From Cladopsammia gracilis (Eukaryota > Cnidaria > Anthozoa > Scleractinia > Dendrophylliidae): a stretch of DNA of 64,000 nt. The notes below the pieces were generated by a model. The model saw only the letters and a list, made by a program, of their open reading frames with translations. It was not told where the DNA came from and did no database searches. Position numbers and translations under genes: made by a program. The stretch lies in the NCBI GenBank assembly GCA_022457155.1, contig JAJGOT010000257.1, forward strand, positions 119,501 to 183,500, read 5' to 3'. This document shows positions 1-64,000 of this stretch, one piece after another (position 1 is the stretch's first letter; each line of letters starts with the position of its first letter).

Positions 1-389
1 GTTTTCCCCTCCTGAAACCTTCTGCATGTTAGCTATTAATTAATTTAATATTATTATTTATTACAAATATGTACAATCGTTTCTTTCTTATCTTTAAGCC
101 GTCATTATTACTCTGAAAACCATGGTGCTGACATTTTTTTAAGATATTTGCATAATTATGCAAAATATCTTTTTATGGCATCGTGTTCTTTCGTTGGACC
201 GTCTTGGACCTAAAGTACTTACTAAGGTGCGGTAGGAAAAGTTTCCGACAGTTGTAAGTCTCAATGACTGGGACAATGAGTTATGTAAAGCACTTAACAA
301 CAGAACACCCAAGTCCTGTCCATCAATTTCTTTTAATCGAAACATTTTGAGGGCGAATAACCAGTGTTTTTCATGAAATAAATCAAGTC

Positions 390-1007
390 TTAAAGTGCGC
401 CTAGCCCCATTTTTTTCTTTGCTTAATCAACTCTAGGTACTTTGAAAAGTTGAATAGTTAAATATTTCTTGTTTTTAACGTCGCGTTAGTGAGTTATAGC
501 GGGGTGGGGGGGGGGGGGAATCCAGGATTTTTCCTAGGAGGGGGTGCACGTCTAAGGAATGACGTAACCACGTTTTTTTCTTTTCTTTGCAAAATACCAG
601 TTATATTAGAAAGATGCAGGTCATCTCGGTGGGAGGGGGGTGCGCACCCCCTGCACCCCCCCCCCCCCCCTAGATCCGTCCCTGTATACAGATTTGAATT
701 TACAAAATGCTAATTAGATGACGTAAATTCGGGAATTTTGCCATTATTTCTACGCAGTATAACTTAAGGAAAATCAATTTGAGAAATACCAAATATAAAC
801 TGTGGATAGTCAATTGATTCGTAAAAATATTACTTGGAGGTAAAAACAAGTAGTTGTATAATAAATGATTCCCGAATTTACGTCATGTAATTAGCATTTT
901 GTAAATTCAAATCTCTATAACTCACTAACGCGACGTTAAAAACAAGAAATATTTAACTATTCAACTTTTCATCAACGTAACGTAAACTGGGGTTAGGTGC
1001 ACTTTAA
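390..1007. mobile_element. TTAA-flanked MITE with long TIRs
   Basis: The left arm (about 390-503 and 685-735) is repeated inverted at about 868-1007. Shared blocks include AGTTGAATAGTTAAATATTT and AACGTCGCGTTAGTGAGTTA. Both outer ends read TTAAAGTGC or its complement, so TTAA could be the target duplication, as in piggyBac-type elements; this class is inferred. No coding frame is convincing. The left arm is split by a G-rich insertion at 504-684, which is why the arms differ in length. Confidence 0.72.
504..684. repeat. G/C-run MITE-like insert nested in the left arm
   Basis: This segment separates two parts of the left arm that are contiguous in the right arm. It starts in a G-run and ends in a C-run followed by CTAGATCCGTCCCTG. 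That ending resembles the CAGGGGCGGATCCAGG ends of the element at 48554-48727, so it is probably the same broad MITE type. Short ORFs across it are translated homopolymer and are not genes. Confidence 0.5.
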
Positions 1008-2327
1008 ATTAAAGGTGTTTAAAAACTGGGTTTGTCAGTGTTTTTGACTTTTTCTTTCTTTCTAGCTGTTAGGAATTATTATTTTTTCCTTTGGATAGAA
1101 ATGGATCTGATACGTTTAATTCACCAAGAATAGCTAAGTAGAGCAACAAAAAGACTATTTTTTTCAATTGTTAGCATCTGAGAAATCTATGGAGTAGAGT
1201 TTCTGCGTTTCCATCGACATGTGGCATATAACAAAGTTCCTCAGCGAACTCGTCGTCATAAACTCTCAAACAGTAACAGTTCAATACATGTGAAGTAAAC
1301 GTTTGTGGTTTCCGTGTTCATTAAAATAAGTATAACATACTTTGTGGGAACCGACAAACTCCATTGTTAATTGGATGAAAGTACCGGTAGTGTAGACCTC
1401 CGGGAGTGTGCTACAATCACTTGCAAAAATAGTTGAGACACGCTGCCTAAAAACGGCAATTCTACAAATTTAACACTTTAAACATTGAATGTTCCCCCCT
1501 CCCTCGTCAATGTTGTCTGAATGTCGAAATTCCATTCAATCCGTAAGCGAAACAACTTTGAAAGGGAGAACGGGGGTAGAAGGAAACCAAGTTGTTTATT
1601 TTTGAAATTCTTAACCTTTTTTTAAGGAAAACCCGCTTTTTGGGAAGATTGTTCCAACCATTTTGCAACTGGTTGTAGGTTAACCTAAGAAAGCTTTTAA
1701 GAAAGGGGTAGTGGTTTGTACAGTCAATAATAATCAGCATTTCATTTTACCCGAACTGGATGCCTCGCTCTTTCTTGTTGTGTCTTATTCCGCTGAACTC
1801 CTCCCCAGCCTCTTTGAATTGCAGGGTACCTGACCGTTTCTATAAGCTCAACAATGTTTTTTTGTTTTGAATCGTTGAGCCAGAAACAAAAAACGAAAAA
1901 GAACTATCGGAAATCAGGAGCATATATATGGGCTCCTATGGAAATAGAATACAGACAACTCTTTCAAAGTAGGCACCACTGTAAGAGGGACACCTGTTAT
2001 AAGAATTCCACTTGTCTGTTTCTAACCTCTGTTTTAGGCAAACACCTTTGTAAAATGAAAACGGACACTCAGTTCAGGTTGAAATACCTCTATTAAGATA
2101 GACACTGTACATGCAAATGTATACACAAGCAATGGATCATATTGATCTACGACAGCAGCGCTTATTTCTCTAACAATATCCAGTTAATCTGTCTGATTAC
2201 CAGTCATATTTTGTTGTATTATAATCTCACAAAAATGTCTTTGTTAAACGGACGGTTGGATGGAGATATGGGCCGGTAGTTTAGGAAGTTGCAAGGCAAT
2301 TATTGCTTTGATATTTGGCTTTGCTTT
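1008..2327. other. Stretch with no recognised feature
   Basis: Only short unsupported ORFs are present. I see no repeat with a partner elsewhere in the window. Confidence 0.5.
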
Positions 2328-2786
2328 ATGGGCCCATTTGTATGGTCTCGGGTACCCGAGACAGCCCCCCCCCCCCCCCCCCCACGAGTTACCCTGACCG
2401 AGCTAACTTTTCACGTATTTCTTTGAAAAATTCAACCAACCGTTAACATGAGAATCGCAAACTCGTCTCGGGGGATGGGGTTTGGGGGGGGGGGATGAAC
2501 TCGGGTGGGCGAGTTGTCTCGCCTCGGCAGGTAGGGTAACCCTGGCAGGCGGGACAACTTTTTCTCATATAAACACTTTGGCTCGCCTACCTGAGACGAG
2601 ACGGCACAAAATTGTTAGGTCAGCGGAGACCAACCTTCCAAAAAAAAAATGCCGTCCCGAGAGAGACTGGTGTGCTAGAGGGGGCAGCTGTAACAACTCA
2701 CAACTCCATATGAATGCTCCGTAAAGTTGTCTCGAGGGGGCGGGGAGTGTTGTCTCGAGTACCCGAGACCATATAAATAGGGCCTT
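2328..2786. mobile_element. MITE with GGTCTCGGGTACCCGAGAC termini
   Basis: The left end (about 2328-2366) contains GGTCTCGGGTACCCGAGACA. The right end (about 2750-2786) contains the inverse, with GTCTCGAGTACCCGAGACC. The interior has a C-run, a G-run and several GAGAC/GTCTC words, so subterminal repeats are likely. No coding capacity is visible. The superfamily is not determined. Confidence 0.6.
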
Positions 2787-2993
2787 ATAGAGTGAATACA
2801 AGTTAGCCTGTGTCAGGCTCTGAGATAACAAGAGAAATATTCTGTTCATACTCTGACGTGACGGATTTCTAGTGTCAGGTTACATGACTTGTATAAAATC
2901 AGAAAACGGCAAACTGATCCTTACGGCAAGGCGATGAAGGAGTAAATAAAAGAATAAAACAAAATTTATATATATATTAAAACGAATCTGCCC

Positions 2994-3025
2994 AATATTT
3001 CGGTTTGAAAACAAACCTTCTTCAG
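2994..3025 (-). ncRNA. Candidate hammerhead ribozyme of a Penelope-type end
   Basis: On the minus strand the core reads CTGAAGA, then an AGGTTTG/CAAACC stem II with a TTTT loop, then GAAA-TATT. This fits CUGANGA - stem II - GAAA with a minimal two-pair stem III and cleavage after AUU. Such minimal motifs are known from the pseudo-LTRs of Penelope-like elements. No reverse transcriptase is adjacent, so this is probably a relic end. Confidence 0.55.
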
Positions 3026-3475
3026 GGGCTAACAGAAAAATGAAAAATGACTTCCTATAAGGGGACAGCTAGAGAAATTCCGAGGGTACCCATCTTAGAG
3101 AAAGTTATAATAATTACAACTGTATCAGCTCATGGTTTTTCTTTAGGGCTCATGATCCAAGCGCTGCCATTCTTAACGGGAGAAAGTAACAGAGTTTCTA
3201 ATCCAAGCATCAATAAACATGAAAGTTAAGAACTTGAGAAAGCAGAGCGAACCTTCATAAATGAAAACAGCCAGTTTAAAATCATAACCTTCTCACAGCC
3301 AATAAAAAAGGCAAACTTTAGCTCGCTCTGATTCAGGACTATTGTCACGTCCACTTTCGTTACGGTTGCGCGTCACGCCTTAAACGGACGGAATATGATT
3401 ATCTGCTGCCATTCCGTAAAAGAATTCCGAGATACCGCGTCGCAGTTTCACTTTCTTAAGTGAGTGAGCTTCTCC

Positions 3476-3625
3476 GACTGGTGAGTATAGGGCATACCCA
3501 CGGCGGCTGGTGAGTATAGGGCATACCTACGGCGACTGGTGAGTATAGGGCATACCTACGGCGACTGGTGAGTATAGGGCATACCCACGGCGACTGGTGA
3601 GTATAGGGCATACCCACGGCGGCCA
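3476..3625. repeat. 29-bp minisatellite, about five copies
   Basis: The unit contains GGTGAGTATAGGGCATACC followed by C/TACGGCGAC, repeated head to tail with only a few substitutions. ORFs on either strand across it are repeat translations. Confidence 0.85.
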
Positions 3626-3832
3626 TGTAGGTGTTCAGAACAGTAGCTTTGGAAATTTCTATTGTCCCTGCACACCAACATTCGACAACATGGCCACCTT
3701 GCATACGCTCTATAGCTTTAATACCTTGAATACGACTAAGTCTTTTGTAGTATGGTACAAACAACGCAATAATAACACTATGTTATCGGTCTTCACCGTA
3801 TTTAGAGTCAGAAATTATCGAAAAGTTAGGAG

Positions 3833-3835
<3 letters not shown>

Positions 3836-3888
<53 letters not shown>
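3836..3888. repeat. (AAT)n microsatellite
   Basis: An uninterrupted AAT trinucleotide run of about 50 bp. Confidence 0.95.
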
Positions 3889-3890
<2 letters not shown>

Positions 3891-4530
3891 AAATATTTTA
3901 TCAGGATAACCCATCAATGCAAAAAAAGCACTGTTGTCAATGGGGTCCTGTTACAATAAAAATAAAATATTTCGCCTAAAAATATAAACTGTACAGAGTT
4001 AATAGAAAAGTAAAATATAAGATAATTACGTTACATAAAAAATCCGTTTAAATGTTGCTTAAAAACAGTCAAAAGGCCCACACGTTTTGTCAGGTGTGGG
4101 AGACATATTTCGCGGGCAAAACATTAATCTGGTTTTCTATTAATTTTTTTATTCGAGAACTCGAACAGGTTTGTGTTTCCTCTGATGGTTTGATTTGAGT
4201 TATCGGGTTTCTACTTTATTGCCTTCAACAGCGAGTAAAAGCAAAGGCAAACCTTGATCATGTGCCTTATATCTCGCTTGCCACGCTTACTTTCATTACG
4301 TTGGTGGGTCACGCCTTACGTGACAAGAGCAAATTCTGAATTTCTGAGAATACGCTTCTAAGTGTCACCTTTCAAATCGAGATTCGTCTCTGAATTTCTG
4401 AGAAAACGCTTCGAAGAGTCACCTTTCAAAGCGAGATTCGTCGACCGACCAGAAAGGCGCGGTTCAAACGTCGAACTTCACATGTGCCGAATCTAATGCA
4501 AATGAGCGAGAACAATAGATTTTGCTCAAT
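3889..4530. other. Stretch with no gene recognised
   Basis: AT-rich sequence without a plausible ORF. Around 4340-4440 a short block (TCTGAATTTCTGAGAA...) occurs twice in tandem, about 55 bp apart. Confidence 0.45.
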
Positions 4531-4740
4531 ACTCATGCGCGTAGCGGCATGAGTTACAAAATGGGCTCCGTTTTTCTTTTTTTTATTAACTCATGCGCAA
4601 AGCGGTATGAGGTTAAAAAATGGGCTCTGTTTTTCTTGTTATTTTTACTCATGCGCGTAGCGGCATGAGTTATAAAATGGGCTCCGTTTTTCTTATTTTT
4701 AGTTTAACTCATGCGCATAGCGCGCATGAGATAAGGTTCC
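4531..4740. repeat. 59-bp tandem repeat with ACTCATGCGC
   Basis: Four units begin at about 4531, 4589, 4647 and 4707. Each has ACTCATGCGC, a short palindrome ending in CATGAG, and then a GGGCTCCGTTTTTCTT-like block. The words resemble the CATGCGCATGAG repeats near 9.2, 9.6 and 17.9 kb. Confidence 0.75.
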
Positions 4741-4757
4741 GGCTTCGTTTTTCTTAA

Positions 4758-4812
4758 CGACGGGCAGATCTGCTTTCTTTCGTACCGATCTGAGATGCAG
4801 ATCTGCCCGTCG
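4758..4812. repeat. 16-bp perfect inverted repeat (hairpin)
   Basis: CGACGGGCAGATCTGC (4758-4773) is perfectly inverted at 4797-4812 with a 23-bp loop. It directly follows the 59-bp tandem array. Role unknown. Confidence 0.7.
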
Positions 4813-5068
4813 CTAAACACTTCTCATCTTCCGGACAGACAACTGATGACATGATGGTGTCCGTGATTACAACAGGTTTTAAAAGTATCACGGAGAGAAA
4901 CAGTGCGGAGTGTCGTCTAATTTTCAAATGCCAAACCCTCCAACCACACGGCATGAACATTGACTTTAGTTTTATTTAGACTTCATCCGCGCGCGCTACA
5001 ATGTTGCGACATGGCGACATTTGGAACATTTAAATAGCTGACGCGCGTTTTCAGTTAACGGCTATTCA

Positions 5069-5098
5069 CTGAGGAAGGGACAGAAGTCCCGAAACGTC
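5069..5098 (+). ncRNA. Candidate hammerhead ribozyme of a Penelope-type end
   Basis: The plus strand reads CTGAGGA (CUGANGA with N=G), a stem II GGGAC/GTCCC with an AGAA loop, then GAAACGTC. A15.1-U16.1 and C15.2-G16.2 would form the minimal stem III with cleavage after GUC. Core residues are intact. No RT ORF lies nearby, so it is likely an isolated pseudo-LTR relic. Confidence 0.65.
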
Positions 5099-5981
5099 TG
5101 AACATTTAGTTTCAAAAGTGCTTTTATAACTTTTTTCAAACATATTCATTTGATGCGATTGGCGCTACACAGTTCATATCTATTATGATTATATTATTAC
5201 TAACCGGGTCGTCAGGTTACATACAAATTCTACAAATATGGCTGCCGCGCTCGGCAATGTGCTTGGTTTTCAAAACCACAGTTTTGTCTTATCGGAGTAA
5301 TAACACACTTTTAAAATATTCAAAATGGAAAGAGAGGTCTTTAAAAAATACTCAGAAGCCGTTGTAGTGGGGAAAAAGGAGAGCTTTAAGCGACGAAATC
5401 TTTCTTCGAAGAAGCGGATCGAGTTTTAAAGAATTTTCAAGCAGCCGAGTCAAGCCGAGGTACTTTACCGTAAAAGAAGTTAGATTTTCGATGGGGATTT
5501 ATGTTGATATCAGTTTGTGATTGACTTTTTGTTTGTGTTCTCGTTAGGTTTGGAGAAATGTTTATAAAACGTAATCAAATTCAGTCGTAATAATATCTGA
5601 TATTATGTAAACAAAACAAAATTAAAAAATTAAAAAAATAGCCCGCTCGTTTACTGATTTCGTTGCTTCTAAAAGTAGTGTTTTCAAATGTAACGTAAAG
5701 AAGTCATGGTTTGGGAAATAAAAAGACAAGTGTGTATTTCATCGGGAATCATGAATTAAACATTCAAAACGAGTACAGTTGTCAACAGACGGTCGCGTAA
5801 TACTGTTTTTGAGAATTGCTAAAATTGAAAAAAATAGCCCAGTCGTTTTGCAATTTAGATTTCCACCGATTTCCAAATCAGTTTCTCGGGCAATTTTCAA
5901 TACTATTTTATTCGAAGTAGTCATACTAGTTATTGACAAAAAAATTAGATGCACCGTTTTGCAAATACGCATTGTTTTCTA
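5099..5981. other. Stretch with no gene recognised
   Basis: AT-rich sequence with overlapping short ORFs on both strands near 5.74-5.98 kb and no domain signature. Confidence 0.45.
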
Positions 5982-6258
5982 AGGGATGGACCATTAGAAA
6001 AGTGATGGGGGGGGGGGGGGGGGTGGGGGGTGTGGGAACTTTGGGAGAGGTAAGAAATTTTTTTTGTCCACCTAAGGTGGAAATCTTTTTCTTTTTTTTT
6101 TTCACTCGATGGCTGGAATATTTTTTTTAATAGTTTATTGTTTAATTTTTTTTTTGCGATAATGCGTGGGAATTTTTTTTCCTTAATAATTTACTGGGAA
6201 AATTTTTTTTTTTTGCTTTTGCCCCACCCCCTCATCACTTTTCTAATGGTCCATCCCT
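5982..6258. mobile_element. MITE with AGGGATGGACCATTAG termini
   Basis: AGGGATGGACCATTAGAAAA at 5982 is inverted at about 6232-6258. The interior contains G-runs and T-runs and no ORF of interest. The target duplication is not clear. Confidence 0.75.
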
Positions 6259-7316
6259 AATTGTACAATTGGGCTAAACTGTAGAACACCGGGCCACTTA
6301 TTTGCATGCATGTCATTGAATATGAATGGTTTCTTTTGTTTTCATATGCCTCGTTCTGCCAAACGTTTATAATCAGAAATAAAGTTTCCTTTCAAGATTT
6401 TTGAGTCGCAAAATCATTATGCGAATCATCTTTACCGACAAGAATGACATTCTATATACACAGCAAAAGTCGGAAATGTTAGAAAACACCAGATATAATA
6501 AAGCAGGTTGCTGTATTTAAATATGATTTTGTGATGTTTATAAATAAATATAATTCGCAAACGCTTCCAGCGCTCCGCGCTACAAATAGGATGAAAAAAT
6601 CGCCAAGCCTTCCGGAAGCAGAAAACCACTGAATTCTGATAAGCGTTTAACTCTTTTATTCGAGGGAAAGACACTTTTATTCAAGGAAATATGAGTTTCA
6701 TTAAAACGTTTTGACCTTTAGAAAAAGTATTTTGGATTCATGATCATGAAAAAACACCGCGCGATCGAATTACATTTCACATGCGCACAAAATCTGCATG
6801 AAATGAAGCCTGAAATAAACCAATGGCAAAATCAAAGCAGTTATTCAAGGAACTAGCTTTGTAGAAAAATTTCATTTCGATTTGGTCTTGAAATCACAGG
6901 GGGGTTTTTCATGATGCGTCACGCAATATTTATTTTTAAAATGTTGCACGAATTTATTGCACTCACCGCCACAGTTTCGACATTATAAAAGCAGAAGCTC
7001 CTGAATGCGATTACATGTATTCTGGGCTGGGAAATCTAGGCGGGAGGGGGACTTAGTGGTACAGGAAATCCGGGTGGATGTGGGTGGGGGGGGGGGGGGG
7101 TCAAAAAATCTTGCCATCCGTCGGTGGGGGGGGGGGGGTGGATTCTTTCTGGAATAACCCAATGTAATATGACTAAATTGTTTTGTTTTTGTTGTATTTT
7201 AACACCTTAAAACTTTACTCGAAATTTCCTCGAAAACGCTTCCATAGAAATTTGTAAAATTTTGTAGACCTAAGGACAAGTACGTCAGGTCGAAGATCCA
7301 GAGAGCGTTTTCCAAA
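6259..7316. other. Stretch with no gene recognised
   Basis: AT-rich sequence with two G-runs around 7085-7103 and 7124-7139, perhaps a decayed MITE. No gene supported. Confidence 0.4.
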
Positions 7317-7324
7317 ATTATCTC

Positions 7325-8321
7325 CAACCTCGTTCCCAGGGTCTCTCATCTTCCCGCCCCCTGGAGCGAGAGAAGAGAGACCCTGGTCAACTCTGGTCAT
7401 GTGCGTCCCAAAATCTGGGATGTAACAAATAAAAGATTTGAGGGAGGGGTGGCAAAGTATGAAATTTGTTCGCTCTAGCAGAGCATTGCAAATCAAAACA
7501 AATCCAAAAAGCGTTTGGCGGCTCGCGATAAATGTGAAGCGGCGGTCATCCGCAGACTTCAAAACAGCCACATCGACTGGTTTTGAGAGGGCACGTTGCA
7601 GTAGGATCTGTAAATTAACGGTTGGGGAATTGTCACGGCGCTTGAAGATTTGTTTTAGTATTAAAAGCTAATTTTGGACTCGCCACACAATGAGTGAATG
7701 AACGTCGCCGCCAAGCTCGGTCTTGGTAGAAAATGCTTTTGATTTATGGCATTGTTCCGAACTGGGATGAATTATCGCTACATACTATTTAGCAGGCGAT
7801 CTTTAAGCTTCATTCGACAGGCACATTAAATTGTCGCCGTCTGTTCTCGGACGATGGCGAAGTGGAAAAATATTTTGACATGCAGTTCGACTCTACACTT
7901 TTATAGCAGAAAACGAGGTAGAGAAGATAATGATAGCTTTTATTCTTCGTAGGTGAGGTATCAGCCGAGATATGTTGTTTTGTTCAACATTTACCAGTTC
8001 CAGTCGTTTGAATGTCTATACAAGATTTTTACATTTCATTGTTTCATTAGACGCTTGTGAAATTATTGAACGACAACCATTTTAATCCTTGTGCATAATT
8101 CATTCTCTTTTGTTTGAATCGTTTGATTGAACCGTTTCCGGACATCAACCGACTCGCGCACAGCACGAGCCACTGTGAAGAAAACGAGACAAAGTTACAA
8201 ACACTGTCGACCCCTCCTTAGGAATATAATTGTCCAAGAGGCACGTGACCAGAGTTGACCAGGGTCTCTCTTCTCTTGCTCCAGGGGGCGGGAAGATGAG
8301 AGACCCTGGGAACGAGGTTGA
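7325..8321. mobile_element. Non-autonomous hAT-type transposon
   Basis: The termini CAACCTCGTTCCCAGGGTCT (7325) and the inverse at 8321 form TIRs of about 80 bp that include GTCTCTCATCTTCCCGCCCC. ATTATCTC flanks both ends exactly (7317-7324 and 8322-8329). An 8-bp target duplication is characteristic of hAT elements. Each TIR is also partly self-complementary. The 997-bp element has no transposase ORF. Confidence 0.85.
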
Positions 8322-8723
8322 ATTATCTCTTGATGACAAATAATTCGTTATTATGTAAAACAGGGAGTGACGTCATAACGTTGCTTTGGCAACTCCGATT
8401 TCCATAAAACTTACCTCATCTGAAACTTTAATCTTTCTCTAGTGCAGCTGTGGCAATCGATTTTCCGTTGGATCGTTTGTGGTGGTACACAAGTTTCTCA
8501 AAGCTAAACGGTATCGTCACTCAAAAACCCAGTCGAGCCACCTTAAGCACGAACATTTCCTAAAATTTATTTGACGCAAATGGATTTTCTTTATTTTTAT
8601 ACTGAAATATAATTATGGACCATCAGCCTCTCCTCTATTCTTGAAATCAAAGATATTCTATCCGGGAAAGAGCCAATGCCGCAGAACAATTAAGTTTACG
8701 GTAGTTCTTATGTGGAGCATCAC

Positions 8724-9142
8724 TTAAAGGGATGGTTTCACGGTTCGGCGCATGTGCACAGATTATAATGCTTTAAATCGCTTTCTTACCAAATTTAACG
8801 GTTAAAGAACCACTCACATTTACTTCAATAATCACATACTACAATTAGTCCAAACAAAGCGAAGGATGACCAAAATTTACAGAACATTTCAACGAATAAC
8901 ACCGACAAAGTCAACACTGAATAAAACCTTTGACCCAAAGGATTTATTCTACGCTCTGGTGGCTTTCATGGCGAACATGGGCATGCATAATCATCCATTC
9001 AATCAGCTGACTGACCGCGACATTTCCAAGGGCAAATTTCCCGCTGGAGTTATCTACTTGCTTCCGATTGGTCTAAACAATGAAATTAAATGGGTTACGT
9101 CATAGCTTGCACATGCGCCAAACCGTGAAACCCTCCCTTTAA
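8724..9142. mobile_element. TTAA-flanked MITE
   Basis: TTAAAGGGATGGTTTCACGG at the left end matches the inverse of CCGTGAAACCCTCCCTTTAA at the right. About 35 bp of TIR is shared, including GCGCATGTGC/GCACATGCGC. TTAA at both edges suggests a piggyBac-like target choice. A 79-aa ORF inside shows no domain. Confidence 0.72.
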
Positions 9143-9760
9143 TATATATCGTAAAAATTTCTTACGCATGCGCATGAGTATAGGCGGCTTGCAGCCTCTT
9201 GTTATTATTTTTATTCTTTTTTTGGTGTCATGCAATTTTATGCACGCATATTTTAAATTGTGCACTTCCGGTTCATAGACTTCCTGTTTAGTGACTTCCG
9301 GCTACTCCCACTTCCGGTAAAACAGCGTTACGGAAGTGTCACGACAGCATCTCCTACAACCCTACTTTCATTACTAATGTTCACGTTTGGTATATATGAG
9401 GCTAAGAAGAATCACTGGCTTCATTGTGGTACAGACTTAATTTCCAAAACATTCAATAGTAAACAACGTGGTTTGCAGGAACGATGACTGAATGAAAGGA
9501 GTAACTCTTCTCCACGTCGGACATCTTATTATCATGTTTAAAAATATATCATAAAACTTTCTTACACATGCGCATGAGTATAGGCTGCTTGCAGCCTCTT
9601 GTTTTATTTTTTGTGTCACGATTTTGCAAAGCGGGATACAAAGCGAGACATGTCTTCCTACAGAATTCATGCTCGAAGCACAAAGCGGCAGACTGTACTA
9701 AGAATTTTCAAGCATTCCTGGGAAACTACGCCGTAGTTAAAGAAAAGAGAATAATAAAGA
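9143..9760. repeat. Dispersed repeat of the CATGCGCATGAG family
   Basis: A block with GCATGAGTATAGG and GCAGCCTCTTGTT appears at about 9165-9205 and again at 9570-9602. Between them is a stretch with CTTCCGGCTACTC and AACATTCAATAGTAAACAACG. The same blocks recur at 17385-17500, 17760-17960 and 18000-18235. Function unknown; probably a non-autonomous element family. Confidence 0.65.
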
Positions 9761-10258
9761 AAATAAAATAATAGTAAAGAAAATAACATTTTTGAATGTC
9801 CATTTACTTTGTAAGAAACATTTTATGTACTGTTTATTTCTGTTATCAGTGAGAATTTTTGAGAAATATCGGCCGCACGAGAAATTCTTCGACATGTGCT
9901 TAACAAATTTGCTTGCGTTGCCGAGAGCTTCCTCGATGCGATAATTTAACGCGTTTTGCTCTTGAGACTAAACTAATAGATATTTGAATACGTTGTCCTT
10001 TTTCCTGTGTAAAGGCAAATTGCGATTAAACTTGTTCGAATGTTTTCTTCGTGAAGCCAATAATCTCGGTAAAGGCAAGCTAGTACATATAATTAAGTTA
10101 AATAGTGCTTACTGAAATAAAGTTTGCTTTCAAGATTTTGATTCGCTAAAATATTAAAGAATGAACATAAACGACAAACTGCAAGGCTGATCTGACTACG
10201 TAAAAAGGTAGATTTTGCGAGACACCAATGCGACAGAAACCGATAAAGCAGGGTAGCA

Positions 10259-10303
10259 ACCGCGGACAGCTGTTTCGCCCTCCTTGGGGCTCGTCAGCGC
10301 GGT
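10259..10303 (-). ncRNA. Hammerhead ribozyme candidate with full stem I
   Basis: On the minus strand, stem I is ACCGCG paired with CGCGGT. The core is CTGACGA, stem II is GCCC/GGGC, and then GAAAC-AGCT-GTC follows. All conserved core bases (CUGANGA, GAAA, UH) are present. Stem III (ACAGCUGU) is palindromic and too short for a stable hairpin, so cleavage might proceed through dimers, as proposed for short-stem-III hammerheads. Confidence 0.75.
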
Positions 10304-10680
10304 GTAGCTTGTAACAAACTAAAACGATCCTACGTATCGTTTACAGCATTATCGTTTGCGGTCCTTTGCAGATTTTGGTTCTATTTTCCATATTTTTTTG
10401 GGACCGTAGGTCATTTATTGTTCCGATATGCTGGTTCTCTTTCAGCATGGTTTTGTCCATGCGTTTGAATGTTTACATTGGCTTGCCATGTACATTCAGT
10501 TTTTGCGAGACACCATTGTGACATCTTGGGACGGCTTGTTCCCCGCAACACGTGATGTGGCACGCGTGATGCGGGTGACAAGTTGGTTCCAAGGTACGGA
10601 ACTTGATATTGTGTACGGGTCATTGTGCAATCTATTTACGACTGCTTTCTTGTAGTCGTTCTTAGTTTGTTACAAGCTAC

Positions 10681-10727
10681 ACCGCGCTGACAAGCCCCAA
10701 GGAGGGCGAAACAGCTGTCCGCGGTTG
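10681..10727 (+). ncRNA. Degenerate hammerhead motif (sister arm)
   Basis: The arrangement is the same as in the 10259-10303 copy, with stem I ACCGCG/CGCGGT and GAAACAGCTGTC. The core reads CTGACAA instead of CTGACGA. The G-to-A change hits a conserved core position and should abolish activity. Confidence 0.6.
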
Positions 10728-10868
10728 CTACCCTGCTTAATCGGTTTCTGTCGCATTGGTGTCTCGCAAAATCTACCTTTTTACGTAGTCAGATCAGCCT
10801 TGCAGTTTGTCATTTATGTTTTCTTCATTTTTTGGCTGATAAGGTCTTTTGTAGATCCTGCGTATCGT

Positions 10869-11266
10869 TTACAGCATTATCGTTTGCGGTCGGGGTAAAA
10901 CAAACCAATGAGGTTCCACTGTTCCTCCTACATCCCAAATTTTCACTGCTCCAGTAATAATGCGGGACTGTAATTCGTATAAAATAACCGTTTCCAAGCC
11001 TTTACAAGATAGGTGGTTTGAAAAGACTTTCCTTGGCGGAGAAGGGCTGCCGTAATGAGCTCCTGTAAACACTCCCTTAAAGGGGCGGAGAAAATCCAAA
11101 ATATTAATTCTTGATAGTTTTCATATCCTGGAAGTCCTGCAGAATAACATTCCCACGCTTCCAAATGATTGTGAAGTTCTCCTGATAAGAACATGTTCGG
11201 GTCCCGAAACTTTACTTCTTTAATAGTAGAATTTCCCCTTGATAGCACCCGTTTGATACTTGACAA
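10869..11266 (-). pseudogene. DIRS-like reverse transcriptase N-terminal fragment
   Basis: Two overlapping minus-strand frames together give a conserved-looking series: KFRDPNMFLSGEL, then RPFKGVFTG, then PPRKVFSNHLSC, then RIITGAVKIW. I recognise this order from the region before RT in DIRS-like or related retroelements of cnidarians and fish, but that recognition is from memory. The switch of frame between 10943 and 11099 implies a frameshift. No catalytic YxDD box follows because the fragment ends near 10869. A related motif (FRDPSSFVAGVL) occurs at about 18.5-18.65 kb. Confidence 0.5.
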
Positions 11267-11859
11267 ACGGCGTCAACAGCCGTCATCTCCTCTAGACCTG
11301 AGGCCGAGGCTCCATCCGACCAAACCCATTGAATTTTCCTTGTTGCCGCCAATTGCTGCACTTTGCTCGGGGGAAAACATTCCCCCACATCAACGATCTC
11401 CCTTATTTGGAACTAAATAAAGAAACAGAACGAACAACGAGTAACCAACGGTTGGAATCGAAGAAAACCCGCTTTACTTCTCCCCGACCCAGGCCTAGAG
11501 AAGATGACTGCCACTGCCCGACAAGTCGAAGCAACAAGGGATGCCATCGTTGACAATCGCTTGCGGGGTCATCTCTCAGGACCCAGAAATTGAAAAATAG
11601 ATATAAAACCATAAACCCAACAACAACTTCCGTCTGTTAAGAACGAATCCCATGACACTTTCTCAGTCCTTCGCTTCCTATCTTCATCATCGGTCCGGTA
11701 GCACAGCAACCCACAATTACCCGCAAGTCATATTCATATTCACTCCCCACACAGTAAAAGAAACGTGTACATGTTAACTTACTAACTTTATTTCATGAAC
11801 AATCTCGTCATAAAAGACGGGCAAAAAATTACAACACTCCTAGGCATATGCCTAGAACG

Positions 11860-11970
11860 TCAATAACAGCCACGAAGTCTTTCCCGCATATACATCTAGG
11901 TGTTTTCCCACAAAACCTAGCAATATGGCCATACTGACCGCAGGTGTAACACTTAATCAGTACATGCACG
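11860..11970 (-). pseudogene. Gag-like CCHC zinc-knuckle fragment
   Basis: On the minus strand a short frame reads CYTCGQYGHIARFC, a CX2CX4HX4C zinc knuckle of retroelement nucleocapsid proteins. It continues briefly and stops near 11850. It lies upstream, in minus-strand order, of the RT-like fragment at 10869-11266, which fits one decayed retroelement. Confidence 0.5.
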
Positions 11971-12299
11971 CGATCGTTGATTCGAAGGCCTCAAAAAAAA
12001 AAAAAACATAACACTAGGTCACATAAGACAATCACGCCTCTCAAAGAACATTAGGTTCATCCAGATACCGATAACGAATATCATTGGGCTCACCACGCCA
12101 ATTTTGAGTTTCCGCTGGACTCATGCAAAATACGCTCCTCAATTGGCATAGACCCTTACAGGGGCTATCTTTCAGTAACTGCGAGTCCTCAAAAAAGAAA
12201 CCAACCGACAATATACCCCACTCTTATAACAACTGTCCTAGACATATTATATCCTACTGACAACGTCGTTGGACTTAACCTTTTTCCGTCATTAAGTGC

Positions 12300-12838
12300 T
12301 CACATAGAAAAGCTTTATCTCAACAATGAGTTCACAAAGATACTCAACTTACTTCGTCATTGCGCTCACAAAGAAACCCTTTATCTGAACAGTGATTTCA
12401 CAAAGATACTCAACTTACCTCGTCATTGGGCTCGCAAAGAAACCCTTTATCTTAACAGGGAGTTCACAAAGATACTCAACTTACGTTGTCATTGGGGTCA
12501 CAAATAAACCCTGTATCTCAACAGTGAGTTCACAAAGATATTCAACTTACTTCGACATTGGGCTCACAAAGAAACCCTTTATCTCAACAGAGAGTTCACA
12601 ATAATACTCCACTTACTTCGTCCTTGGGCTCACAAAGAGACCCTTTATCTGAACAGAGAGTTCACAAAGATACTCTACTTACTCCGGTCCGTCAATTTGG
12701 CTCACCTAGCAACACTTAATCTCAATAGCGAGTTCACAAAGAGATTCAACTTACTTCGCCATTGGGCTCACAAAGAAACCCTTTATCTCAATAGCGAGTT
12801 CACAAAGATACTCAACTCAATTCGTCATTAGGCTCGCC
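12300..12838. repeat. 66-bp tandem repeat, about eight units
   Basis: Each unit contains TTCACAAAGATACTCAACTT, a TCATTGGGCTCACAAAGAAA-like block and CCCTTTATCTCAACAG. The period is 66 bp, a multiple of three, so an ORF of 22-residue repeats opens on the plus strand (12392-12604), but it is repeat-driven. The array lies between the two gag-like fragments of the 10.9-13.5 kb relic. Confidence 0.85.
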
Positions 12839-13151
12839 AAGAACCCTTCGTTTCACCTTGCCATAGCCCAGTTACAGAGACTAAAACCTCACCTATCGCT
12901 TTCAATCGTGGGCCCGATATAATATACCGTCGATATTCAGCGAGCAAAAATGTCTTAACACCCCCGCGAACAAAGGCTAAATACAAAAAATCTACCGAAT
13001 CTAATTAGGAATTCACACGTGCAAAATCCCTACAAACACAACCGAAATAAAACCGCCGCCTAAACTACAACAAACCGAGGGTCCGAAAGAAAAATTGAAA
13101 CGGAAACCGGAGAACTAAATATCTCGCTCGCCCAAACGAACCAAACCGTAG

Positions 13152-13451
13152 CTATTTCCGAAATAACGCTAAAATACACAGAACCAAGAAGCGAACCTGT
13201 AACTGCTCCGCTGAGGTTGACGATGAACTCGGAGCCCCGCCACGTGGCTCGGTGAATGTGCTGGCCGCGGCTGACGCACTCATCGAAGCGCTACTAAGAC
13301 CAAGAACTTCGTTTGAAGAAGCTTGCGTTTGTGGTTGAAGAGGGAGCACGGCCTGCTGTAATTCTGCGGCCACAACAGGAGCAGGCCGTGCTGAAGCAGA
13401 ATCACTCTGACGTTCCTCCATGGAAATCTTTGCCAACTGAGAAATTTGCAT
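13152..13451 (-). CDS. Small Ser/Ala-rich ORF, possible retroelement ORF1 start
   Basis: A 99-aa minus-strand ORF rich in Ser, Ala and Gln. It runs into a possible splice donor (CAG/GTTCGC) near 13197. The composition resembles the disordered N-terminus of a gag-like ORF1, and the zinc knuckle at 11.9 kb would be its C-terminal part. No domain is recognisable; it could equally be a chance frame. An AT-rich TATATAAGG-like sequence lies just upstream, near 13470. Confidence 0.3.
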   Translation of the reverse strand: MQISQLAKISMEERQSDSASARPAPVVAAELQQAVLPLQPQTQASSNEVLGLSSASMSASAAASTFTEPRGGAPSSSSTSAEQLQVRFLVLCILALFRK

Positions 13452-13495
13452 ATATTATTCTACCTTATATAATGCCAATTACGTCATTGCGCGGG

Positions 13496-13498
<3 letters not shown>

Positions 13499-13551
<53 letters not shown>
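13499..13551. repeat. (AT)n microsatellite
   Basis: An uninterrupted AT dinucleotide run just outside the PLE inverted pair. A similar run lies just outside the other end, at 17266-17316. Confidence 0.95.
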
Positions 13552-13553
<2 letters not shown>

Positions 13554-13694
13554 CAGGGTAAATATGGTTGACCAAACGAATGACTCCCAGTAGAAGGATC
13601 CACGTAGGATACGGTGCTTCTATGTGAATTAGTAGATAAGTGTATGAAGATGTGACATAGAAGCAAACTTCTAACTGTTCCAGCTATTTAATTC

Positions 13695-13722
13695 GACGTT
13701 TCGGCCTTCGGCCTTCTTCAGG
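13695..13722 (-). ncRNA. PLE hammerhead ribozyme motif (minus copy)
   Basis: The minus strand reads CTGAAGA, stem II AGGCC/GGCC with a GAA loop, then GAAACGTC. All core bases fit the minimal hammerheads reported in Penelope-like pseudo-LTRs. GTTCCA and TGGAAC on either side can form stem I with an internal loop. It lies about 230 bp beyond the stop codon of the RT ORF. Confidence 0.8.
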
Positions 13723-13954
13723 TGGAACTATTTACAGGGATAAAAATTTAAAAAGCTAAAAATCCTAACAAGCTTACAGAGTCACAAATATTTATACTAT
13801 AACTGAAAAATGTAAATAAAGTTATGTAATATGATAAAATGCAAAACAAAAGATTATGTAACGAATAAAATGGCAACAGACAAGAAGGCGCAAACAGCGA
13901 AAATACAACAATTCGTAAGAAAACTAAATTACAAAGTGTACTATAATTAGCTGA

Positions 13955-15772
13955 TTAGGTGTTATAGCAGATGCGATTCTTAGATCTGAATTCACGTCTT
14001 TTGTTTAGGCCATGAGGGTTGAGTGTAAACAATTGTGCGGTCCAATAAGCTTCCCTCGTTAATAACAATTGATCAAGATAGGCAGCATCTCCCTGGCTAA
14101 TGATTTTTTCAATGACAATGAAGCTAATTTGCGAAATCTGATGTTCAATACAATTAAAATGGATAGCCAACTCACAAGTTTTTTTGTTATTGAGCATAGA
14201 TGATTTGTGGTTACGAAAACGTACTTTAAATTCTGTTGACGTAGATCCTACGTACTGCAACTTACATTTGTTGCATGAGGCCAAGTATATAACGTTTTTG
14301 GATGTACATGTTAATCTTTGATTGATCTTGTAAATACGGCCTGTGGCAAAGCTCTCAAATTTGGAGTCTTGGATTAAAAATTTTTGGCATAAATCACATC
14401 TTGCAGAACATTTAAAACATCCTCCCATTTCTTTCTGTGCCTGATCTAACCTTCTGTCACCACGAAATTTAGAAGGTGCTAAAATATCTTTAAGATTTTT
14501 AGTTCTACGATATGCAGGAAAAATTGATTTTGATGGGAAGATATCCATGATCTCAGGCGATGAACTTAGTAAATGAACATGCTTTTTGATAACCCTTTGA
14601 ATATCTGGGAGGATTGGGTTATAGTCCAGTACTAGCGGGAAAACTCTTTTGTCAGGCTTGACATTTTTCTTCAAGAGTTCGGATCTTTCAACGTTTAGGG
14701 CCTTATCAAATTGTTTATCTACCAAAACTATATTATAGCCTTGTGACTTAAGATATCCTTTGTATTCAGCACACCTCTTAATGAGAAACTCATCATTGGA
14801 ACAATTACGTTTAACCCGTAGGGCAACCCCATAGGGAATTGCCTTTTTACAATGTGCTGGGTGAGAACTAGAAAAAGGTAAATAAAGATGGCTATCTGTT
14901 GGTTTAGCGTAAATATCCGTATTAATAAAACCATCTTGGAGGTGCAATGTAAGGTCCAGGACATTAAGAGTATGTTCCGAATATACCAACTCAAATTTAA
15001 TGGTGGGATAAAGAGAATTGATGTACTCCGTAAAATCTAACAATTTAGGCAACCCATGTGTCCAAATATCAAAAACATCATCCCTGTATCTCCACCATAA
15101 CATGGGCTTTACATCACCTCCAAACTTAGCTTTCTCATCAATCAATCCCATTGCCAAATCAGCATAACTACATGCGTTTTTGGGGCCCATAGCAGTACCA
15201 TGTTTTTGCACAAAATCCTTCCCAGAGAATTGACAATTATTGGTTTGAAGACAAATTTCAATCGCCTCTACAATGCAATCGGTAGATGGAAATTTATCTG
15301 ATCTTGAATCAAGAGCTTTTCTAGCAGCAGAAATACCTAAGTTATTGTCAATGTTAGGAAACATCGCAACTACATCCCAAGACACCAGTAAACACCCAGG
15401 GGGTAAGGGACCTTTCTCAGCGTTCAAGGTTTGGATCTTGTTGATGAGGTCAGTGGTGTCTTTCACAAAAGATGGTAAATTTTGAGCTAAAGGCTTCAGA
15501 TAAAACTCAGTAAAAGCAGAAAGTCTTTCAATTGCCGTTCCACAGCATGATGTAATTAAGCGTAAAGGGTTACCTTCCTTATGAGTCTTAACATTTCCAA
15601 ATGCCACCCCCGGTTTTGGTTCCGAAATGGCAACCCAAGCGGCAATCTCTTGACTTATCTGACCTTTACCAAGCCATTTACGTCCCCAATTTTTTACCTT
15701 TTCGGAATGCTCATCAGTTGGGTCATAATTCAACTTGTCATAATGGAGACTGTTATTAAGTTGTTGTAACAT
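13955..15772 (-). CDS. Penelope-like reverse transcriptase with GIY-YIG endonuclease
   Basis: A 605-aa ORF. The RT core is visible: LVSWDVVAMFPNID (motif A aspartate), TAMGPKNACSYADLAMG (motif B region) and WWRYRDDVF (YxDD-type catalytic box, here YRDD). The C-terminus has paired cysteines (CFKCSARCDLC) and then VIYLASCNKCKLQYVGSTS...VRFRNHK, a GIY-YIG nuclease core typical of PLEs. The protein would copy element RNA in the nucleus by target-primed reverse transcription. It is shorter than many full PLE proteins, so N-terminal sequence may be missing. The start shown is simply the first possible one. A second, shorter copy lies inverted just upstream. Confidence 0.88.
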   Translation of the reverse strand: MLQQLNNSLHYDKLNYDPTDEHSEKVKNWGRKWLGKGQISQEIAAWVAISEPKPGVAFGNVKTHKEGNPLRLITSCCGTAIERLSAFTEFYLKPLAQNLPSFVKDTTDLINKIQTLNAEKGPLPPGCLLVSWDVVAMFPNIDNNLGISAARKALDSRSDKFPSTDCIVEAIEICLQTNNCQFSGKDFVQKHGTAMGPKNACSYADLAMGLIDEKAKFGGDVKPMLWWRYRDDVFDIWTHGLPKLLDFTEYINSLYPTIKFELVYSEHTLNVLDLTLHLQDGFINTDIYAKPTDSHLYLPFSSSHPAHCKKAIPYGVALRVKRNCSNDEFLIKRCAEYKGYLKSQGYNIVLVDKQFDKALNVERSELLKKNVKPDKRVFPLVLDYNPILPDIQRVIKKHVHLLSSSPEIMDIFPSKSIFPAYRRTKNLKDILAPSKFRGDRRLDQAQKEMGGCFKCSARCDLCQKFLIQDSKFESFATGRIYKINQRLTCTSKNVIYLASCNKCKLQYVGSTSTEFKVRFRNHKSSMLNNKKTCELAIHFNCIEHQISQISFIVIEKIISQGDAAYLDQLLLTREAYWTAQLFTLNPHGLNKRREFRSKNRICYNT

Positions 15773-15847
15773 CTTATCACGATACTCGTTTTGTGAAAGA
15801 ATGACAAATCATACAGGGATGATGTTTTTGATATTTGGACACATGGG

Positions 15848-16920
15848 TTGCCTAAATTGTTAGATTTTACGGAGTACATCAATTCTCTTTATCCCACCAT
15901 TAAATTTGAGTTGGTATATTCGGAACATACTCTTAATGTCCTGGACCTTACATTGCACCTCCAAGATGGTTTTATTAATACGGATATTTACGCTAAACCA
16001 ACAGATAGCCATCTTTATTTACCTTTTTCTAGTTCTCACCCAGCACATTGTAAAAAGGCAATTCCCTATGGGGTTGCCCTACGGGTTAAACGTAATTGTT
16101 CCAATGATGAGTTTCTCATTAAGAGGTGTGCTGAATACAAAGGATATCTTAAGTCACAAGGCTATAATATAGTTTTGGTAGATAAACAATTTGATAAGGC
16201 CCTAAACGTTGAAAGATCCGAACTCTTGAAGAAAAATGTCAAGCCTGACAAAAGAGTTTTCCCGCTAGTACTGGACTATAACCCAATCCTCCCAGATATT
16301 CAAAGGGTTATCAAAAAGCATGTTCATTTACTAAGTTCATCGCCTGAGATCATGGATATCTTCCCATCAAAATCAATTTTTCCTGCATATCGTAGAACTA
16401 AAAATCTTAAAGATATTTTAGCACCTTCTAAATTTCGTGGTGACAGAAGGTTAGATCAGGCACAGAAAGAAATGGGAGGATGTTTTAAATGTTCTGCAAG
16501 ATGTGATTTATGCCAAAAATTTTTAATCCAAGACTCCAAATTTGAGAGCTTTGCCACAGGCCGTATTTACAAGATCAATCAAAGATTAACATGTACATCC
16601 AAAAACGTTATATACTTGGCCTCATGCAACAAATGTAAGTTGCAGTACGTAGGATCTACGTCAACAGAATTTAAAGTACGTTTTCGTAACCACAAATCAT
16701 CTATGCTCAATAACAAAAAAACTTGTGAGTTGGCTATCCATTTTAATTGTATTGAACATCAGATTTCGCAAATTAGCTTCATTGTCATTGAAAAATCATT
16801 AGCCAGGGAGATGCTGCCTATCTTGATCAATTGTTATTAACGAGGGAAGCTTATTGGACCGCACAATTGTTTACACTCAACCCTCATGGCCTAAACAAAA
16901 GACGTGAATTCAGATCTAAG
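15848..16920 (+). pseudogene. 5'-truncated, frameshifted PLE reverse transcriptase
   Basis: This plus-strand copy is identical at protein level to the C-terminal half of the 13955-15772 ORF from just after the YRDD box. It lacks RT motifs A and B, so it cannot encode an active RT. One A is missing from an A-run near 16795, which shifts the frame inside the GIY-YIG domain and ends the ORF at 16840. The remaining homologous codons run to about 16940 in another frame. Confidence 0.85.
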
Positions 16921-17176
16921 AATCGCATCTGCTATAACACCTAATCAGCTAATTATAGTACACTTTGTAATTTAGTTTTCTTACGAATTGTTGTATTTTC
17001 GCTGTTTGCGCCTTCTTGTCTGTTGCCATTTTATTCGTTACATAATCTTTTGTTTTGCATTTTATCATATTACATAACTTTATTTACATTTTTCAGTTAT
17101 AGTATAAATATTTGTGACTCTGTAAGCTTGTTAGGATTTTTAGCTTTTTAAATTTTTATCCCTGTAAATAGTTCCA

Positions 17177-17204
17177 CCTGAAGAAGGCCGAAGGCCGAAA
17201 CGTC
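17177..17204 (+). ncRNA. PLE hammerhead ribozyme motif (plus copy)
   Basis: An exact inverted copy of the 13695-13722 motif, with CTGAAGA, stem II AGGCC/GGCC and GAAACGTC. It is followed by TGGAAC at 17217-17222, which can pair with GTTCCA at 17171-17176. Confidence 0.8.
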
Positions 17205-17262
17205 GAATTAAATAGCTGGAACAGTTAGAAGTTTGCTTCTATGTCACATCTTCATACACTTA

Positions 17263-17265
<3 letters not shown>

Positions 17266-17316
<51 letters not shown>
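17266..17316. repeat. (AT)n microsatellite
   Basis: An AT dinucleotide run abutting the right end of the PLE inverted pair. Confidence 0.95.
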
Positions 17317-17319
<3 letters not shown>

Positions 17320-17384
17320 TATAGTATTGTTTGCCTGAAGAATATATCGTGTTTAAATAAAGTTTAAATAAATGAATTAATAAA

Positions 17385-18235
17385 TAAACTTCCGGCTACC
17401 CTCACTTCCGGTAAAACAGCGTTACTGAAGTGCCACGACAGCGTCTCCTACAACACTACTTACATAACTAATGTTCACGTTAGGTATATACAGCTGTTTC
17501 GAGAAAGGTTGTCGGAAAATGCGTAAAAGTGCACGCGACAATCCCGAAAGATATTGTGGGTAATCATCTACGCTTTATCCTAAAAACTACTTTATCCATA
17601 TGGCCCACTATCTAAGATCGTCGCCGTACGGACGAGGCATCGCGGATTTGATGTATTTATTTGACTTATTAACATTCAGTGATCATATCCCAAATTAATT
17701 TTCGGGATTATCGCGTGCACTTTTCCCTTTTTTCCGACAACCTGCTGTACAGCTGTATAACAGTCAAAAGAATCACTGGCTTCATTGTGGTGCAGCCTTC
17801 ATTTACAAAACATTCAATAGTAAACAACGTGGTTTGCAGGAACGATGACTGAATGAAAGGAGTAACTCTCCGGCCATGTCGGACATCTTCTTTAATATAG
17901 ATATCATAAAACGTTCTTACGCATGCGCATGAGTATAGGCTGCTTGAAGCCTCTTGTTATTTTTTTTGTGTGTCACGATTTTGCATGCAAATTTATTCAC
18001 GCATATTTAAAATTGTGCATTTCCGGTTCATAGCTTTGCTCTTTACACTTCCGGTCTAGTGACTTCCGGCTACTCTCACTTCCGGAAAAACATCGTTACT
18101 GAAGCGTCACGACAGCGACTCCTACAACCCTACTCGCATTAATAATGTTCACGTCAGGTATATGTTATTTTCACAAGAATGACTGGCTTCACTGTGGTAC
18201 AGCCTTCATTTTTAAAACATTCAATAGTAATAAAT
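17385..18235. repeat. Further copies of the CATGCGCATGAG repeat family
   Basis: Blocks with CTTCCGGCTAC, AACATTCAATAGTAA, GCATGAGTATAGGCTGCTTG and CCTCTTGTTATT match those at 9143-9600 in the same orientation. Two partial units lie in tandem here. The first is interrupted by a MITE at about 17499-17745. Confidence 0.65.
17499..17745. mobile_element. MITE nested in the dispersed repeat
   Basis: Inverted ends share GGTTGTCGGAAAA, AAAAGTGCACGCGA and AATCCCGAAA. TACAGCTGT occurs at both edges and may be the target duplication. No coding capacity. Confidence 0.65.
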
Positions 18236-18447
18236 TCCCACTGGGAGCCTTCACTCCCAAACGCCCCAGGCAAGGATAAGATATGGGAAGAAGCGAGCCC
18301 TACGGCTGCTACTCCCGAAAGCTAGGCAGGGCGGTAAGGTCCCAACAAAATACACAGATGACCGTAACTCTCCCCATAACTCAAAAAGCTCTACTGCAAA
18401 CTTTAAAACCTTCAAGATATGAAGCCACAAAACGGTGAAAGGCAAAA

Positions 18448-18966
18448 CTAATACAAACTATGGAAAAACCGGACTGAAATGTTGACCCCGCGGACGATGT
18501 AGGATAAAATCTCATCTTTCTTTGGGTGTTCTGACAGAATGAACTTCCAGTAAGACTGGTGCCAACTCAGTACCCCAGCCACAAAACTACTGGGATCTCG
18601 GAAAATAACACCTTGAGGAGTGGCATGAGCAATTCCCTTGGAAACCATGTAGGGCGAGGTGTTAGTGCCTGCAACGCGAGGCTTTTCCCCTTTCCAATTG
18701 CACCACTGAGCAAAATTTGAAGAGACTTCGTCCGGGCGAAAATCATAACGAGGTTTCTTGCACGGGGGCGCCTAAAACAAAAGGACAACGAAAAAGGCGC
18801 CAATGGCACATGATATAGAAAAGGGGAAAAGCCAACCGCGAAGCAGCCCCGAAATACCCCGTCCAGTGACAGAGCAATTAAGGGTATAAGAAGACCCCTT
18901 CGAAGTCATACCAGCGGTTAGCTTAGAAAGACAAGCGAAACAAACACAAAATAATTGACGAAGCAA
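18448..18966 (-). pseudogene. Second DIRS-like RT-region relic
   Basis: Minus-strand short frames include GVIFRDPSSFVAGVLSW, similar to KFRDPNMFLSGEL in the relic at 10869-11266. The frames overlap in different phases, so it is decayed. It lies downstream, in minus-strand order, of the gag-like fragment at 19082-19535, repeating the order of the first relic. Confidence 0.4.
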
Positions 18967-19081
18967 ACTTTAATGAGGCGTGGACTTCATTACAGAAGAA
19001 CACAGAAATAACTAACAAGGCAAACGATCAAAGGCACTGAAACTCCAACATATAGCAAAGAAACGTCACTTTTTAACAGCC

Positions 19082-19535
19082 TTGGAGACTAATCGGCAAT
19101 CCCTAGCAAGATGACCAACTCTTCTACAATAGGCCATTTGCACGATGACGTCATTTGACTACTAGTACCAGAATCCTTCAGTTTTTTGTTTTGTAGTGCA
19201 AATTAGGGCTATTGTTATTTCAACCGCACTGGGATTACAAAATTTAAATAAGAAAGGAAAAACGAAATGAATTCTGGTAGTAGTAGTAGTAGTCAAATGA
19301 CGTCATCGTGCAAATGGCCTATTAAAACAGCGTCGGGGAAAGGTTCCCGGCCGGTAGTGCTGTGGCCTGAAAAGTCCACCGCGACCAAATGAACCTCCGG
19401 GATAGTGGCCTGGATGCGGGACGACGGAATTGTCCGCTCCATATAACCAAGGGGACTGGACACCAGATAAGCTGGGTTATACGATTCAGTCACGCGAAGA
19501 ATTAAAAGAGATAGATCTGATAGATAGCTGGACAT
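19082..19535 (-). pseudogene. Gag-like fragment split by a MITE
   Basis: The minus-strand ORF (19293-19535) has no clear domain. After removal of the MITE at 19132-19319 it would run into a frame with VYCRRVGHLARDC, a zinc-knuckle-like end, and stop shortly after. This resembles the C-terminus of a gag or ORF1 protein. A first cysteine of the knuckle is not visible, so it is degenerate. Confidence 0.4.
19132..19319. mobile_element. TA-flanked MITE
   Basis: GGCCATTTGCACGATGACGT at the left is perfectly inverted at the right, with about 30 bp of TIR continuing to TCATTTGACTAC. TA dinucleotides flank both sides, as for Tc1/mariner-type insertion. It interrupts the gag-like fragment. Confidence 0.82.
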
Positions 19536-19539
19536 ATAC

Positions 19540-20387
19540 GGCTTTATTTAAACAGGGTTTCTCTTTCAGTAGTTACAAAGTAAAAAATTGATATCACTAG
19601 AGGATCTAATATCTAAACAATAATGATAAAAATATACAAATTAAAAGACAATGGAAGTCAACAATATGCGTGTTCGTTAAGAATCGAAATAGATTTTAAA
19701 AAAAAATTAAAAAAATGTCACTCTGAACGTCAAAACCTATGACATTTAGAATTTTTTCTTCTTTCAACTATATTTCCGGAAAAATAGGCCGAATAAAGAT
19801 CGAACAAGAAGATAATAAAGGACGCATGACAGCCGCGTGGGCTCAGAAAATTTTTGTTACCGGGAGACCTTGGCGAGTTGGTGGAATTATCACTTTTGAA
19901 CGGTTTCAACCAAGAAAACTTAAAAGAGTAGACCCGGGTAGACCCCTAAATTCTTAAGGAAGAAAGGCTAACTTAATTGTACATCCCAAATTATGGATGA
20001 AAAACAAATGTGTAAAGGAATGAGAAAAGAAAAGGTGTGAAAGTTCAGTTTACGATAGTGGCAACTAAACCGATTAGGTTTACTTTGAGATCAGCTAAGG
20101 CAGTCATTGTGCTCGAATGTAACATTTAATTGTAGCCATGAGGAAGACAGGATATTTCTCTTTAATCAGTGCCCTTCTGGGGAGCTGAGCTCCACGCTAA
20201 CTCAAAGACATAAAACTAAACTACTTGTAGTTTAATATACGCAGGTAAACACATTCGCCTAGCGGTGACTGTGATATCCCGGTGTGACATATGTAACAGA
20301 TGAGTAATGTAATCCCAACCATTACGTGATTTAACCTTAAACCTAAAACAATAGAATTCAGAACTTTCTAGACAGTAAACGTAAACC
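19540..20387. other. Stretch with no gene recognised
   Basis: AT-rich sequence; a 72-aa plus-strand ORF (19739-19957) has no recognisable domain. Confidence 0.4.
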
Positions 20388-20552
20388 TGTTGCGATGATT
20401 TCAACTAAATTTATTAGTTTCTCGCTTGATAAAAACTCGTACTCACAAGATCGCTCGCTTACTCTCTCCTCGTGCTCTCGTCTCGAAACCGGTCCTAACC
20501 GGTTCGGCTGACGTCACACATGCACCACAGGAACCCCATTTCGGGTCCGACA
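20388..20552 (-). repeat. BEL/Pao 3' LTR
   Basis: 165 bp, beginning TGTTGCGATG and ending GGGTCCGACA on the plus strand (TG...CA ends). It differs from the other LTR at one base by eye (AACTAAATTT against AACAAAATTT). Confidence 0.93.
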
Positions 20553-20572
20553 CTCTCCCCCTATTTGATACA
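20553..20572 (-). promoter_or_regulatory. Polypurine tract of the BEL/Pao element
   Basis: On the minus strand, AAATAGGGGGAGAG directly precedes the 3' LTR, the expected place for the plus-strand DNA primer. Confidence 0.75.
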
Positions 20573-20775
20573 CGCAAGTGGAGCAAATATAATCACACAG
20601 CTCCGTGCTTTTATAACAGTAACAGTTTTAAAGGTTCTAATAGTTCGTGACTCCGCAAGTCACTGAGTCAGTTCTCGCAAAAGGAGCAAATTGAACACGC
20701 AGCTCCATGGGTTTAACAGTTCTAACAGATTTAACAGTTCTAACAGTTCATGACCCCACTCGTCACTGGGTCAGT

Positions 20776-23376
20776 TCACTTGCTCTCTTGCTCTGCAATC
20801 TCTCTGATCCGCTTTGCCGCAGCTACAGCAGCCCGTCTAGGGGCGAACTCTCTGGCTCGAGGATTAAGCTGCAACGAATTTCTCAACTGTGTGTCTCGTA
20901 CGTCGCACGACAGCTCCATTGGACATAGCTGTTGGATTGCTCGCTCCAAATAGGACTTCCCTGCTCTCAACCTTGCTGCTCGGACGACACCGTCACGCCC
21001 CTTGATGAGTTTCACTACGACTCCAATGTTCCGCTTTCCACGGTTGCGCTCCTCACTCTGAATTAGCACCACATCTCCAACTTTCAGTGTTAGCACCTTG
21101 GTCTTGTGTTTGAGATTGTGTCTCTCCCTCAGACTTCTGACGTATTCTGTAGTCCACCTTGACCACAGAATGTCCTTGCAGCGACAGAGGTATCTTGTCC
21201 TCTTACGTAGCTCCACATCCTCCACTGAGTCTGCATCTTCCTCTAGCAGAAGGTTAGGCAGCCCGTGTATCATGACGTTTGGCGTTAGCACCGGAAGCTC
21301 AACATCATCTTCAACATAGGATAATGGACGGTTATTGACGGCCACCTCCACCTCAAGCACAACTTCTTCAAGCTCTCCGAATGTCAGGTACGCTCGTCCG
21401 ATAGATTTGTAAAATGACTGTTTCACAACTCCAACCAACCGTTCGAATTGACCGCCCCACCATGGGGCTCTGGCGAGATTAAACTGCCAAAGGATGTTGT
21501 GATGGGCCAGATAGTCTTGCAATTTCTCCTCCCTCATAACGCTCTTGAGCCACTTGGATGCAGCCACAAAACTTCTTCCATTGTCCGAGTAAATCTTCAT
21601 AGGCCTCCCCCGTCTCGCAATGAAACGTTTCAAACACCTGATGAAACCAGCAGTGGTCTGGTCAGTTAGTAACTCTAAATGGACCGCTCTCGTCAGACTG
21701 CATGCGAAAAGTAATATGTATGCCTGGCCTTCTTTCTTCTTCGAAATCTTGTAGGTTATGGGCCCAGCGTAGTCCACACCTACTACTTGGAACGGAAATG
21801 ACCCCTCTGTACGATCCACTGGTAAGTTTCCAGGCGGTGGATTATGGAGCTTTGTCACATGGAACTTCTTACACCCATAGCAGTGGTTAATCACGTTCTT
21901 CGCCAGTTGCCGGAGACGGGGTATCCAATACTTTTGTCTGACATGCGCCATCGTTAGGCCGACTCCCCCGTGTAGCGTCAAGATGTGGGCGTCTTGCACC
22001 ATTTTCTCTGATAAGACTACTCTGGGTGGCAAATACACCGGGTAATGTCCTTGAATTCTTCCTCTGCACACATAGATCCCTTCGTCATTCTTCTGAAGGT
22101 TGAGCCTTTCTTGGTCTTCCGGAAATTTGTCTGTTACACTGTGTCTCTGCTGCTCCCGCTTTATCCACCACTTGACCTGTATCTCTGTTTCAGCTGTTGT
22201 CAAGGGTCTGCTAACTCGGTTCAACTTCTTGCTCCGGCAATTCTGAAGGAATTTCATGACCCATGCACTGATTCTGATCGTTCGCCAGAAGGTATGCCTT
22301 TCCAGCACTTCATCTAAGTCGTCCCTCGTCTCCACTGCAACTGCAAACACCTCCTTAGTAAGCTTAGCTTCTGCTTCCGTTTCTTTGTTAGGTTCAGTCA
22401 CTATGTCTCCCGGCCACTCCTCTGGATTGGACAACCATTGTGGTCCCGGCAACCACACATTGCACAGCTGATCTGCCTTACAGCCTCTGCTTCCTATGTC
22501 GGCTGGGTTGTGTTTGGAGTCGACATGTCTCCATTCAATGAAATCCTTGTCGTTGATCTTGCGGACTCTGTTGGCCACAAACTGTTTGTAAGTACCTCCC
22601 CCTTTGATCCAGTGGAGTGCGACAGTACTGTCACTCCACCCATGGACAGACTTGATTGGGTATCCTTCAAGTGCGACTCTCACGTTGTCCACAAGATTAG
22701 CGGCCATATGAGCGGAAACAAGTTCTAATCTTGGAATTGTAAGATTCTTCTTTGCCAATCTTGACTTCGCTGCTATCATGCCCTTGCTCACCCCGGAGGC
22801 TTGCGTAATCACTGCATAGACGGCCACTGATGTACCAAGTCCACTTGTGTCACCGAATACATGCAACTCGACTCCTTCGATCGGCTCCTTGAAACTTGGT
22901 AAGCTCCGCGGTACTTCAACCTTGTTGGGAAGGCTCCTCACAAACTTCAGCCACTCTTGTCCAATTCTGTCTGACAGTTTCTCATCCCACGGTAATCGAC
23001 TGTCGCATACTTCGCGGTATAGAAGCTTTCCCACTAGTGTTGTGGGCGACGCTATACCAAGCGGGTCGTACACCGCAGCTAAGAATCGTAGCATTCCTCT
23101 CTTAGTAATATCAACAGGTTCCTCAGGGAAAGTCACCGCAATTGTGTCCTCTCTCTTGTTCCACGGCAGTCCTAACATCTTGGATTCGCCTTCCTTAACT
23201 CCCAACTGTTGCTTTGCGTAACTCTGCTGTTCATCAACAGGAACGCCATTCTCACTGTCTAGCTGAGGCTCGTGCACAGGAACGACATTCTCACTCTCTA
23301 GCTGAGGCTCGTTGGCGTTCCACTTGTGCATGGTAAACTTAGCATCCCCAAACACTGATATGATCGTCTTCTTCAA
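20776..23376 (-). CDS. BEL/Pao pol, C-terminal part: RT end, RNase H, integrase
   Basis: An 866-aa ORF. The N-terminal part continues RT and then RNase H-like sequence (HVFGDTSGLGTSVAVYAV). An integrase zinc module follows (histidines in ILTLHGGVG and MAHVRQKYW, then CYGCKKF). The catalytic core shows GVDYAGPI, SDNGRSF and a glutamate in WWGGQFERLVG, so a DDE triad is visible. The end has KVGDVVLIQSEERN, a DUF5641-like tail typical of BEL/Pao. It reads on from the 23380-24381 ORF across a single TAG codon at about 23377-23379, so it was probably one polyprotein. It would integrate the cDNA in the nucleus. Confidence 0.9.
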   Translation of the reverse strand: MKKTIISVFGDAKFTMHKWNANEPQLESENVVPVHEPQLDSENGVPVDEQQSYAKQQLGVKEGESKMLGLPWNKREDTIAVTFPEEPVDITKRGMLRFLAAVYDPLGIASPTTLVGKLLYREVCDSRLPWDEKLSDRIGQEWLKFVRSLPNKVEVPRSLPSFKEPIEGVELHVFGDTSGLGTSVAVYAVITQASGVSKGMIAAKSRLAKKNLTIPRLELVSAHMAANLVDNVRVALEGYPIKSVHGWSDSTVALHWIKGGGTYKQFVANRVRKINDKDFIEWRHVDSKHNPADIGSRGCKADQLCNVWLPGPQWLSNPEEWPGDIVTEPNKETEAEAKLTKEVFAVAVETRDDLDEVLERHTFWRTIRISAWVMKFLQNCRSKKLNRVSRPLTTAETEIQVKWWIKREQQRHSVTDKFPEDQERLNLQKNDEGIYVCRGRIQGHYPVYLPPRVVLSEKMVQDAHILTLHGGVGLTMAHVRQKYWIPRLRQLAKNVINHCYGCKKFHVTKLHNPPPGNLPVDRTEGSFPFQVVGVDYAGPITYKISKKKEGQAYILLFACSLTRAVHLELLTDQTTAGFIRCLKRFIARRGRPMKIYSDNGRSFVAASKWLKSVMREEKLQDYLAHHNILWQFNLARAPWWGGQFERLVGVVKQSFYKSIGRAYLTFGELEEVVLEVEVAVNNRPLSYVEDDVELPVLTPNVMIHGLPNLLLEEDADSVEDVELRKRTRYLCRCKDILWSRWTTEYVRSLRERHNLKHKTKVLTLKVGDVVLIQSEERNRGKRNIGVVVKLIKGRDGVVRAARLRAGKSYLERAIQQLCPMELSCDVRDTQLRNSLQLNPRAREFAPRRAAVAAAKRIREIAEQESK

Positions 23377-23379
23377 GTC

Positions 23380-24381
23380 CTAAACCTCGTCTTTGGTGTT
23401 GCCACCCGTGATGACGTCATCAACGTATAGACTCCTCAAGATCTCGTCTACCTCCACTGGGTACTTCTCTTTTAGGTTTTGCAAGTGCAACTTCAGTGTT
23501 CCCGCCAACAAGAATGGTGACTGGACCAACCCGAAAAGCGCTCGGGTAAATCTCAAGACTTCAATAACGGAAGGGTCCTTGTTCTTGATCCAGTGGAAAC
23601 GTAGTGCATCCCGGTCTTCAGGTCTTATGCGTACTTGTAAGAAGGCTTGCTTGATGTCAGCTGCTAAGGCTACCGGCTTTAGGCGATTACGCACAAGAAC
23701 ATTCCACAACAGATTCTGCAAGGGGGGTCCCGTTTCTAAGCACTCGTTTAGCGATGGACTATCTTCACTCGGCTTAGCCGATGCGTCAAATACAATTCTG
23801 AGTTTTGTGGTCACGGCAGTTTCCTTTTTCACAGGTTTGTGAGGGATATAGAATACTCTCTCGTTTGGCTCGTCTACAACTCTCTCGACTATCCCTTCGG
23901 TCAGTTGCTCTTGGATGATCTCATCGTACTTGTCTATCAGACCAGGCTCTCTCTGCAACTTCCTCACTAGACCTTCTAGTCTCCTGATACTTCCGCATTC
24001 GTTCGATTGCAGGTGATTGTGACCCGGCTTCCACAGCAAACCTGATTCGTACCAACCTTCCTCACTTCGGTTCAGCTGCTCAGTAAACTCGGCCAACACG
24101 TTCTGCTGGTCTGCTTCTGGTCCATCTGCGAGTCCTAAGACATCTAAAGAGCAGAGTTGTTCGTAGTCTGCTGCTGATGTTTTCGTCAAATAAACGTTGG
24201 ATAGCGCGGCTTCTCTGCCTGTGGACATCATCGTCCACCCCAGCATAGTGAACTCAGCGATGGGCTCAGATGGCCGACCAATTTTAGGTTTCGTCTCAGT
24301 TTTGATTCTTGAGTACTCGCTCGCGCCGAGTATTACGTGAATGGGTAACTCACTCTTCTTGTCGTCGTCATCCATGACCAC
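23380..24381 (-). CDS. BEL/Pao pol, reverse transcriptase
   Basis: A 333-aa ORF carrying the RT N-terminal and palm regions: LRIVFDASAKPSEDSPSLN, VALAADIKQAFLQVRI (motif A), RALFGLVQSPFLL (motif B) and LYVDDVITGG (YVDD catalytic box). It starts in a different frame from the upstream gag-protease ORF, with overlapping sequence near 24408-24440, so a one-base indel separates them. It ends at a TAG and continues in frame as the 20776-23376 ORF. Both breaks would disable the element unless bypassed. Confidence 0.9.
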   Translation of the reverse strand: MVMDDDDKKSELPIHVILGASEYSRIKTETKPKIGRPSEPIAEFTMLGWTMMSTGREAALSNVYLTKTSAADYEQLCSLDVLGLADGPEADQQNVLAEFTEQLNRSEEGWYESGLLWKPGHNHLQSNECGSIRRLEGLVRKLQREPGLIDKYDEIIQEQLTEGIVERVVDEPNERVFYIPHKPVKKETAVTTKLRIVFDASAKPSEDSPSLNECLETGPPLQNLLWNVLVRNRLKPVALAADIKQAFLQVRIRPEDRDALRFHWIKNKDPSVIEVLRFTRALFGLVQSPFLLAGTLKLHLQNLKEKYPVEVDEILRSLYVDDVITGGNTKDEV

Positions 24382-24407
24382 TCCCTGTAGGTGACGATAC
24401 TTGCTGA

Positions 24408-26072
24408 TCAGTTCTCCATAATTCGGATTTGGACTGTGAGTAGAACACCCTTGTCCACCTTATTGATCTTCGTCATCATCTCAAACTTCCCATCAACACT
24501 TTCAACCGTTACTGAATACCTTTGTACCTTCTGAACTGTTGAGCAAAGCATCATGTCAATCTGTCTATGTTCGATATGAGTTGGTCGCTTGTTAAGCCGT
24601 TCAATCAGAGCCGCTGATGCATAAGAACTACCCGCACCTGTGTCTAGTAATGCTCTGCATTTGATCCCATCGACAACCACCACTACTACCGGATAGATAA
24701 CAGAACCCTCACCAGTTGCCAACATCATCTGACTGTTGCTAGGCAACCTGTCACAAATAGACGTGTGATGTCTGCCACCGCAATGTTGACAAGTGTACTT
24801 GCTGTGGCACTCCCGTGCTTGATGTCTTGTTCCCGTACAGTTGAAGCATAGTTTCTTGTCACTCAAGATCTGCCTGCGCTGGTTCAAGCCAGGGACTTTC
24901 TTGCACTGGGTGGAGCTGTGATCCTCGCCGTTACAATAGATGCAGTTACGCCCCACCTTCGCACTCTCATCTTTGGTCTGGTAAGCAGGATTTTTCCTTG
25001 GTGGGTAGCGATTTCGCAGGTCACGGTTTGGAGGATAACGACTTCGCAGGTCAGGCTTTGGCGGTTCAGGTTTCAGGTTTTCGCTGACAATAGGGTTACG
25101 GTCACACCACTTCCTCAGGGATTCGATTAGCTCTGCAAATCCCCACTCTTGCCAATTGTCATCTAGACGTACCAGGTCCGCTCTGATTCCAGGTAGCTTA
25201 TCAAGCGTCGCACGCACGAACCCTTCTATTTCGTTAACCTTGCCCATGGTCTCTAGCACTTGTATGTGACTTGTTAGCTTCCCATAGAAATCATGAATTT
25301 TTACTGGGTGTCCACCATGAACTGTGGATAATCCAATAATGCATTGCATATGTGCGTTTGCTACCTCGCTGGGTTTACCATACTTGGTTTTTAATACAGC
25401 TTTGGCCCTTTCATAACCTTCCGTCGTGAAAGGGAGTCCGTCAATGGACGCGCGGACACTGGGTACTAGTAACTCTTTCAGGTAAGAAAACTTGGCAACT
25501 TGGGTTAGTTTAGCCTTGTCAATTTCAGTTTCAAATTGATTCCAAAACCTCATCCAGTCCAGGAAAGTCCCTTGAAATTTAGTTATCTCCAGTTTTGGCA
25601 ATTTCGCTCCGACACTGCTCAAATTCCCAGATTCCTCCGTGGACGCCTTCGCCGTTTTCTCAAAATTCGCTCGCGCTTCGTGTTTAGCCTTTTCAAACTG
25701 AATCTTTTCTTCCAAATTCCGTTTGCGTTTCTCTTCCTCACGTTTTTCCTCTTCGATTGATCTAATACCGGCGGCTACATGTTTCACTTCTTTAAGAGTT
25801 CCCTCAAATTTACTGATTTGGCTTTCTAAAGTTTCGGTCCAAAGTCTGACCTCTCCAGGGTCATTGCCATTTTCAATACGCAACTCCTGAACTTTCAATT
25901 TGAGCTGGTGTGTTTTGTCAATAATGCACTCCAATGCGCTTCCATGCCTCTCAATTGCCTTCACATCTCCGGTCTCGATTACTTTCGCTGTATCTCCCGC
26001 TGTAAAGTCAAGCATTTTCAGTTTACCTTGGATCTTCTCCTGGATTGTTTTGATTTCGCCTTCGGCGCTCAT
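24408..26072 (-). CDS. BEL/Pao gag and aspartic protease
   Basis: A 554-aa ORF. Residues of about 1-150 are charged and coiled-coil-like. LPKLEITKFQGTFLDWMRFW then opens the Pao-type gag domain. Zinc knuckles follow: CIYCNGEDHSSTQC, CFNCTGTRHQARECH and CQHCGGRHHTSIC. The protease is marked by CRALLDTGAGSSY (catalytic DTG). Gag would package element RNA and the protease would mature the polyprotein. The ATG lies about 110 bp downstream of the 5' LTR, a normal distance. The ORF ends before RT because of a frame change. Confidence 0.9.
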   Translation of the reverse strand: MSAEGEIKTIQEKIQGKLKMLDFTAGDTAKVIETGDVKAIERHGSALECIIDKTHQLKLKVQELRIENGNDPGEVRLWTETLESQISKFEGTLKEVKHVAAGIRSIEEEKREEEKRKRNLEEKIQFEKAKHEARANFEKTAKASTEESGNLSSVGAKLPKLEITKFQGTFLDWMRFWNQFETEIDKAKLTQVAKFSYLKELLVPSVRASIDGLPFTTEGYERAKAVLKTKYGKPSEVANAHMQCIIGLSTVHGGHPVKIHDFYGKLTSHIQVLETMGKVNEIEGFVRATLDKLPGIRADLVRLDDNWQEWGFAELIESLRKWCDRNPIVSENLKPEPPKPDLRSRYPPNRDLRNRYPPRKNPAYQTKDESAKVGRNCIYCNGEDHSSTQCKKVPGLNQRRQILSDKKLCFNCTGTRHQARECHSKYTCQHCGGRHHTSICDRLPSNSQMMLATGEGSVIYPVVVVVVDGIKCRALLDTGAGSSYASAALIERLNKRPTHIEHRQIDMMLCSTVQKVQRYSVTVESVDGKFEMMTKINKVDKGVLLTVQIRIMEN

Positions 26073-26159
26073 GTTGTTGACTTCGGTGTTCCTTCGCTGC
26101 GTTTAAATTCCTCTCGTCGCTCACTTCTCACCGCTCGCTGTTACTTTCTCGAATCACAG

Positions 26160-26184
26160 TTGTCCTGGCAGGGTCGCCACCTTT
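26160..26184 (-). promoter_or_regulatory. tRNA primer binding site of the BEL/Pao element
   Basis: Immediately after the 5' LTR the minus strand reads AAAAGGTGGCGACCCTGCCA. TGGCGACC is a common primer-binding start in BEL/Pao elements. The matching tRNA was not determined. Confidence 0.65.
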
Positions 26185-26349
26185 TGTTGCGATGATTTCA
26201 ACAAAATTTATTAGTTTCTCGCTTGATAAAAACTCGTACTCACAAGATCGCTCGCTTACTCTCTCCTCGTGCTCTCGTCTCGAAACCGGTCCTAACCGGT
26301 TCGGCTGACGTCACACATGCACCACAGGAACCCCATTTCGGGTCCGACA
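26185..26349 (-). repeat. BEL/Pao 5' LTR
   Basis: 165 bp, TGTTGCGATG...GGGTCCGACA on the plus strand. This is the promoter-bearing LTR for the minus-strand transcript. Confidence 0.93.
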
Positions 26350-26639
26350 AACCGATCTGCTCACGTCTGCAACATACTGCATAACAAGTCACTATGAGCG
26401 GAATAAAACTAAAGCTCTGTGAACTGTCGTGTTAAAAATACAGGAAAATACCCTTAAAAACGACCGATAAAGTGACCTAAAATCCTCTTCAAGAACATGC
26501 AAAGTGACAGTGTCACATTAATATCGCTGAAAATCCTTAAAAGGAACAATTTTTTCAATTCCACGCACTGAAATATAGCTTCTTCAGTTGTCGTGATGGC
26601 TATTGTTTAAACAACGGTTAAATCTCGTAACGCACACCG

Positions 26640-26815
26640 CTTGCTGCGTGGCTGTTCACTGTGTGGTGGTTTAACTGTGTGGCGGTTCACTGCTGTGTGG
26701 CGGTTCACTGTATGGTGGTTCACTGTGTGGTGGTTCACTGTGTGGCGGTTCACTGAGTGGTGGTTCACTGTGTGGCGGTTCACTGTGTGGTGGTTACGCT
26801 GTGGTGGGTAACGTT
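26640..26815. repeat. 15-bp minisatellite (GTGTGG-YGGTTCACT)
   Basis: About ten units of GTGTGGTGGTTCACT or GTGTGGCGGTTCACT in tandem. The period is a multiple of three and gives a minus-strand ORF of five-residue repeats (26607-26846), a repeat artefact. It lies about 100 bp outside the left end of the giant element. Confidence 0.88.
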
Positions 26816-26913
26816 CCAACCCCTGCTCAGATTTTCCGGAACGCACCCTCGAAAGGCTCTGGGGTCGAAAATGAGGTAGTGCCAGTCATCTCACAACTCA
26901 CGGCTCCGTCATG

Positions 26914-27008
26914 CCGATTCGCGTATAATTAGCTGCATATAAGCGAATCTAATTATCATCAAATTACCGCATGCAAGCGGGTAAAGTAGGCCCTATTTAC
27001 CTACTGAG
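26914..27008 (+). repeat. Left 95-bp TIR of the giant element
   Basis: It begins CCGATTCGCGTATAATTAG and ends CCTATTTACCTACTGAG. It contains a twice-repeated motif, CYGCATNNAAGCG, at 26933-26945 and 26967-26979, spaced 34 bp. These could be transposase binding sites; that is inference. Confidence 0.8.
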
Positions 27009-27114
27009 AGATTTATGTATGACGTCAGCCTAAATAAATGCTCAATCTGCCTGATTTCAGATTTATTCTGCATTGTGGTGTGTATTGCAGTGCTCGTTTC
27101 TCGGCCTTTTCAAT

Positions 27115-30100
27115 ATGGAAAAAAGAATTACTTTTACGGAGGAACAAAAGAAAATTTTAAACACGTTTTATGAAGGAGGCATGAACTCAACCAAAAAAGA
27201 AATGAGCGACAGGATTCGGGAATGTGCCGCGAAGGTCGCCATTAGTGAGGAGCAAGTAAAGGTCAGTTTTTCATAGCCTTTCTACCAATTGGATTGGCAA
27301 AGTAACAAACTTTATAACTCATGAATAATTTATTGTGGCCTTATTTATCATTTAATGACTTCCTTTACTATAATTTATGGATGTCTTATCAAAACGTTCG
27401 GCCGGTTTTAAATAAGCTTGCGCTTGAGTGTGAGTCAGTTTCAATATTTGAATCGAATTGGCTTTCATCAAGCTTATTTAAATCGATTTGATTGCCGGAT
27501 AAACTTGAATGGCAATCATTTCTTGTTTTTCTGCCAATTTCTATACCGTAGTAAGCTGATCAAATAAGCATTGTTGTATTTTATTCGGATATTCTACAGC
27601 CAACATAAGCATGATGATGTGTCACCTGATGGGTTTGTTATAAATTTTCTCTACAGCACAGGGCGGCTTGGCTCACGAACAGACCACTCAATGGCAAAAT
27701 TTAAGGATTTGTGTGGAACTCGTACTGTTGATTTAGTAACCAAACCAAAAAGCCATTAAAATTTACATAAATGTACGGTTGAACCCTGCTGTTATTACAG
27801 ACATCTTGTTATTATGGACAGTTTTCTTGGTCCCATCCGAAAGCCCATACATTTTCTCTAAAATTTAACCACTTAATATGGACACCCGTTAATACAGAGA
27901 TTTTTCTTGGTCAAGTCAACTCAGTGTCCATATTAACGGTGTTCAACTCCCGGCATAGTAAATCGAACGTTCGGAAATCGAACTCAATTGAACGCAATCG
28001 AACTCAATCCGTGGATTGAGTTCGATTGAGTTCGGCAATCGAACGAAATCGAACACCGGACTTTCAGTGAGTTCGATTTCCGAACAAATCGAATTCAATC
28101 GAACAAATCGAACTCAATCGAACTCAATCCATCTGATTGTGTTCGACTGAGTTCGGAAACCGAACTCGATCGAACACAATTAAATGGATTGCGTTCGATT
28201 GGCTCTGGTAAACCTATACAAAGCAAGCCCAAAGCAGGTTTTTCTTGTGCTTTTCTACAATTTATTCAATAACAGAAACCCATTTATAAACTGTCCACGG
28301 CAGTAAAGAGAACAGAGCATAGCTATCATTATTCCCGCGGGCGTATTCCGAAATTATTGCACCCTTTCCTTTTTTAGCTAACTTACATTTGCGGCAAGAC
28401 AACTCGAAGGGTTACTTTTATGCAAAAATACAATGACGTTAAAGCGGCATTCCTGGTAGCCTTTTACTACGCATTTGAAGCTTACAATCCTCAGCGCATC
28501 TGAAGCCATTTCTGCGGAATTTCTTCGTTTTCGAAAAACATGTTTGCTACACTCTCCGGGCTGAAGTAACTCGTGCTTCCACGATCTGGTTATGGATTTT
28601 CAACGCCTGTTTTACACAAATCATGTGTTCCAAAATCGAATGTTCGATTGATTTTTTTTTCTTTTTGGTGAGTTCGATTTCGTTCGATTGCCGAACTCAA
28701 TCGAACTCAATCCATGAATTGAGTTCGATTGAGCTCGATTGAAATTTAGTTCGATTGGGTTCGATTTACTATGCCGGGTCAACTGTACTAACTGTTTGTA
28801 ATTTTTAGTTCATTCTCAAACCTTACCTAAAGCACCCCAAGGGAGATCACTAAAAATCAGGGTTAGCTGATGAAAGAAAGCCAAAAATTGGCCTTAATAA
28901 ATCCAAAGTGCTCCATAACTTCACTCAATTTTAAATTGTGTGCCTTACATGAATAACGAATGCAATGATTGATCAATATTTGTCAAGGTCATGATGCTAA
29001 TATCTCCCATCAGGGAAAGTTATTGAACCCATGCTTTTGTACCAAAGGCTAATTAAAGTGACCCTGTCAGATTGTACCAATTTTTTCACATATGAAAGAT
29101 CACTTAAAATGGAAATGTCCTGCAGTAAAACTTCATTGCTGTTACATTACAACTCTTATTTATGAACTGAATCTCTATAGATAAAAGAGAGTCACCCTCC
29201 TTCAATGTGCATGTAAACAGTCCCTTAAATTTGGACAAAATAGTAGATTATTTGAAAGGGGATTATTGGTTGAAGATTAATTGCTATGGACATTACCCTT
29301 TAACCACCGAGATAATTCATTATTTCGGTGGTGAAAGCCTGCAATCATCATGCTCAGAAATTAGAAAAAGCAGTTTAGGTTAAATCAAAATGATTTAGGC
29401 CCAAGTTCAATGTTAATCTTTTTATTTATAAGATTGAATCCGATATTGTCTCTGGAGTGACTCAGCCCAAGTCATAAATTGTTACCCAAATCAGAAATGC
29501 TGAACTTAAAATTCAGTAAACCCAATCCTTTATATCTTGGTAGCATAACATTATAATGCGTAGTTCCCAAAAAAAATCCATACCCACCCCATGGAAGGTC
29601 AGCGGAAATTCCTAGGGGGAGGGGGGTCTTAAAAGCCAACATTTTAGAATCAAAGTATGAACCTAAACTGGAATTTCCTGTGGGATGGGGGTGCTAATCA
29701 AAAAACCTTCCATGGGGAGAGTATTGGTTTCTAGAAGTTTTTATAACCACAATCCCTGATGAGGGAGTATAGGCCTTTTTCCATAACAGGGATTAACATC
29801 CGAGGGGAGGACTCCTGTATAAAAATGACAGGAGTGCTCATCGCACCTTTTAGGGGTCAAAATGTGTAGATTGGTACAGCTTAGGATACTTAAATCTAAA
29901 ATGACCACAGTTAGAATTATTGCAGTACCTTTTAGGGTATAAAGCTGAAAAAATATGACAGAATATGACATGTGTTGTCTTAGAATTGGTACCTGTTAGG
30001 GGTAAAAATTCATTGGAGCCACGCCCATCAAACAAGATTCTGCTACGTTTTAGGGTGTTTTTCAAAAATTTCCAACGAGCACCGCTGTCATTTTTATATG

Positions 30101-33100
30101 GGAGTCCCCCCCCCCCCCCCCCACCCCCCTGGATCAACTGCTTGTGTTTTTCTTAAAATATGTCATAAGAAGCATATGGATAAGCCCTCCTCCCCTTGAG
30201 CATTACAGGCCTTGAAATGCAATTAATTATTCCTGGCTATGCATGTAAATGAACTCAAACAGTAACTGACACAAGTATTATTATTTGTTCCTTTATAGCA
30301 CTGGATAAACAACCACCATTCAAAACTGCATGGAACGGCCGTCCGGAATGCACCCAAAAGCAAACAACTTGTCAGAAAACGCTCTGGCTTCAATGCCTTT
30401 ACCAGCGATATTCTTCACAAAGGAATTGCACAATTACTATTTATATCCTTTTTTAACCTTAATTAATTTACTTTTGGTATCTTTTTGACTAAGTTAGTTT
30501 GTATGCAGATATTTGATGATACATGACCATTCTTATAATTTTGGTCTTGCAGAACAGATTGGTGGTAGCAGGGAAGTTTTCCAATCCCTTGGAGAAAAGT
30601 GGAGACAGTTACCTGAATCCTCCAGGAAGTTTTATAAAAAGAAAGCAACTGATTCAGCTGTTGGTGTTGAAGTACCATTGCAAGCCTCTCGTGCCAAAAA
30701 GATCATAAAGAATATTATGACTGAGGTAAAGCTCATATGCAGTCCCCAATAGACCTTGACTCTGACATCTCAGAACTCAATAGTAGGGGACATTTATGTA
30801 CCCACTCACTGTTCGAAAAGAGTATGGTTAATGTAGACCTTGTTGGGGGAGGGGGAATATACACAGACTTGCCCACAGGAATTGGTGCAAGCTGTTGTGG
30901 TGTCACTGACAAGCTTGCCTGAAGCAGGGTGCAGGGTTGTCATAGTAGTTTGAAATAGGGATGTCTGACTTTGTAAAGTAATCTGGTGTTATTTTTTAAA
31001 ATGCCATCTCCTCTAAAGAACTGGCAAGCAGCCGGCTGAAAAGACAAAGTAGGTGGTGATTTTTGGCAGCTGCCAGCTACTTTTGACAACCCTGGGGGTG
31101 CTCTGTATATTTTTAGGTGGGGTGTGTCACTGGGTCTCGGAAACCCTAAGCCCTATACCAGACCATGTTCAGCAGATTTTGCAACCCTATACAAGACTAA
31201 ACAGCGAAAATCCCTACTGTGTATTTGCTACTTTTTGAGACAATTACCACTATTAGTATTTTTAATGGAAACCATTTGTCAACAAATGTTGCCGCGATGA
31301 TCTTATTTCTGTTTTTAGAAGACTCTTTCTCTGCCAAGTTTCAATTCCTATTCTAGACTTAATTCTTCATACCACTGACAGTTTTCTGGCAAATGATATC
31401 CTATTCTAGACCAAAACTCTGATTTCTATACCCTATCCCAAACTAAACTGCTTGGAAACCATACCCTCCACATCAGCTGCACTTACCAACATAGCTTATA
31501 TATGAGAGTACCCCCCCCCCCCCCCCGTCAGAGAAGTATTCCATATCAGCAGATGCCATGTTGAATCTGAGGTGAACAACATTTAAAAGAAGACAATAAT
31601 AGCTAAGAAAGGGGACCCTGCGGTAATGTCATTGAATCTGAGCTGGTGCATGCACTGTTAAATAAAAACTACATGTGTTCAATTCATTCCAATTCATGAA
31701 TAGTTACTGGCCTGTGCCATTTTCCCAAGGTATATAAGGTACATGTACATTCCATGATCATATTATTTATTTTCTATCCCAATACATGATATTAAATGTA
31801 CATCTTATTCTGTTTATTTCTCATAAAGATTCACTTTTCCATAACAATCGACTTCATCAAGCGTAATCGATTTTTGCATGAATGCATTATTATTGATTAT
31901 AATTGTTATTGATGATCAGCACACCACTAGCAACCACTTAATACATTTTATATTGTTTGGTTTGCCAAGGACAAGGCTGTAAATAACAAAATGAAACTAT
32001 TCATAGAAAAGATGGAGCCTGTTGGATTAAATTACTTCTTGTAGTTATTTCATTTCTTTCGTGTTTAATTAATTCATCATACGTGTATGTCTATTAATAA
32101 ATTCAGGTGTGAGAACTTGAAGCTCTTGATGGCCATTGTTTGGTTATGTGTGGTTATGATGGAAACGTCTACCATAGTGCCTCATCACTTGGCGAGCGTC
32201 TGCTATCTCATGCAGGTTTCAATATCATAGAAACATTTGCCAGCTACTTGCAATGTATGTTGTTATATAATAATTTTCTATTAGTTTTTGTGGTTGGTCA
32301 CTTATATTATAACCAAAATCTCTCCTCCTTAAAGCAGTTTGACATAATGTTCCCTTACAATAATATTTCTTTCAAAATAACATGAGGTTACTTAATTAAT
32401 AACAATAATAACAGTGCAATAATCAGTATTTAGTAATGATCACCAATCACACTTACCCAGTCACATTCCCTCGCTTACTCACTTACCCATGAAATTTTCA
32501 AATTATAAATTGAAATAGAACTCCATCCTTGATCCATGAGTAATAAATGGGAAAAAATTAATCACAGTAATTGTTTTATATGATGAGTCTACATTTTTGT
32601 CTTTTAAGGTTCCCAGGATAATAAAGAGGATGTATCTGTTAAGAGTCTGCAAGAGCTATTCAACACCAAATATAGTATGCTGGGCCTTATTGCTTATATG
32701 CTTAACAATTTTGTATTATAACTTTGTTGGTGTGTTACTTGAACAGATAGATTGATTTGTTTACTAATGTTTTTTAAAAATCATATGCTCTTAAATGCAT
32801 GAAATAACCGTTTTTTTCTCGCTTGCATTTTTTTTGTGTGGGGTCAGCATTAGTTCTAGCAAGCAAAATTTTCAACCATAACTGGGGTTGGGGGTTCAAT
32901 CAAGTCTGATCACTTCTGTCATGTACTTTCGTTGGCCACAAAACTTTATTCCCCATGGAATTTTTCCACACAGGTGTATAACTGACTAGTAGCCAAACCA
33001 AAATGTAGAACTTTAGAAATTGTGGAGGGTAATGGCCCGCTATGTAGTAGCATCCCATAAAGTGGGCTCAGGGACAGAGTTGTAGTACACCTTAGATGTT

Positions 33101-33991
33101 TTCTGCCACGAAAAAGAAGTGTTAGGTGACTCAAATAATTTCCAATTCTACAGACTTTGATTGATCAAAACTCTTGATAAGTTAGGGCTGCAATGATCGT
33201 ATCAAACAAATACTCACTCATCGTTTAGCATTGCATCAAACTGATAAAGAATTGTATTATTTTTCCATAAAAGTATAAGTGATAGAAAATGCAAGAAACT
33301 ATTGCATAGCTACCTTAAGTGGTGATTGCTGGACCAATAGATTCTCTGATTGCTTGACAGTGACTACAACAATCAGCAATTTCTTTTTGGGAAAATACTA
33401 AACATGGTCATATGCTTTGTGTAGGTGACCTTATCAATGAGCAAGGGCGGAAAATGCCATATACCAAGCTCCATGTGAACTTTTCCAAAACACTTCTTCT
33501 CCAGGTGGTTTTGTCATTTCCAAAGGTAAGGTTCTAAGGGTAATCTTCTGTAGATGCCTTGGCAGACGTGATGCCAAGGCAACACTGCTACAGACAATCT
33601 TGTTGTCCTGGTCACCGCAGAATGTTATTCAGAGTATGTAGATGCGGATGTTAGCTTTTAACTCAGGTTGAAGTAAAGTGACTTTGAGTTCTCGTTCAAA
33701 ATATAGTCATTTCACATGTTATATGTTGTCTTTATGCAGACACTGAGTTTGGAATGATGATTTCTAGCACAAACAGTGCAATCCATGCCTTTTGCGTTCT
33801 GTCTCCGAGAACACAGCTACACGGCCGCGCAGTGTCTCCAGGGAATGTGGTTGTAGAAGTTCGTAAGCTGCTCAAGCCAGGATTACGTCCTTTGTGCCAT
33901 GGCGCTTTTGATGCTGAGGATCCTGTTTGTGTTGGTGGATTTTACGAATGGCCCTGCAACCTACTTACCTTTTTGAGTGAAGATTTGAAAT
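27115..33991 (+). CDS. Cargo gene with homeodomain-like and HMG-box-like modules
   Basis: Exons by splice signals and frame: 27115-27261, 30299-about 30428, 30553-30725, 32107-32254, 32609-32674, 33425-33525, possibly a 13-nt exon 33621-33633, and 33740-33991. Exon 1 starts at an ATG and encodes KRITFTEEQKKILNTFYEGG. Joined to exon 2 it gives a helix-three-like VKHWINNHHSKLHG, so a homeodomain-like fold. GFNAFTSDIL then leads into exon 3 (FQSLGEKWRQLPESSRKFYK), an HMG-box-like pattern. Later exons have no recognised domain. A DNA- or chromatin-binding role is inferred. Damage: no GT donor after exon 2, and an in-frame TGA at 32110-32112 in exon 4. Without the 13-nt exon the last join is out of frame. 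Downstream exons, if any, were not found. Confidence 0.6.
27774..28787. mobile_element. MITE in intron 1, carrying a nested element
   Basis: The outer ends read TACGGTTGAAC and its near-inverse GTTCAACTGTA. TA flanks suggest Tc1/mariner-type insertion. The real element is about 180 bp; the remainder is the nested element at 27949-28778. Confidence 0.55.
27949..28778. mobile_element. TIR element built of TCGAAC words
   Basis: CCCGGCATAGTAAATCGAAC at the left is inverted at the right end, ending CTATGCCGGG. TCAACT flanks both ends (27943-27948 and 28779-28784). Both subterminal zones, about 250 bp and 130 bp, consist of repeated GAACTCAATC/GATTGAGTTC words and can fold on themselves. No ORF. 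The superfamily is unknown. Confidence 0.82.
28788..30298. other. Rest of cargo-gene intron 1
   Basis: AT-rich sequence with two TIR elements. One is about 29570-29745, ends TCCATACCCACCCCATGGAA and the imperfect inverse. The other is about 29808-30120, ends GACTCCTGTATAAAAATGAC and the imperfect inverse with a C-run. No exon found here. Confidence 0.5.
30726..32106. other. Cargo-gene intron 3
   Basis: Between about 30790 and 31530 lies a repeat-like stretch with a GGGGGAGGGGGAATATAC start and a C-run near 31511. The words CCCTATACCAGA, CCTATTCTAGACC and CCCTATCCCAAAC recur, which looks like a decayed tandem or MITE. No exon found. Confidence 0.4.
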
Positions 33992-34041
33992 GTCAGTTGT
34001 TTTAATAGGATGAAATGAATAATTTAAATTGAATAAAAGTA

Positions 34042-34621
34042 CACTGGACAAAACAATTGAGGATTGGATTTAAAGATAACAATTGAATGGTTTACCTACA
34101 TTCCATTACGGTGATTTTACTTCATCCGTGAAATATGTTATGGAGTTCAGTAACACTCTCTACTACACCTTACATCTTTTGTTATCTTTTATTGATTTAG
34201 GTATAATAGTCACTGACTGTTAAACTTTGTTTCAAGGGCTTAGTAAAACAAGAACAAAATGGCACACATGTAATATTTTATTTTTATATGGAAAGTAGTT
34301 CAAGGACTGTCAATAGCCAACTCGATCTGATTAAAGAGCCGGAGAACGATTTTCATTGTAGGTTTCAAACATTCTGCAGCGAAGCAAACTTAAGTGCATT
34401 GTATATATTTGCTACCATATGGCGAATTGCATTTTTGGGCCGAAAACGTACGTGGTTGCGCGCGTTTCCCCACCTTTATTCTGATCTTCACGTTTACATT
34501 CGTGTATTTTAAAACTTTCCATGTGTGAAACTTTCTTGCCTCTTATGTGGCCGTTTTAATGGAATTTAGTTAACTAAACGTCATTATAACGTAACCCAAT
34601 CCTCAATTGTTTTGTACAGTG
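34042..34621. mobile_element. TA-flanked MITE with CACTGGACAAAACAATTG ends
   Basis: CACTGGACAAAACAATTGAG at 34042 is inverted at 34621 with one difference in the first 20 bases (CACTGTACAAAACAATTGAG). TA lies on both sides. A 74-aa ORF inside is not recognised. It sits just after the last detected cargo exon and may have displaced downstream exons. Confidence 0.78.
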
Positions 34622-34908
34622 TACTATCTCTTGACCTTTGCAATGTCCCGGGGATAGCCTGGGCATAGCTGAGAGCTAATGAGTGGTCTATGAACTTTCC
34701 ATTACTATAATGTTGCGTAATTAGTTTTGGACTTTCCTTAGGAGACAGCTTAAACATATTCTTGATCTGTTATTTGTCGATCCATACTTTTTAACCTTGT
34801 TTTAAAAAAGGGATGATTGATGCCCATGCGAGAGCTCCCCAGGTTGATAGCGGGCTAGCTATTTGGGTGTCTATCTATTTATTATGAACTTCAATTTCTT
34901 TAATAATA

Positions 34909-35071
34909 CCGTCGACTCCCGATAACTCGAACCTTCGTGGGAAATAGAAAAAGGTTCGAGTAAGCGAGAGGTTCGCGGGTTCGAGAAATTACAGTAAATG
35001 TATAACGGAAATCCAGGGAAAATCGATTTTGGTTCGAGTTAGCGAGGGTTTTAGGTATTGGGAGTCGACTG
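34909..35071. mobile_element. Short TA-flanked MITE, pogo/Tigger-like ends
   Basis: CCGTCGACTCCCGATAACTC at the left and TTGGGAGTCGACTG at the right are inverse, with GGTTCGAGT words within. TA flanks both ends. Similar ends are known from pogo/Tigger-type MITEs; this match is from memory. Confidence 0.7.
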
Positions 35072-35860
35072 TAGACCTTCATTTATTACTTGTTTTTCTT
35101 TTTCTTTTGTTAATTCACAAATGCCCCCCTTTTCCCTCACTCTTAAAAATAACGCAAAAATTCTCGAAACTTCGCATTACATTGATCTGCAGGATGAATG
35201 AACGCATTTTAGATTACTTGAAGAAACGTTGACGCAATAAAAATAAATAAAATAGTGCATTAAACTGTAAACACTCACCCCCCCCCCCCCCCCCCCCCTC
35301 AATACTAAACCGATCGCGTCTTTAATGCACACGTTTTCCCGTTCCAGTTACGTGATTTTCTTCAAGTTTCGATTCGGATTCATTAAGCTGCTTACATCTG
35401 TCGTGATTGGTCAAGAGATTACCTTGGTTGTGATTTTACAACCCTCGGTTGAGAGGCATGTACGTATTTTTATTACTATCTTTAATACAAGAGAATGCAT
35501 TCAATCATTTTGTAAGACGTTGACTTTTTGCTGTATTTTTCACACTTGCCTACAATAAAAGTATGAGTTAATTGCTTTGAATGCAGCCTGTATATTCAGT
35601 ACTGGTTTTAAAACCCGGGTCCTTTTTTTTACCAGCCAAATGGGTATTCATAAAAGAAAGTATGCCCTCTAACCCGCGCGCTTCCTTTTCAAAACTACTT
35701 CTAAAACCACCGTACGAGGGTAGTACCCGTTAGGGCAAGTGCGACCGGTGCATAAGGACCCGCGCGATGTGATTTGAAACAATTTGGTCAGTGTTGTCTA
35801 CGTATAACAATTTCTTCCACTTAATCAGGTTTTTTAAATTATTTCTGGATCCATGATATA

Positions 35861-36039
35861 GACCTCTTTCATAATGGCGGCCGATTTATTTATTCTTTTA
35901 TATGTATGTTAATTAGCCTCACTGGCCTCATTCTAGAGTAAAAATTCTTTTGAATTTTGCACACGCTAACGAGGCCACTAAGGCTAATTAACATACATAT
36001 AAAAGAATAAATAAATCGGCCGCCATTGTGAAAGAGGTC
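35861..36039. mobile_element. TA-flanked MITE with about 60-bp TIRs
   Basis: GACCTCTTTCATAATGGCGG...TTAATTAGCCT is inverted at 35980-36039 with one or two mismatches. TA flanks both ends. No ORF. Confidence 0.85.
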
Positions 36040-36360
36040 TATCACCTTAAATTTTGATTGGATGACTTTAAAATGCGTTCATTGGTCGACCTATCTTATT
36101 GCGACATCACAGCATTTCATTATGAGATAAAGACGAAAGCCGGTAGTTTCTTGGTGTTGCGGATGGTGTGATCACCAAATGACGTATAACAAAAGATTCA
36201 AAAGACACTGAACAATACCCAAACCACAACACAAAAGCTAACCAACAATGGCTTCCGCAACACCAAGAAACACCCCGAAAGCCTGTTGATTGTGCGATTC
36301 CCGCTAAAAAGAGACTAATTCATGTCATCCCTCCTATACTACTAACGAGGATAGGGCACT

Positions 36361-36438
36361 AATACCCTGCGAGCAGTGGATTGTCCTACGCCGAACAAGA
36401 ATTCACGGCGTAGGAGAATGCACTGCTCGCAGGGTGGG
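36361..36438. repeat. Bipartite hairpin
   Basis: ACCCTGCGAGCAGTG pairs with CACTGCTCGCAGGGT, and inside it CCTACGCCG pairs with CGGCGTAGG. The two stems are separated by small internal loops. It could be a foldback element end. Confidence 0.6.
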
Positions 36439-36677
36439 GAACTAACTGCAAAATAAATCCTTCAAAAATCCAGCGCTAGTTGTCGTAATCAACCATGAAC
36501 CGTATTTCATTGGGTCATATGATAAAATGGGTAATGACCTAGTTAGGACGCGCCGGACGAAAAAAAATGTTTGGCTATCGGCCGTGACCTCTCAGTTCGC
36601 ATGCACACCATGATCGTGCGGCCCGACCTAATTCAGTTAATAAGTACATTTATCATATGACCCGTACGGCCCTGCGA

Positions 36678-38085
36678 ACCATGGAACAATCTTTCGTCTC
36701 CCAATTGCCTTTGCACGGAAGGGGTACAAGGTTGTGCTACATGTATGTCAAAGGGATGTCATTTCGACTTAAGTTAACATGTGAAAGGGTAAGGGGTTAA
36801 CCCCCATATGAAACATTGTATCACGATTCTCAGATACTTTTGCCTGCTTTTGAGACGTCAATATAAAGTCGTATTGTCGTCTCAAAAACCAGCCCGTGAT
36901 TGGTTGAAAATTTCCCGCGGCAATTTAATGGGTTCCTTGCGTGGAAAACCAAAATTTAAAATTATCTTCAAAGGAGGGGCAAAAATGTTGATTACTTTGT
37001 CAAGTTTGACAGATAAACAACGCTGTATTCAATGCAACGACCCTTTCTATCGAAAGTCAACGATAAGATGAGTTTAAAAGCTGCTTTTGTTCGTTTGAAT
37101 GGTTTGTTTACATTGAGCTATGCTGTGCGCGCGCTATCACGCCATCGTAATTTGAAAAAGGTTTTGGGCTAAAACCTCGGCAAGTTTCCGTAATTTACTA
37201 ATTTTTTCGATGTTTGCAACTTTGAAAAACTTCGAAAAGATGTTCTATCAATTTTATTTCTATTTCAATGAGCAATTTATAGCGTTAAAAGTTCGTGTTT
37301 TTGAAACTTTTTTGCAAAACAAAAATATGATAACGCGTACAAAACGTCGTGTACGTCAGCTCGCTGCTAGTAAGAATTTCAGCTTTGATCAGCACAAGTT
37401 ATCTTCAGTTTGCTCGAAAAACAGTTTGCCCGAAAAACAGTTGAATCGTGATACAAAACTAATTTCGATTTTGAGGCGTCAATACTGCATTATATTGACG
37501 GCTAGTTGGAAGAAAATATATTCCGTATTGGGCGGAGTCGCGAAGCGACGGAGCCCAATACGGAATATATTTTCTTCCAACTAGCCGTCAATATAATGCA
37601 GTATTGACGCCTCAAAATCGAAATTAGTTTATAAAGTCATGGTCATGGGGAATGGACGTCGCGCGTACGCCATGACCTCGAGCCAAAACTTTTCCCATCC
37701 GGCCCTCCCACTCAGTCAGTTAGTACATAGTACATTCATGTTGCTTTGCACGGAAGGAGAATCTGGTTTGCGAACACATGTTTCCTAAAAGTTGCTAGGT
37801 GTGAGGCTTTCATAGGTAAAAACAAGAACGGCCAAACGGTCGGTAGATATGAGAAGATAAATCCCTTCCTGTGAAGCATCCATTACCAATTTTCGCCAAA
37901 ATCATTTAGTCGCCACGCGTTTGGTTGGAAGCTCTAGGGAAGATACACAATATTTCATATGGTGGTCAATCCCTTACCCTTTCACATGCGTACTTTAGTC
38001 GAAATGACATCCCTTTCACATACATGAAGCACAACCTTGTACCCCTTCCGTACAAAGGCAAAAACAAAAGATTGTCCCATACGAG
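36678..38085. mobile_element. TIR element with internal giant hairpin
   Basis: About 140 bp at 36678-36825 is repeated inverted at about 37945-38085, diverged. Shared words include CGGAAGGGGTACAAGGTTGTGC and AAAGGGATGTCATTTCGACT in pieces. A 124-aa plus-strand ORF (37210-37584) inside runs into the hairpin and shows no domain. No target duplication is clear. Confidence 0.55.
37456..37630. repeat. 78-bp perfect inverted repeat (long hairpin)
   Basis: Arm 37456-37533 is the exact complement of 37553-37630. The 19-bp centre (GAGTCGCGAAGCGACGG region) is itself partly self-complementary. Such an arm length would form a stable cruciform or RNA hairpin. Confidence 0.9.
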
Positions 38086-40166
38086 ATTAGAAAACCGCTG
38101 TAAAAGAGGAAGAACTACACCGCTTCAATATTTTAACGGCCGCGAACGTAATCTTTGTCTGGCAACCCTTTCGTCGGGGGCACCATTCGTAACGCCTCAC
38201 AGGATTGGCTAAGAAAACAATAGAACAAACACAAGAACAATGGACCCCAGCCCTAAGAACAATAGAGGTGCACCTCATCCAGGACCAATGAAATTAGAGG
38301 TTCCAAAGAGGTCCACTATTACTGTTCGTCGGTGCCTTCTCGTATAACGCATTACGTGGATTCCTCCCAGGTGACTTGCCTCCCTGCTGCTTGTTCTCTC
38401 GAACTCTGTTGTTCTCTCGCGCGTCTTGCTCGCATATGAACCACATCGGACGTTGCCTGAAAGGAAGTCAACTCGTGTGTACGCTTGGTTCCACCTGTAA
38501 ACACAAAACACAACTTGTTGCAGGGACTTGTCTTATGTCAGTTAAACCAGTTACACTGAGTAAAATTAGTGCATTTTCACTTCTTTTAATGAAATGTTGG
38601 ACCAAATACGCATTTCTTACCTGATCCCATTTGTCGGTCTTATGTGAAATAAACCATGGGTGTAGTCAGTAACAGTAAAATCACTTCATTTTCAGTCCCT
38701 CTGATGAAATGTTGGACCAAATACGCATTTCTTGCCTGATCCCATTTTTCCATCTTACATGTGAAATAATCCACAGGTTTGGTCAGTTACCGTAAAATCA
38801 GTGCATTTTCACTTCTTTTGATGAAATGTTGGACCAAATACGCATGTCTTGCCTGATCCCATTTTTTGGATTTATGTGAAATAATCCACGAGTTGAGTCA
38901 CTTACTTTAAAATCAGTGCATTTTCACTTCTGTTCATGAAATGTTGCACCAAATACGCATTTCTTGCCTGATCCCAGTTTTGGGTCTTATGTGAAAGAAT
39001 CCACGGGTTTAGTTAGTAACAGTAAAATCAGTGCATTTTCAGTTGCTTTGATGAAATGTTGGACCAAATACGCATTTTTTGCCTGATCCCATTTTTCGAT
39101 CTAATATGTGAAATAATCCACAGGTTTAGTCAGTTACCGTAAAATCAGTGCATTTTCACTGCTTTTGATGAAATGTTGGACCAAATACGCATTTCTTGTC
39201 TGATCCCATTTTTCGGTCTTGTGTGAAATAATCCACGGGTTGAGTCGCTTACTTTAAATTCAGTGCATTTTCACTTCTTTTGATGAAATGTTGGACCAGA
39301 TACACATTTCTTGCCTGATCCCATTTTTCGGTCTTAGGTGAAATAAACCACGGGTTTAGTCAGTAACAGTAAAATCAGTCCATTTTCAGTCCCTATGATG
39401 AAATGTTGGACCAAATACGCATTTCTTGCCTGATCCCTTTTTTCGATCTTATATGTGAAATAATCCACATGCAGGTTTAGTCTGTTACCGTAAAATCAAT
39501 GCATTTTCACTGCTGTTGATGAAATGTAGGACCAAATACGCATTTCTTGCCTGATCCCTGTTTTGGTTTTATGTCAAATAATCCACGGGTTGAATCACTT
39601 ACTTTAAATTCAGTGCATTTTCACTTTTTTGATGAAATGTTGGACCAGATACGCATTTCTTGCCTGATTTCATTTTTCGGTCTTATGTGAAATAATCCAC
39701 GGGTTTAGTGAGTAACAGTAAAATCAGTGCATTTTCAGTTCCTCTGATGAAATGTTGGACCAAATACGCATTTCTTGCCTGATCCCATTTCTCGATCTAA
39801 TATGTTAAAAAATCCACAGGTTTTGTCAGTTACCGTAAAATCAGTGCATTTTCACTGCTTTTGATGAAATGTAGGACCAAATACGCATGTCTTGCCTGAT
39901 CCCATTTTTGGGTTTTATGTGAAATAATTCACGGGTTGACTCACTTACCTTAAAATCAGTGCATTTTCACTTATGTTCATGAAATGTTGGACCAAATACG
40001 CATTTCTTGCGTAATCCCATTTTTGGGTCTTATGTGAAATAATCCACGGGTTTAGTCAGTAACAGTAAAATCAGTGCATTTTCAGTTCCAGTGATGAAAT
40101 GTTGGACCAAATACGCATTTCTTGCCTGATCCCATTTTTCGATCTACGATGTGAAATAATCCACAT

Positions 40167-40863
40167 TATTATATACATACTGAGATTTACACACCAGAAA
40201 ACTGTGAGATAAAAATCGTCCCTTTACGTATGACAAGCCATCCTATTGGTCATACGATTTTCCTCACTAGTGAAGAATATCGTATGACCAATCAGAATCG
40301 CGATACGACATTTTTCACTAGTGACAAAAATCGTACGCGGGAATTCCCGCCATTCAGTGTGCCTTCGCCCTCCTTGAAGGCCTCGAAGAAATTCATTCAT
40401 GGCGACAAAAGAGTTTAAAGTTCCATCACTTCAATGAAAAAATGCGGATTTCTGCGGACCTAAAGAAAAGAACTTTAATAGATTTTGCTGAAGGGGAAAA
40501 TACACGTTTAACAGGAGAAAGGATAAGGCTAAAAGAAGCTAAAAAAAAGCAATTAAATCGCCAAACGTGCAAGCAAGTTTGAACTCTCGCCATTTGTTGT
40601 TGTTATCAAAGCGGCAAAAACTTCAAAACACAGGTACGCAAACTGCTTTGTTTTTGTCGTTAAGTGTCTTATTATGTATAGTCTTGTTATAGTTTTGGAA
40701 AAAATTATTGTCGTGGTTATTTTTGTTAGATGTGTGAATTCGGTGAATTTTCCACTTGAAAGTTGAGTCTGACAATAAACCAAGAACCCTTCTACTGAAG
40801 TGTTGATAATTTAATCGTTTCGTCTTGTTTTTCTGTTGTGTAAATCTCAGTATGCATATAATA
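40167..40863. mobile_element. TIR element inserted in the satellite
   Basis: TATTATATACATACTGAGAT at the left is inverted at the right (one or two mismatches, about 35 bp). A 62-aa ORF (40230-40418) and a further open stretch after ATGGCGACAAAAGAG near 40400 show no recognised domain. Confidence 0.72.
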
Positions 40864-40869
40864 AACAAA

Positions 40870-41017
40870 TTACTTCACGGTTCGTTCGCTTGTACGATTT
40901 TTATTCACTCGTTGGAAAGAATCACAAACTCACTCGCTCGCAAAGCCTCGCTCGTTCGTTTGTGATTCTTCCCAACTCGTGAATAAAAATCGTACGCGCT
41001 CACCAACCGTGAAGTAA
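40870..41017. repeat. 148-bp foldback element
   Basis: TTACTTCACGGTT and TACGATTTTTATTCACTCGT, with AATCACAAAC further in, are inverted in the second half, which ends AACCGTGAAGTAA. It is nearly all stem. It abuts the 40167-40863 element and the resumption of the satellite. Confidence 0.8.
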
Positions 41018-42635
41018 CCTCTATGGCTTAGTCAGTTACCGTAAAATCAGTGCATTTTCACTGCTTTTGATGAAATGTTGGACCAGATACGCATTTCTTG
41101 TCTGATCCCATTTTTGGGTTTTATGACAAATAATCCACGGGTTGAGTCGCTTACTTTAAATTCAGTGCATTTTCACTTTTTTTGATAAAATGTTGGACCA
41201 AATACGCATTTCTTGCCTGATTTCACTTTTCGGTCTTATGTGAAATAATCCACGGGTTTAGTCAGTAACAGTAAAATCAGTCCATTTTCAGTTCCTCTGA
41301 TCAGAAATGTTGGACCAAATACGCATTTCTTGCCTGATCCCTTTTTTCGATCTTATATGTGAAATAATCTACCGGTTTAGTTAGTTACCGTAACATAAGT
41401 GCATTTTCAATTCTTTTGATGAAATGTTGGACCAAATACGCATTTCTTGTCTGATCCCATTTTTCGGTCTTGTGTGAAATAATCCACCAGTTTAAATAGT
41501 TACCGTAAAATCAGTGCATTTTCACTACTGTTCATGAAATGTTGGACCAAATACGCATTTCTTGCCTGATCCCATTTTTTTCGATCTCATATGTGAAATA
41601 ATCTACCGGTTTTGTTAGTTACAGTATTGTGAAATAATCCACATGCAGGTTTAGTCTGTTACCGTAAAATCAGTGCATTTTCACTGCTTTTGATGAAATG
41701 TGGGACCAAATACGCATTTCTTGCCTGGCCCCAATTTTTGGGTTTTATGACAAATAATCCACGGGTTGAGTCGCTTACTTTAAATTCAGTGCATTTTCAC
41801 TTTTTTTGATAAAATGTTGGACCAAATACGCATTTCTTGCCTGATTTCACTTTTCGGTCTTATGTGAAATAATCCACGGGTTTAGTCAGTAACAGTAAAA
41901 TCAGTCCATTTTCAGTTCCTCTGATCAGAAATGTTGGACCAAATACGCATTTCTTGCCTGATCCCTTTTTTCGATCTTATATGTGAAATAATCTACCGGT
42001 TTAGTTAGTTACCGTAACATAAGTGCATTTTCAATTCTTTTGATGAAATGTTGGACCAAATACGCATTTCTTGTCTGATCCCATTTTTCGGTCTTGTGTG
42101 AAATAATCCACCAGTTTAAATAGTTACCGTAAAATCAGTGCATTTTCACTACTGTTCATGAAATGTTGGACCAAATACGCATTTCTTGCCTGATCCCATT
42201 TTTTTCGATCTCATATGTGAAATAATCTACCGGTTTTGTTAGTTACAGTATTGTGAAATAATCCACATGCAGGTTTAGTCTGTTACCGTAAAATCAGTGC
42301 ATTTTCACTGCTTTTGATGAAATGTGGGACCAAATACGCATTTCTTGCCTGGCCCCAATTTTTGGTTTTATGTCAAATAATCCACGGGTTGAGTCGCTTA
42401 CTTTAAATTCAGTGCATTTTCACTTTTTTTGATGAAATGTTGGACCAAATACGCATTTCTTGCCTGATCCCATTTTTCGGTCTTGTGTGAAATAATCCAC
42501 AGGTTTTGTCAGTTACCGTAAAATCAGTGCATTTTCACTTCTTTTGATGAAATGTTCGATCAAATACGCATTTCTTGCCTGATCCCATTTTTCGGTTTAA
42601 TGTGAAAGAATCTACCGGTTCGTCAGTTACCTGTC

Positions 42636-43639
42636 TAATACAGACACATTGTTATGAGGTAATTCGAGCTCTTTATTTTAAAATTACCCTGCTTAATAGT
42701 CAGACCCCTTTATTACTGGAACATTATTTATTAATTTTGTGAGTTTACATTATACCCGTAGAGGAGAAAAAAATGAAATGAAATGTATGAAAGGATCAAA
42801 TATGTCTATGAAAATACAGATGAATACTGAAAGTGAATAGAATTTTCGCACTTCCAGCAGTTGTCAAAGAAAAAAACGAGAAAGCCGTCTCAGACTTAAA
42901 CAGGATTCCAACCCATGACCTCGCCATACTGTTGCACCAATAGAATTTCCATTGACAATTGATTTCTGCATATTCAATCCTTAAACACTCGTTTATTCAT
43001 CCAATAATTATTATTTATTGTTGTAGTTGCTCGTTTGCAAATATTGTAACAATGGAGTAATCATGACTGTAAAATGTTACAGCAACAAATGACAGTCTCA
43101 TTATGTGCGGACAGAGAAAGCCACCAACGTTATTCACTTATTTATAAACGTCCATAAACTTAAGTTGTGAACAGGAAAATATACATAACAGACTAGTTGA
43201 TCTCATCGAAACTAATTCTCACATAGCTGGGGGTGAGAAAATTCTTTGAACAGCAGTGAAACATTTTCCCTCATGAAACGCTATCTAACAGTATATACAT
43301 GTTTAAGGTGTATTATAAAAAAGCAAAATGCTGCATTGAGAAGCACGTCAAATAGGTATGTATAGTGCGAGCACACTGTGAGGATCACAAATTTCACTCA
43401 TAAAAGCACAGTGTTGACCTTGAGCAACTTCTGTATTTAATTCAAACGATTTTGTTTACTCTATTGGCTTCGTCAATAATTTCGATGGAATTGAGTTCCT
43501 TTGTTCGCAAGGGGCCAAAGAAGCAGTTGTAAAAACATTTTAGAATTAGGCCTGGTTAAATGGCATGTCGAACTATATTCGCCATGTATGTAGGGTTGGA
43601 AACTTTTGAGCTCTAATGTCCTTTCTTGACAGTCTTCTG
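42636..43639. other. Stretch downstream of the KDZ gene, no gene recognised
   Basis: AT-rich sequence after the satellite. It would hold the 3' UTR and polyadenylation signal of the minus-strand KDZ gene; several AATAAA-like words are present but none can be chosen. Confidence 0.4.
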
Positions 43640-44483
43640 TCAAGTGCTTTCTGTATCTGAATCTGAATTTCCCAAGTCAGACTCGTCGTCACTGCCATAT
43701 TCGACATTAAGAAGCGAACGAAGGCCTTTCAGAACATCTGCTTCCTCTAGTTCGAGAGCGACGTCTCCATCATCGTCGTCAACATTACTTTCCACATCGC
43801 CGTCATCTTGAGTGTCTTCCAACACTTCGAGAACTCCTTCATCTTCATTGTCAACAATCTCAGAGTCTCCACTACCACTCGTGGAGAACAGTCGTTTGAG
43901 GTGCAGAGTGAAGATCCTGAGTTCGTCCAACTTTGTCAATGTGATTGATAGTAAACCACGAAAATCTGCCGACTCAGTTGTCAAGGCTAATTCATTTGAC
44001 CAGTTCTCTAAACGTGCAAGTTTTCCCTCATAATAACTTATTACTCTGACCATCTCTTCCTTTGTCATTTCCACTTCTTCGGTGCATATTTTGAACAAAT
44101 GGTTCAAATCAATGAGTTGCCTTTTAATACAATAAGCACAGGAGACGGCAGATCGGTATCAGCGTCGAGAATATTCCACAGAGGAGAGCTAATACTAAGG
44201 GCTTCTTTCACGACGATCTTTGCGGGATATTTGCAACCTGTTACGTTTGTTTGAAGCCATTGATACTCTTTCACCAATTGTTTAACAGCAGTGGTTGTCT
44301 TGGTGATCTGACCACACAATTTCTTAGCAATAGCTTGGCCATCTGTTAAATAAACAAACGATAAAAGAAAAAGATTATAACATCTTAAACTTTAAAGAGA
44401 AAAAAAACACGATAATAATAACAATAATATATTAACATAACATAACATAACATAACATAATAATAATAATAATGGAGAGAATC

Positions 44484-44518
<35 letters not shown>

Positions 44519-46031
44519 GTAATAATGATGATGATTTTAGAGAGGGTAACACCAAGGTAACTGTAGGTTAATTAGGGCGCCCTTGAAAAACACAATTCAC
44601 AGTCCCGAGAGAAAATGGAACACAACAAGCACGAAGATGGGCTAGAGCTTAGAGCTTACTGGAAGATCTTATCGAGAGATTGAGGACAGGCTACGCTATA
44701 AAGTATGATCTATAGCAAACTGGCATAAAGCAAAGTTCCAAGCGGCTGCATAGGTCAGGTTAAAAGATGTTGACACCCACACCTCATTCTGTGGTACAAA
44801 TACGGATTTTGGAATCAAGAACGCAGATGTTTATCTCAAACTTCTTACAAAAACAATCAACCATCTTAACTTCGTCAATGACTGTGTCAGTCACTTGTTA
44901 GGATCAACCTTTCACGTTCCTGGTTTCTTTCATGTGTGCCTGAACAACCACTTGTACTGCTGAACTCCTTACATCAGCAATGGTTTTACCATCGCGGATC
45001 GCAAACACCCCAATAGCAGTATACTTTTAGCTACTGCTGCCAACAATGCATACTTTTGCCAGTAAAAATGCATGGATATAAAGATTAAAAATTGTACTTC
45101 TGACTTTTGATTACGTATCTGTATACCTGCATATTTCCTCATCAACTGCAAGAGAAACCACCTTTCAGAACACTTTCCATGCATAGACAACAACAAGCCT
45201 TTTCGGCGCTTATCTAGCTACTGTCTGGAGACCACCGTGGTTGACCGTTCTCCATATTCTTGAGCTCAAGGTCCAAGCTATGATAACGGTGAATAAATGA
45301 GAGAAATCTCATGAATGAACAACTGCGAAAATGTCATTCTCCTTACATTTAGAACATTATTGTTACTTCAAAATATAACTTAGCGGATCTCCAGAGTGAT
45401 GTCACACCGGTCAAGCTGCTCTGTTAGGATCTTCCAAGTGTCAGACCCAGAGGTACTTCTTTGCAAGCTGGTCCTGTTAACATTAAAAGAAAAAGTGAAA
45501 TGAAAAGCACGAATAAGGCAATACAGAGCAAACAAACCCAACGTAAAAAAGGGTTCTGGGCAAAACGCAACAATTGTTATATTATGAAGATGACAATAAA
45601 TATATAAAATAAATATTACATATTGATATGTATTATAATAATCACGTACTAAGGTAGAAAGTTAACAACAACAACAACGAAATGTGCCGCAATTCATTGT
45701 AGTCCAGATAATATTATTGTTTGATGTACAGTCATTGTAATCAGAATAGTATGCTTAAAACGTGTACCAGATAGTTTGCATTATACCTCACAGAGTAGTA
45801 CCGTCGTAACTTCTCGGGATAGGCCTCTGCCGATGAATCTTCACAAAGAAACAATAAAAGCTAAGCAAAAATGTCTTTTCTTTAGATTTTGAAATTTAGG
45901 AAGATGGATGAGACCTTAAAATATTTACATTTCATGAGCCCGTTCAAGCCCAGATCACACGTACAATTTTACAATGAAACTGGAGCAACAATCCATATTA
46001 TGAAGAAGGCTTCATTTATTGGATTCTTGTG

Positions 46032-46096
<65 letters not shown>

Positions 46097-46383
46097 TGAA
46101 TAAATGTAAATTTGCCCTGAGTGGGATTTGAACCCACGTGCCCCTGTACACTAGTCAGGTGTGATAACCACTACACCATCAGGACAACCATGCTAGCAAC
46201 ATGGCAATCGAAGAGGTGATTTATGTGGTTCAGACGTGGGCCTCCCGGGATTTTTTTCTTTCGAGGTGACAAGGCAGGGGAAGCCTATAACTCCATTTGA
46301 AACCCAACTAAGGATCAAATTCATGATGCACGACCGAAGTCAACTTAGCGAGTGACAAGGGAGGATCCACAAGGGATACAGGC

Positions 46384-46461
<78 letters not shown>

Positions 46462-46598
46462 CTAGTTAAAAAGACCGAAAATGGACAACTCTTTTTAACT
46501 AGTTTTTTATTATATCCACCGAATCCGGACTGTGAATCCATTATTGTGATCCTTTTGGTATGACATCTTTCGTTGGCTCAGGCAGCACCTTCAAAACC

Positions 46599-46632
<34 letters not shown>

Positions 46633-49600
46633 AGTATATGAGAGAACCCCTTACCCTGCACACCCCAAATAATCATATTTACTGAATAAATGTTTGAAAG
46701 AAAATTTGCCCTGAGTGGGATTTGAACCCACGTCCCCCTGTACACTAGTCAGGTGTATATACAATTATGTATACAATGTGCCCTCCCGGTTATTACCATA
46801 ATGGCTTTATGGCAACTCCTGAACTTGGGCACAGGATGTACGGTATATATATAAATCATTATACCAGGATACCAGGAAGTGAAAGGCATTAACCATAATA
46901 AATGAGTCGCATATTCTTCACATTGTCTAGACAACCTCAAAGGACCAGATTTGTGATGGACAATTTTTCTGCCTCACTCCACTCTTCCTCATTTGAAATG
47001 TCCACTTTTGTACCTTACAATATAAAATGGGCCATTGTAACGTAAATTTGCTCAGTTAATCGGCACCCAAACCAGTTGGCTCTTCCTAGATGGGATATTT
47101 TACGTGAGAAACAAAAGTAGAATTGCCACATTTGTTACACTGGCACCATACCTGTTTCAGCAAGCTTACTTATAAGCAAAGCCAGTTGATCCTCAGTTTC
47201 TTTTTTGGTTTCCATGGCTTTCTTTAAGTGGTCACAAAGGCGTTCCCCTACAAAAAGGCAAATCATCTATTTAATCTTGAAGCTGAATCTCTCTGAGTAA
47301 ACACCCTAACAAGGGAAGACTTGAACTCTACGACAGTTCTACGAAAACCTGTTTGAATCAGTCCTGATTAAAATGCTTTATCAAGAATCTCTCGTAAGCA
47401 ACCATCTCCCATAAGTGGTCATCTCTACTAAGCAAGAGGGTGCGCTCTCTTACAAGTAATTCAAGAAAAAGAAACTGGCAATGAAATGATATGGTGACAA
47501 TTACATTAAAAAGTAGAGAATAACTCAATGTGGTATTGTAATCTCTAACATAATGACGACCCTCGCAAAAAGCAATTCTTCAATGTTACAGCCTGGGCCA
47601 ATTAAAACATTGTAAAATGCAAGACATACCAATATTTGAAAATAGACTTCTTTGCATAATGAACTAAGAAGTCAGTAAGAGTATCCACTCTGTGGGCTGG
47701 AGTCATCTCTTTGGTAATCTTTGATGATGGCCTTAGGTAAGACCACAACCTTTCCATGACCTCACCATCACTCAGACCAAAGCCCTCCAGTCGTTTCCCA
47801 CTATAGTTGACCTGTTATAAAAACAGTTATCTTGTTGTATCTATTTATTTGCAATTTACAGCTACAATCGTTTGCAAAATACCTTGGACCACCCTATATT
47901 TTAATTGACTTTTTAACAATTTTCAGTCTACATTGCTGATGTTCGCTTCCCCCGGGCCCCCAATAACAATGTTGGATCTAAACTTTGGAACCCAAATCAA
48001 TCTTCATGCGGTTGGCAAGCCCCCGGTATCTCCAATCACCACCCAACATTGATATGGGGGGGGAAGGGGGGAGGGGGTTAATGCACTACAAAATTAATCA
48101 AAATTTAGTCAAGTGGTTGAAGGTTTTTGATAACGATTGTAGGTGAGATTTTCTCAGATTGTGCAAAATTGGGTTTCCTTGATTGAGAGCCCTCTGTAAC
48201 AATTTAGTTCCCTCATTTAAACAATTAAGTCCCAATACACTGTACCAACCCCAGCAATGCCACACATGTAATGTTCAAAAGGACAAAATTAATAACCTTA
48301 AACTTGGCAAACATTCAAATCAAAACATCATATCATAAATGCTACAATAAGCTTAAAGCTTTCTGTGTGCAATTGTACCTGACATGAAACCTTGTGACCA
48401 TAGCAATGAAATGGAGGGATAGCAAGTACAACACTGTCCATCAGGCTCTCCTGGTGAGTGTTCTAAAACAATAATAATGAATAGCATTTACAATATTTCC
48501 AAAAAAACTGATTTTAAGGTAATCAATGGAATGGAATGATTCAATATGTATACCAGGGGCGGATTCAGGGGGGGGGGGTGAAATGGGTGAATTTTCACCC
48601 CCCCCCCCCCCCCCCCTTTCTGAGACCCTTTCTTTCTTTTTTCTAAAGTATTTCTCAAATAAATAATATTTTACTAATATTTTATTAAAATTTCACCCTC
48701 CATTTCAAAATCCTGGATCCGCCCCTGGTATACTACAAAGGTAAGTGAAGTTTCAAAGTAACTTATTACTTGTACAGGCTGCAACAAAATCATAGTCCAA
48801 TATTGGTAATTGCAGCTTTGACCTTTGAAATCAAGACAACACGGGAGACAACATCACCACTTCAAAATCAAGTGGAAAAATTGCCAAGGAATGGAGAATA
48901 AAGTGGCTGATAATGAAAGGGAAACTTGTGTACTTGTGTCATTAAATTAACTAATGCAATTATAATGATGGTACAAAAAATAGAATCATATACAGCAAAA
49001 GTGAAAACAACATAATTATACTAATACAATTGCGCCTTTAAAACTATTTATAAAAGGGGAGCTTAAAGTACAATGTAAATGTGAAACTTATAAAAATAAG
49101 ACAAACAACATATTTGAACTTGTCTTTAAGTGTTGCTTACACTTTTCCATAACATTAATGTAAAATCCACAGTTGGGCAAATCTTACTTTCAGATGTGTA
49201 TCTAAGACACATGCAATGTCATAAAAGAAGAATATTGTAATGTTTTTTCTTGTCAAGCTTTTCTTTGATCCACTTCAGCAGAAATACTGCATTTCCAATC
49301 CTGGAAGTGACAATTAAGATAAACATTAACAACTTGGTTGTTAAAAGTATATTAATATTATTTTGATCAGGGTTTTCACAAACTTTCCCCTGTCAGATGT
49401 GAACATTATTTTTAGTGGCAATTTGTTCATATTCTATTATTAAATTTCAACCCTGTTGATAATGCTGGGTATGCTTAGATGGGAACTCGACTGCATCCTT
49501 AAAACATAGCCTTAAGTATATAAACTTATTTTGTGTAAATGACATAAATTAATACTGATTACATGCAGTTTGTGGGCGGCACGGTGGTCTAGTGGTTAGC

Positions 49601-52600
49601 GCGTCGAACTTTCAACCTGAAGGTCGGTGGTTCGAAGCCTGGTCTCTGCCGTCGTGTTGTTTCCTTAGACAAGAAACTTTACTCCACACTGTCTCTCTCC
49701 ACCCAGGTGTATAAATGGGTACCGGCGACAAAATGCTGGGGGTAACCTTGCGATGGACTAGCATCCCATCCTGGGGGGAGTAGCAATATTCTTAGTCGCT
49801 TCATGCTATAGAAACCGGGTTTAAGCTCCGGCCGTTGTGAGCCTTCTGGCTCGGGTGCGCGACTTTACTTACATGCAGTTTGAGATGTCAATTGCTATCC
49901 AATAGATATAAATTTATACATACTCCTCTCCCCTCTTTAAACTGAAAAATTTTAACGGCACTTCATGTCTGCAGCCAGCTCCAAAGAGGGCAGTCTCATC
50001 CAATTTTTTGGACTTTATTTTTGACCGAAGATTGGAACCTGCTTGAAATTGGTTGCATGAGTCCTATATAATGGAATATATAATGGAATTAAAAAGAAGC
50101 AGAATTATGAAAACAAAACAAAACAAAACCTGGATACTGATAGTTACTTATTTTTGTCACAAAAAAATGACAGCATTTCAGCACTTTCTTTTTTTTTAAC
50201 AACCTGATAAGTGTACAAGTAACAAACTTCAAATACATGTACCTTTTTTCTTGTAAAAGAAACCATTGGTAATGCTTATTCTTTCAATCAAGCTGTAGAA
50301 TGTTATCTTTGCCTCGTGCGGGTGAAGGTCTTGGGTTAGTTTCAAATGTAAGTGGCACTAGCATTTATAACCAGTGTTATGTTGTATTGCATATTACATG
50401 TAGATGGAACAAGTGTGTTATCTGCATAATGAACACCAACATGACAGCCCCTCCTCCTTTACCCGGGCTTGGGACCGGCAAAAGTGCAAACATAAAAACA
50501 CTCTTGGCAGAGTTAACTGTCACAAGATGTCAAATTATTAAAATAAAAATTATATATAATTATGAAATTGCCGCACAATAACAAAATTCTCCAAATGGTA
50601 TGATTTTTAAATCGGAATTGCAGTGAAACTCACTGGTGCTTTGGAAGTGGGCTTCTTATTATAAGATGTTATAAAGGAGTCCACCTTGTCTTGCTCAATA
50701 AACAAAACCTCTCCATGATTGGGTGCTTTGGCACTTGTCCCAGCACTGCACTTCCTCGCACAACCAAACAATGCATCAATGGAAATATACATGTTTCAAT
50801 TTTCCTAAAACAGTAACAGGTTTTCCACATCATCAACATTTACAAAATTAATAATATTGTAGATTTCTACACGGCAATTATTCCACTTAACAGGTCGATT
50901 GCACTGAGAGAAATTATGTCATACATATATAGGAGATTTCCTAACAACTGAAAAACTATTAACAAACCTTAGGACAGGCTGGACATTCATGATCTTCACC
51001 CAACAGAGAATTGAAATAGGAAAGGTTGTTCAAAATACTGGATAAAAACCTAAACTCTCCAAAACACTCTCCAACAAGAAGCCTGTAAACATCCTTGACC
51101 TGCAAAACAGAGTATTAGTCAGCATAACAACAAAGAACTAAGAAAAGCTTGTTTTCTTGTAAAACTGAAGGAAATTTCTCTCCAAATGGAAGTTTGACTC
51201 GAAAAGCCTTGACTGTGACTTGTTGGGCTGTACTCTAACAGTGTTCAGGGGCCAAGGGCTAATAACGTTTGTCTTTAGGCAACTATGAAAACTTACTTTT
51301 TATTTTGTCTTAAGTTTAATATGTAATAAATACATGCAAGTACTCAAGAATTCCCCCTGCACTTATTTTGTGCCTTCATCACTGCCTTTAATTGGTGCTT
51401 TGTAACAGAAACAATCCACATTTAACTCTCTTTTTATAATTATGTTTGACAAAACAAACTGAAAACTGTGTTAATAAAATTGCTGAAACAGACTGCGACC
51501 ACTTTGGTCGCCAATGGTGAATTGAAAAAAATGGTGATTCATATTGCCATGGAAGTTGCAAATTTGGTGACTTGTATTTCGGCAGTGATGTAGTAAGATG
51601 ATGAACTTGATCACTTTATTTGGCAATAGCCCCTTCCCAAAATGTATGAAGAGGACACAAAGAATAGTTTGCTCATACCAATTTGAATTTGATCACAGAC
51701 CTGCCACTTAAATAATTTAGGGTCAAAATGCTCAGAAGTAAAATGTCTCATGTAATATGTGTCTTGCAGAGGAAAATTAAAATGCATTTTTAGATTGGTG
51801 ACCAAAATGTTATATTTGGTGACCTTTTTACCAGTGCAGGTTGCAAAAATGCTACTCAGAAAAAAGTATAGCTTGGTGAGCTGATTACAAGCTATAACCA
51901 ATATCTTGTTCAACATTATAATAGGAAGATGCTGGAACAACAAAATTATTAAATACTTACATAAACTTTTGAAAGGGAAGGAGCCAGCCACTGGATTGCT
52001 TGGTAAGCAGTTTTCAGTGAAACTCTGCACTCCAGGAAGAAATACTGAAGTAGCCTCATCAAACCTTGATCAAAAGCAACTACAGGCTGCTTGGGAGTAG
52101 ATGGCCAAAAGCCATTCCTCACAAGAGTCACAGCTTCAGGCTCATGCGAACAGAATTTCACTTTAATGGCATGCTGTTGGCCTAAAAAAAAGTATTTCAG
52201 GCCAGAAAGTAAAGGTATACATGTATGCTAAGACCATAACAATCCCTTAAAGAATTTGGCAAGTGGGAAGGGAATACCCATGATGCAGACTACATGTGCA
52301 TTTGAGGAGCAAGGCAACTGTCTCCCACTCATGTGGCCTGCATTGAAATCCCAGAATTGACACCACATGCGGGCTGAATTTGACCTATTAGTTCTCATCC
52401 CTGTTCCTAGGTTGTCAACATTAAAACTGTTGATCTGACTCGTCAAAACAAGCCTTTTAGCTAGTGCTACATCAGTGCTACAATGACAATCCACAATAAA
52501 AATTTGTAAACATTTCATTTCATTTATGACAAACACAATCAAAACTTACCATTCATACCAATTGCTGTAATGTCACGAATGTAACTATGATCATTATTAT

Positions 52601-54031
52601 GTACTGTGGACCAGACGCATTCATCAAACTGATAGGGAACGTACCTACCATCCTGAATTTGAAAAGAGGGAATAATACTAATGGTATCTTACTTTGTGGC
52701 TAAGTTGCTGTCTTTCTCATCAGTATAGATGTATCACTTTAACTTGGCTCTTAAATCAATAATATTTGCGTATTAAAGAATGAAGATTAGAACATATTTT
52801 TGGACATGAAAATGGGCATGGCTTTTTCACTAAAGGTTTGGCATTGATCTCTTTTTAGTACCCTGGGTGTTTACCTGTAGCAGTGGTGCATTTGTTGATC
52901 GAATAAATTCTTTTGAATAACATAAACAATCAGTCACATTGAACTGCTGAAAAATACAACCTGAATAATTTATAGGTGAAGAAACTATGATTTAAATGTA
53001 CATTCTGTTAGTTAGATATTGCAGTTAAAACATTTCAAGACAACAAAAAAAGACCACCGTTAAAAAGTGAGGAGAGTTCAGTGTGTGATTATATGAGCCG
53101 GGTTGGTCCAGTTTGATGAGATGACTTTCAACCTGGTATAACATGAGGTGGCCCAGCCCTGGCCAGACCTAAATTTAGCATCAATGATTTAGGCTGAAAG
53201 TTGTTGTTTTGAAAATGGTGGTGAAGCATAGATTGTTTTAAAAAAGCATTTTCCCAGCTTTTTTGGTTCTTTGTGCTTTCAGAACTAACCAGTCTTTATG
53301 TCATTTAGAAAGAAAAGTGACCATTTACACCCGGGCATTTACAGGCCAGCAAGTTTGCTCTAAGGCATTTTTTTTTTTGCTGTTCCGGTTAGCCGGGCTG
53401 GCCCAGTAAACGCGATTACATGGAATAATTTCAGCTCAGTTAGCCGGGATCCCTTATAAGCTGCTGGCCTAGTTGTCATGTCATTGCAAAGTTGATTTTT
53501 GTTGTCTCGGCAAAACTAGGCCAGCCCTCTATAAACTTTAGATTCATTCATCAATAACATGACAATCCACATAACTAGGGAATATTATACCTTCCAGAAT
53601 TCCGGCTGGTGCAAGGTTTTACCTCCAGCATGGACAGCCCCTATGTGCTCTTGGCATACAAACTGCCCAGGACTGCACTGAAGGCATCTCCCTACAGCCT
53701 GTTCTCCACAGCAAGGTATCACACATTTCTGATCGACCTCCAACGACTGCAGTGATACCATTGCTGAAAGAAGATTTTCCCTGACATCTTTCCACGACGC
53801 GGCGAGCCTAACCTTTCTTTCGCGGTAGGCTTTAATTTTTTTTCTCAATTTTACTTTTCGAAACCTTGCCGTTTTAGTTTTCGAGACAGAATCCGCAGAA
53901 TCAACGGCTTCATCTAGTGGAGACATTTCTTCCGCGAAACCGGTAGCGCCAAATGCGCTTGTTGTCGTCGAAGTTGACGGTGCATCCAGCTGCTGAACCG
54001 CGTATCGAATATGAGGGGTGTTTACCGCCAA
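43640..54031 (-). CDS. KDZ-family transposase gene, 11 exons, apparently damaged
   Basis: Exons in transcript order: 53591-54031, 52550-52652, 51961-52181, 50968-51099, 50634-50804, 49924-50063, 49188-49300, 48379-48462, 47630-47811, 47152-47247, 43640-44342; all use GT-AG sites. Exon 1 has the cysteine cluster CVIPCCGEQAVGRCLQC with CQEH, as in KDZ CxC domains. Exon 3: FWPSTPKQPVVAF. Exon 4: ECPACPK. Exon 5: ISIDALFGCARKCSAGTS. Exon 6: DETALFGAGCRHEVPLKF. Exon 7: YDIACVLDTHLK. Exon 8: IPPFHCYGHKVSCQ. Exon 9: SDGEVMERLWSYL. This motif order is that of KDZ transposases. The tail is acidic. Damage: TGA at the start of exon 5, and frame breaks in exon 7 (A-run), at exon 10 (G-run) and in exon 11 (A-run, near 44112). 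The true start codon is unclear because the frame is open upstream of 54031. Confidence 0.85.
46036..46457. repeat. Long (AT)n runs flanking the tRNA-like unit
   Basis: AT runs at 46036-46096 and 46388-46457, with a third at 46602-46630. ORFs of alternating Tyr/Ile across them are artefacts. Confidence 0.9.
46114..46185 (-). tRNA. tRNA-like gene, possible tRNA-Thr(AGT) or pseudogene
   Basis: On the minus strand: acceptor GTCCTGA pairs with TCAGGGC (one G-U). The D arm contains TAGTGGTTATC. The anticodon arm is CCTGA-CTAGTGT-ACAGG, with an A-A mismatch at the loop end and AGT in anticodon position. The T arm GTGGG-TTCAAAT-CCCAC is perfect. Length 72 nt. A truncated copy with the same flank lies at 46708-46757, so this may be a tRNA-derived repeat and not an active gene. 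Confidence 0.5.
46708..46757 (-). pseudogene. Truncated copy of the tRNA-like unit
   Basis: It matches the 3' two-thirds of the 46114-46185 unit (acceptor 3' strand, T arm, anticodon arm) and then diverges into AT-rich sequence. Both copies are bordered by ACTGAATAAATGT, supporting a repeat family. Confidence 0.6.
48554..48727. mobile_element. MITE with CAGGGGCGGATCCAGG ends
   Basis: CAGGGGCGGATTCAGG at the left and CCTGGATCCGCCCCTG at the right are inverse. GTATAC adjoins both edges. The interior carries a G-run, a C-run and AT-rich sequence. It lies in intron 7 of the KDZ gene. Confidence 0.82.
49573..49868 (+). mobile_element. tRNA-derived SINE with 14-bp target duplication
   Basis: The 5' end has RNA polymerase III box A-like (GGTCTAGTGGTTAGCGCG) and box B-like (GGTTCGAAGCC) sequences. 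A non-tRNA body follows with GCGATGGACTAGCATCCCAT. TTACATGCAGTTTG is exactly repeated on both sides (49559-49572 and 49869-49882). The 296-bp unit sits in intron 6 of the KDZ gene. Confidence 0.88.
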
Positions 54032-54040
54032 AATTAGAAA
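53592..54040. promoter_or_regulatory. KDZ 5' end shared with the inverted duplication
   Basis: Similarity to the right arm of the inverted duplication begins at about 54006, inside the first KDZ exon as drawn. The sequence upstream (54040-54449) is therefore the shared region between the divergently oriented KDZ gene and the integrase-like gene. It contains repeated TTCTATTATGCACTTCTGCA-like words. A bidirectional promoter here is inference. Confidence 0.35.
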
Positions 54041-54457
54041 TATTATGCTTTTCTGTCTTGATGTTTCAGACCTCTAAAGTGCTATTATGTTCTTTCCATT
54101 TGGCATTGTAAAATCCAATGCTGGATTTTTGTATTCTATTATGCCATTTTGCACTTCTACATTCAAAATTAGAAATTACATTATGCTTTTCTGACTTGAT
54201 GTTTTAGACTTCAAAAGTGCTATTATGTTCTTTCTATTTGGCATTGTGAAATCCAATGCTGGATTTTTGTATTCTATTATGCCATTATGCACTTCTGCAT
54301 TTCGTTATGTGTTTCTCTATTCTATTATGCACTTCTACATTCTGTTGTGCGTTTCTGTATTCCATTTTCCATTGGATCATTCTATTATGCACTTTTGCAT
54401 TCTATTATGTTGTTCTGTATTATGCTTACGTCATATCCTTCATGGCACGCAATGGAC

Positions 54458-57372
54458 CATTCTCGTCCCCAGAGCCGCTTGGCCCTCTTAACCGCTGGAG
54501 CCTGAGTACGAAGGTCAAGGGGCTCTGGGGACGCAGGATTTGATTGGCTAGTCTGAAAACAATAAAATCTAAAACGGAAGTAAAAAATATAGATTAGGTC
54601 ACACTACCGGGATATCGAGTTAGTGATCATTTTATGCAGAATTCAGTCAAAAAATCGCTTTGTAGCTTGCATTTAAACTGTCGGAAGGTGTTGGATTGGG
54701 ACGCTTATTGGATTGGGACGCTTTTAAGTGCTATACTTTGTTAACTAGAGGAAGAAGTTCGATCGAGGATTCCTTTGGCTGGACGTAAACAACATGGTCA
54801 ACAAAACTTCACCGACCCACCGAGGATTATCAATTTCAGGCAGTGTCCTGCGAAACTATTTTGTGGATCAGAACATATTAACGAATCGCCTTATTTGATA
54901 AAACAGCTGTTTACGACGATCAAAAAGCAGCTGGATCGCTAGTTTGGTTTACTAACTGTGGCAAGTGCATTTATAAATTTCAAAGGTACTCAATTATTTA
55001 TGTCAAAATCCACATTTCGTAGTAAAATTTGCCACCCTTCTTGAATTCCAGTATATTACGTGTAGCTGTTCATTTTTGGGTGTTATATTTGGTTTCACGA
55101 TTTCATTATTCCTGTATAAACGATTGAGTACTGCACTGCATTTTATCAGATTTGAAAATATACTTTTGCGATAACATTCCTTAATAACCATGAGTGATGG
55201 ACTGTCTTGAGACCCTTTAATTCCACTGTAGACACTGTATTATTACCAAAGGTTAAATAAACGTTATGGTGGTTCACTTCATTTTTCTAATTAATTTGTT
55301 GTTTTTATAATAAAGTGTATCCATACATTTATTGCAATTTTTCATTGTTTATTTTTTATGGAAAATATAATTTGGGCAGTTATCATATGAAGTGGTTTCA
55401 CACTAGGTCTTCCAAGTATGCTAAGTGCCCTTGACCAAGTTTAAATGTGAAAGAGTATAATGCACATACTTAAACCCTACATTGTGACCAAAGGAAGTCC
55501 ATTGCAAGTACTCTTTCACAGTTTTTTTGGCTTTCCCTCCATATCAATCCCAGTAACTGACTGCCTGTAACAGGCTAACAGAATGCTGATCAGTACATGT
55601 GATGTGCTTATCCTCCAACTTGCTTCTGCTATACAGACTGTGTGGGCCATGTATCTAAGAGGACAAGATACCTGTTGGTTTACCAACTACTCTTGCTTTT
55701 TCTAGGACTGACAATATAAAGTTGAGCCTTTTTCAAAATTAATGGTGCTTTATGCATCCAGCACACTAAGTATTTATGAACTGTAACAGTTACCACATTG
55801 ACAATCTGTGAAACTGCGAGAAGCTAACACAGTTGTAATGAATACTCTCCATGCCTGGCCCAAAATCAGGTGATCAGGCTTACTAATCTTACACTGGCAC
55901 CAATAAAAAACATACTTTACAAGGCTGTTATCTCATTTATAATATGCAAGTTCACTCTGAAACATTTGACTGTTTAATTTTGTTTTAAAATGATTATGAC
56001 AGTGGCATATATCTACATGTGGTACCCAAACAGATAGATTCCATTTCCTGTTAGGCTGATCTTAGAACTCATGCTAAAAAGTTAGCTTTAGTTCACATAC
56101 AAACTTTTACAGGCAGGATTTACGAGAATGAAATATTAACATAGTCTTTCAAAAATTGATTTTCATTTCTGAAGATGACAATGGATCTTGTTATCTGTTG
56201 TAAAAGCCCATCAACTCTGCAAAGGTTCAAATGGAGTTTTCTGGAAAGGGAGAATCTGTTGAGTGAAGTGAGTGCATGTACGAAAGAACCAAGACAGATG
56301 CTGGAGCTCAATCAGTCTTCATGTCTTTTGCATCTGCACTCATCTTGTTTATCTAAATCACCCTTATCCCTCTTTGAGCTGATGTGGTGATGAGCTTAAG
56401 CCAAAAAAAAAAGATTTTTATGTTTACAGAACTGGAGAACATTGGCCTTCAGCAGCCAAATTTAATAGAGTGATAGGAGATGACATTCAATGACCGTGAA
56501 ATCTATCACTGGTTGATTCACCTGCAATGCTTCTTTGACTTTTGGGCTACTTGTAGATCTCCATTCAGCGACCTTTGCAATAACAGTAGTATTTTTTTGG
56601 TGGTAGTTTTTTTTATTTCTCCAAATAACAGTGCGAATGCTCTGCCCAGAGAAAAAAATGTCATGTAGATGCAAAAAGTGATTTTATTAAAGAGTTCAGT
56701 GCACAGAAAGCCACAACACATATTTCAACATTTCATTAGACATCATTTCTCTTTATTTTTCTTCGCTGTTCAGTCTTAGATTAATTCAAAAGGTCTAGTA
56801 AAGCTTGTATAAAAGCCAAAGGGAAATAACGTACTTGTAAGTTTGAAATGTCCAAAAGATATTTTCATTAGTGAAGTCAAAGATTTGTGAATTAAAATAC
56901 CATTCAGATCGATATTTGGCTGTAAATAACATCTAATACCTTGAATTCTGGATGCAAAAATCTCGGCATCGGCCAGACTAGCCATTAGTTGATGATAAGT
57001 TTAAATGTCAGCTGATGTAAGCTTATTCATAAGCCAAAATCCTGGAACTATCTGATCACGAATTACGACGATTTTTACCACATCCACGACTCAAAAACCG
57101 CCGAAAGTTCAACGATAGCATCTAACTACTCCTCGCCAAAAGAAAAACGTCCAACTTCTGAAATGTGACAGCCAGAATCCTGCCTTTTCTTGCACCGCGT
57201 TCTTCTCGTTGCAGTTGTACGTCCGCCATTTTGAAAAAACTCTGAGCCTGCGTAGAACAACCGGAAGTCCTAGATTCTAGGACTTCCGGATCGTGTGTCC
57301 CCAGAGCCCCTTGACCCTCGTACTCAGGCTCCAGCGGTTAAGAGGGTTAGGCGGCTCTGGGAACGAGAATGG
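54458..57372. mobile_element. hAT-type transposon, non-autonomous, 2.9 kb
   Basis: Ends of about 75 bp starting CATTCTCGTCCCCAGAGCC and the inverse ...GGGAACGAGAATGG; each end is partly self-complementary. Flanks are CAATGGAC (54450-54457) and CAGTGGAC (57373-57380), 7 of 8 identical. The unoccupied sister site near 61300-61310 has a single CAGTGGAC, so the insertion boundaries are supported. No transposase ORF is seen. A minus-strand ATG at about 57228 opens a 35-codon exon-like frame (MADVQLQREERGARKG) near the right end, possibly captured host sequence. Confidence 0.85.
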
Positions 57373-57822
57373 CAGTGGACAAAAATTGGATGGCTGAGTA
57401 GGGGAATGGGTCTAGTACGGCCAAAATGGCGGACAACAGCGACGGGAGTCATGCAGCAACCAGAAACCACCTTCGTAATGTTTTGTTAGATATTTTGAGA
57501 CAGCTGGAGTCGGGAAATGCTGACTCTGATACCCTGGATCATGTGCAATACCGAATAGATTGGCTGTATGGGATCATACTGAAGTGTTTTGATGTTGGAA
57601 TTGTTGACGAAAGAGTAGTCACCACTGTGAGAGAAGCCCTCGATTGTTTCAAGTTGAATGGTACTGATGTGATGTATCAAGCAGGAAAGGTGTTTACTGG
57701 TAGTTATGGCAGACCCAGATATAATATTTCTAGAGAACAACTTGATTCTTGGTTCAAAAGAGGTTCAGCGTTGCCGAAATGGCACTTTTGCTTGGTGTAG
57801 GAAAACGAACTGTTGAGAGGCG

Positions 57823-58323
57823 GGCTAGATTTCAGAATACCCTGTCACTTAAAATTCACCTTCAAAAGCTGCTCCCGCAGTCCCGCAGTCGTACAAATTT
57901 ACATAATAACGCTATGTTCAACAGACCGTACCGTTGTCGTGAAATTATGTCACAACTGGAATAGGCATACAATATGTATATTTCTCGTTCTTAAAACGTG
58001 AAAAAACGAACAAGCGTAGCAATGAATCCAGCTTTTTCCACTAAACAGAAGTTCTACTAAACACACTTTAATTATCAAGCGACTACAGGACCTCGGGACT
58101 GCGGGAGCAGCCGTTCTACTACACTTACGTTAATTATTCAGCGACTACTGGACCGCGGGACTGCGGGAGTAGCCATTCTTCTACACTTACTTTAATTGTT
58201 CAGTGACTTCAGGACCTCGGGACTGCGGGAGCATTTAAACACGTTCCTCACTGCCCACTGCGGGAGCACGGGAGCAGTAGTTTTATGTCGTTCAAAAGTG
58301 GCGGGGTATTCTGAAATTGCTGC
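57823..58323. mobile_element. 501-bp non-autonomous hAT-type element
   Basis: GAGAGGCG flanks it exactly (57815-57822 and 58324-58331), while the uninterrupted sister gene has it once. Ends GGCTAGATTTCAGAATACCC and GCAGCAATTTCAGAATACCC (inverse of the right end) match in 16 of 20 bases. The interior has repeated CGGGACTGCGGGAG words. An 8-bp duplication indicates hAT. Confidence 0.9.
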
Positions 58324-58578
58324 GAGAGGCGTTTGGACGAATTCAGTTTTTCGATCAGGGCAACGTACGCTGATATGTCCAATGAAGAATTAGATGCAGA
58401 AATTTCCAGTATATTGAGAAACTTCCCAGACACCGGATATAAGCGTATGACAGGATTTTTGCTTTCCCGCAATATACGAATTCAGCAACAGCGAATTCGT
58501 GAGGCAATGAGAAGAGTTAATCCTGAGGGAACACTTTTGCGGGCTTTAGAACTGAATGTTGTACAAAGGAGAAAATAT

Positions 58579-59956
58579 CCCATCGCCAGAAATCTCGAAC
58601 CAAAGTGGGCGGAGATCATTTGTGACTCACTCGACCATATCAATAGGATTGTATTGTATTTCAGAATATCTGATTGGTCGGGTGGCGAAATGGATCAGTC
58701 TGCCTGTCGCGCAATATTTTTATGACCGCTTCTGTTGGGGAAAAAGTGCTTTTTCTTCGCTAAACAAGGTTTCTTTAGCTATTTTTTTGGCAAAAAAGCG
58801 AAGCTTAATACACAAATAAAACGACGTCGTCTATCGAAGGCGAAATGTTATACTAGAAAGAGAGAATAGACCGTTTTTGAAACAACAGACAGAGGTCACG
58901 TAATATTTACTGTGACGTTCAAACTAGTCCGCCAAAATTCAACCATAGTAGGCCACCAAATTAGGAACAAGGCTAGTTTCTAGTCCTTATGGGATCTAAA
59001 GAATGCCTGGTCAATATTTTTTTCTGAACTTTGTAAACAACGAATTCGGCGAGGTTTTTCACAAGTATGCGGCCTCGAATGGCGACCCCAGGGGGGGGGG
59101 GTACTCCCTATAATGGGCTATACGGGGATGCTCCGCCCGAAAGGGGTACCTTTTTTAGGCTAGAGGTATATGAAAGGGTCGGGATTTCACGAGTTGAAGT
59201 ATATGAAATGGTAGGGATTTTACGAAGAATAGGAAAGGGAAGTGAAGCCACGCCGTTGAAGCATAAAAAAGGTAGAGAAAACTGCCATTTAACTATTGTA
59301 AAAATGGCCTTTCAAAATATCTTAAACAGACACACTTAAAGGCTCTCAAAGGGGTACCATTTTCATTGAAAGGTATATGAAAGGGGTACCTTTTCTGTCA
59401 AAATCGGTATATGAAAGGGTAAGGGTTTGAACCTCGGGGCGGAGCATCCCCGTACGAAACTTTGCTGAGTGGCGACACGAAGAGCTTATTGCTTATTGCA
59501 TAAATTGGATTTTAAAAACCGAGCCGAAATCATGGCGAAACTGCCAGATATTTTGCACAGAAACGGAGTGATGTTGGAACTTATCAAATGGATGCAAAGT
59601 AAGGTACGTGGCACTCATTCACCGGCACAAAATGAAAACAGAATTCGGGTCCGCTGAGATCTTTGACTCAGACGCCTTCAAAATGGCATCGTAAATATAA
59701 CTTTACAAAATTCGCAAAACCGAACCGAAATTGAAAGGTTTTATACCGAGCGAACCTCCGAAACAAACTTTGAAAAGGTCTGTTCAAAATGAGATACGGA
59801 GCAGCTACTGAATTGTAAAACATTTTAATCGTCGTAACTTTGAAAATTATTTCCAATACATTTTTTGTAAAGAGATAATCAAAACAAAGGCCCAAAATTT
59901 CTAAGTGCCACGCTTCAACTGCGCATGTCGATTCAAAATTTCTGCGATGAAGTCCG
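58579..59956. mobile_element. 1.4-kb insert in the integrase-like gene, with a nested MITE
   Basis: Absent from the sister copy, where AAATATC and AAAAGCCCTTTGG are about 5 bp apart. The ends are not clearly inverted and the target duplication is unclear. A MITE lies at about 59088-59475 with ends sharing ACGGGGATGCTCCGCCC and its inverse. ORFs inside (e.g. 59469-59657) are not recognised. Confidence 0.6.
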
Positions 59957-60441
59957 CAAAAGCCCTTTGGCACTGTGGCATATAGATGGGAATCACAAAC
60001 TTGTCAGGTGTGTGGGCCATTCCATTCAACATCCACACCCCCTGTTGCATGAGATTTTGAGGGGGGGGGGGGTGAAGCGGTGTGAAGCGGTTGAAGAAAA
60101 ATTGCATTATTTCTGTGGGGAGAGGGTAGTAGTAGTAGGGTGGTAGTTTACGTTTGTTAGAAGAATTAAAAAAAACTTACATGTACATGTATGTAAGCCC
60201 CTTGCTTACACCTGAGCTCGGGTTCACATTAAACTTTTGAATTCTCAAAACCATCCTCATGTTTTCACCAGGCTATATAAGCATATGTGTTGCAGGTAAA
60301 ATCCGTTCTCAGGTTGAATCAGTATTCAATCTAGGTTAAATGTGTACCCAGTATTCTATCTAGGTAAGCTAACTTTAACTAACCCCAGTTAACTCTAACA
60401 CAAAGCTAACCATCACACTATTGGCTATATGTATCTTTGTG

Positions 60442-61254
60442 CTAATGGTCTCTCCACAGAAATAATGCAATTTTCTTCAAGCGCTTCACACCTACCCAAC
60501 TCAAAATCTCATGCAACAGGGGTTGTGGATGTTGAATGGAATGGCCCACACACCTGACAAGTTTGCGATTCCCATCTATATGCCACAGTGCCAAAGGGCT
60601 TTTGACTTGATATTTACTCCTTTGTACAACATTCAGTTCTAAAGCCCGCAAAAGTGTTCCCTCAGGATTAACTCTTGTCATTGCCTCACGAATTCGCTGT
60701 TGCTGAATTCGTATATTGCGGGAAAGCAAAAATCCTGTCGTACGCTTATATCCGGTGTTTGGGAAGTTTCTCAATATGCTGGAAATTTCTGCATCTAATT
60801 CTTCATTGGACATATCAGCGTACGTTGCCCTGGTCGAAAACCTCAATTCGTCCAAACGCCTCTCAACAGTTCGTTTTCCTACACCAAGCAAAAGTGCCAT
60901 TTCGGCAACGCTGAACCTCTTTTGAACCAAGAATTCAAGTTGTTCTCTAGAAACATTATATCTGGGTCTGCCATAACTACCAGTAAACACCTTTCCTGCT
61001 TGATACATCACATCAGTACCATTCAACTTGAAACAATCGAGGGCTTCTCACACAGTGGTGACTACTCTTTCGTCAACAATTCCAACATCAAAACACCTGA
61101 GTATGATCCCATACAGCCAATCTATTCGGTATTGCACATGATCCAGGGTATCAGAGTCAGCATTTCCCGACTCCAGCTGTCTCAAAATATCTAACAAAAC
61201 ATTACGAAGGTGGTTTCTGGTTGCTGCATGACTCCCGTCGCCGTTGTCCGCCAT
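60442..61254 (-). pseudogene. Integrase-core-like gene, right copy, one stop codon
   Basis: Starts MADNGDGSHAATRNHLRN at 61254 and is uninterrupted by insertions. A TGA at about 61046-61048 replaces AGA of the left copy. After it the frame stays open to 60442, covering VAEMALLLGVGKRTVERR, STRATYADMSNEELDAE and LWHIDGNRKLVRC. Beyond KLVRC it runs into non-family sequence, exactly as in the left copy, so the truncation predates the duplication. The lesions of the two copies differ, so they decayed independently. Confidence 0.8.
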
Positions 61255-61667
61255 TTTGGCCGTACTAGACCCATTCCCCTACTCAGCCATCCAATTTTTG
61301 TCCACTGAGTGCCATGAAGGATATGACGTAAGCATAAGTGCATAATAGAATGATCCAACGGAAAATGGAATACAGAAACGCACAACAGAATGTAGAAGTG
61401 CATAATAGAATAGAGAAACACATAACGAAATGTAGAAGTGCATAATGGCATAATAGAATACAAAAATCCAGCATTGGATTTTACAATGCTAAGTGGAATG
61501 AACATAATAGCACTTTAGAAGTCTGAAACATCAAGACAGAAAAGCATAATGTAATTTCTAATTTTGGCGGTAAACACCCCTCATAATCGAAGAGGCACAC
61601 GAAGCTTCGACTTTTTAGCCGCCTTTCCCCCTTTAATGAGACTATGTGACCAAGCCTTTTCTTTCCA

Positions 61668-61762
61668 CTCAGTAGGTAAATAGGGCCTACTTTACCCGCT
61701 TGCATGCGGTAATTTGATGATAATTAGATTCGCTTATATGCGGCTAATAATACGCAAATCGG
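61668..61762 (-). repeat. Right 95-bp TIR of the giant element
   Basis: Inverse of 26914-27008 with three substitutions and no gap. It carries the same two CCGCATNNAAGCG motifs. CGTCATG follows at 61766-61772. Confidence 0.8.
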
Positions 61763-61772
61763 GTGCGTCATG

Positions 61773-63330
61773 ATCCACATAAGAAACAGGTCAAAAATAG
61801 CGTAGTTTACCATGGTAAAAAAGAGTAAATGAGGGTCAAATGTACGACTGTTTGTACCACATCATAATATCGACTATTATCGACTCGCTGGGAATGGGAA
61901 ACTGTTTTGTCATGTAGTTCTAATAAATATCTAAGGTTTTTAGCATTTTGACCCGTGGAAATATATTTTAAGCGGTCGTGTTGCCGTTATTCATAGCCGT
62001 GGTAAATTTCACGCGTAAAACTGTCACCGCACCACCATGGTGCCATCACGGCAAAATCCAGTCTCATGCTACCATCCTGAATAAAATTATTTTGGAAATA
62101 GGCTCTTTTAGTTGCGATGATTTATTTCACTAAGATTAGCAAGAATATGAATTTCAATCCTAGTAAGTAAAGTTTCTCAGCTCCCTTCAGTTTGTGTCAT
62201 AATTTAATACGGCAACGAAGACAGGAAATATGCTGATTCATACACATACAGGCAGCCAAGGAGGGGGGTTACATGATCATATTTTCTCGCGCCACTAATT
62301 ATCCGGCAGGCAAAGTTTTGAACAGCCTGCCCAGACGTTCGAGCAGTAATACTATTGAAAACTAGGGCATTTATTATGGTTAACAGTGAGCTTTTGTTAA
62401 GACAATGTTTGACGCAGTTAATTTGCGCATGAAAAGGCGTGCAATACATTCAGATACAGTGGTCGTCACTGATATGATCGTCGAAAGACAAGTTCGGATC
62501 CAGGATTACGCCAAGGTCTTTGGCTGATTGCACGGGGGAGATGTCCTTTCCCAACAGAGACAAACGAAACTCGTGAAGTTTCGAAGTCATCTGTCATCTG
62601 TCCCGAAAACGATTAATTTCGTATTATCTGGATTTAGCAATAACCGATTTCTAAAGCATCAGTTGCAAACCTCAAGGAGGTCTTCGTTCATCTCTGCAAC
62701 AATCCGTCGAGTGTCTTGCGAATGAAAGGAAACAAACAATTTTAGCTAATTTTGTATCGTCTACCGGTAACATTCAGTAGAGCAATTAGGGCCTAGGATA
62801 CATTCAACTGGAAGTGGATCAGAAACAGAAGAATGAATTCGTATTCCGGAATACCATCAAGTTAGCATGCAGCTTCCACATTTTCAATCTGGTGCAGTTG
62901 ATAAACTTAACAGAATGAGATAAAACCACAACACGAACGAATAATAAAAAAAAAGATATATAGAGCTATGACGCAGTAGCTAATTTTACCGTCAGTTGTC
63001 AGCTCTGACGCGGTAGCGGTGGTTTATTGGTGACGAGCTTGGCGACAAATACATTTGTTAAGTTATTCTTTCATTCAGACTAGCTGTGGATATTGATGTG
63101 GCTTTGTGGCTTCATAGAAATGTTACTTTATTTACAAGACCCTTTAATAGGTTATATTCAGGCGATTCAAGTCTAGATAAAATAGGTATTTTCTCTTGTT
63201 GATATGACCGTGAGAGGAACATCTCAAAAGACCGTAGATAACCCAGCTCTAGGAAATTGTGGTTAAAACAGACAACTTTTTTAACTTTTCACTTTGAAGT
63301 TTTTTTGAATGTCGTGGCACACATTTTTAA
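61773..63330. other. Stretch with no gene recognised
   Basis: Several short ORFs without domains (e.g. 62204-62449 minus). The minus strand around 62.2-62.45 kb has words reminiscent of a non-LTR retroelement C-terminus (RLRNFACRIISGARKYDH-like), too short to call. Confidence 0.35.
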
Positions 63331-63336
63331 ATGACA

Positions 63337-63363
63337 CTGAAAAGGGCTCAGCTCGAAACGTTT
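63337..63363 (+). ncRNA. Degenerate hammerhead motif
   Basis: CTGAAAA in place of CTGANGA, a weak stem II (GGGCTCAGCTC), then GAAACGTT. The G-to-A core change should inactivate it. Probably the end of a decayed Penelope-type element. Confidence 0.4.
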
Positions 63364-63611
63364 GTGGTATAAATGACATTTACACTTTTTTGAAAGGATT
63401 TACACCTTTTTACTTTAGGATATAACCAGAGTGTCACTCATCACTGAAAAACATTTTTGTTTTCCCCGTATTGCTTAACTTTTTGGTACCCTTCTACCAT
63501 TCATAAATGAAAATCGTCAGTTTCAAATATAGACCATCACGTACCTTTTTGGATAAGAAAGTCGGTCATTGCTCATCTTTAATTACCATCTAAATATCAA
63601 ATCCCTACCCG

Positions 63612-64000
63612 AGAACCCGGGGGGTACTCAACAAAGTTTTGTACGGGGATGCTCCGCCCCGAGGTCCAAACCCTTACCCTTTCATATACCGTTTTCAGAC
63701 AGAAAAGGTACCCCTTTAATATGAAATCAAGTAACTGTATTTGCAAAGACCACCGTAACGAGATAGAAGCACCGGATCATGTAGTAAAGGATCTAATCAG
63801 CTATAAAATAATAAAACGATTTGATAAAAAAGCAAGGCTGATAAACGGTACGGAAACGACTATATTTGTAAATATAGTCGTTTCCGTACCGTTTATCAGC
63901 CTTGCTTTTTTATCAAACCCCTTTAATATACCTTTCATTGAAAATAGAACCCCTTTCACATACCTTTCATTGAAAATGGTACCCCTTTACGTGCGTCTGT
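63612..64000. mobile_element. MITE of the 59.1-59.5 kb family, cut by the window end
   Basis: GGGGGGTACTC and ACGGGGATGCTCCGCCCC match the ends of the nested element at 59088-59475. The body has GGGGTACC and CTTTCATATACC words. A segment of about 200 bp including a perfect palindrome is inserted at CCCCTTTAATAT, which is present on both sides (about 63713 and 63918). Confidence 0.7.
63820..63917. repeat. Perfect 98-bp palindrome
   Basis: Arms 63820-63867 and 63870-63917 are exact complements over 48 bp with a 2-bp centre (GT). Either a recent foldback insertion or an assembly/sequencing foldback artefact. Confidence 0.9.

Follow-up and report, generated by a model that had tools for sequence, protein, structure and literature searches.

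The window, a 64,000-nt stretch of contig JAJGOT010000257.1 from Cladopsammia gracilis, contains two convergent genes enclosed by a pair of long inverted ends (TIRs), with copies of a 7-bp motif beyond them (Table 1). Self-comparison of the window bore out the original prediction on both counts: the TIRs are inverted, of equal length and identical at 92 of 95 positions (E = 1e-38), with no further comparable copy of the 95-bp sequence in the window, and CGTCATG abuts the left TIR and lies 3 bp outside the right one. This 3-bp offset arises because the left end of the window copy has lost the terminal CAC; sister copies elsewhere in the genome end in CACCCGATTCG…CGAATCGGGTG, and the family has CA…TG termini. 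The gene beside the right TIR encodes a KDZ transposase, and the gene beside the left TIR encodes a protein with a homeodomain and an HMG-like part (HD-HMG).

Table 1. Features of the TIR-bounded interval and its flanks, in window coordinates
Feature	Position	Strand	Basis
Left target-site duplication CGTCATG	26907..26913	.	target duplication comparison
Left TIR, 95 bp, without the terminal CAC of sister copies	26914..27008	+	sister comparison
HD-HMG exon 1, N-terminal two thirds of homeodomain, 106 bp from TIR inner edge	27115..27261	+	
HD-HMG exon 2, homeodomain helix 3 and beginning of HMG-like part	30299..30422	+	
HD-HMG exon 3, HMG-like part	30553..30725	+	
HD-HMG conserved coding block 4, edges approximate	32116..32241	+	tblastx vs C1127
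HD-HMG conserved coding block 5	32611..32679	+	tblastx vs C1127
HD-HMG conserved coding block 6	33409..33471	+	tblastx vs C1127
HD-HMG last conserved coding block	33733..33966	+	tblastx vs C1127
Two arrays of 115-bp tandem repeats, located between the two genes; C330 and C1383 have related arrays	38559..42631	.	
KDZ transposase gene, ~16 coding blocks, PF18758 and CxC1, frameshift near 49.25 kb	43640..54003	-	profile and relatives' alignment
6-bp duplication ATCGAA, left of nested insert	54004..54009	.	insert absent from C330, C1383
Nested IS3EU-like element in KDZ exon 1, two inverted copies with integrase-like remnants	54010..61585	.	
6-bp duplication ATCGAA, right of nested insert	61586..61591	.	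sister comparison
N-terminal coding fragment of KDZ exon 1 (…KGGKAAKKSKLRVPLR), separated from the rest by the insert	61587..61636	-	sister comparison
Right TIR, 95 bp, followed by terminal GTG at 61763-61765	61668..61762	-	sister comparison
Right target-site duplication CGTCATG	61766..61772	.	target duplication comparison

Searching the host genome revealed two further wide TIR pairs, C330 (28.9 kb) and C1383 (22.7 kb), which enclose the same genes and are colinear with the window copy from TIR to TIR at 94-96%. A third locus, C1127 (25.1 kb), represents a related but diverged family, with TIRs of its own that are 97 bp long (94/97) and a perfect 7-bp duplication, ACCATCC. Across the four large copies the TIRs measure ~95-98 bp and the genes converge, with the KDZ transposase by one TIR and HD-HMG by the other, and the target duplication is exactly 7 bp in three of the four, reading TCCAAAA in C330; no clean target duplication was found in C1383. 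The original prediction had looked to further inverted pairs around KDZ genes in the source genome, and had named as contrary evidence the lack of any locus with both pair and gene; C330, C1383 and C1127 each have both.

The KDZ gene lies on the minus strand, where the two reading frames that match PF18758 score 51.5 and 27.7 bits (Pfam cut-off 26.6) and CxC1 scores 31.5 bits (cut-off 26.9), with CxC2 at 20.6 bits, under its cut-off of 27. The closest proteins come from stony corals, and the acidic positions in the motifs IDALFG, YDIAC and SDGE, which are candidate catalytic residues, align with relatives. The N-terminal coding sequence directly adjoins the right TIR and, as read in C330, the gene starts 77 bp inside it. 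A KDZ gene had thus been correctly placed within the interval, but its description as complete did not hold. The window copy is dead: ~97 bp including the start codon are deleted, a 7.6-kb insert interrupts exon 1, and an additional base that neither sister copy has shifts the frame of one exon, so that the element could since have moved in trans only. Coding blocks are recognizable along the whole gene despite this damage, and dN/dS is 0.08 between families, where dS is near saturation, and ~1 between copies of one family. Scanning virus contigs with a KDZ relative gave five pattern matches, none confirmed, and a 25-base piece of the TIR matched no stretch in them.

The separate homeodomain/HMG-like gene that had been proposed was also recovered, on the plus strand, with a homeodomain scoring 25.8-27.5 bits (cut-off 22.9) and HMG matches that fall under the Pfam cut-off in the window protein and in two relatives, P0068 and P0069, and reach E 0.0013 or worse in the C1127 protein. 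Using a two-family alignment we reached six related proteins elsewhere, including ones from Pocillopora, Dendronephthya, Montipora and Acropora, where a first protein search had returned one short genomic fragment. Among the six, a homeodomain occurs together with an HMG-like part only in P0068 and P0069; the matches of P0070 to P0072 are confined to the C-terminal part, and P0067 is a fragment. The predicted model of P0068, from Pocillopora, contains a three-helix homeodomain, the only part in which this poor model (mean pLDDT 49.8) is usable; its HMG-like part is weak (pLDDT ~53-78), and a fold search with the model returned nothing at E 0.001, the best match being a double homeodomain at 0.015.

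Both folds, homeodomain and HMG, are of the kind found in host transcription factors, as would be expected if HD-HMG were a captured host gene carried passively, without any function for the element. The state of the gene could be read the same way, with exons 2 and 3 lost from C1383 and a GA rather than GT splice donor after exon 2 in the window and C330, as could the accessory genes, mostly of unknown function, that many giant families in Ectocarpus bear according to the available text of one study (PMC12477816). Nevertheless, HD-HMG occupies the end opposite KDZ in all four large copies of both families, all ten genome matches to its homeodomain and HMG exons lie within these four elements (35 of 35 candidates scored), with no other copy found in this genome, and relatives occur in several corals. 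Its dN/dS between families is 0.18, with dS near saturation, indicating purifying selection, against ~1 between copies of one family. We therefore consider passive carriage unlikely; the confinement of the exons and the selection between families make the gene look integral to the element rather than random cargo, and what had been labeled cargo looks like a conserved second element gene.

The TIR itself is widespread, with 581 candidate places in the genome, of which 40 were scored and 30 loci cut out. Seventeen of the 30 are distinct short MITE-like pairs, 14 of them 533-551 bp long; two loci whose opposite TIR is broken (L020 and L021) and one with a single TIR (L015) were for that reason not counted, and in a pair of 1568 bp (L012) one of the TIRs is broken into two pieces. 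A duplication of at least 7 bp flanks 12 of the 17 short pairs, compared with 4 of 272 combinations in a control with flanks swapped between short elements, and five pairs have no target duplication. The four short loci that we compared have the TIR alone in common with the large element. The prediction had allowed that the 95-bp sequence might be a common MITE half, which is true of many copies, and one could suppose that two unrelated copies face each other by chance around unrelated genes, but large KDZ copies are present as well, and their TIR-to-TIR colinearity refutes a solo-MITE origin: two other loci carry the same end pair around colinear DNA, the diverged C1127 family shows this layout between TIRs and a duplication of its own, and the KDZ coding sequence begins right beside the TIR. 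We regard chance pairing as scarcely credible. An element-free site predicted to carry a single target was partly recovered at the paralogous locus C1229, which has one near-copy of the target matching 6 of 7 bases, with only 4 bp comparable beyond the junction.

The insert in KDZ exon 1 is an IS3EU-like element with its own ends, TATGAGGGG…CCCCTCATA, and a 6-bp duplication, and itself contains hAT-like inserts at ~54458-57372 and 57823-58323. Its integrase-like remnants are found near the right TIR, on the inner side, with the insert ending 82 bp from the TIR inner edge, yet the idea that the TIRs belong to an IS3EU-like element with KDZ as a mere passenger is refuted by these separate ends and by C330 and C1383, which keep the same TIRs around empty sites, leaving it a negligible chance. 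Later insertions make up ~11 kb of the window element, so the predicted 34.8 kb is accurate as a TIR-to-TIR span but includes this added DNA. The block pattern in the self-comparison had raised the possibility that the integrase copy at the right end is a processed pseudogene, which we dropped: of three gaps seen in the longer copy, two resemble TIR insertions with short duplications rather than introns, the third being at 58580-59956. No DNA polymerase B (protein-primed; a mark of Polinton/Maverick) was found in Pfam scans of 27001-36902 on both strands, 44129-54100 on the minus strand, 54010-57400 in one frame per strand, and chosen ORFs.

As predicted, and as supported by C330, C1383, C1127 and the 7-bp target duplications, the interval is very probably a single giant transposon of the KDZ superfamily. 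It is an old, inactivated copy of an element with ~98-bp CA…TG TIRs, a 7-bp duplication and two convergent genes. In such an element the KDZ protein would cut and paste at the TIRs and might also mobilize MITEs having the same TIR. HD-HMG may serve as an accessory factor in transposition or regulation, binding the TAAT-rich TIRs and perhaps bending them, or alternatively acting on the element promoters, which adjoin the TIRs. Five of the eight TIR ends were tested for TAAT/ATTA motifs, and these showed a small enrichment (shuffle fractions 0.011-0.027), the sequences being related and not independent. We tentatively suggest, at somewhat short of even odds, that anthozoans have a lineage of giant KDZ transposons working as a two-component system, in which a KDZ transposase is joined by an HD-HMG protein that recognizes and bends the TIRs. 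HD-HMG would then do for KDZ what host HMGB proteins do for RAG and other transposases. RAG-like and Nuwa/Harbinger transposases are not known to be related to KDZ. As analogies of design only, and as far as the available texts describe them, RAG-like transposons also have two convergent genes (PMC7204232), and Nuwa/Harbinger elements pair a transposase with a separate DNA-binding protein (Nuwa, Myb/SANT; PMC12730594).

The PF18758 domain, the CxC cluster and TIRs with a 7-8-bp target duplication are KDZ superfamily features, all present here. Zisupton, described from fish by Boehne et al. 2012, is said to make 8-bp duplications, whereas ours are exactly 7 bp in three of four large copies. Zisupton elements are likewise animal elements with TIRs and a multi-exon KDZ transposase, but are far smaller, Pristionchus copies having core regions of 8.1-8.9 kb with no target duplications found; the available text mentions no second gene (PMC9297572). 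Kyakuja (Kojima 2025, PMC12730594) shares 7-bp duplications and CA…TG termini with our element, but two of its families are described, in the text available, as lacking TIRs and having TET/JBP, in contrast to the ~98-bp TIRs and HD-HMG seen here. Cryptococcus KDZ1-3 also have TIRs (139-241 bp) and a KDZ and CxC1 transposase, with duplications of 8 bp in KDZ1 and 4-8 bp in KDZ2 and KDZ3, but are fungal and 9-11 kb long, and the available text mentions no HD-HMG gene (PMC12810828). Algal giant KDZ elements fall in the same size range, with up to 30.3 kb in Ectocarpus and 31.7 kb in Chlamydomonas, and the Ectocarpus giant families likewise show extra genes, nested insertions and, in many cases, a pseudogenized transposase; the present element differs from those in the available account in its animal host and in a homeodomain/HMG-like extra gene conserved over two families (PMC12477816).

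Giant KDZ elements with extra genes were already known in algae and fungi; the animal host and the HD-HMG gene appear to be new. Many hosts of giant cut-and-paste transposons with extra genes have long haploid phases, according to the available text (PMC12477816), an idea on which a 22-35-kb animal family with a conserved second gene bears. The element also adds a candidate two-protein transposition system, its TIRs are common to many short MITE-like copies, and it supplies transposon-borne homeodomain genes, which annotators may mistake for host developmental genes.

The window element was predicted to end in an inverted 95-bp pair, and self-comparison of the window bore this out: the copies at 26914-27008 and 61668-61762 are identical at 92 positions (E = 1e-38), and no third sequence in the window is comparable to this terminal inverted repeat (TIR). 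CGTCATG does lie directly beside the left TIR and start 3 bp outside the right one. The sister copies described below terminate in CACCCGATTCG…CGAATCGGGTG, and the left end in the window lacks the first CAC of these termini, which explains the 3-bp offset and makes the duplication an exact 7 bp.

Searching the host assembly (877.8 Mb, 1469 contigs; the window is C653:119501-183500) with the 95-bp TIR returned 581 first-look candidates, 40 of which were scored, giving at least 41 matches, and 30 loci were extracted. Three wide TIR pairs were among them, namely the window element and copies on contigs C330 and C1383, so that, as anticipated, other inverted pairs bracket KDZ transposase genes in the source genome. 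All three are colinear, with identities of 94.4% between window and C330 (21,651 aligned bases), 94.0% between window and C1383 (20,971) and 96.3% between C330 and C1383 (22,130). A related element on C1127 represents a second family. Insertions in the window copy that are missing from both sisters total ~11 kb by summed alignment gaps, including a nested insert within KDZ exon 1.

Location of the large elements, the nested insert and the transposase coding blocks
Feature	Location	Length	Strand	Remarks
Large copy	C330:498250-527123	28.9 kb		TIR pair
Large copy	C1383:149711-172392	22.7 kb		TIR pair
Related element	C1127:32955-58085	25.1 kb		own 97-bp TIRs, 94/97
Nested insert	54010-61585	7,576 bp		own ends, perfect 6-bp duplication ATCGAA
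KDZ coding blocks	54,003 to 43,640		minus	window copy

Target duplications were CGTCATG for the window copy, TCCAAAA for C330 and ACCATCC for C1127; C1383 has no clean duplication at its ends. Six of the 30 loci are the ends of the three large copies and 17 are distinct short pairs, the remainder being four repeat views of short pairs, two loci whose opposite TIR is broken and one solitary end. The short pairs are mostly 533-551 bp long (14/17; the others 223, 494 and 1568 bp), and in the four loci compared the TIR was the sole sequence in common with the large element. With a slack of up to 5 bp on each side, 12 of the 17 show an exact duplication of at least 7 bp; swapping flanks between loci gave 4/272 for short pairs and 0/12 for large copies. 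The expected empty site with one CGTCATG-like target was recovered in part: C1229 has sequence related to the left flank that reads straight through the insertion point, with no element there (93% over 89 bp for the joined query), and keeps the target at 6/7 bases, but only 4 bp of right flank are comparable because another repeat starts there in the window. From ~10 bp outside the element end (61776-61917, perhaps further), the right flank is a repeat that recurs with 99% identity at nine other loci. The host flanks of the C1127 element resemble reverse-transcriptase coding sequence by eye.

In read-through translation, the KDZ and CxC1 domains of the transposase exceed their Pfam cut-offs. 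Scoring of 7,995 candidates found 66 related proteins; among those with a named source, Montipora (50%) and Pocillopora (49%) supply the closest, which suggests an anthozoan host. Contrary to the original prediction, the gene is not complete: its first coding piece is separated from the second and located at ~61,587-61,636, with the right TIR on one side and the nested insert on the other, and relative to both sisters the gene lacks ~97 bp including the start codon and carries one extra base in the YDIAC-motif exon. The N-terminal piece matches the N-terminus of a Paramuricea relative at 8/16 residues (E 0.001, best of 66 queries). In C330, exon 1 is unbroken with its ATG 77 bp from the inner TIR edge; the transposase gene therefore once adjoined the right TIR, a link between this repeat and KDZ. 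Exon 1 of C1383 contains two stops. The nested insert, absent from C330 and C1383, holds an integrase-like gene in two inverted copies (rva_4 18.9 bits, under the cut-off of 26) and hAT-like inserts. IS3EU elements have 6-bp duplications and TAYGG ends according to the available text of Kojima 2025 (PMC12730594), and, as the ends of the insert read TATGA, we call it IS3EU-like only tentatively.

The second gene, encoding a homeodomain and an HMG-like part (HD-HMG), lies on the plus strand and starts at 27,115, with 106 bp separating it from the inner left TIR edge. Once exons 1 and 2 are joined, the homeodomain scores 27.5 bits (cut-off 22.9), up from 15.7; the HMG-like part that follows is under cut-off wherever a score is shown. 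Translated comparison with C1127 locates seven HD-HMG coding blocks, which extend to 33,966, and shows no similarly strong block between 34 kb and the final KDZ exon (43.6 kb). DNA of the exon 1 region matches at four places in the host genome (4/4 candidates scored), and a 148-residue part gave 10 exon matches, every one at the four elements (35/35 scored). KDZ loci give at least 67 matches genome-wide (80/109 candidates scored), and at the sensitivity of the 148-residue search none outside these elements has an HD-HMG exon, including those at C263, C1270, C953, C964 and others; C263 and C1270 each have two KDZ loci ~11 kb apart. Six related proteins occur elsewhere, including Pocillopora, Dendronephthya, Montipora and Acropora, with both parts present only in the Pocillopora and Dendronephthya relatives; three others align with the C-terminal part alone and one is a fragment. 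The predicted model of the Pocillopora relative has a three-helix homeodomain and a weak second three-helix part, and its homeodomain reaches target TM 0.8-0.9 against many single homeodomains, although no match is as good as E 0.001.

Between families, pN/pS is 0.23 for KDZ (bootstrap 0.19-0.26; 697 codons, 14 blocks) and 0.36 for HD-HMG (0.30-0.45; 297 codons, 7 blocks), ratios by which both genes are constrained; within family 1 (window, C330 and C1383) they range from 0.75 to 1.92 with wide intervals. This contrast is the pattern that genes selected through transposition and then drifting after insertion would leave. Results against the second gene as a working part of the element are the absence of the exon 2 GT donor in the window and C330, and the loss of HD-HMG exons 2 and 3 in C1383.

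Mobility of TIR-bearing KDZ elements has been observed in Cryptococcus (PMC12810828, available text), and we infer it for the window element. From its constancy, position and predicted fold, the HD-HMG protein may bind the TIRs, may bend them, or may control TIR-proximal promoters, each of which is compatible with the data. TAAT/ATTA is the core of homeodomain sites, and the TIRs contain 4-5 per 95 bp, with shuffle fractions of 0.011-0.027 in five ends of eight. TIR folding as single-stranded DNA exceeds shuffles (z -3.3 and -2.0), to which we give no further weight.

The available text of PMC12477816 describes giant KDZ elements in Ectocarpus that carry additional genes, insertions nested within them and defunct transposase genes, and a mobile KDZ of 31.7 kb in Chlamydomonas. 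Subgroup signs in the window element conflict, since the 7-bp duplications and CA…TG ends are Kyakuja-like whereas the TIRs are Zisupton-like. We found no description of a Zisupton element in corals, of a KDZ/Zisupton element with a homeodomain gene, or of a giant DNA transposon in cnidarians, in literature whose coverage excludes most subscription papers and Repbase; the papers retrieved concern, by title, oysters, a fungal genome and plant WOX genes. A wider search brought up one cnidarian study (PMC9926710), in which the phrase sought occurs a single time.

Elsewhere in the window, a BEL/Pao-type LTR retrotransposon (20388-26349) has terminal 165-bp direct repeats 99.4% alike and long ORFs that are gag-like, RT and Pao protease/integrase. 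An inverted repeat at 13633-17266 (1457 bp, 99.9%) comprises an ORF with a GIY-YIG domain that resembles reverse transcriptase; the repeat could have arisen by recent duplication or through misassembly. A tandem array of 66-bp units, with one frame largely open, lies at 12298-12848.
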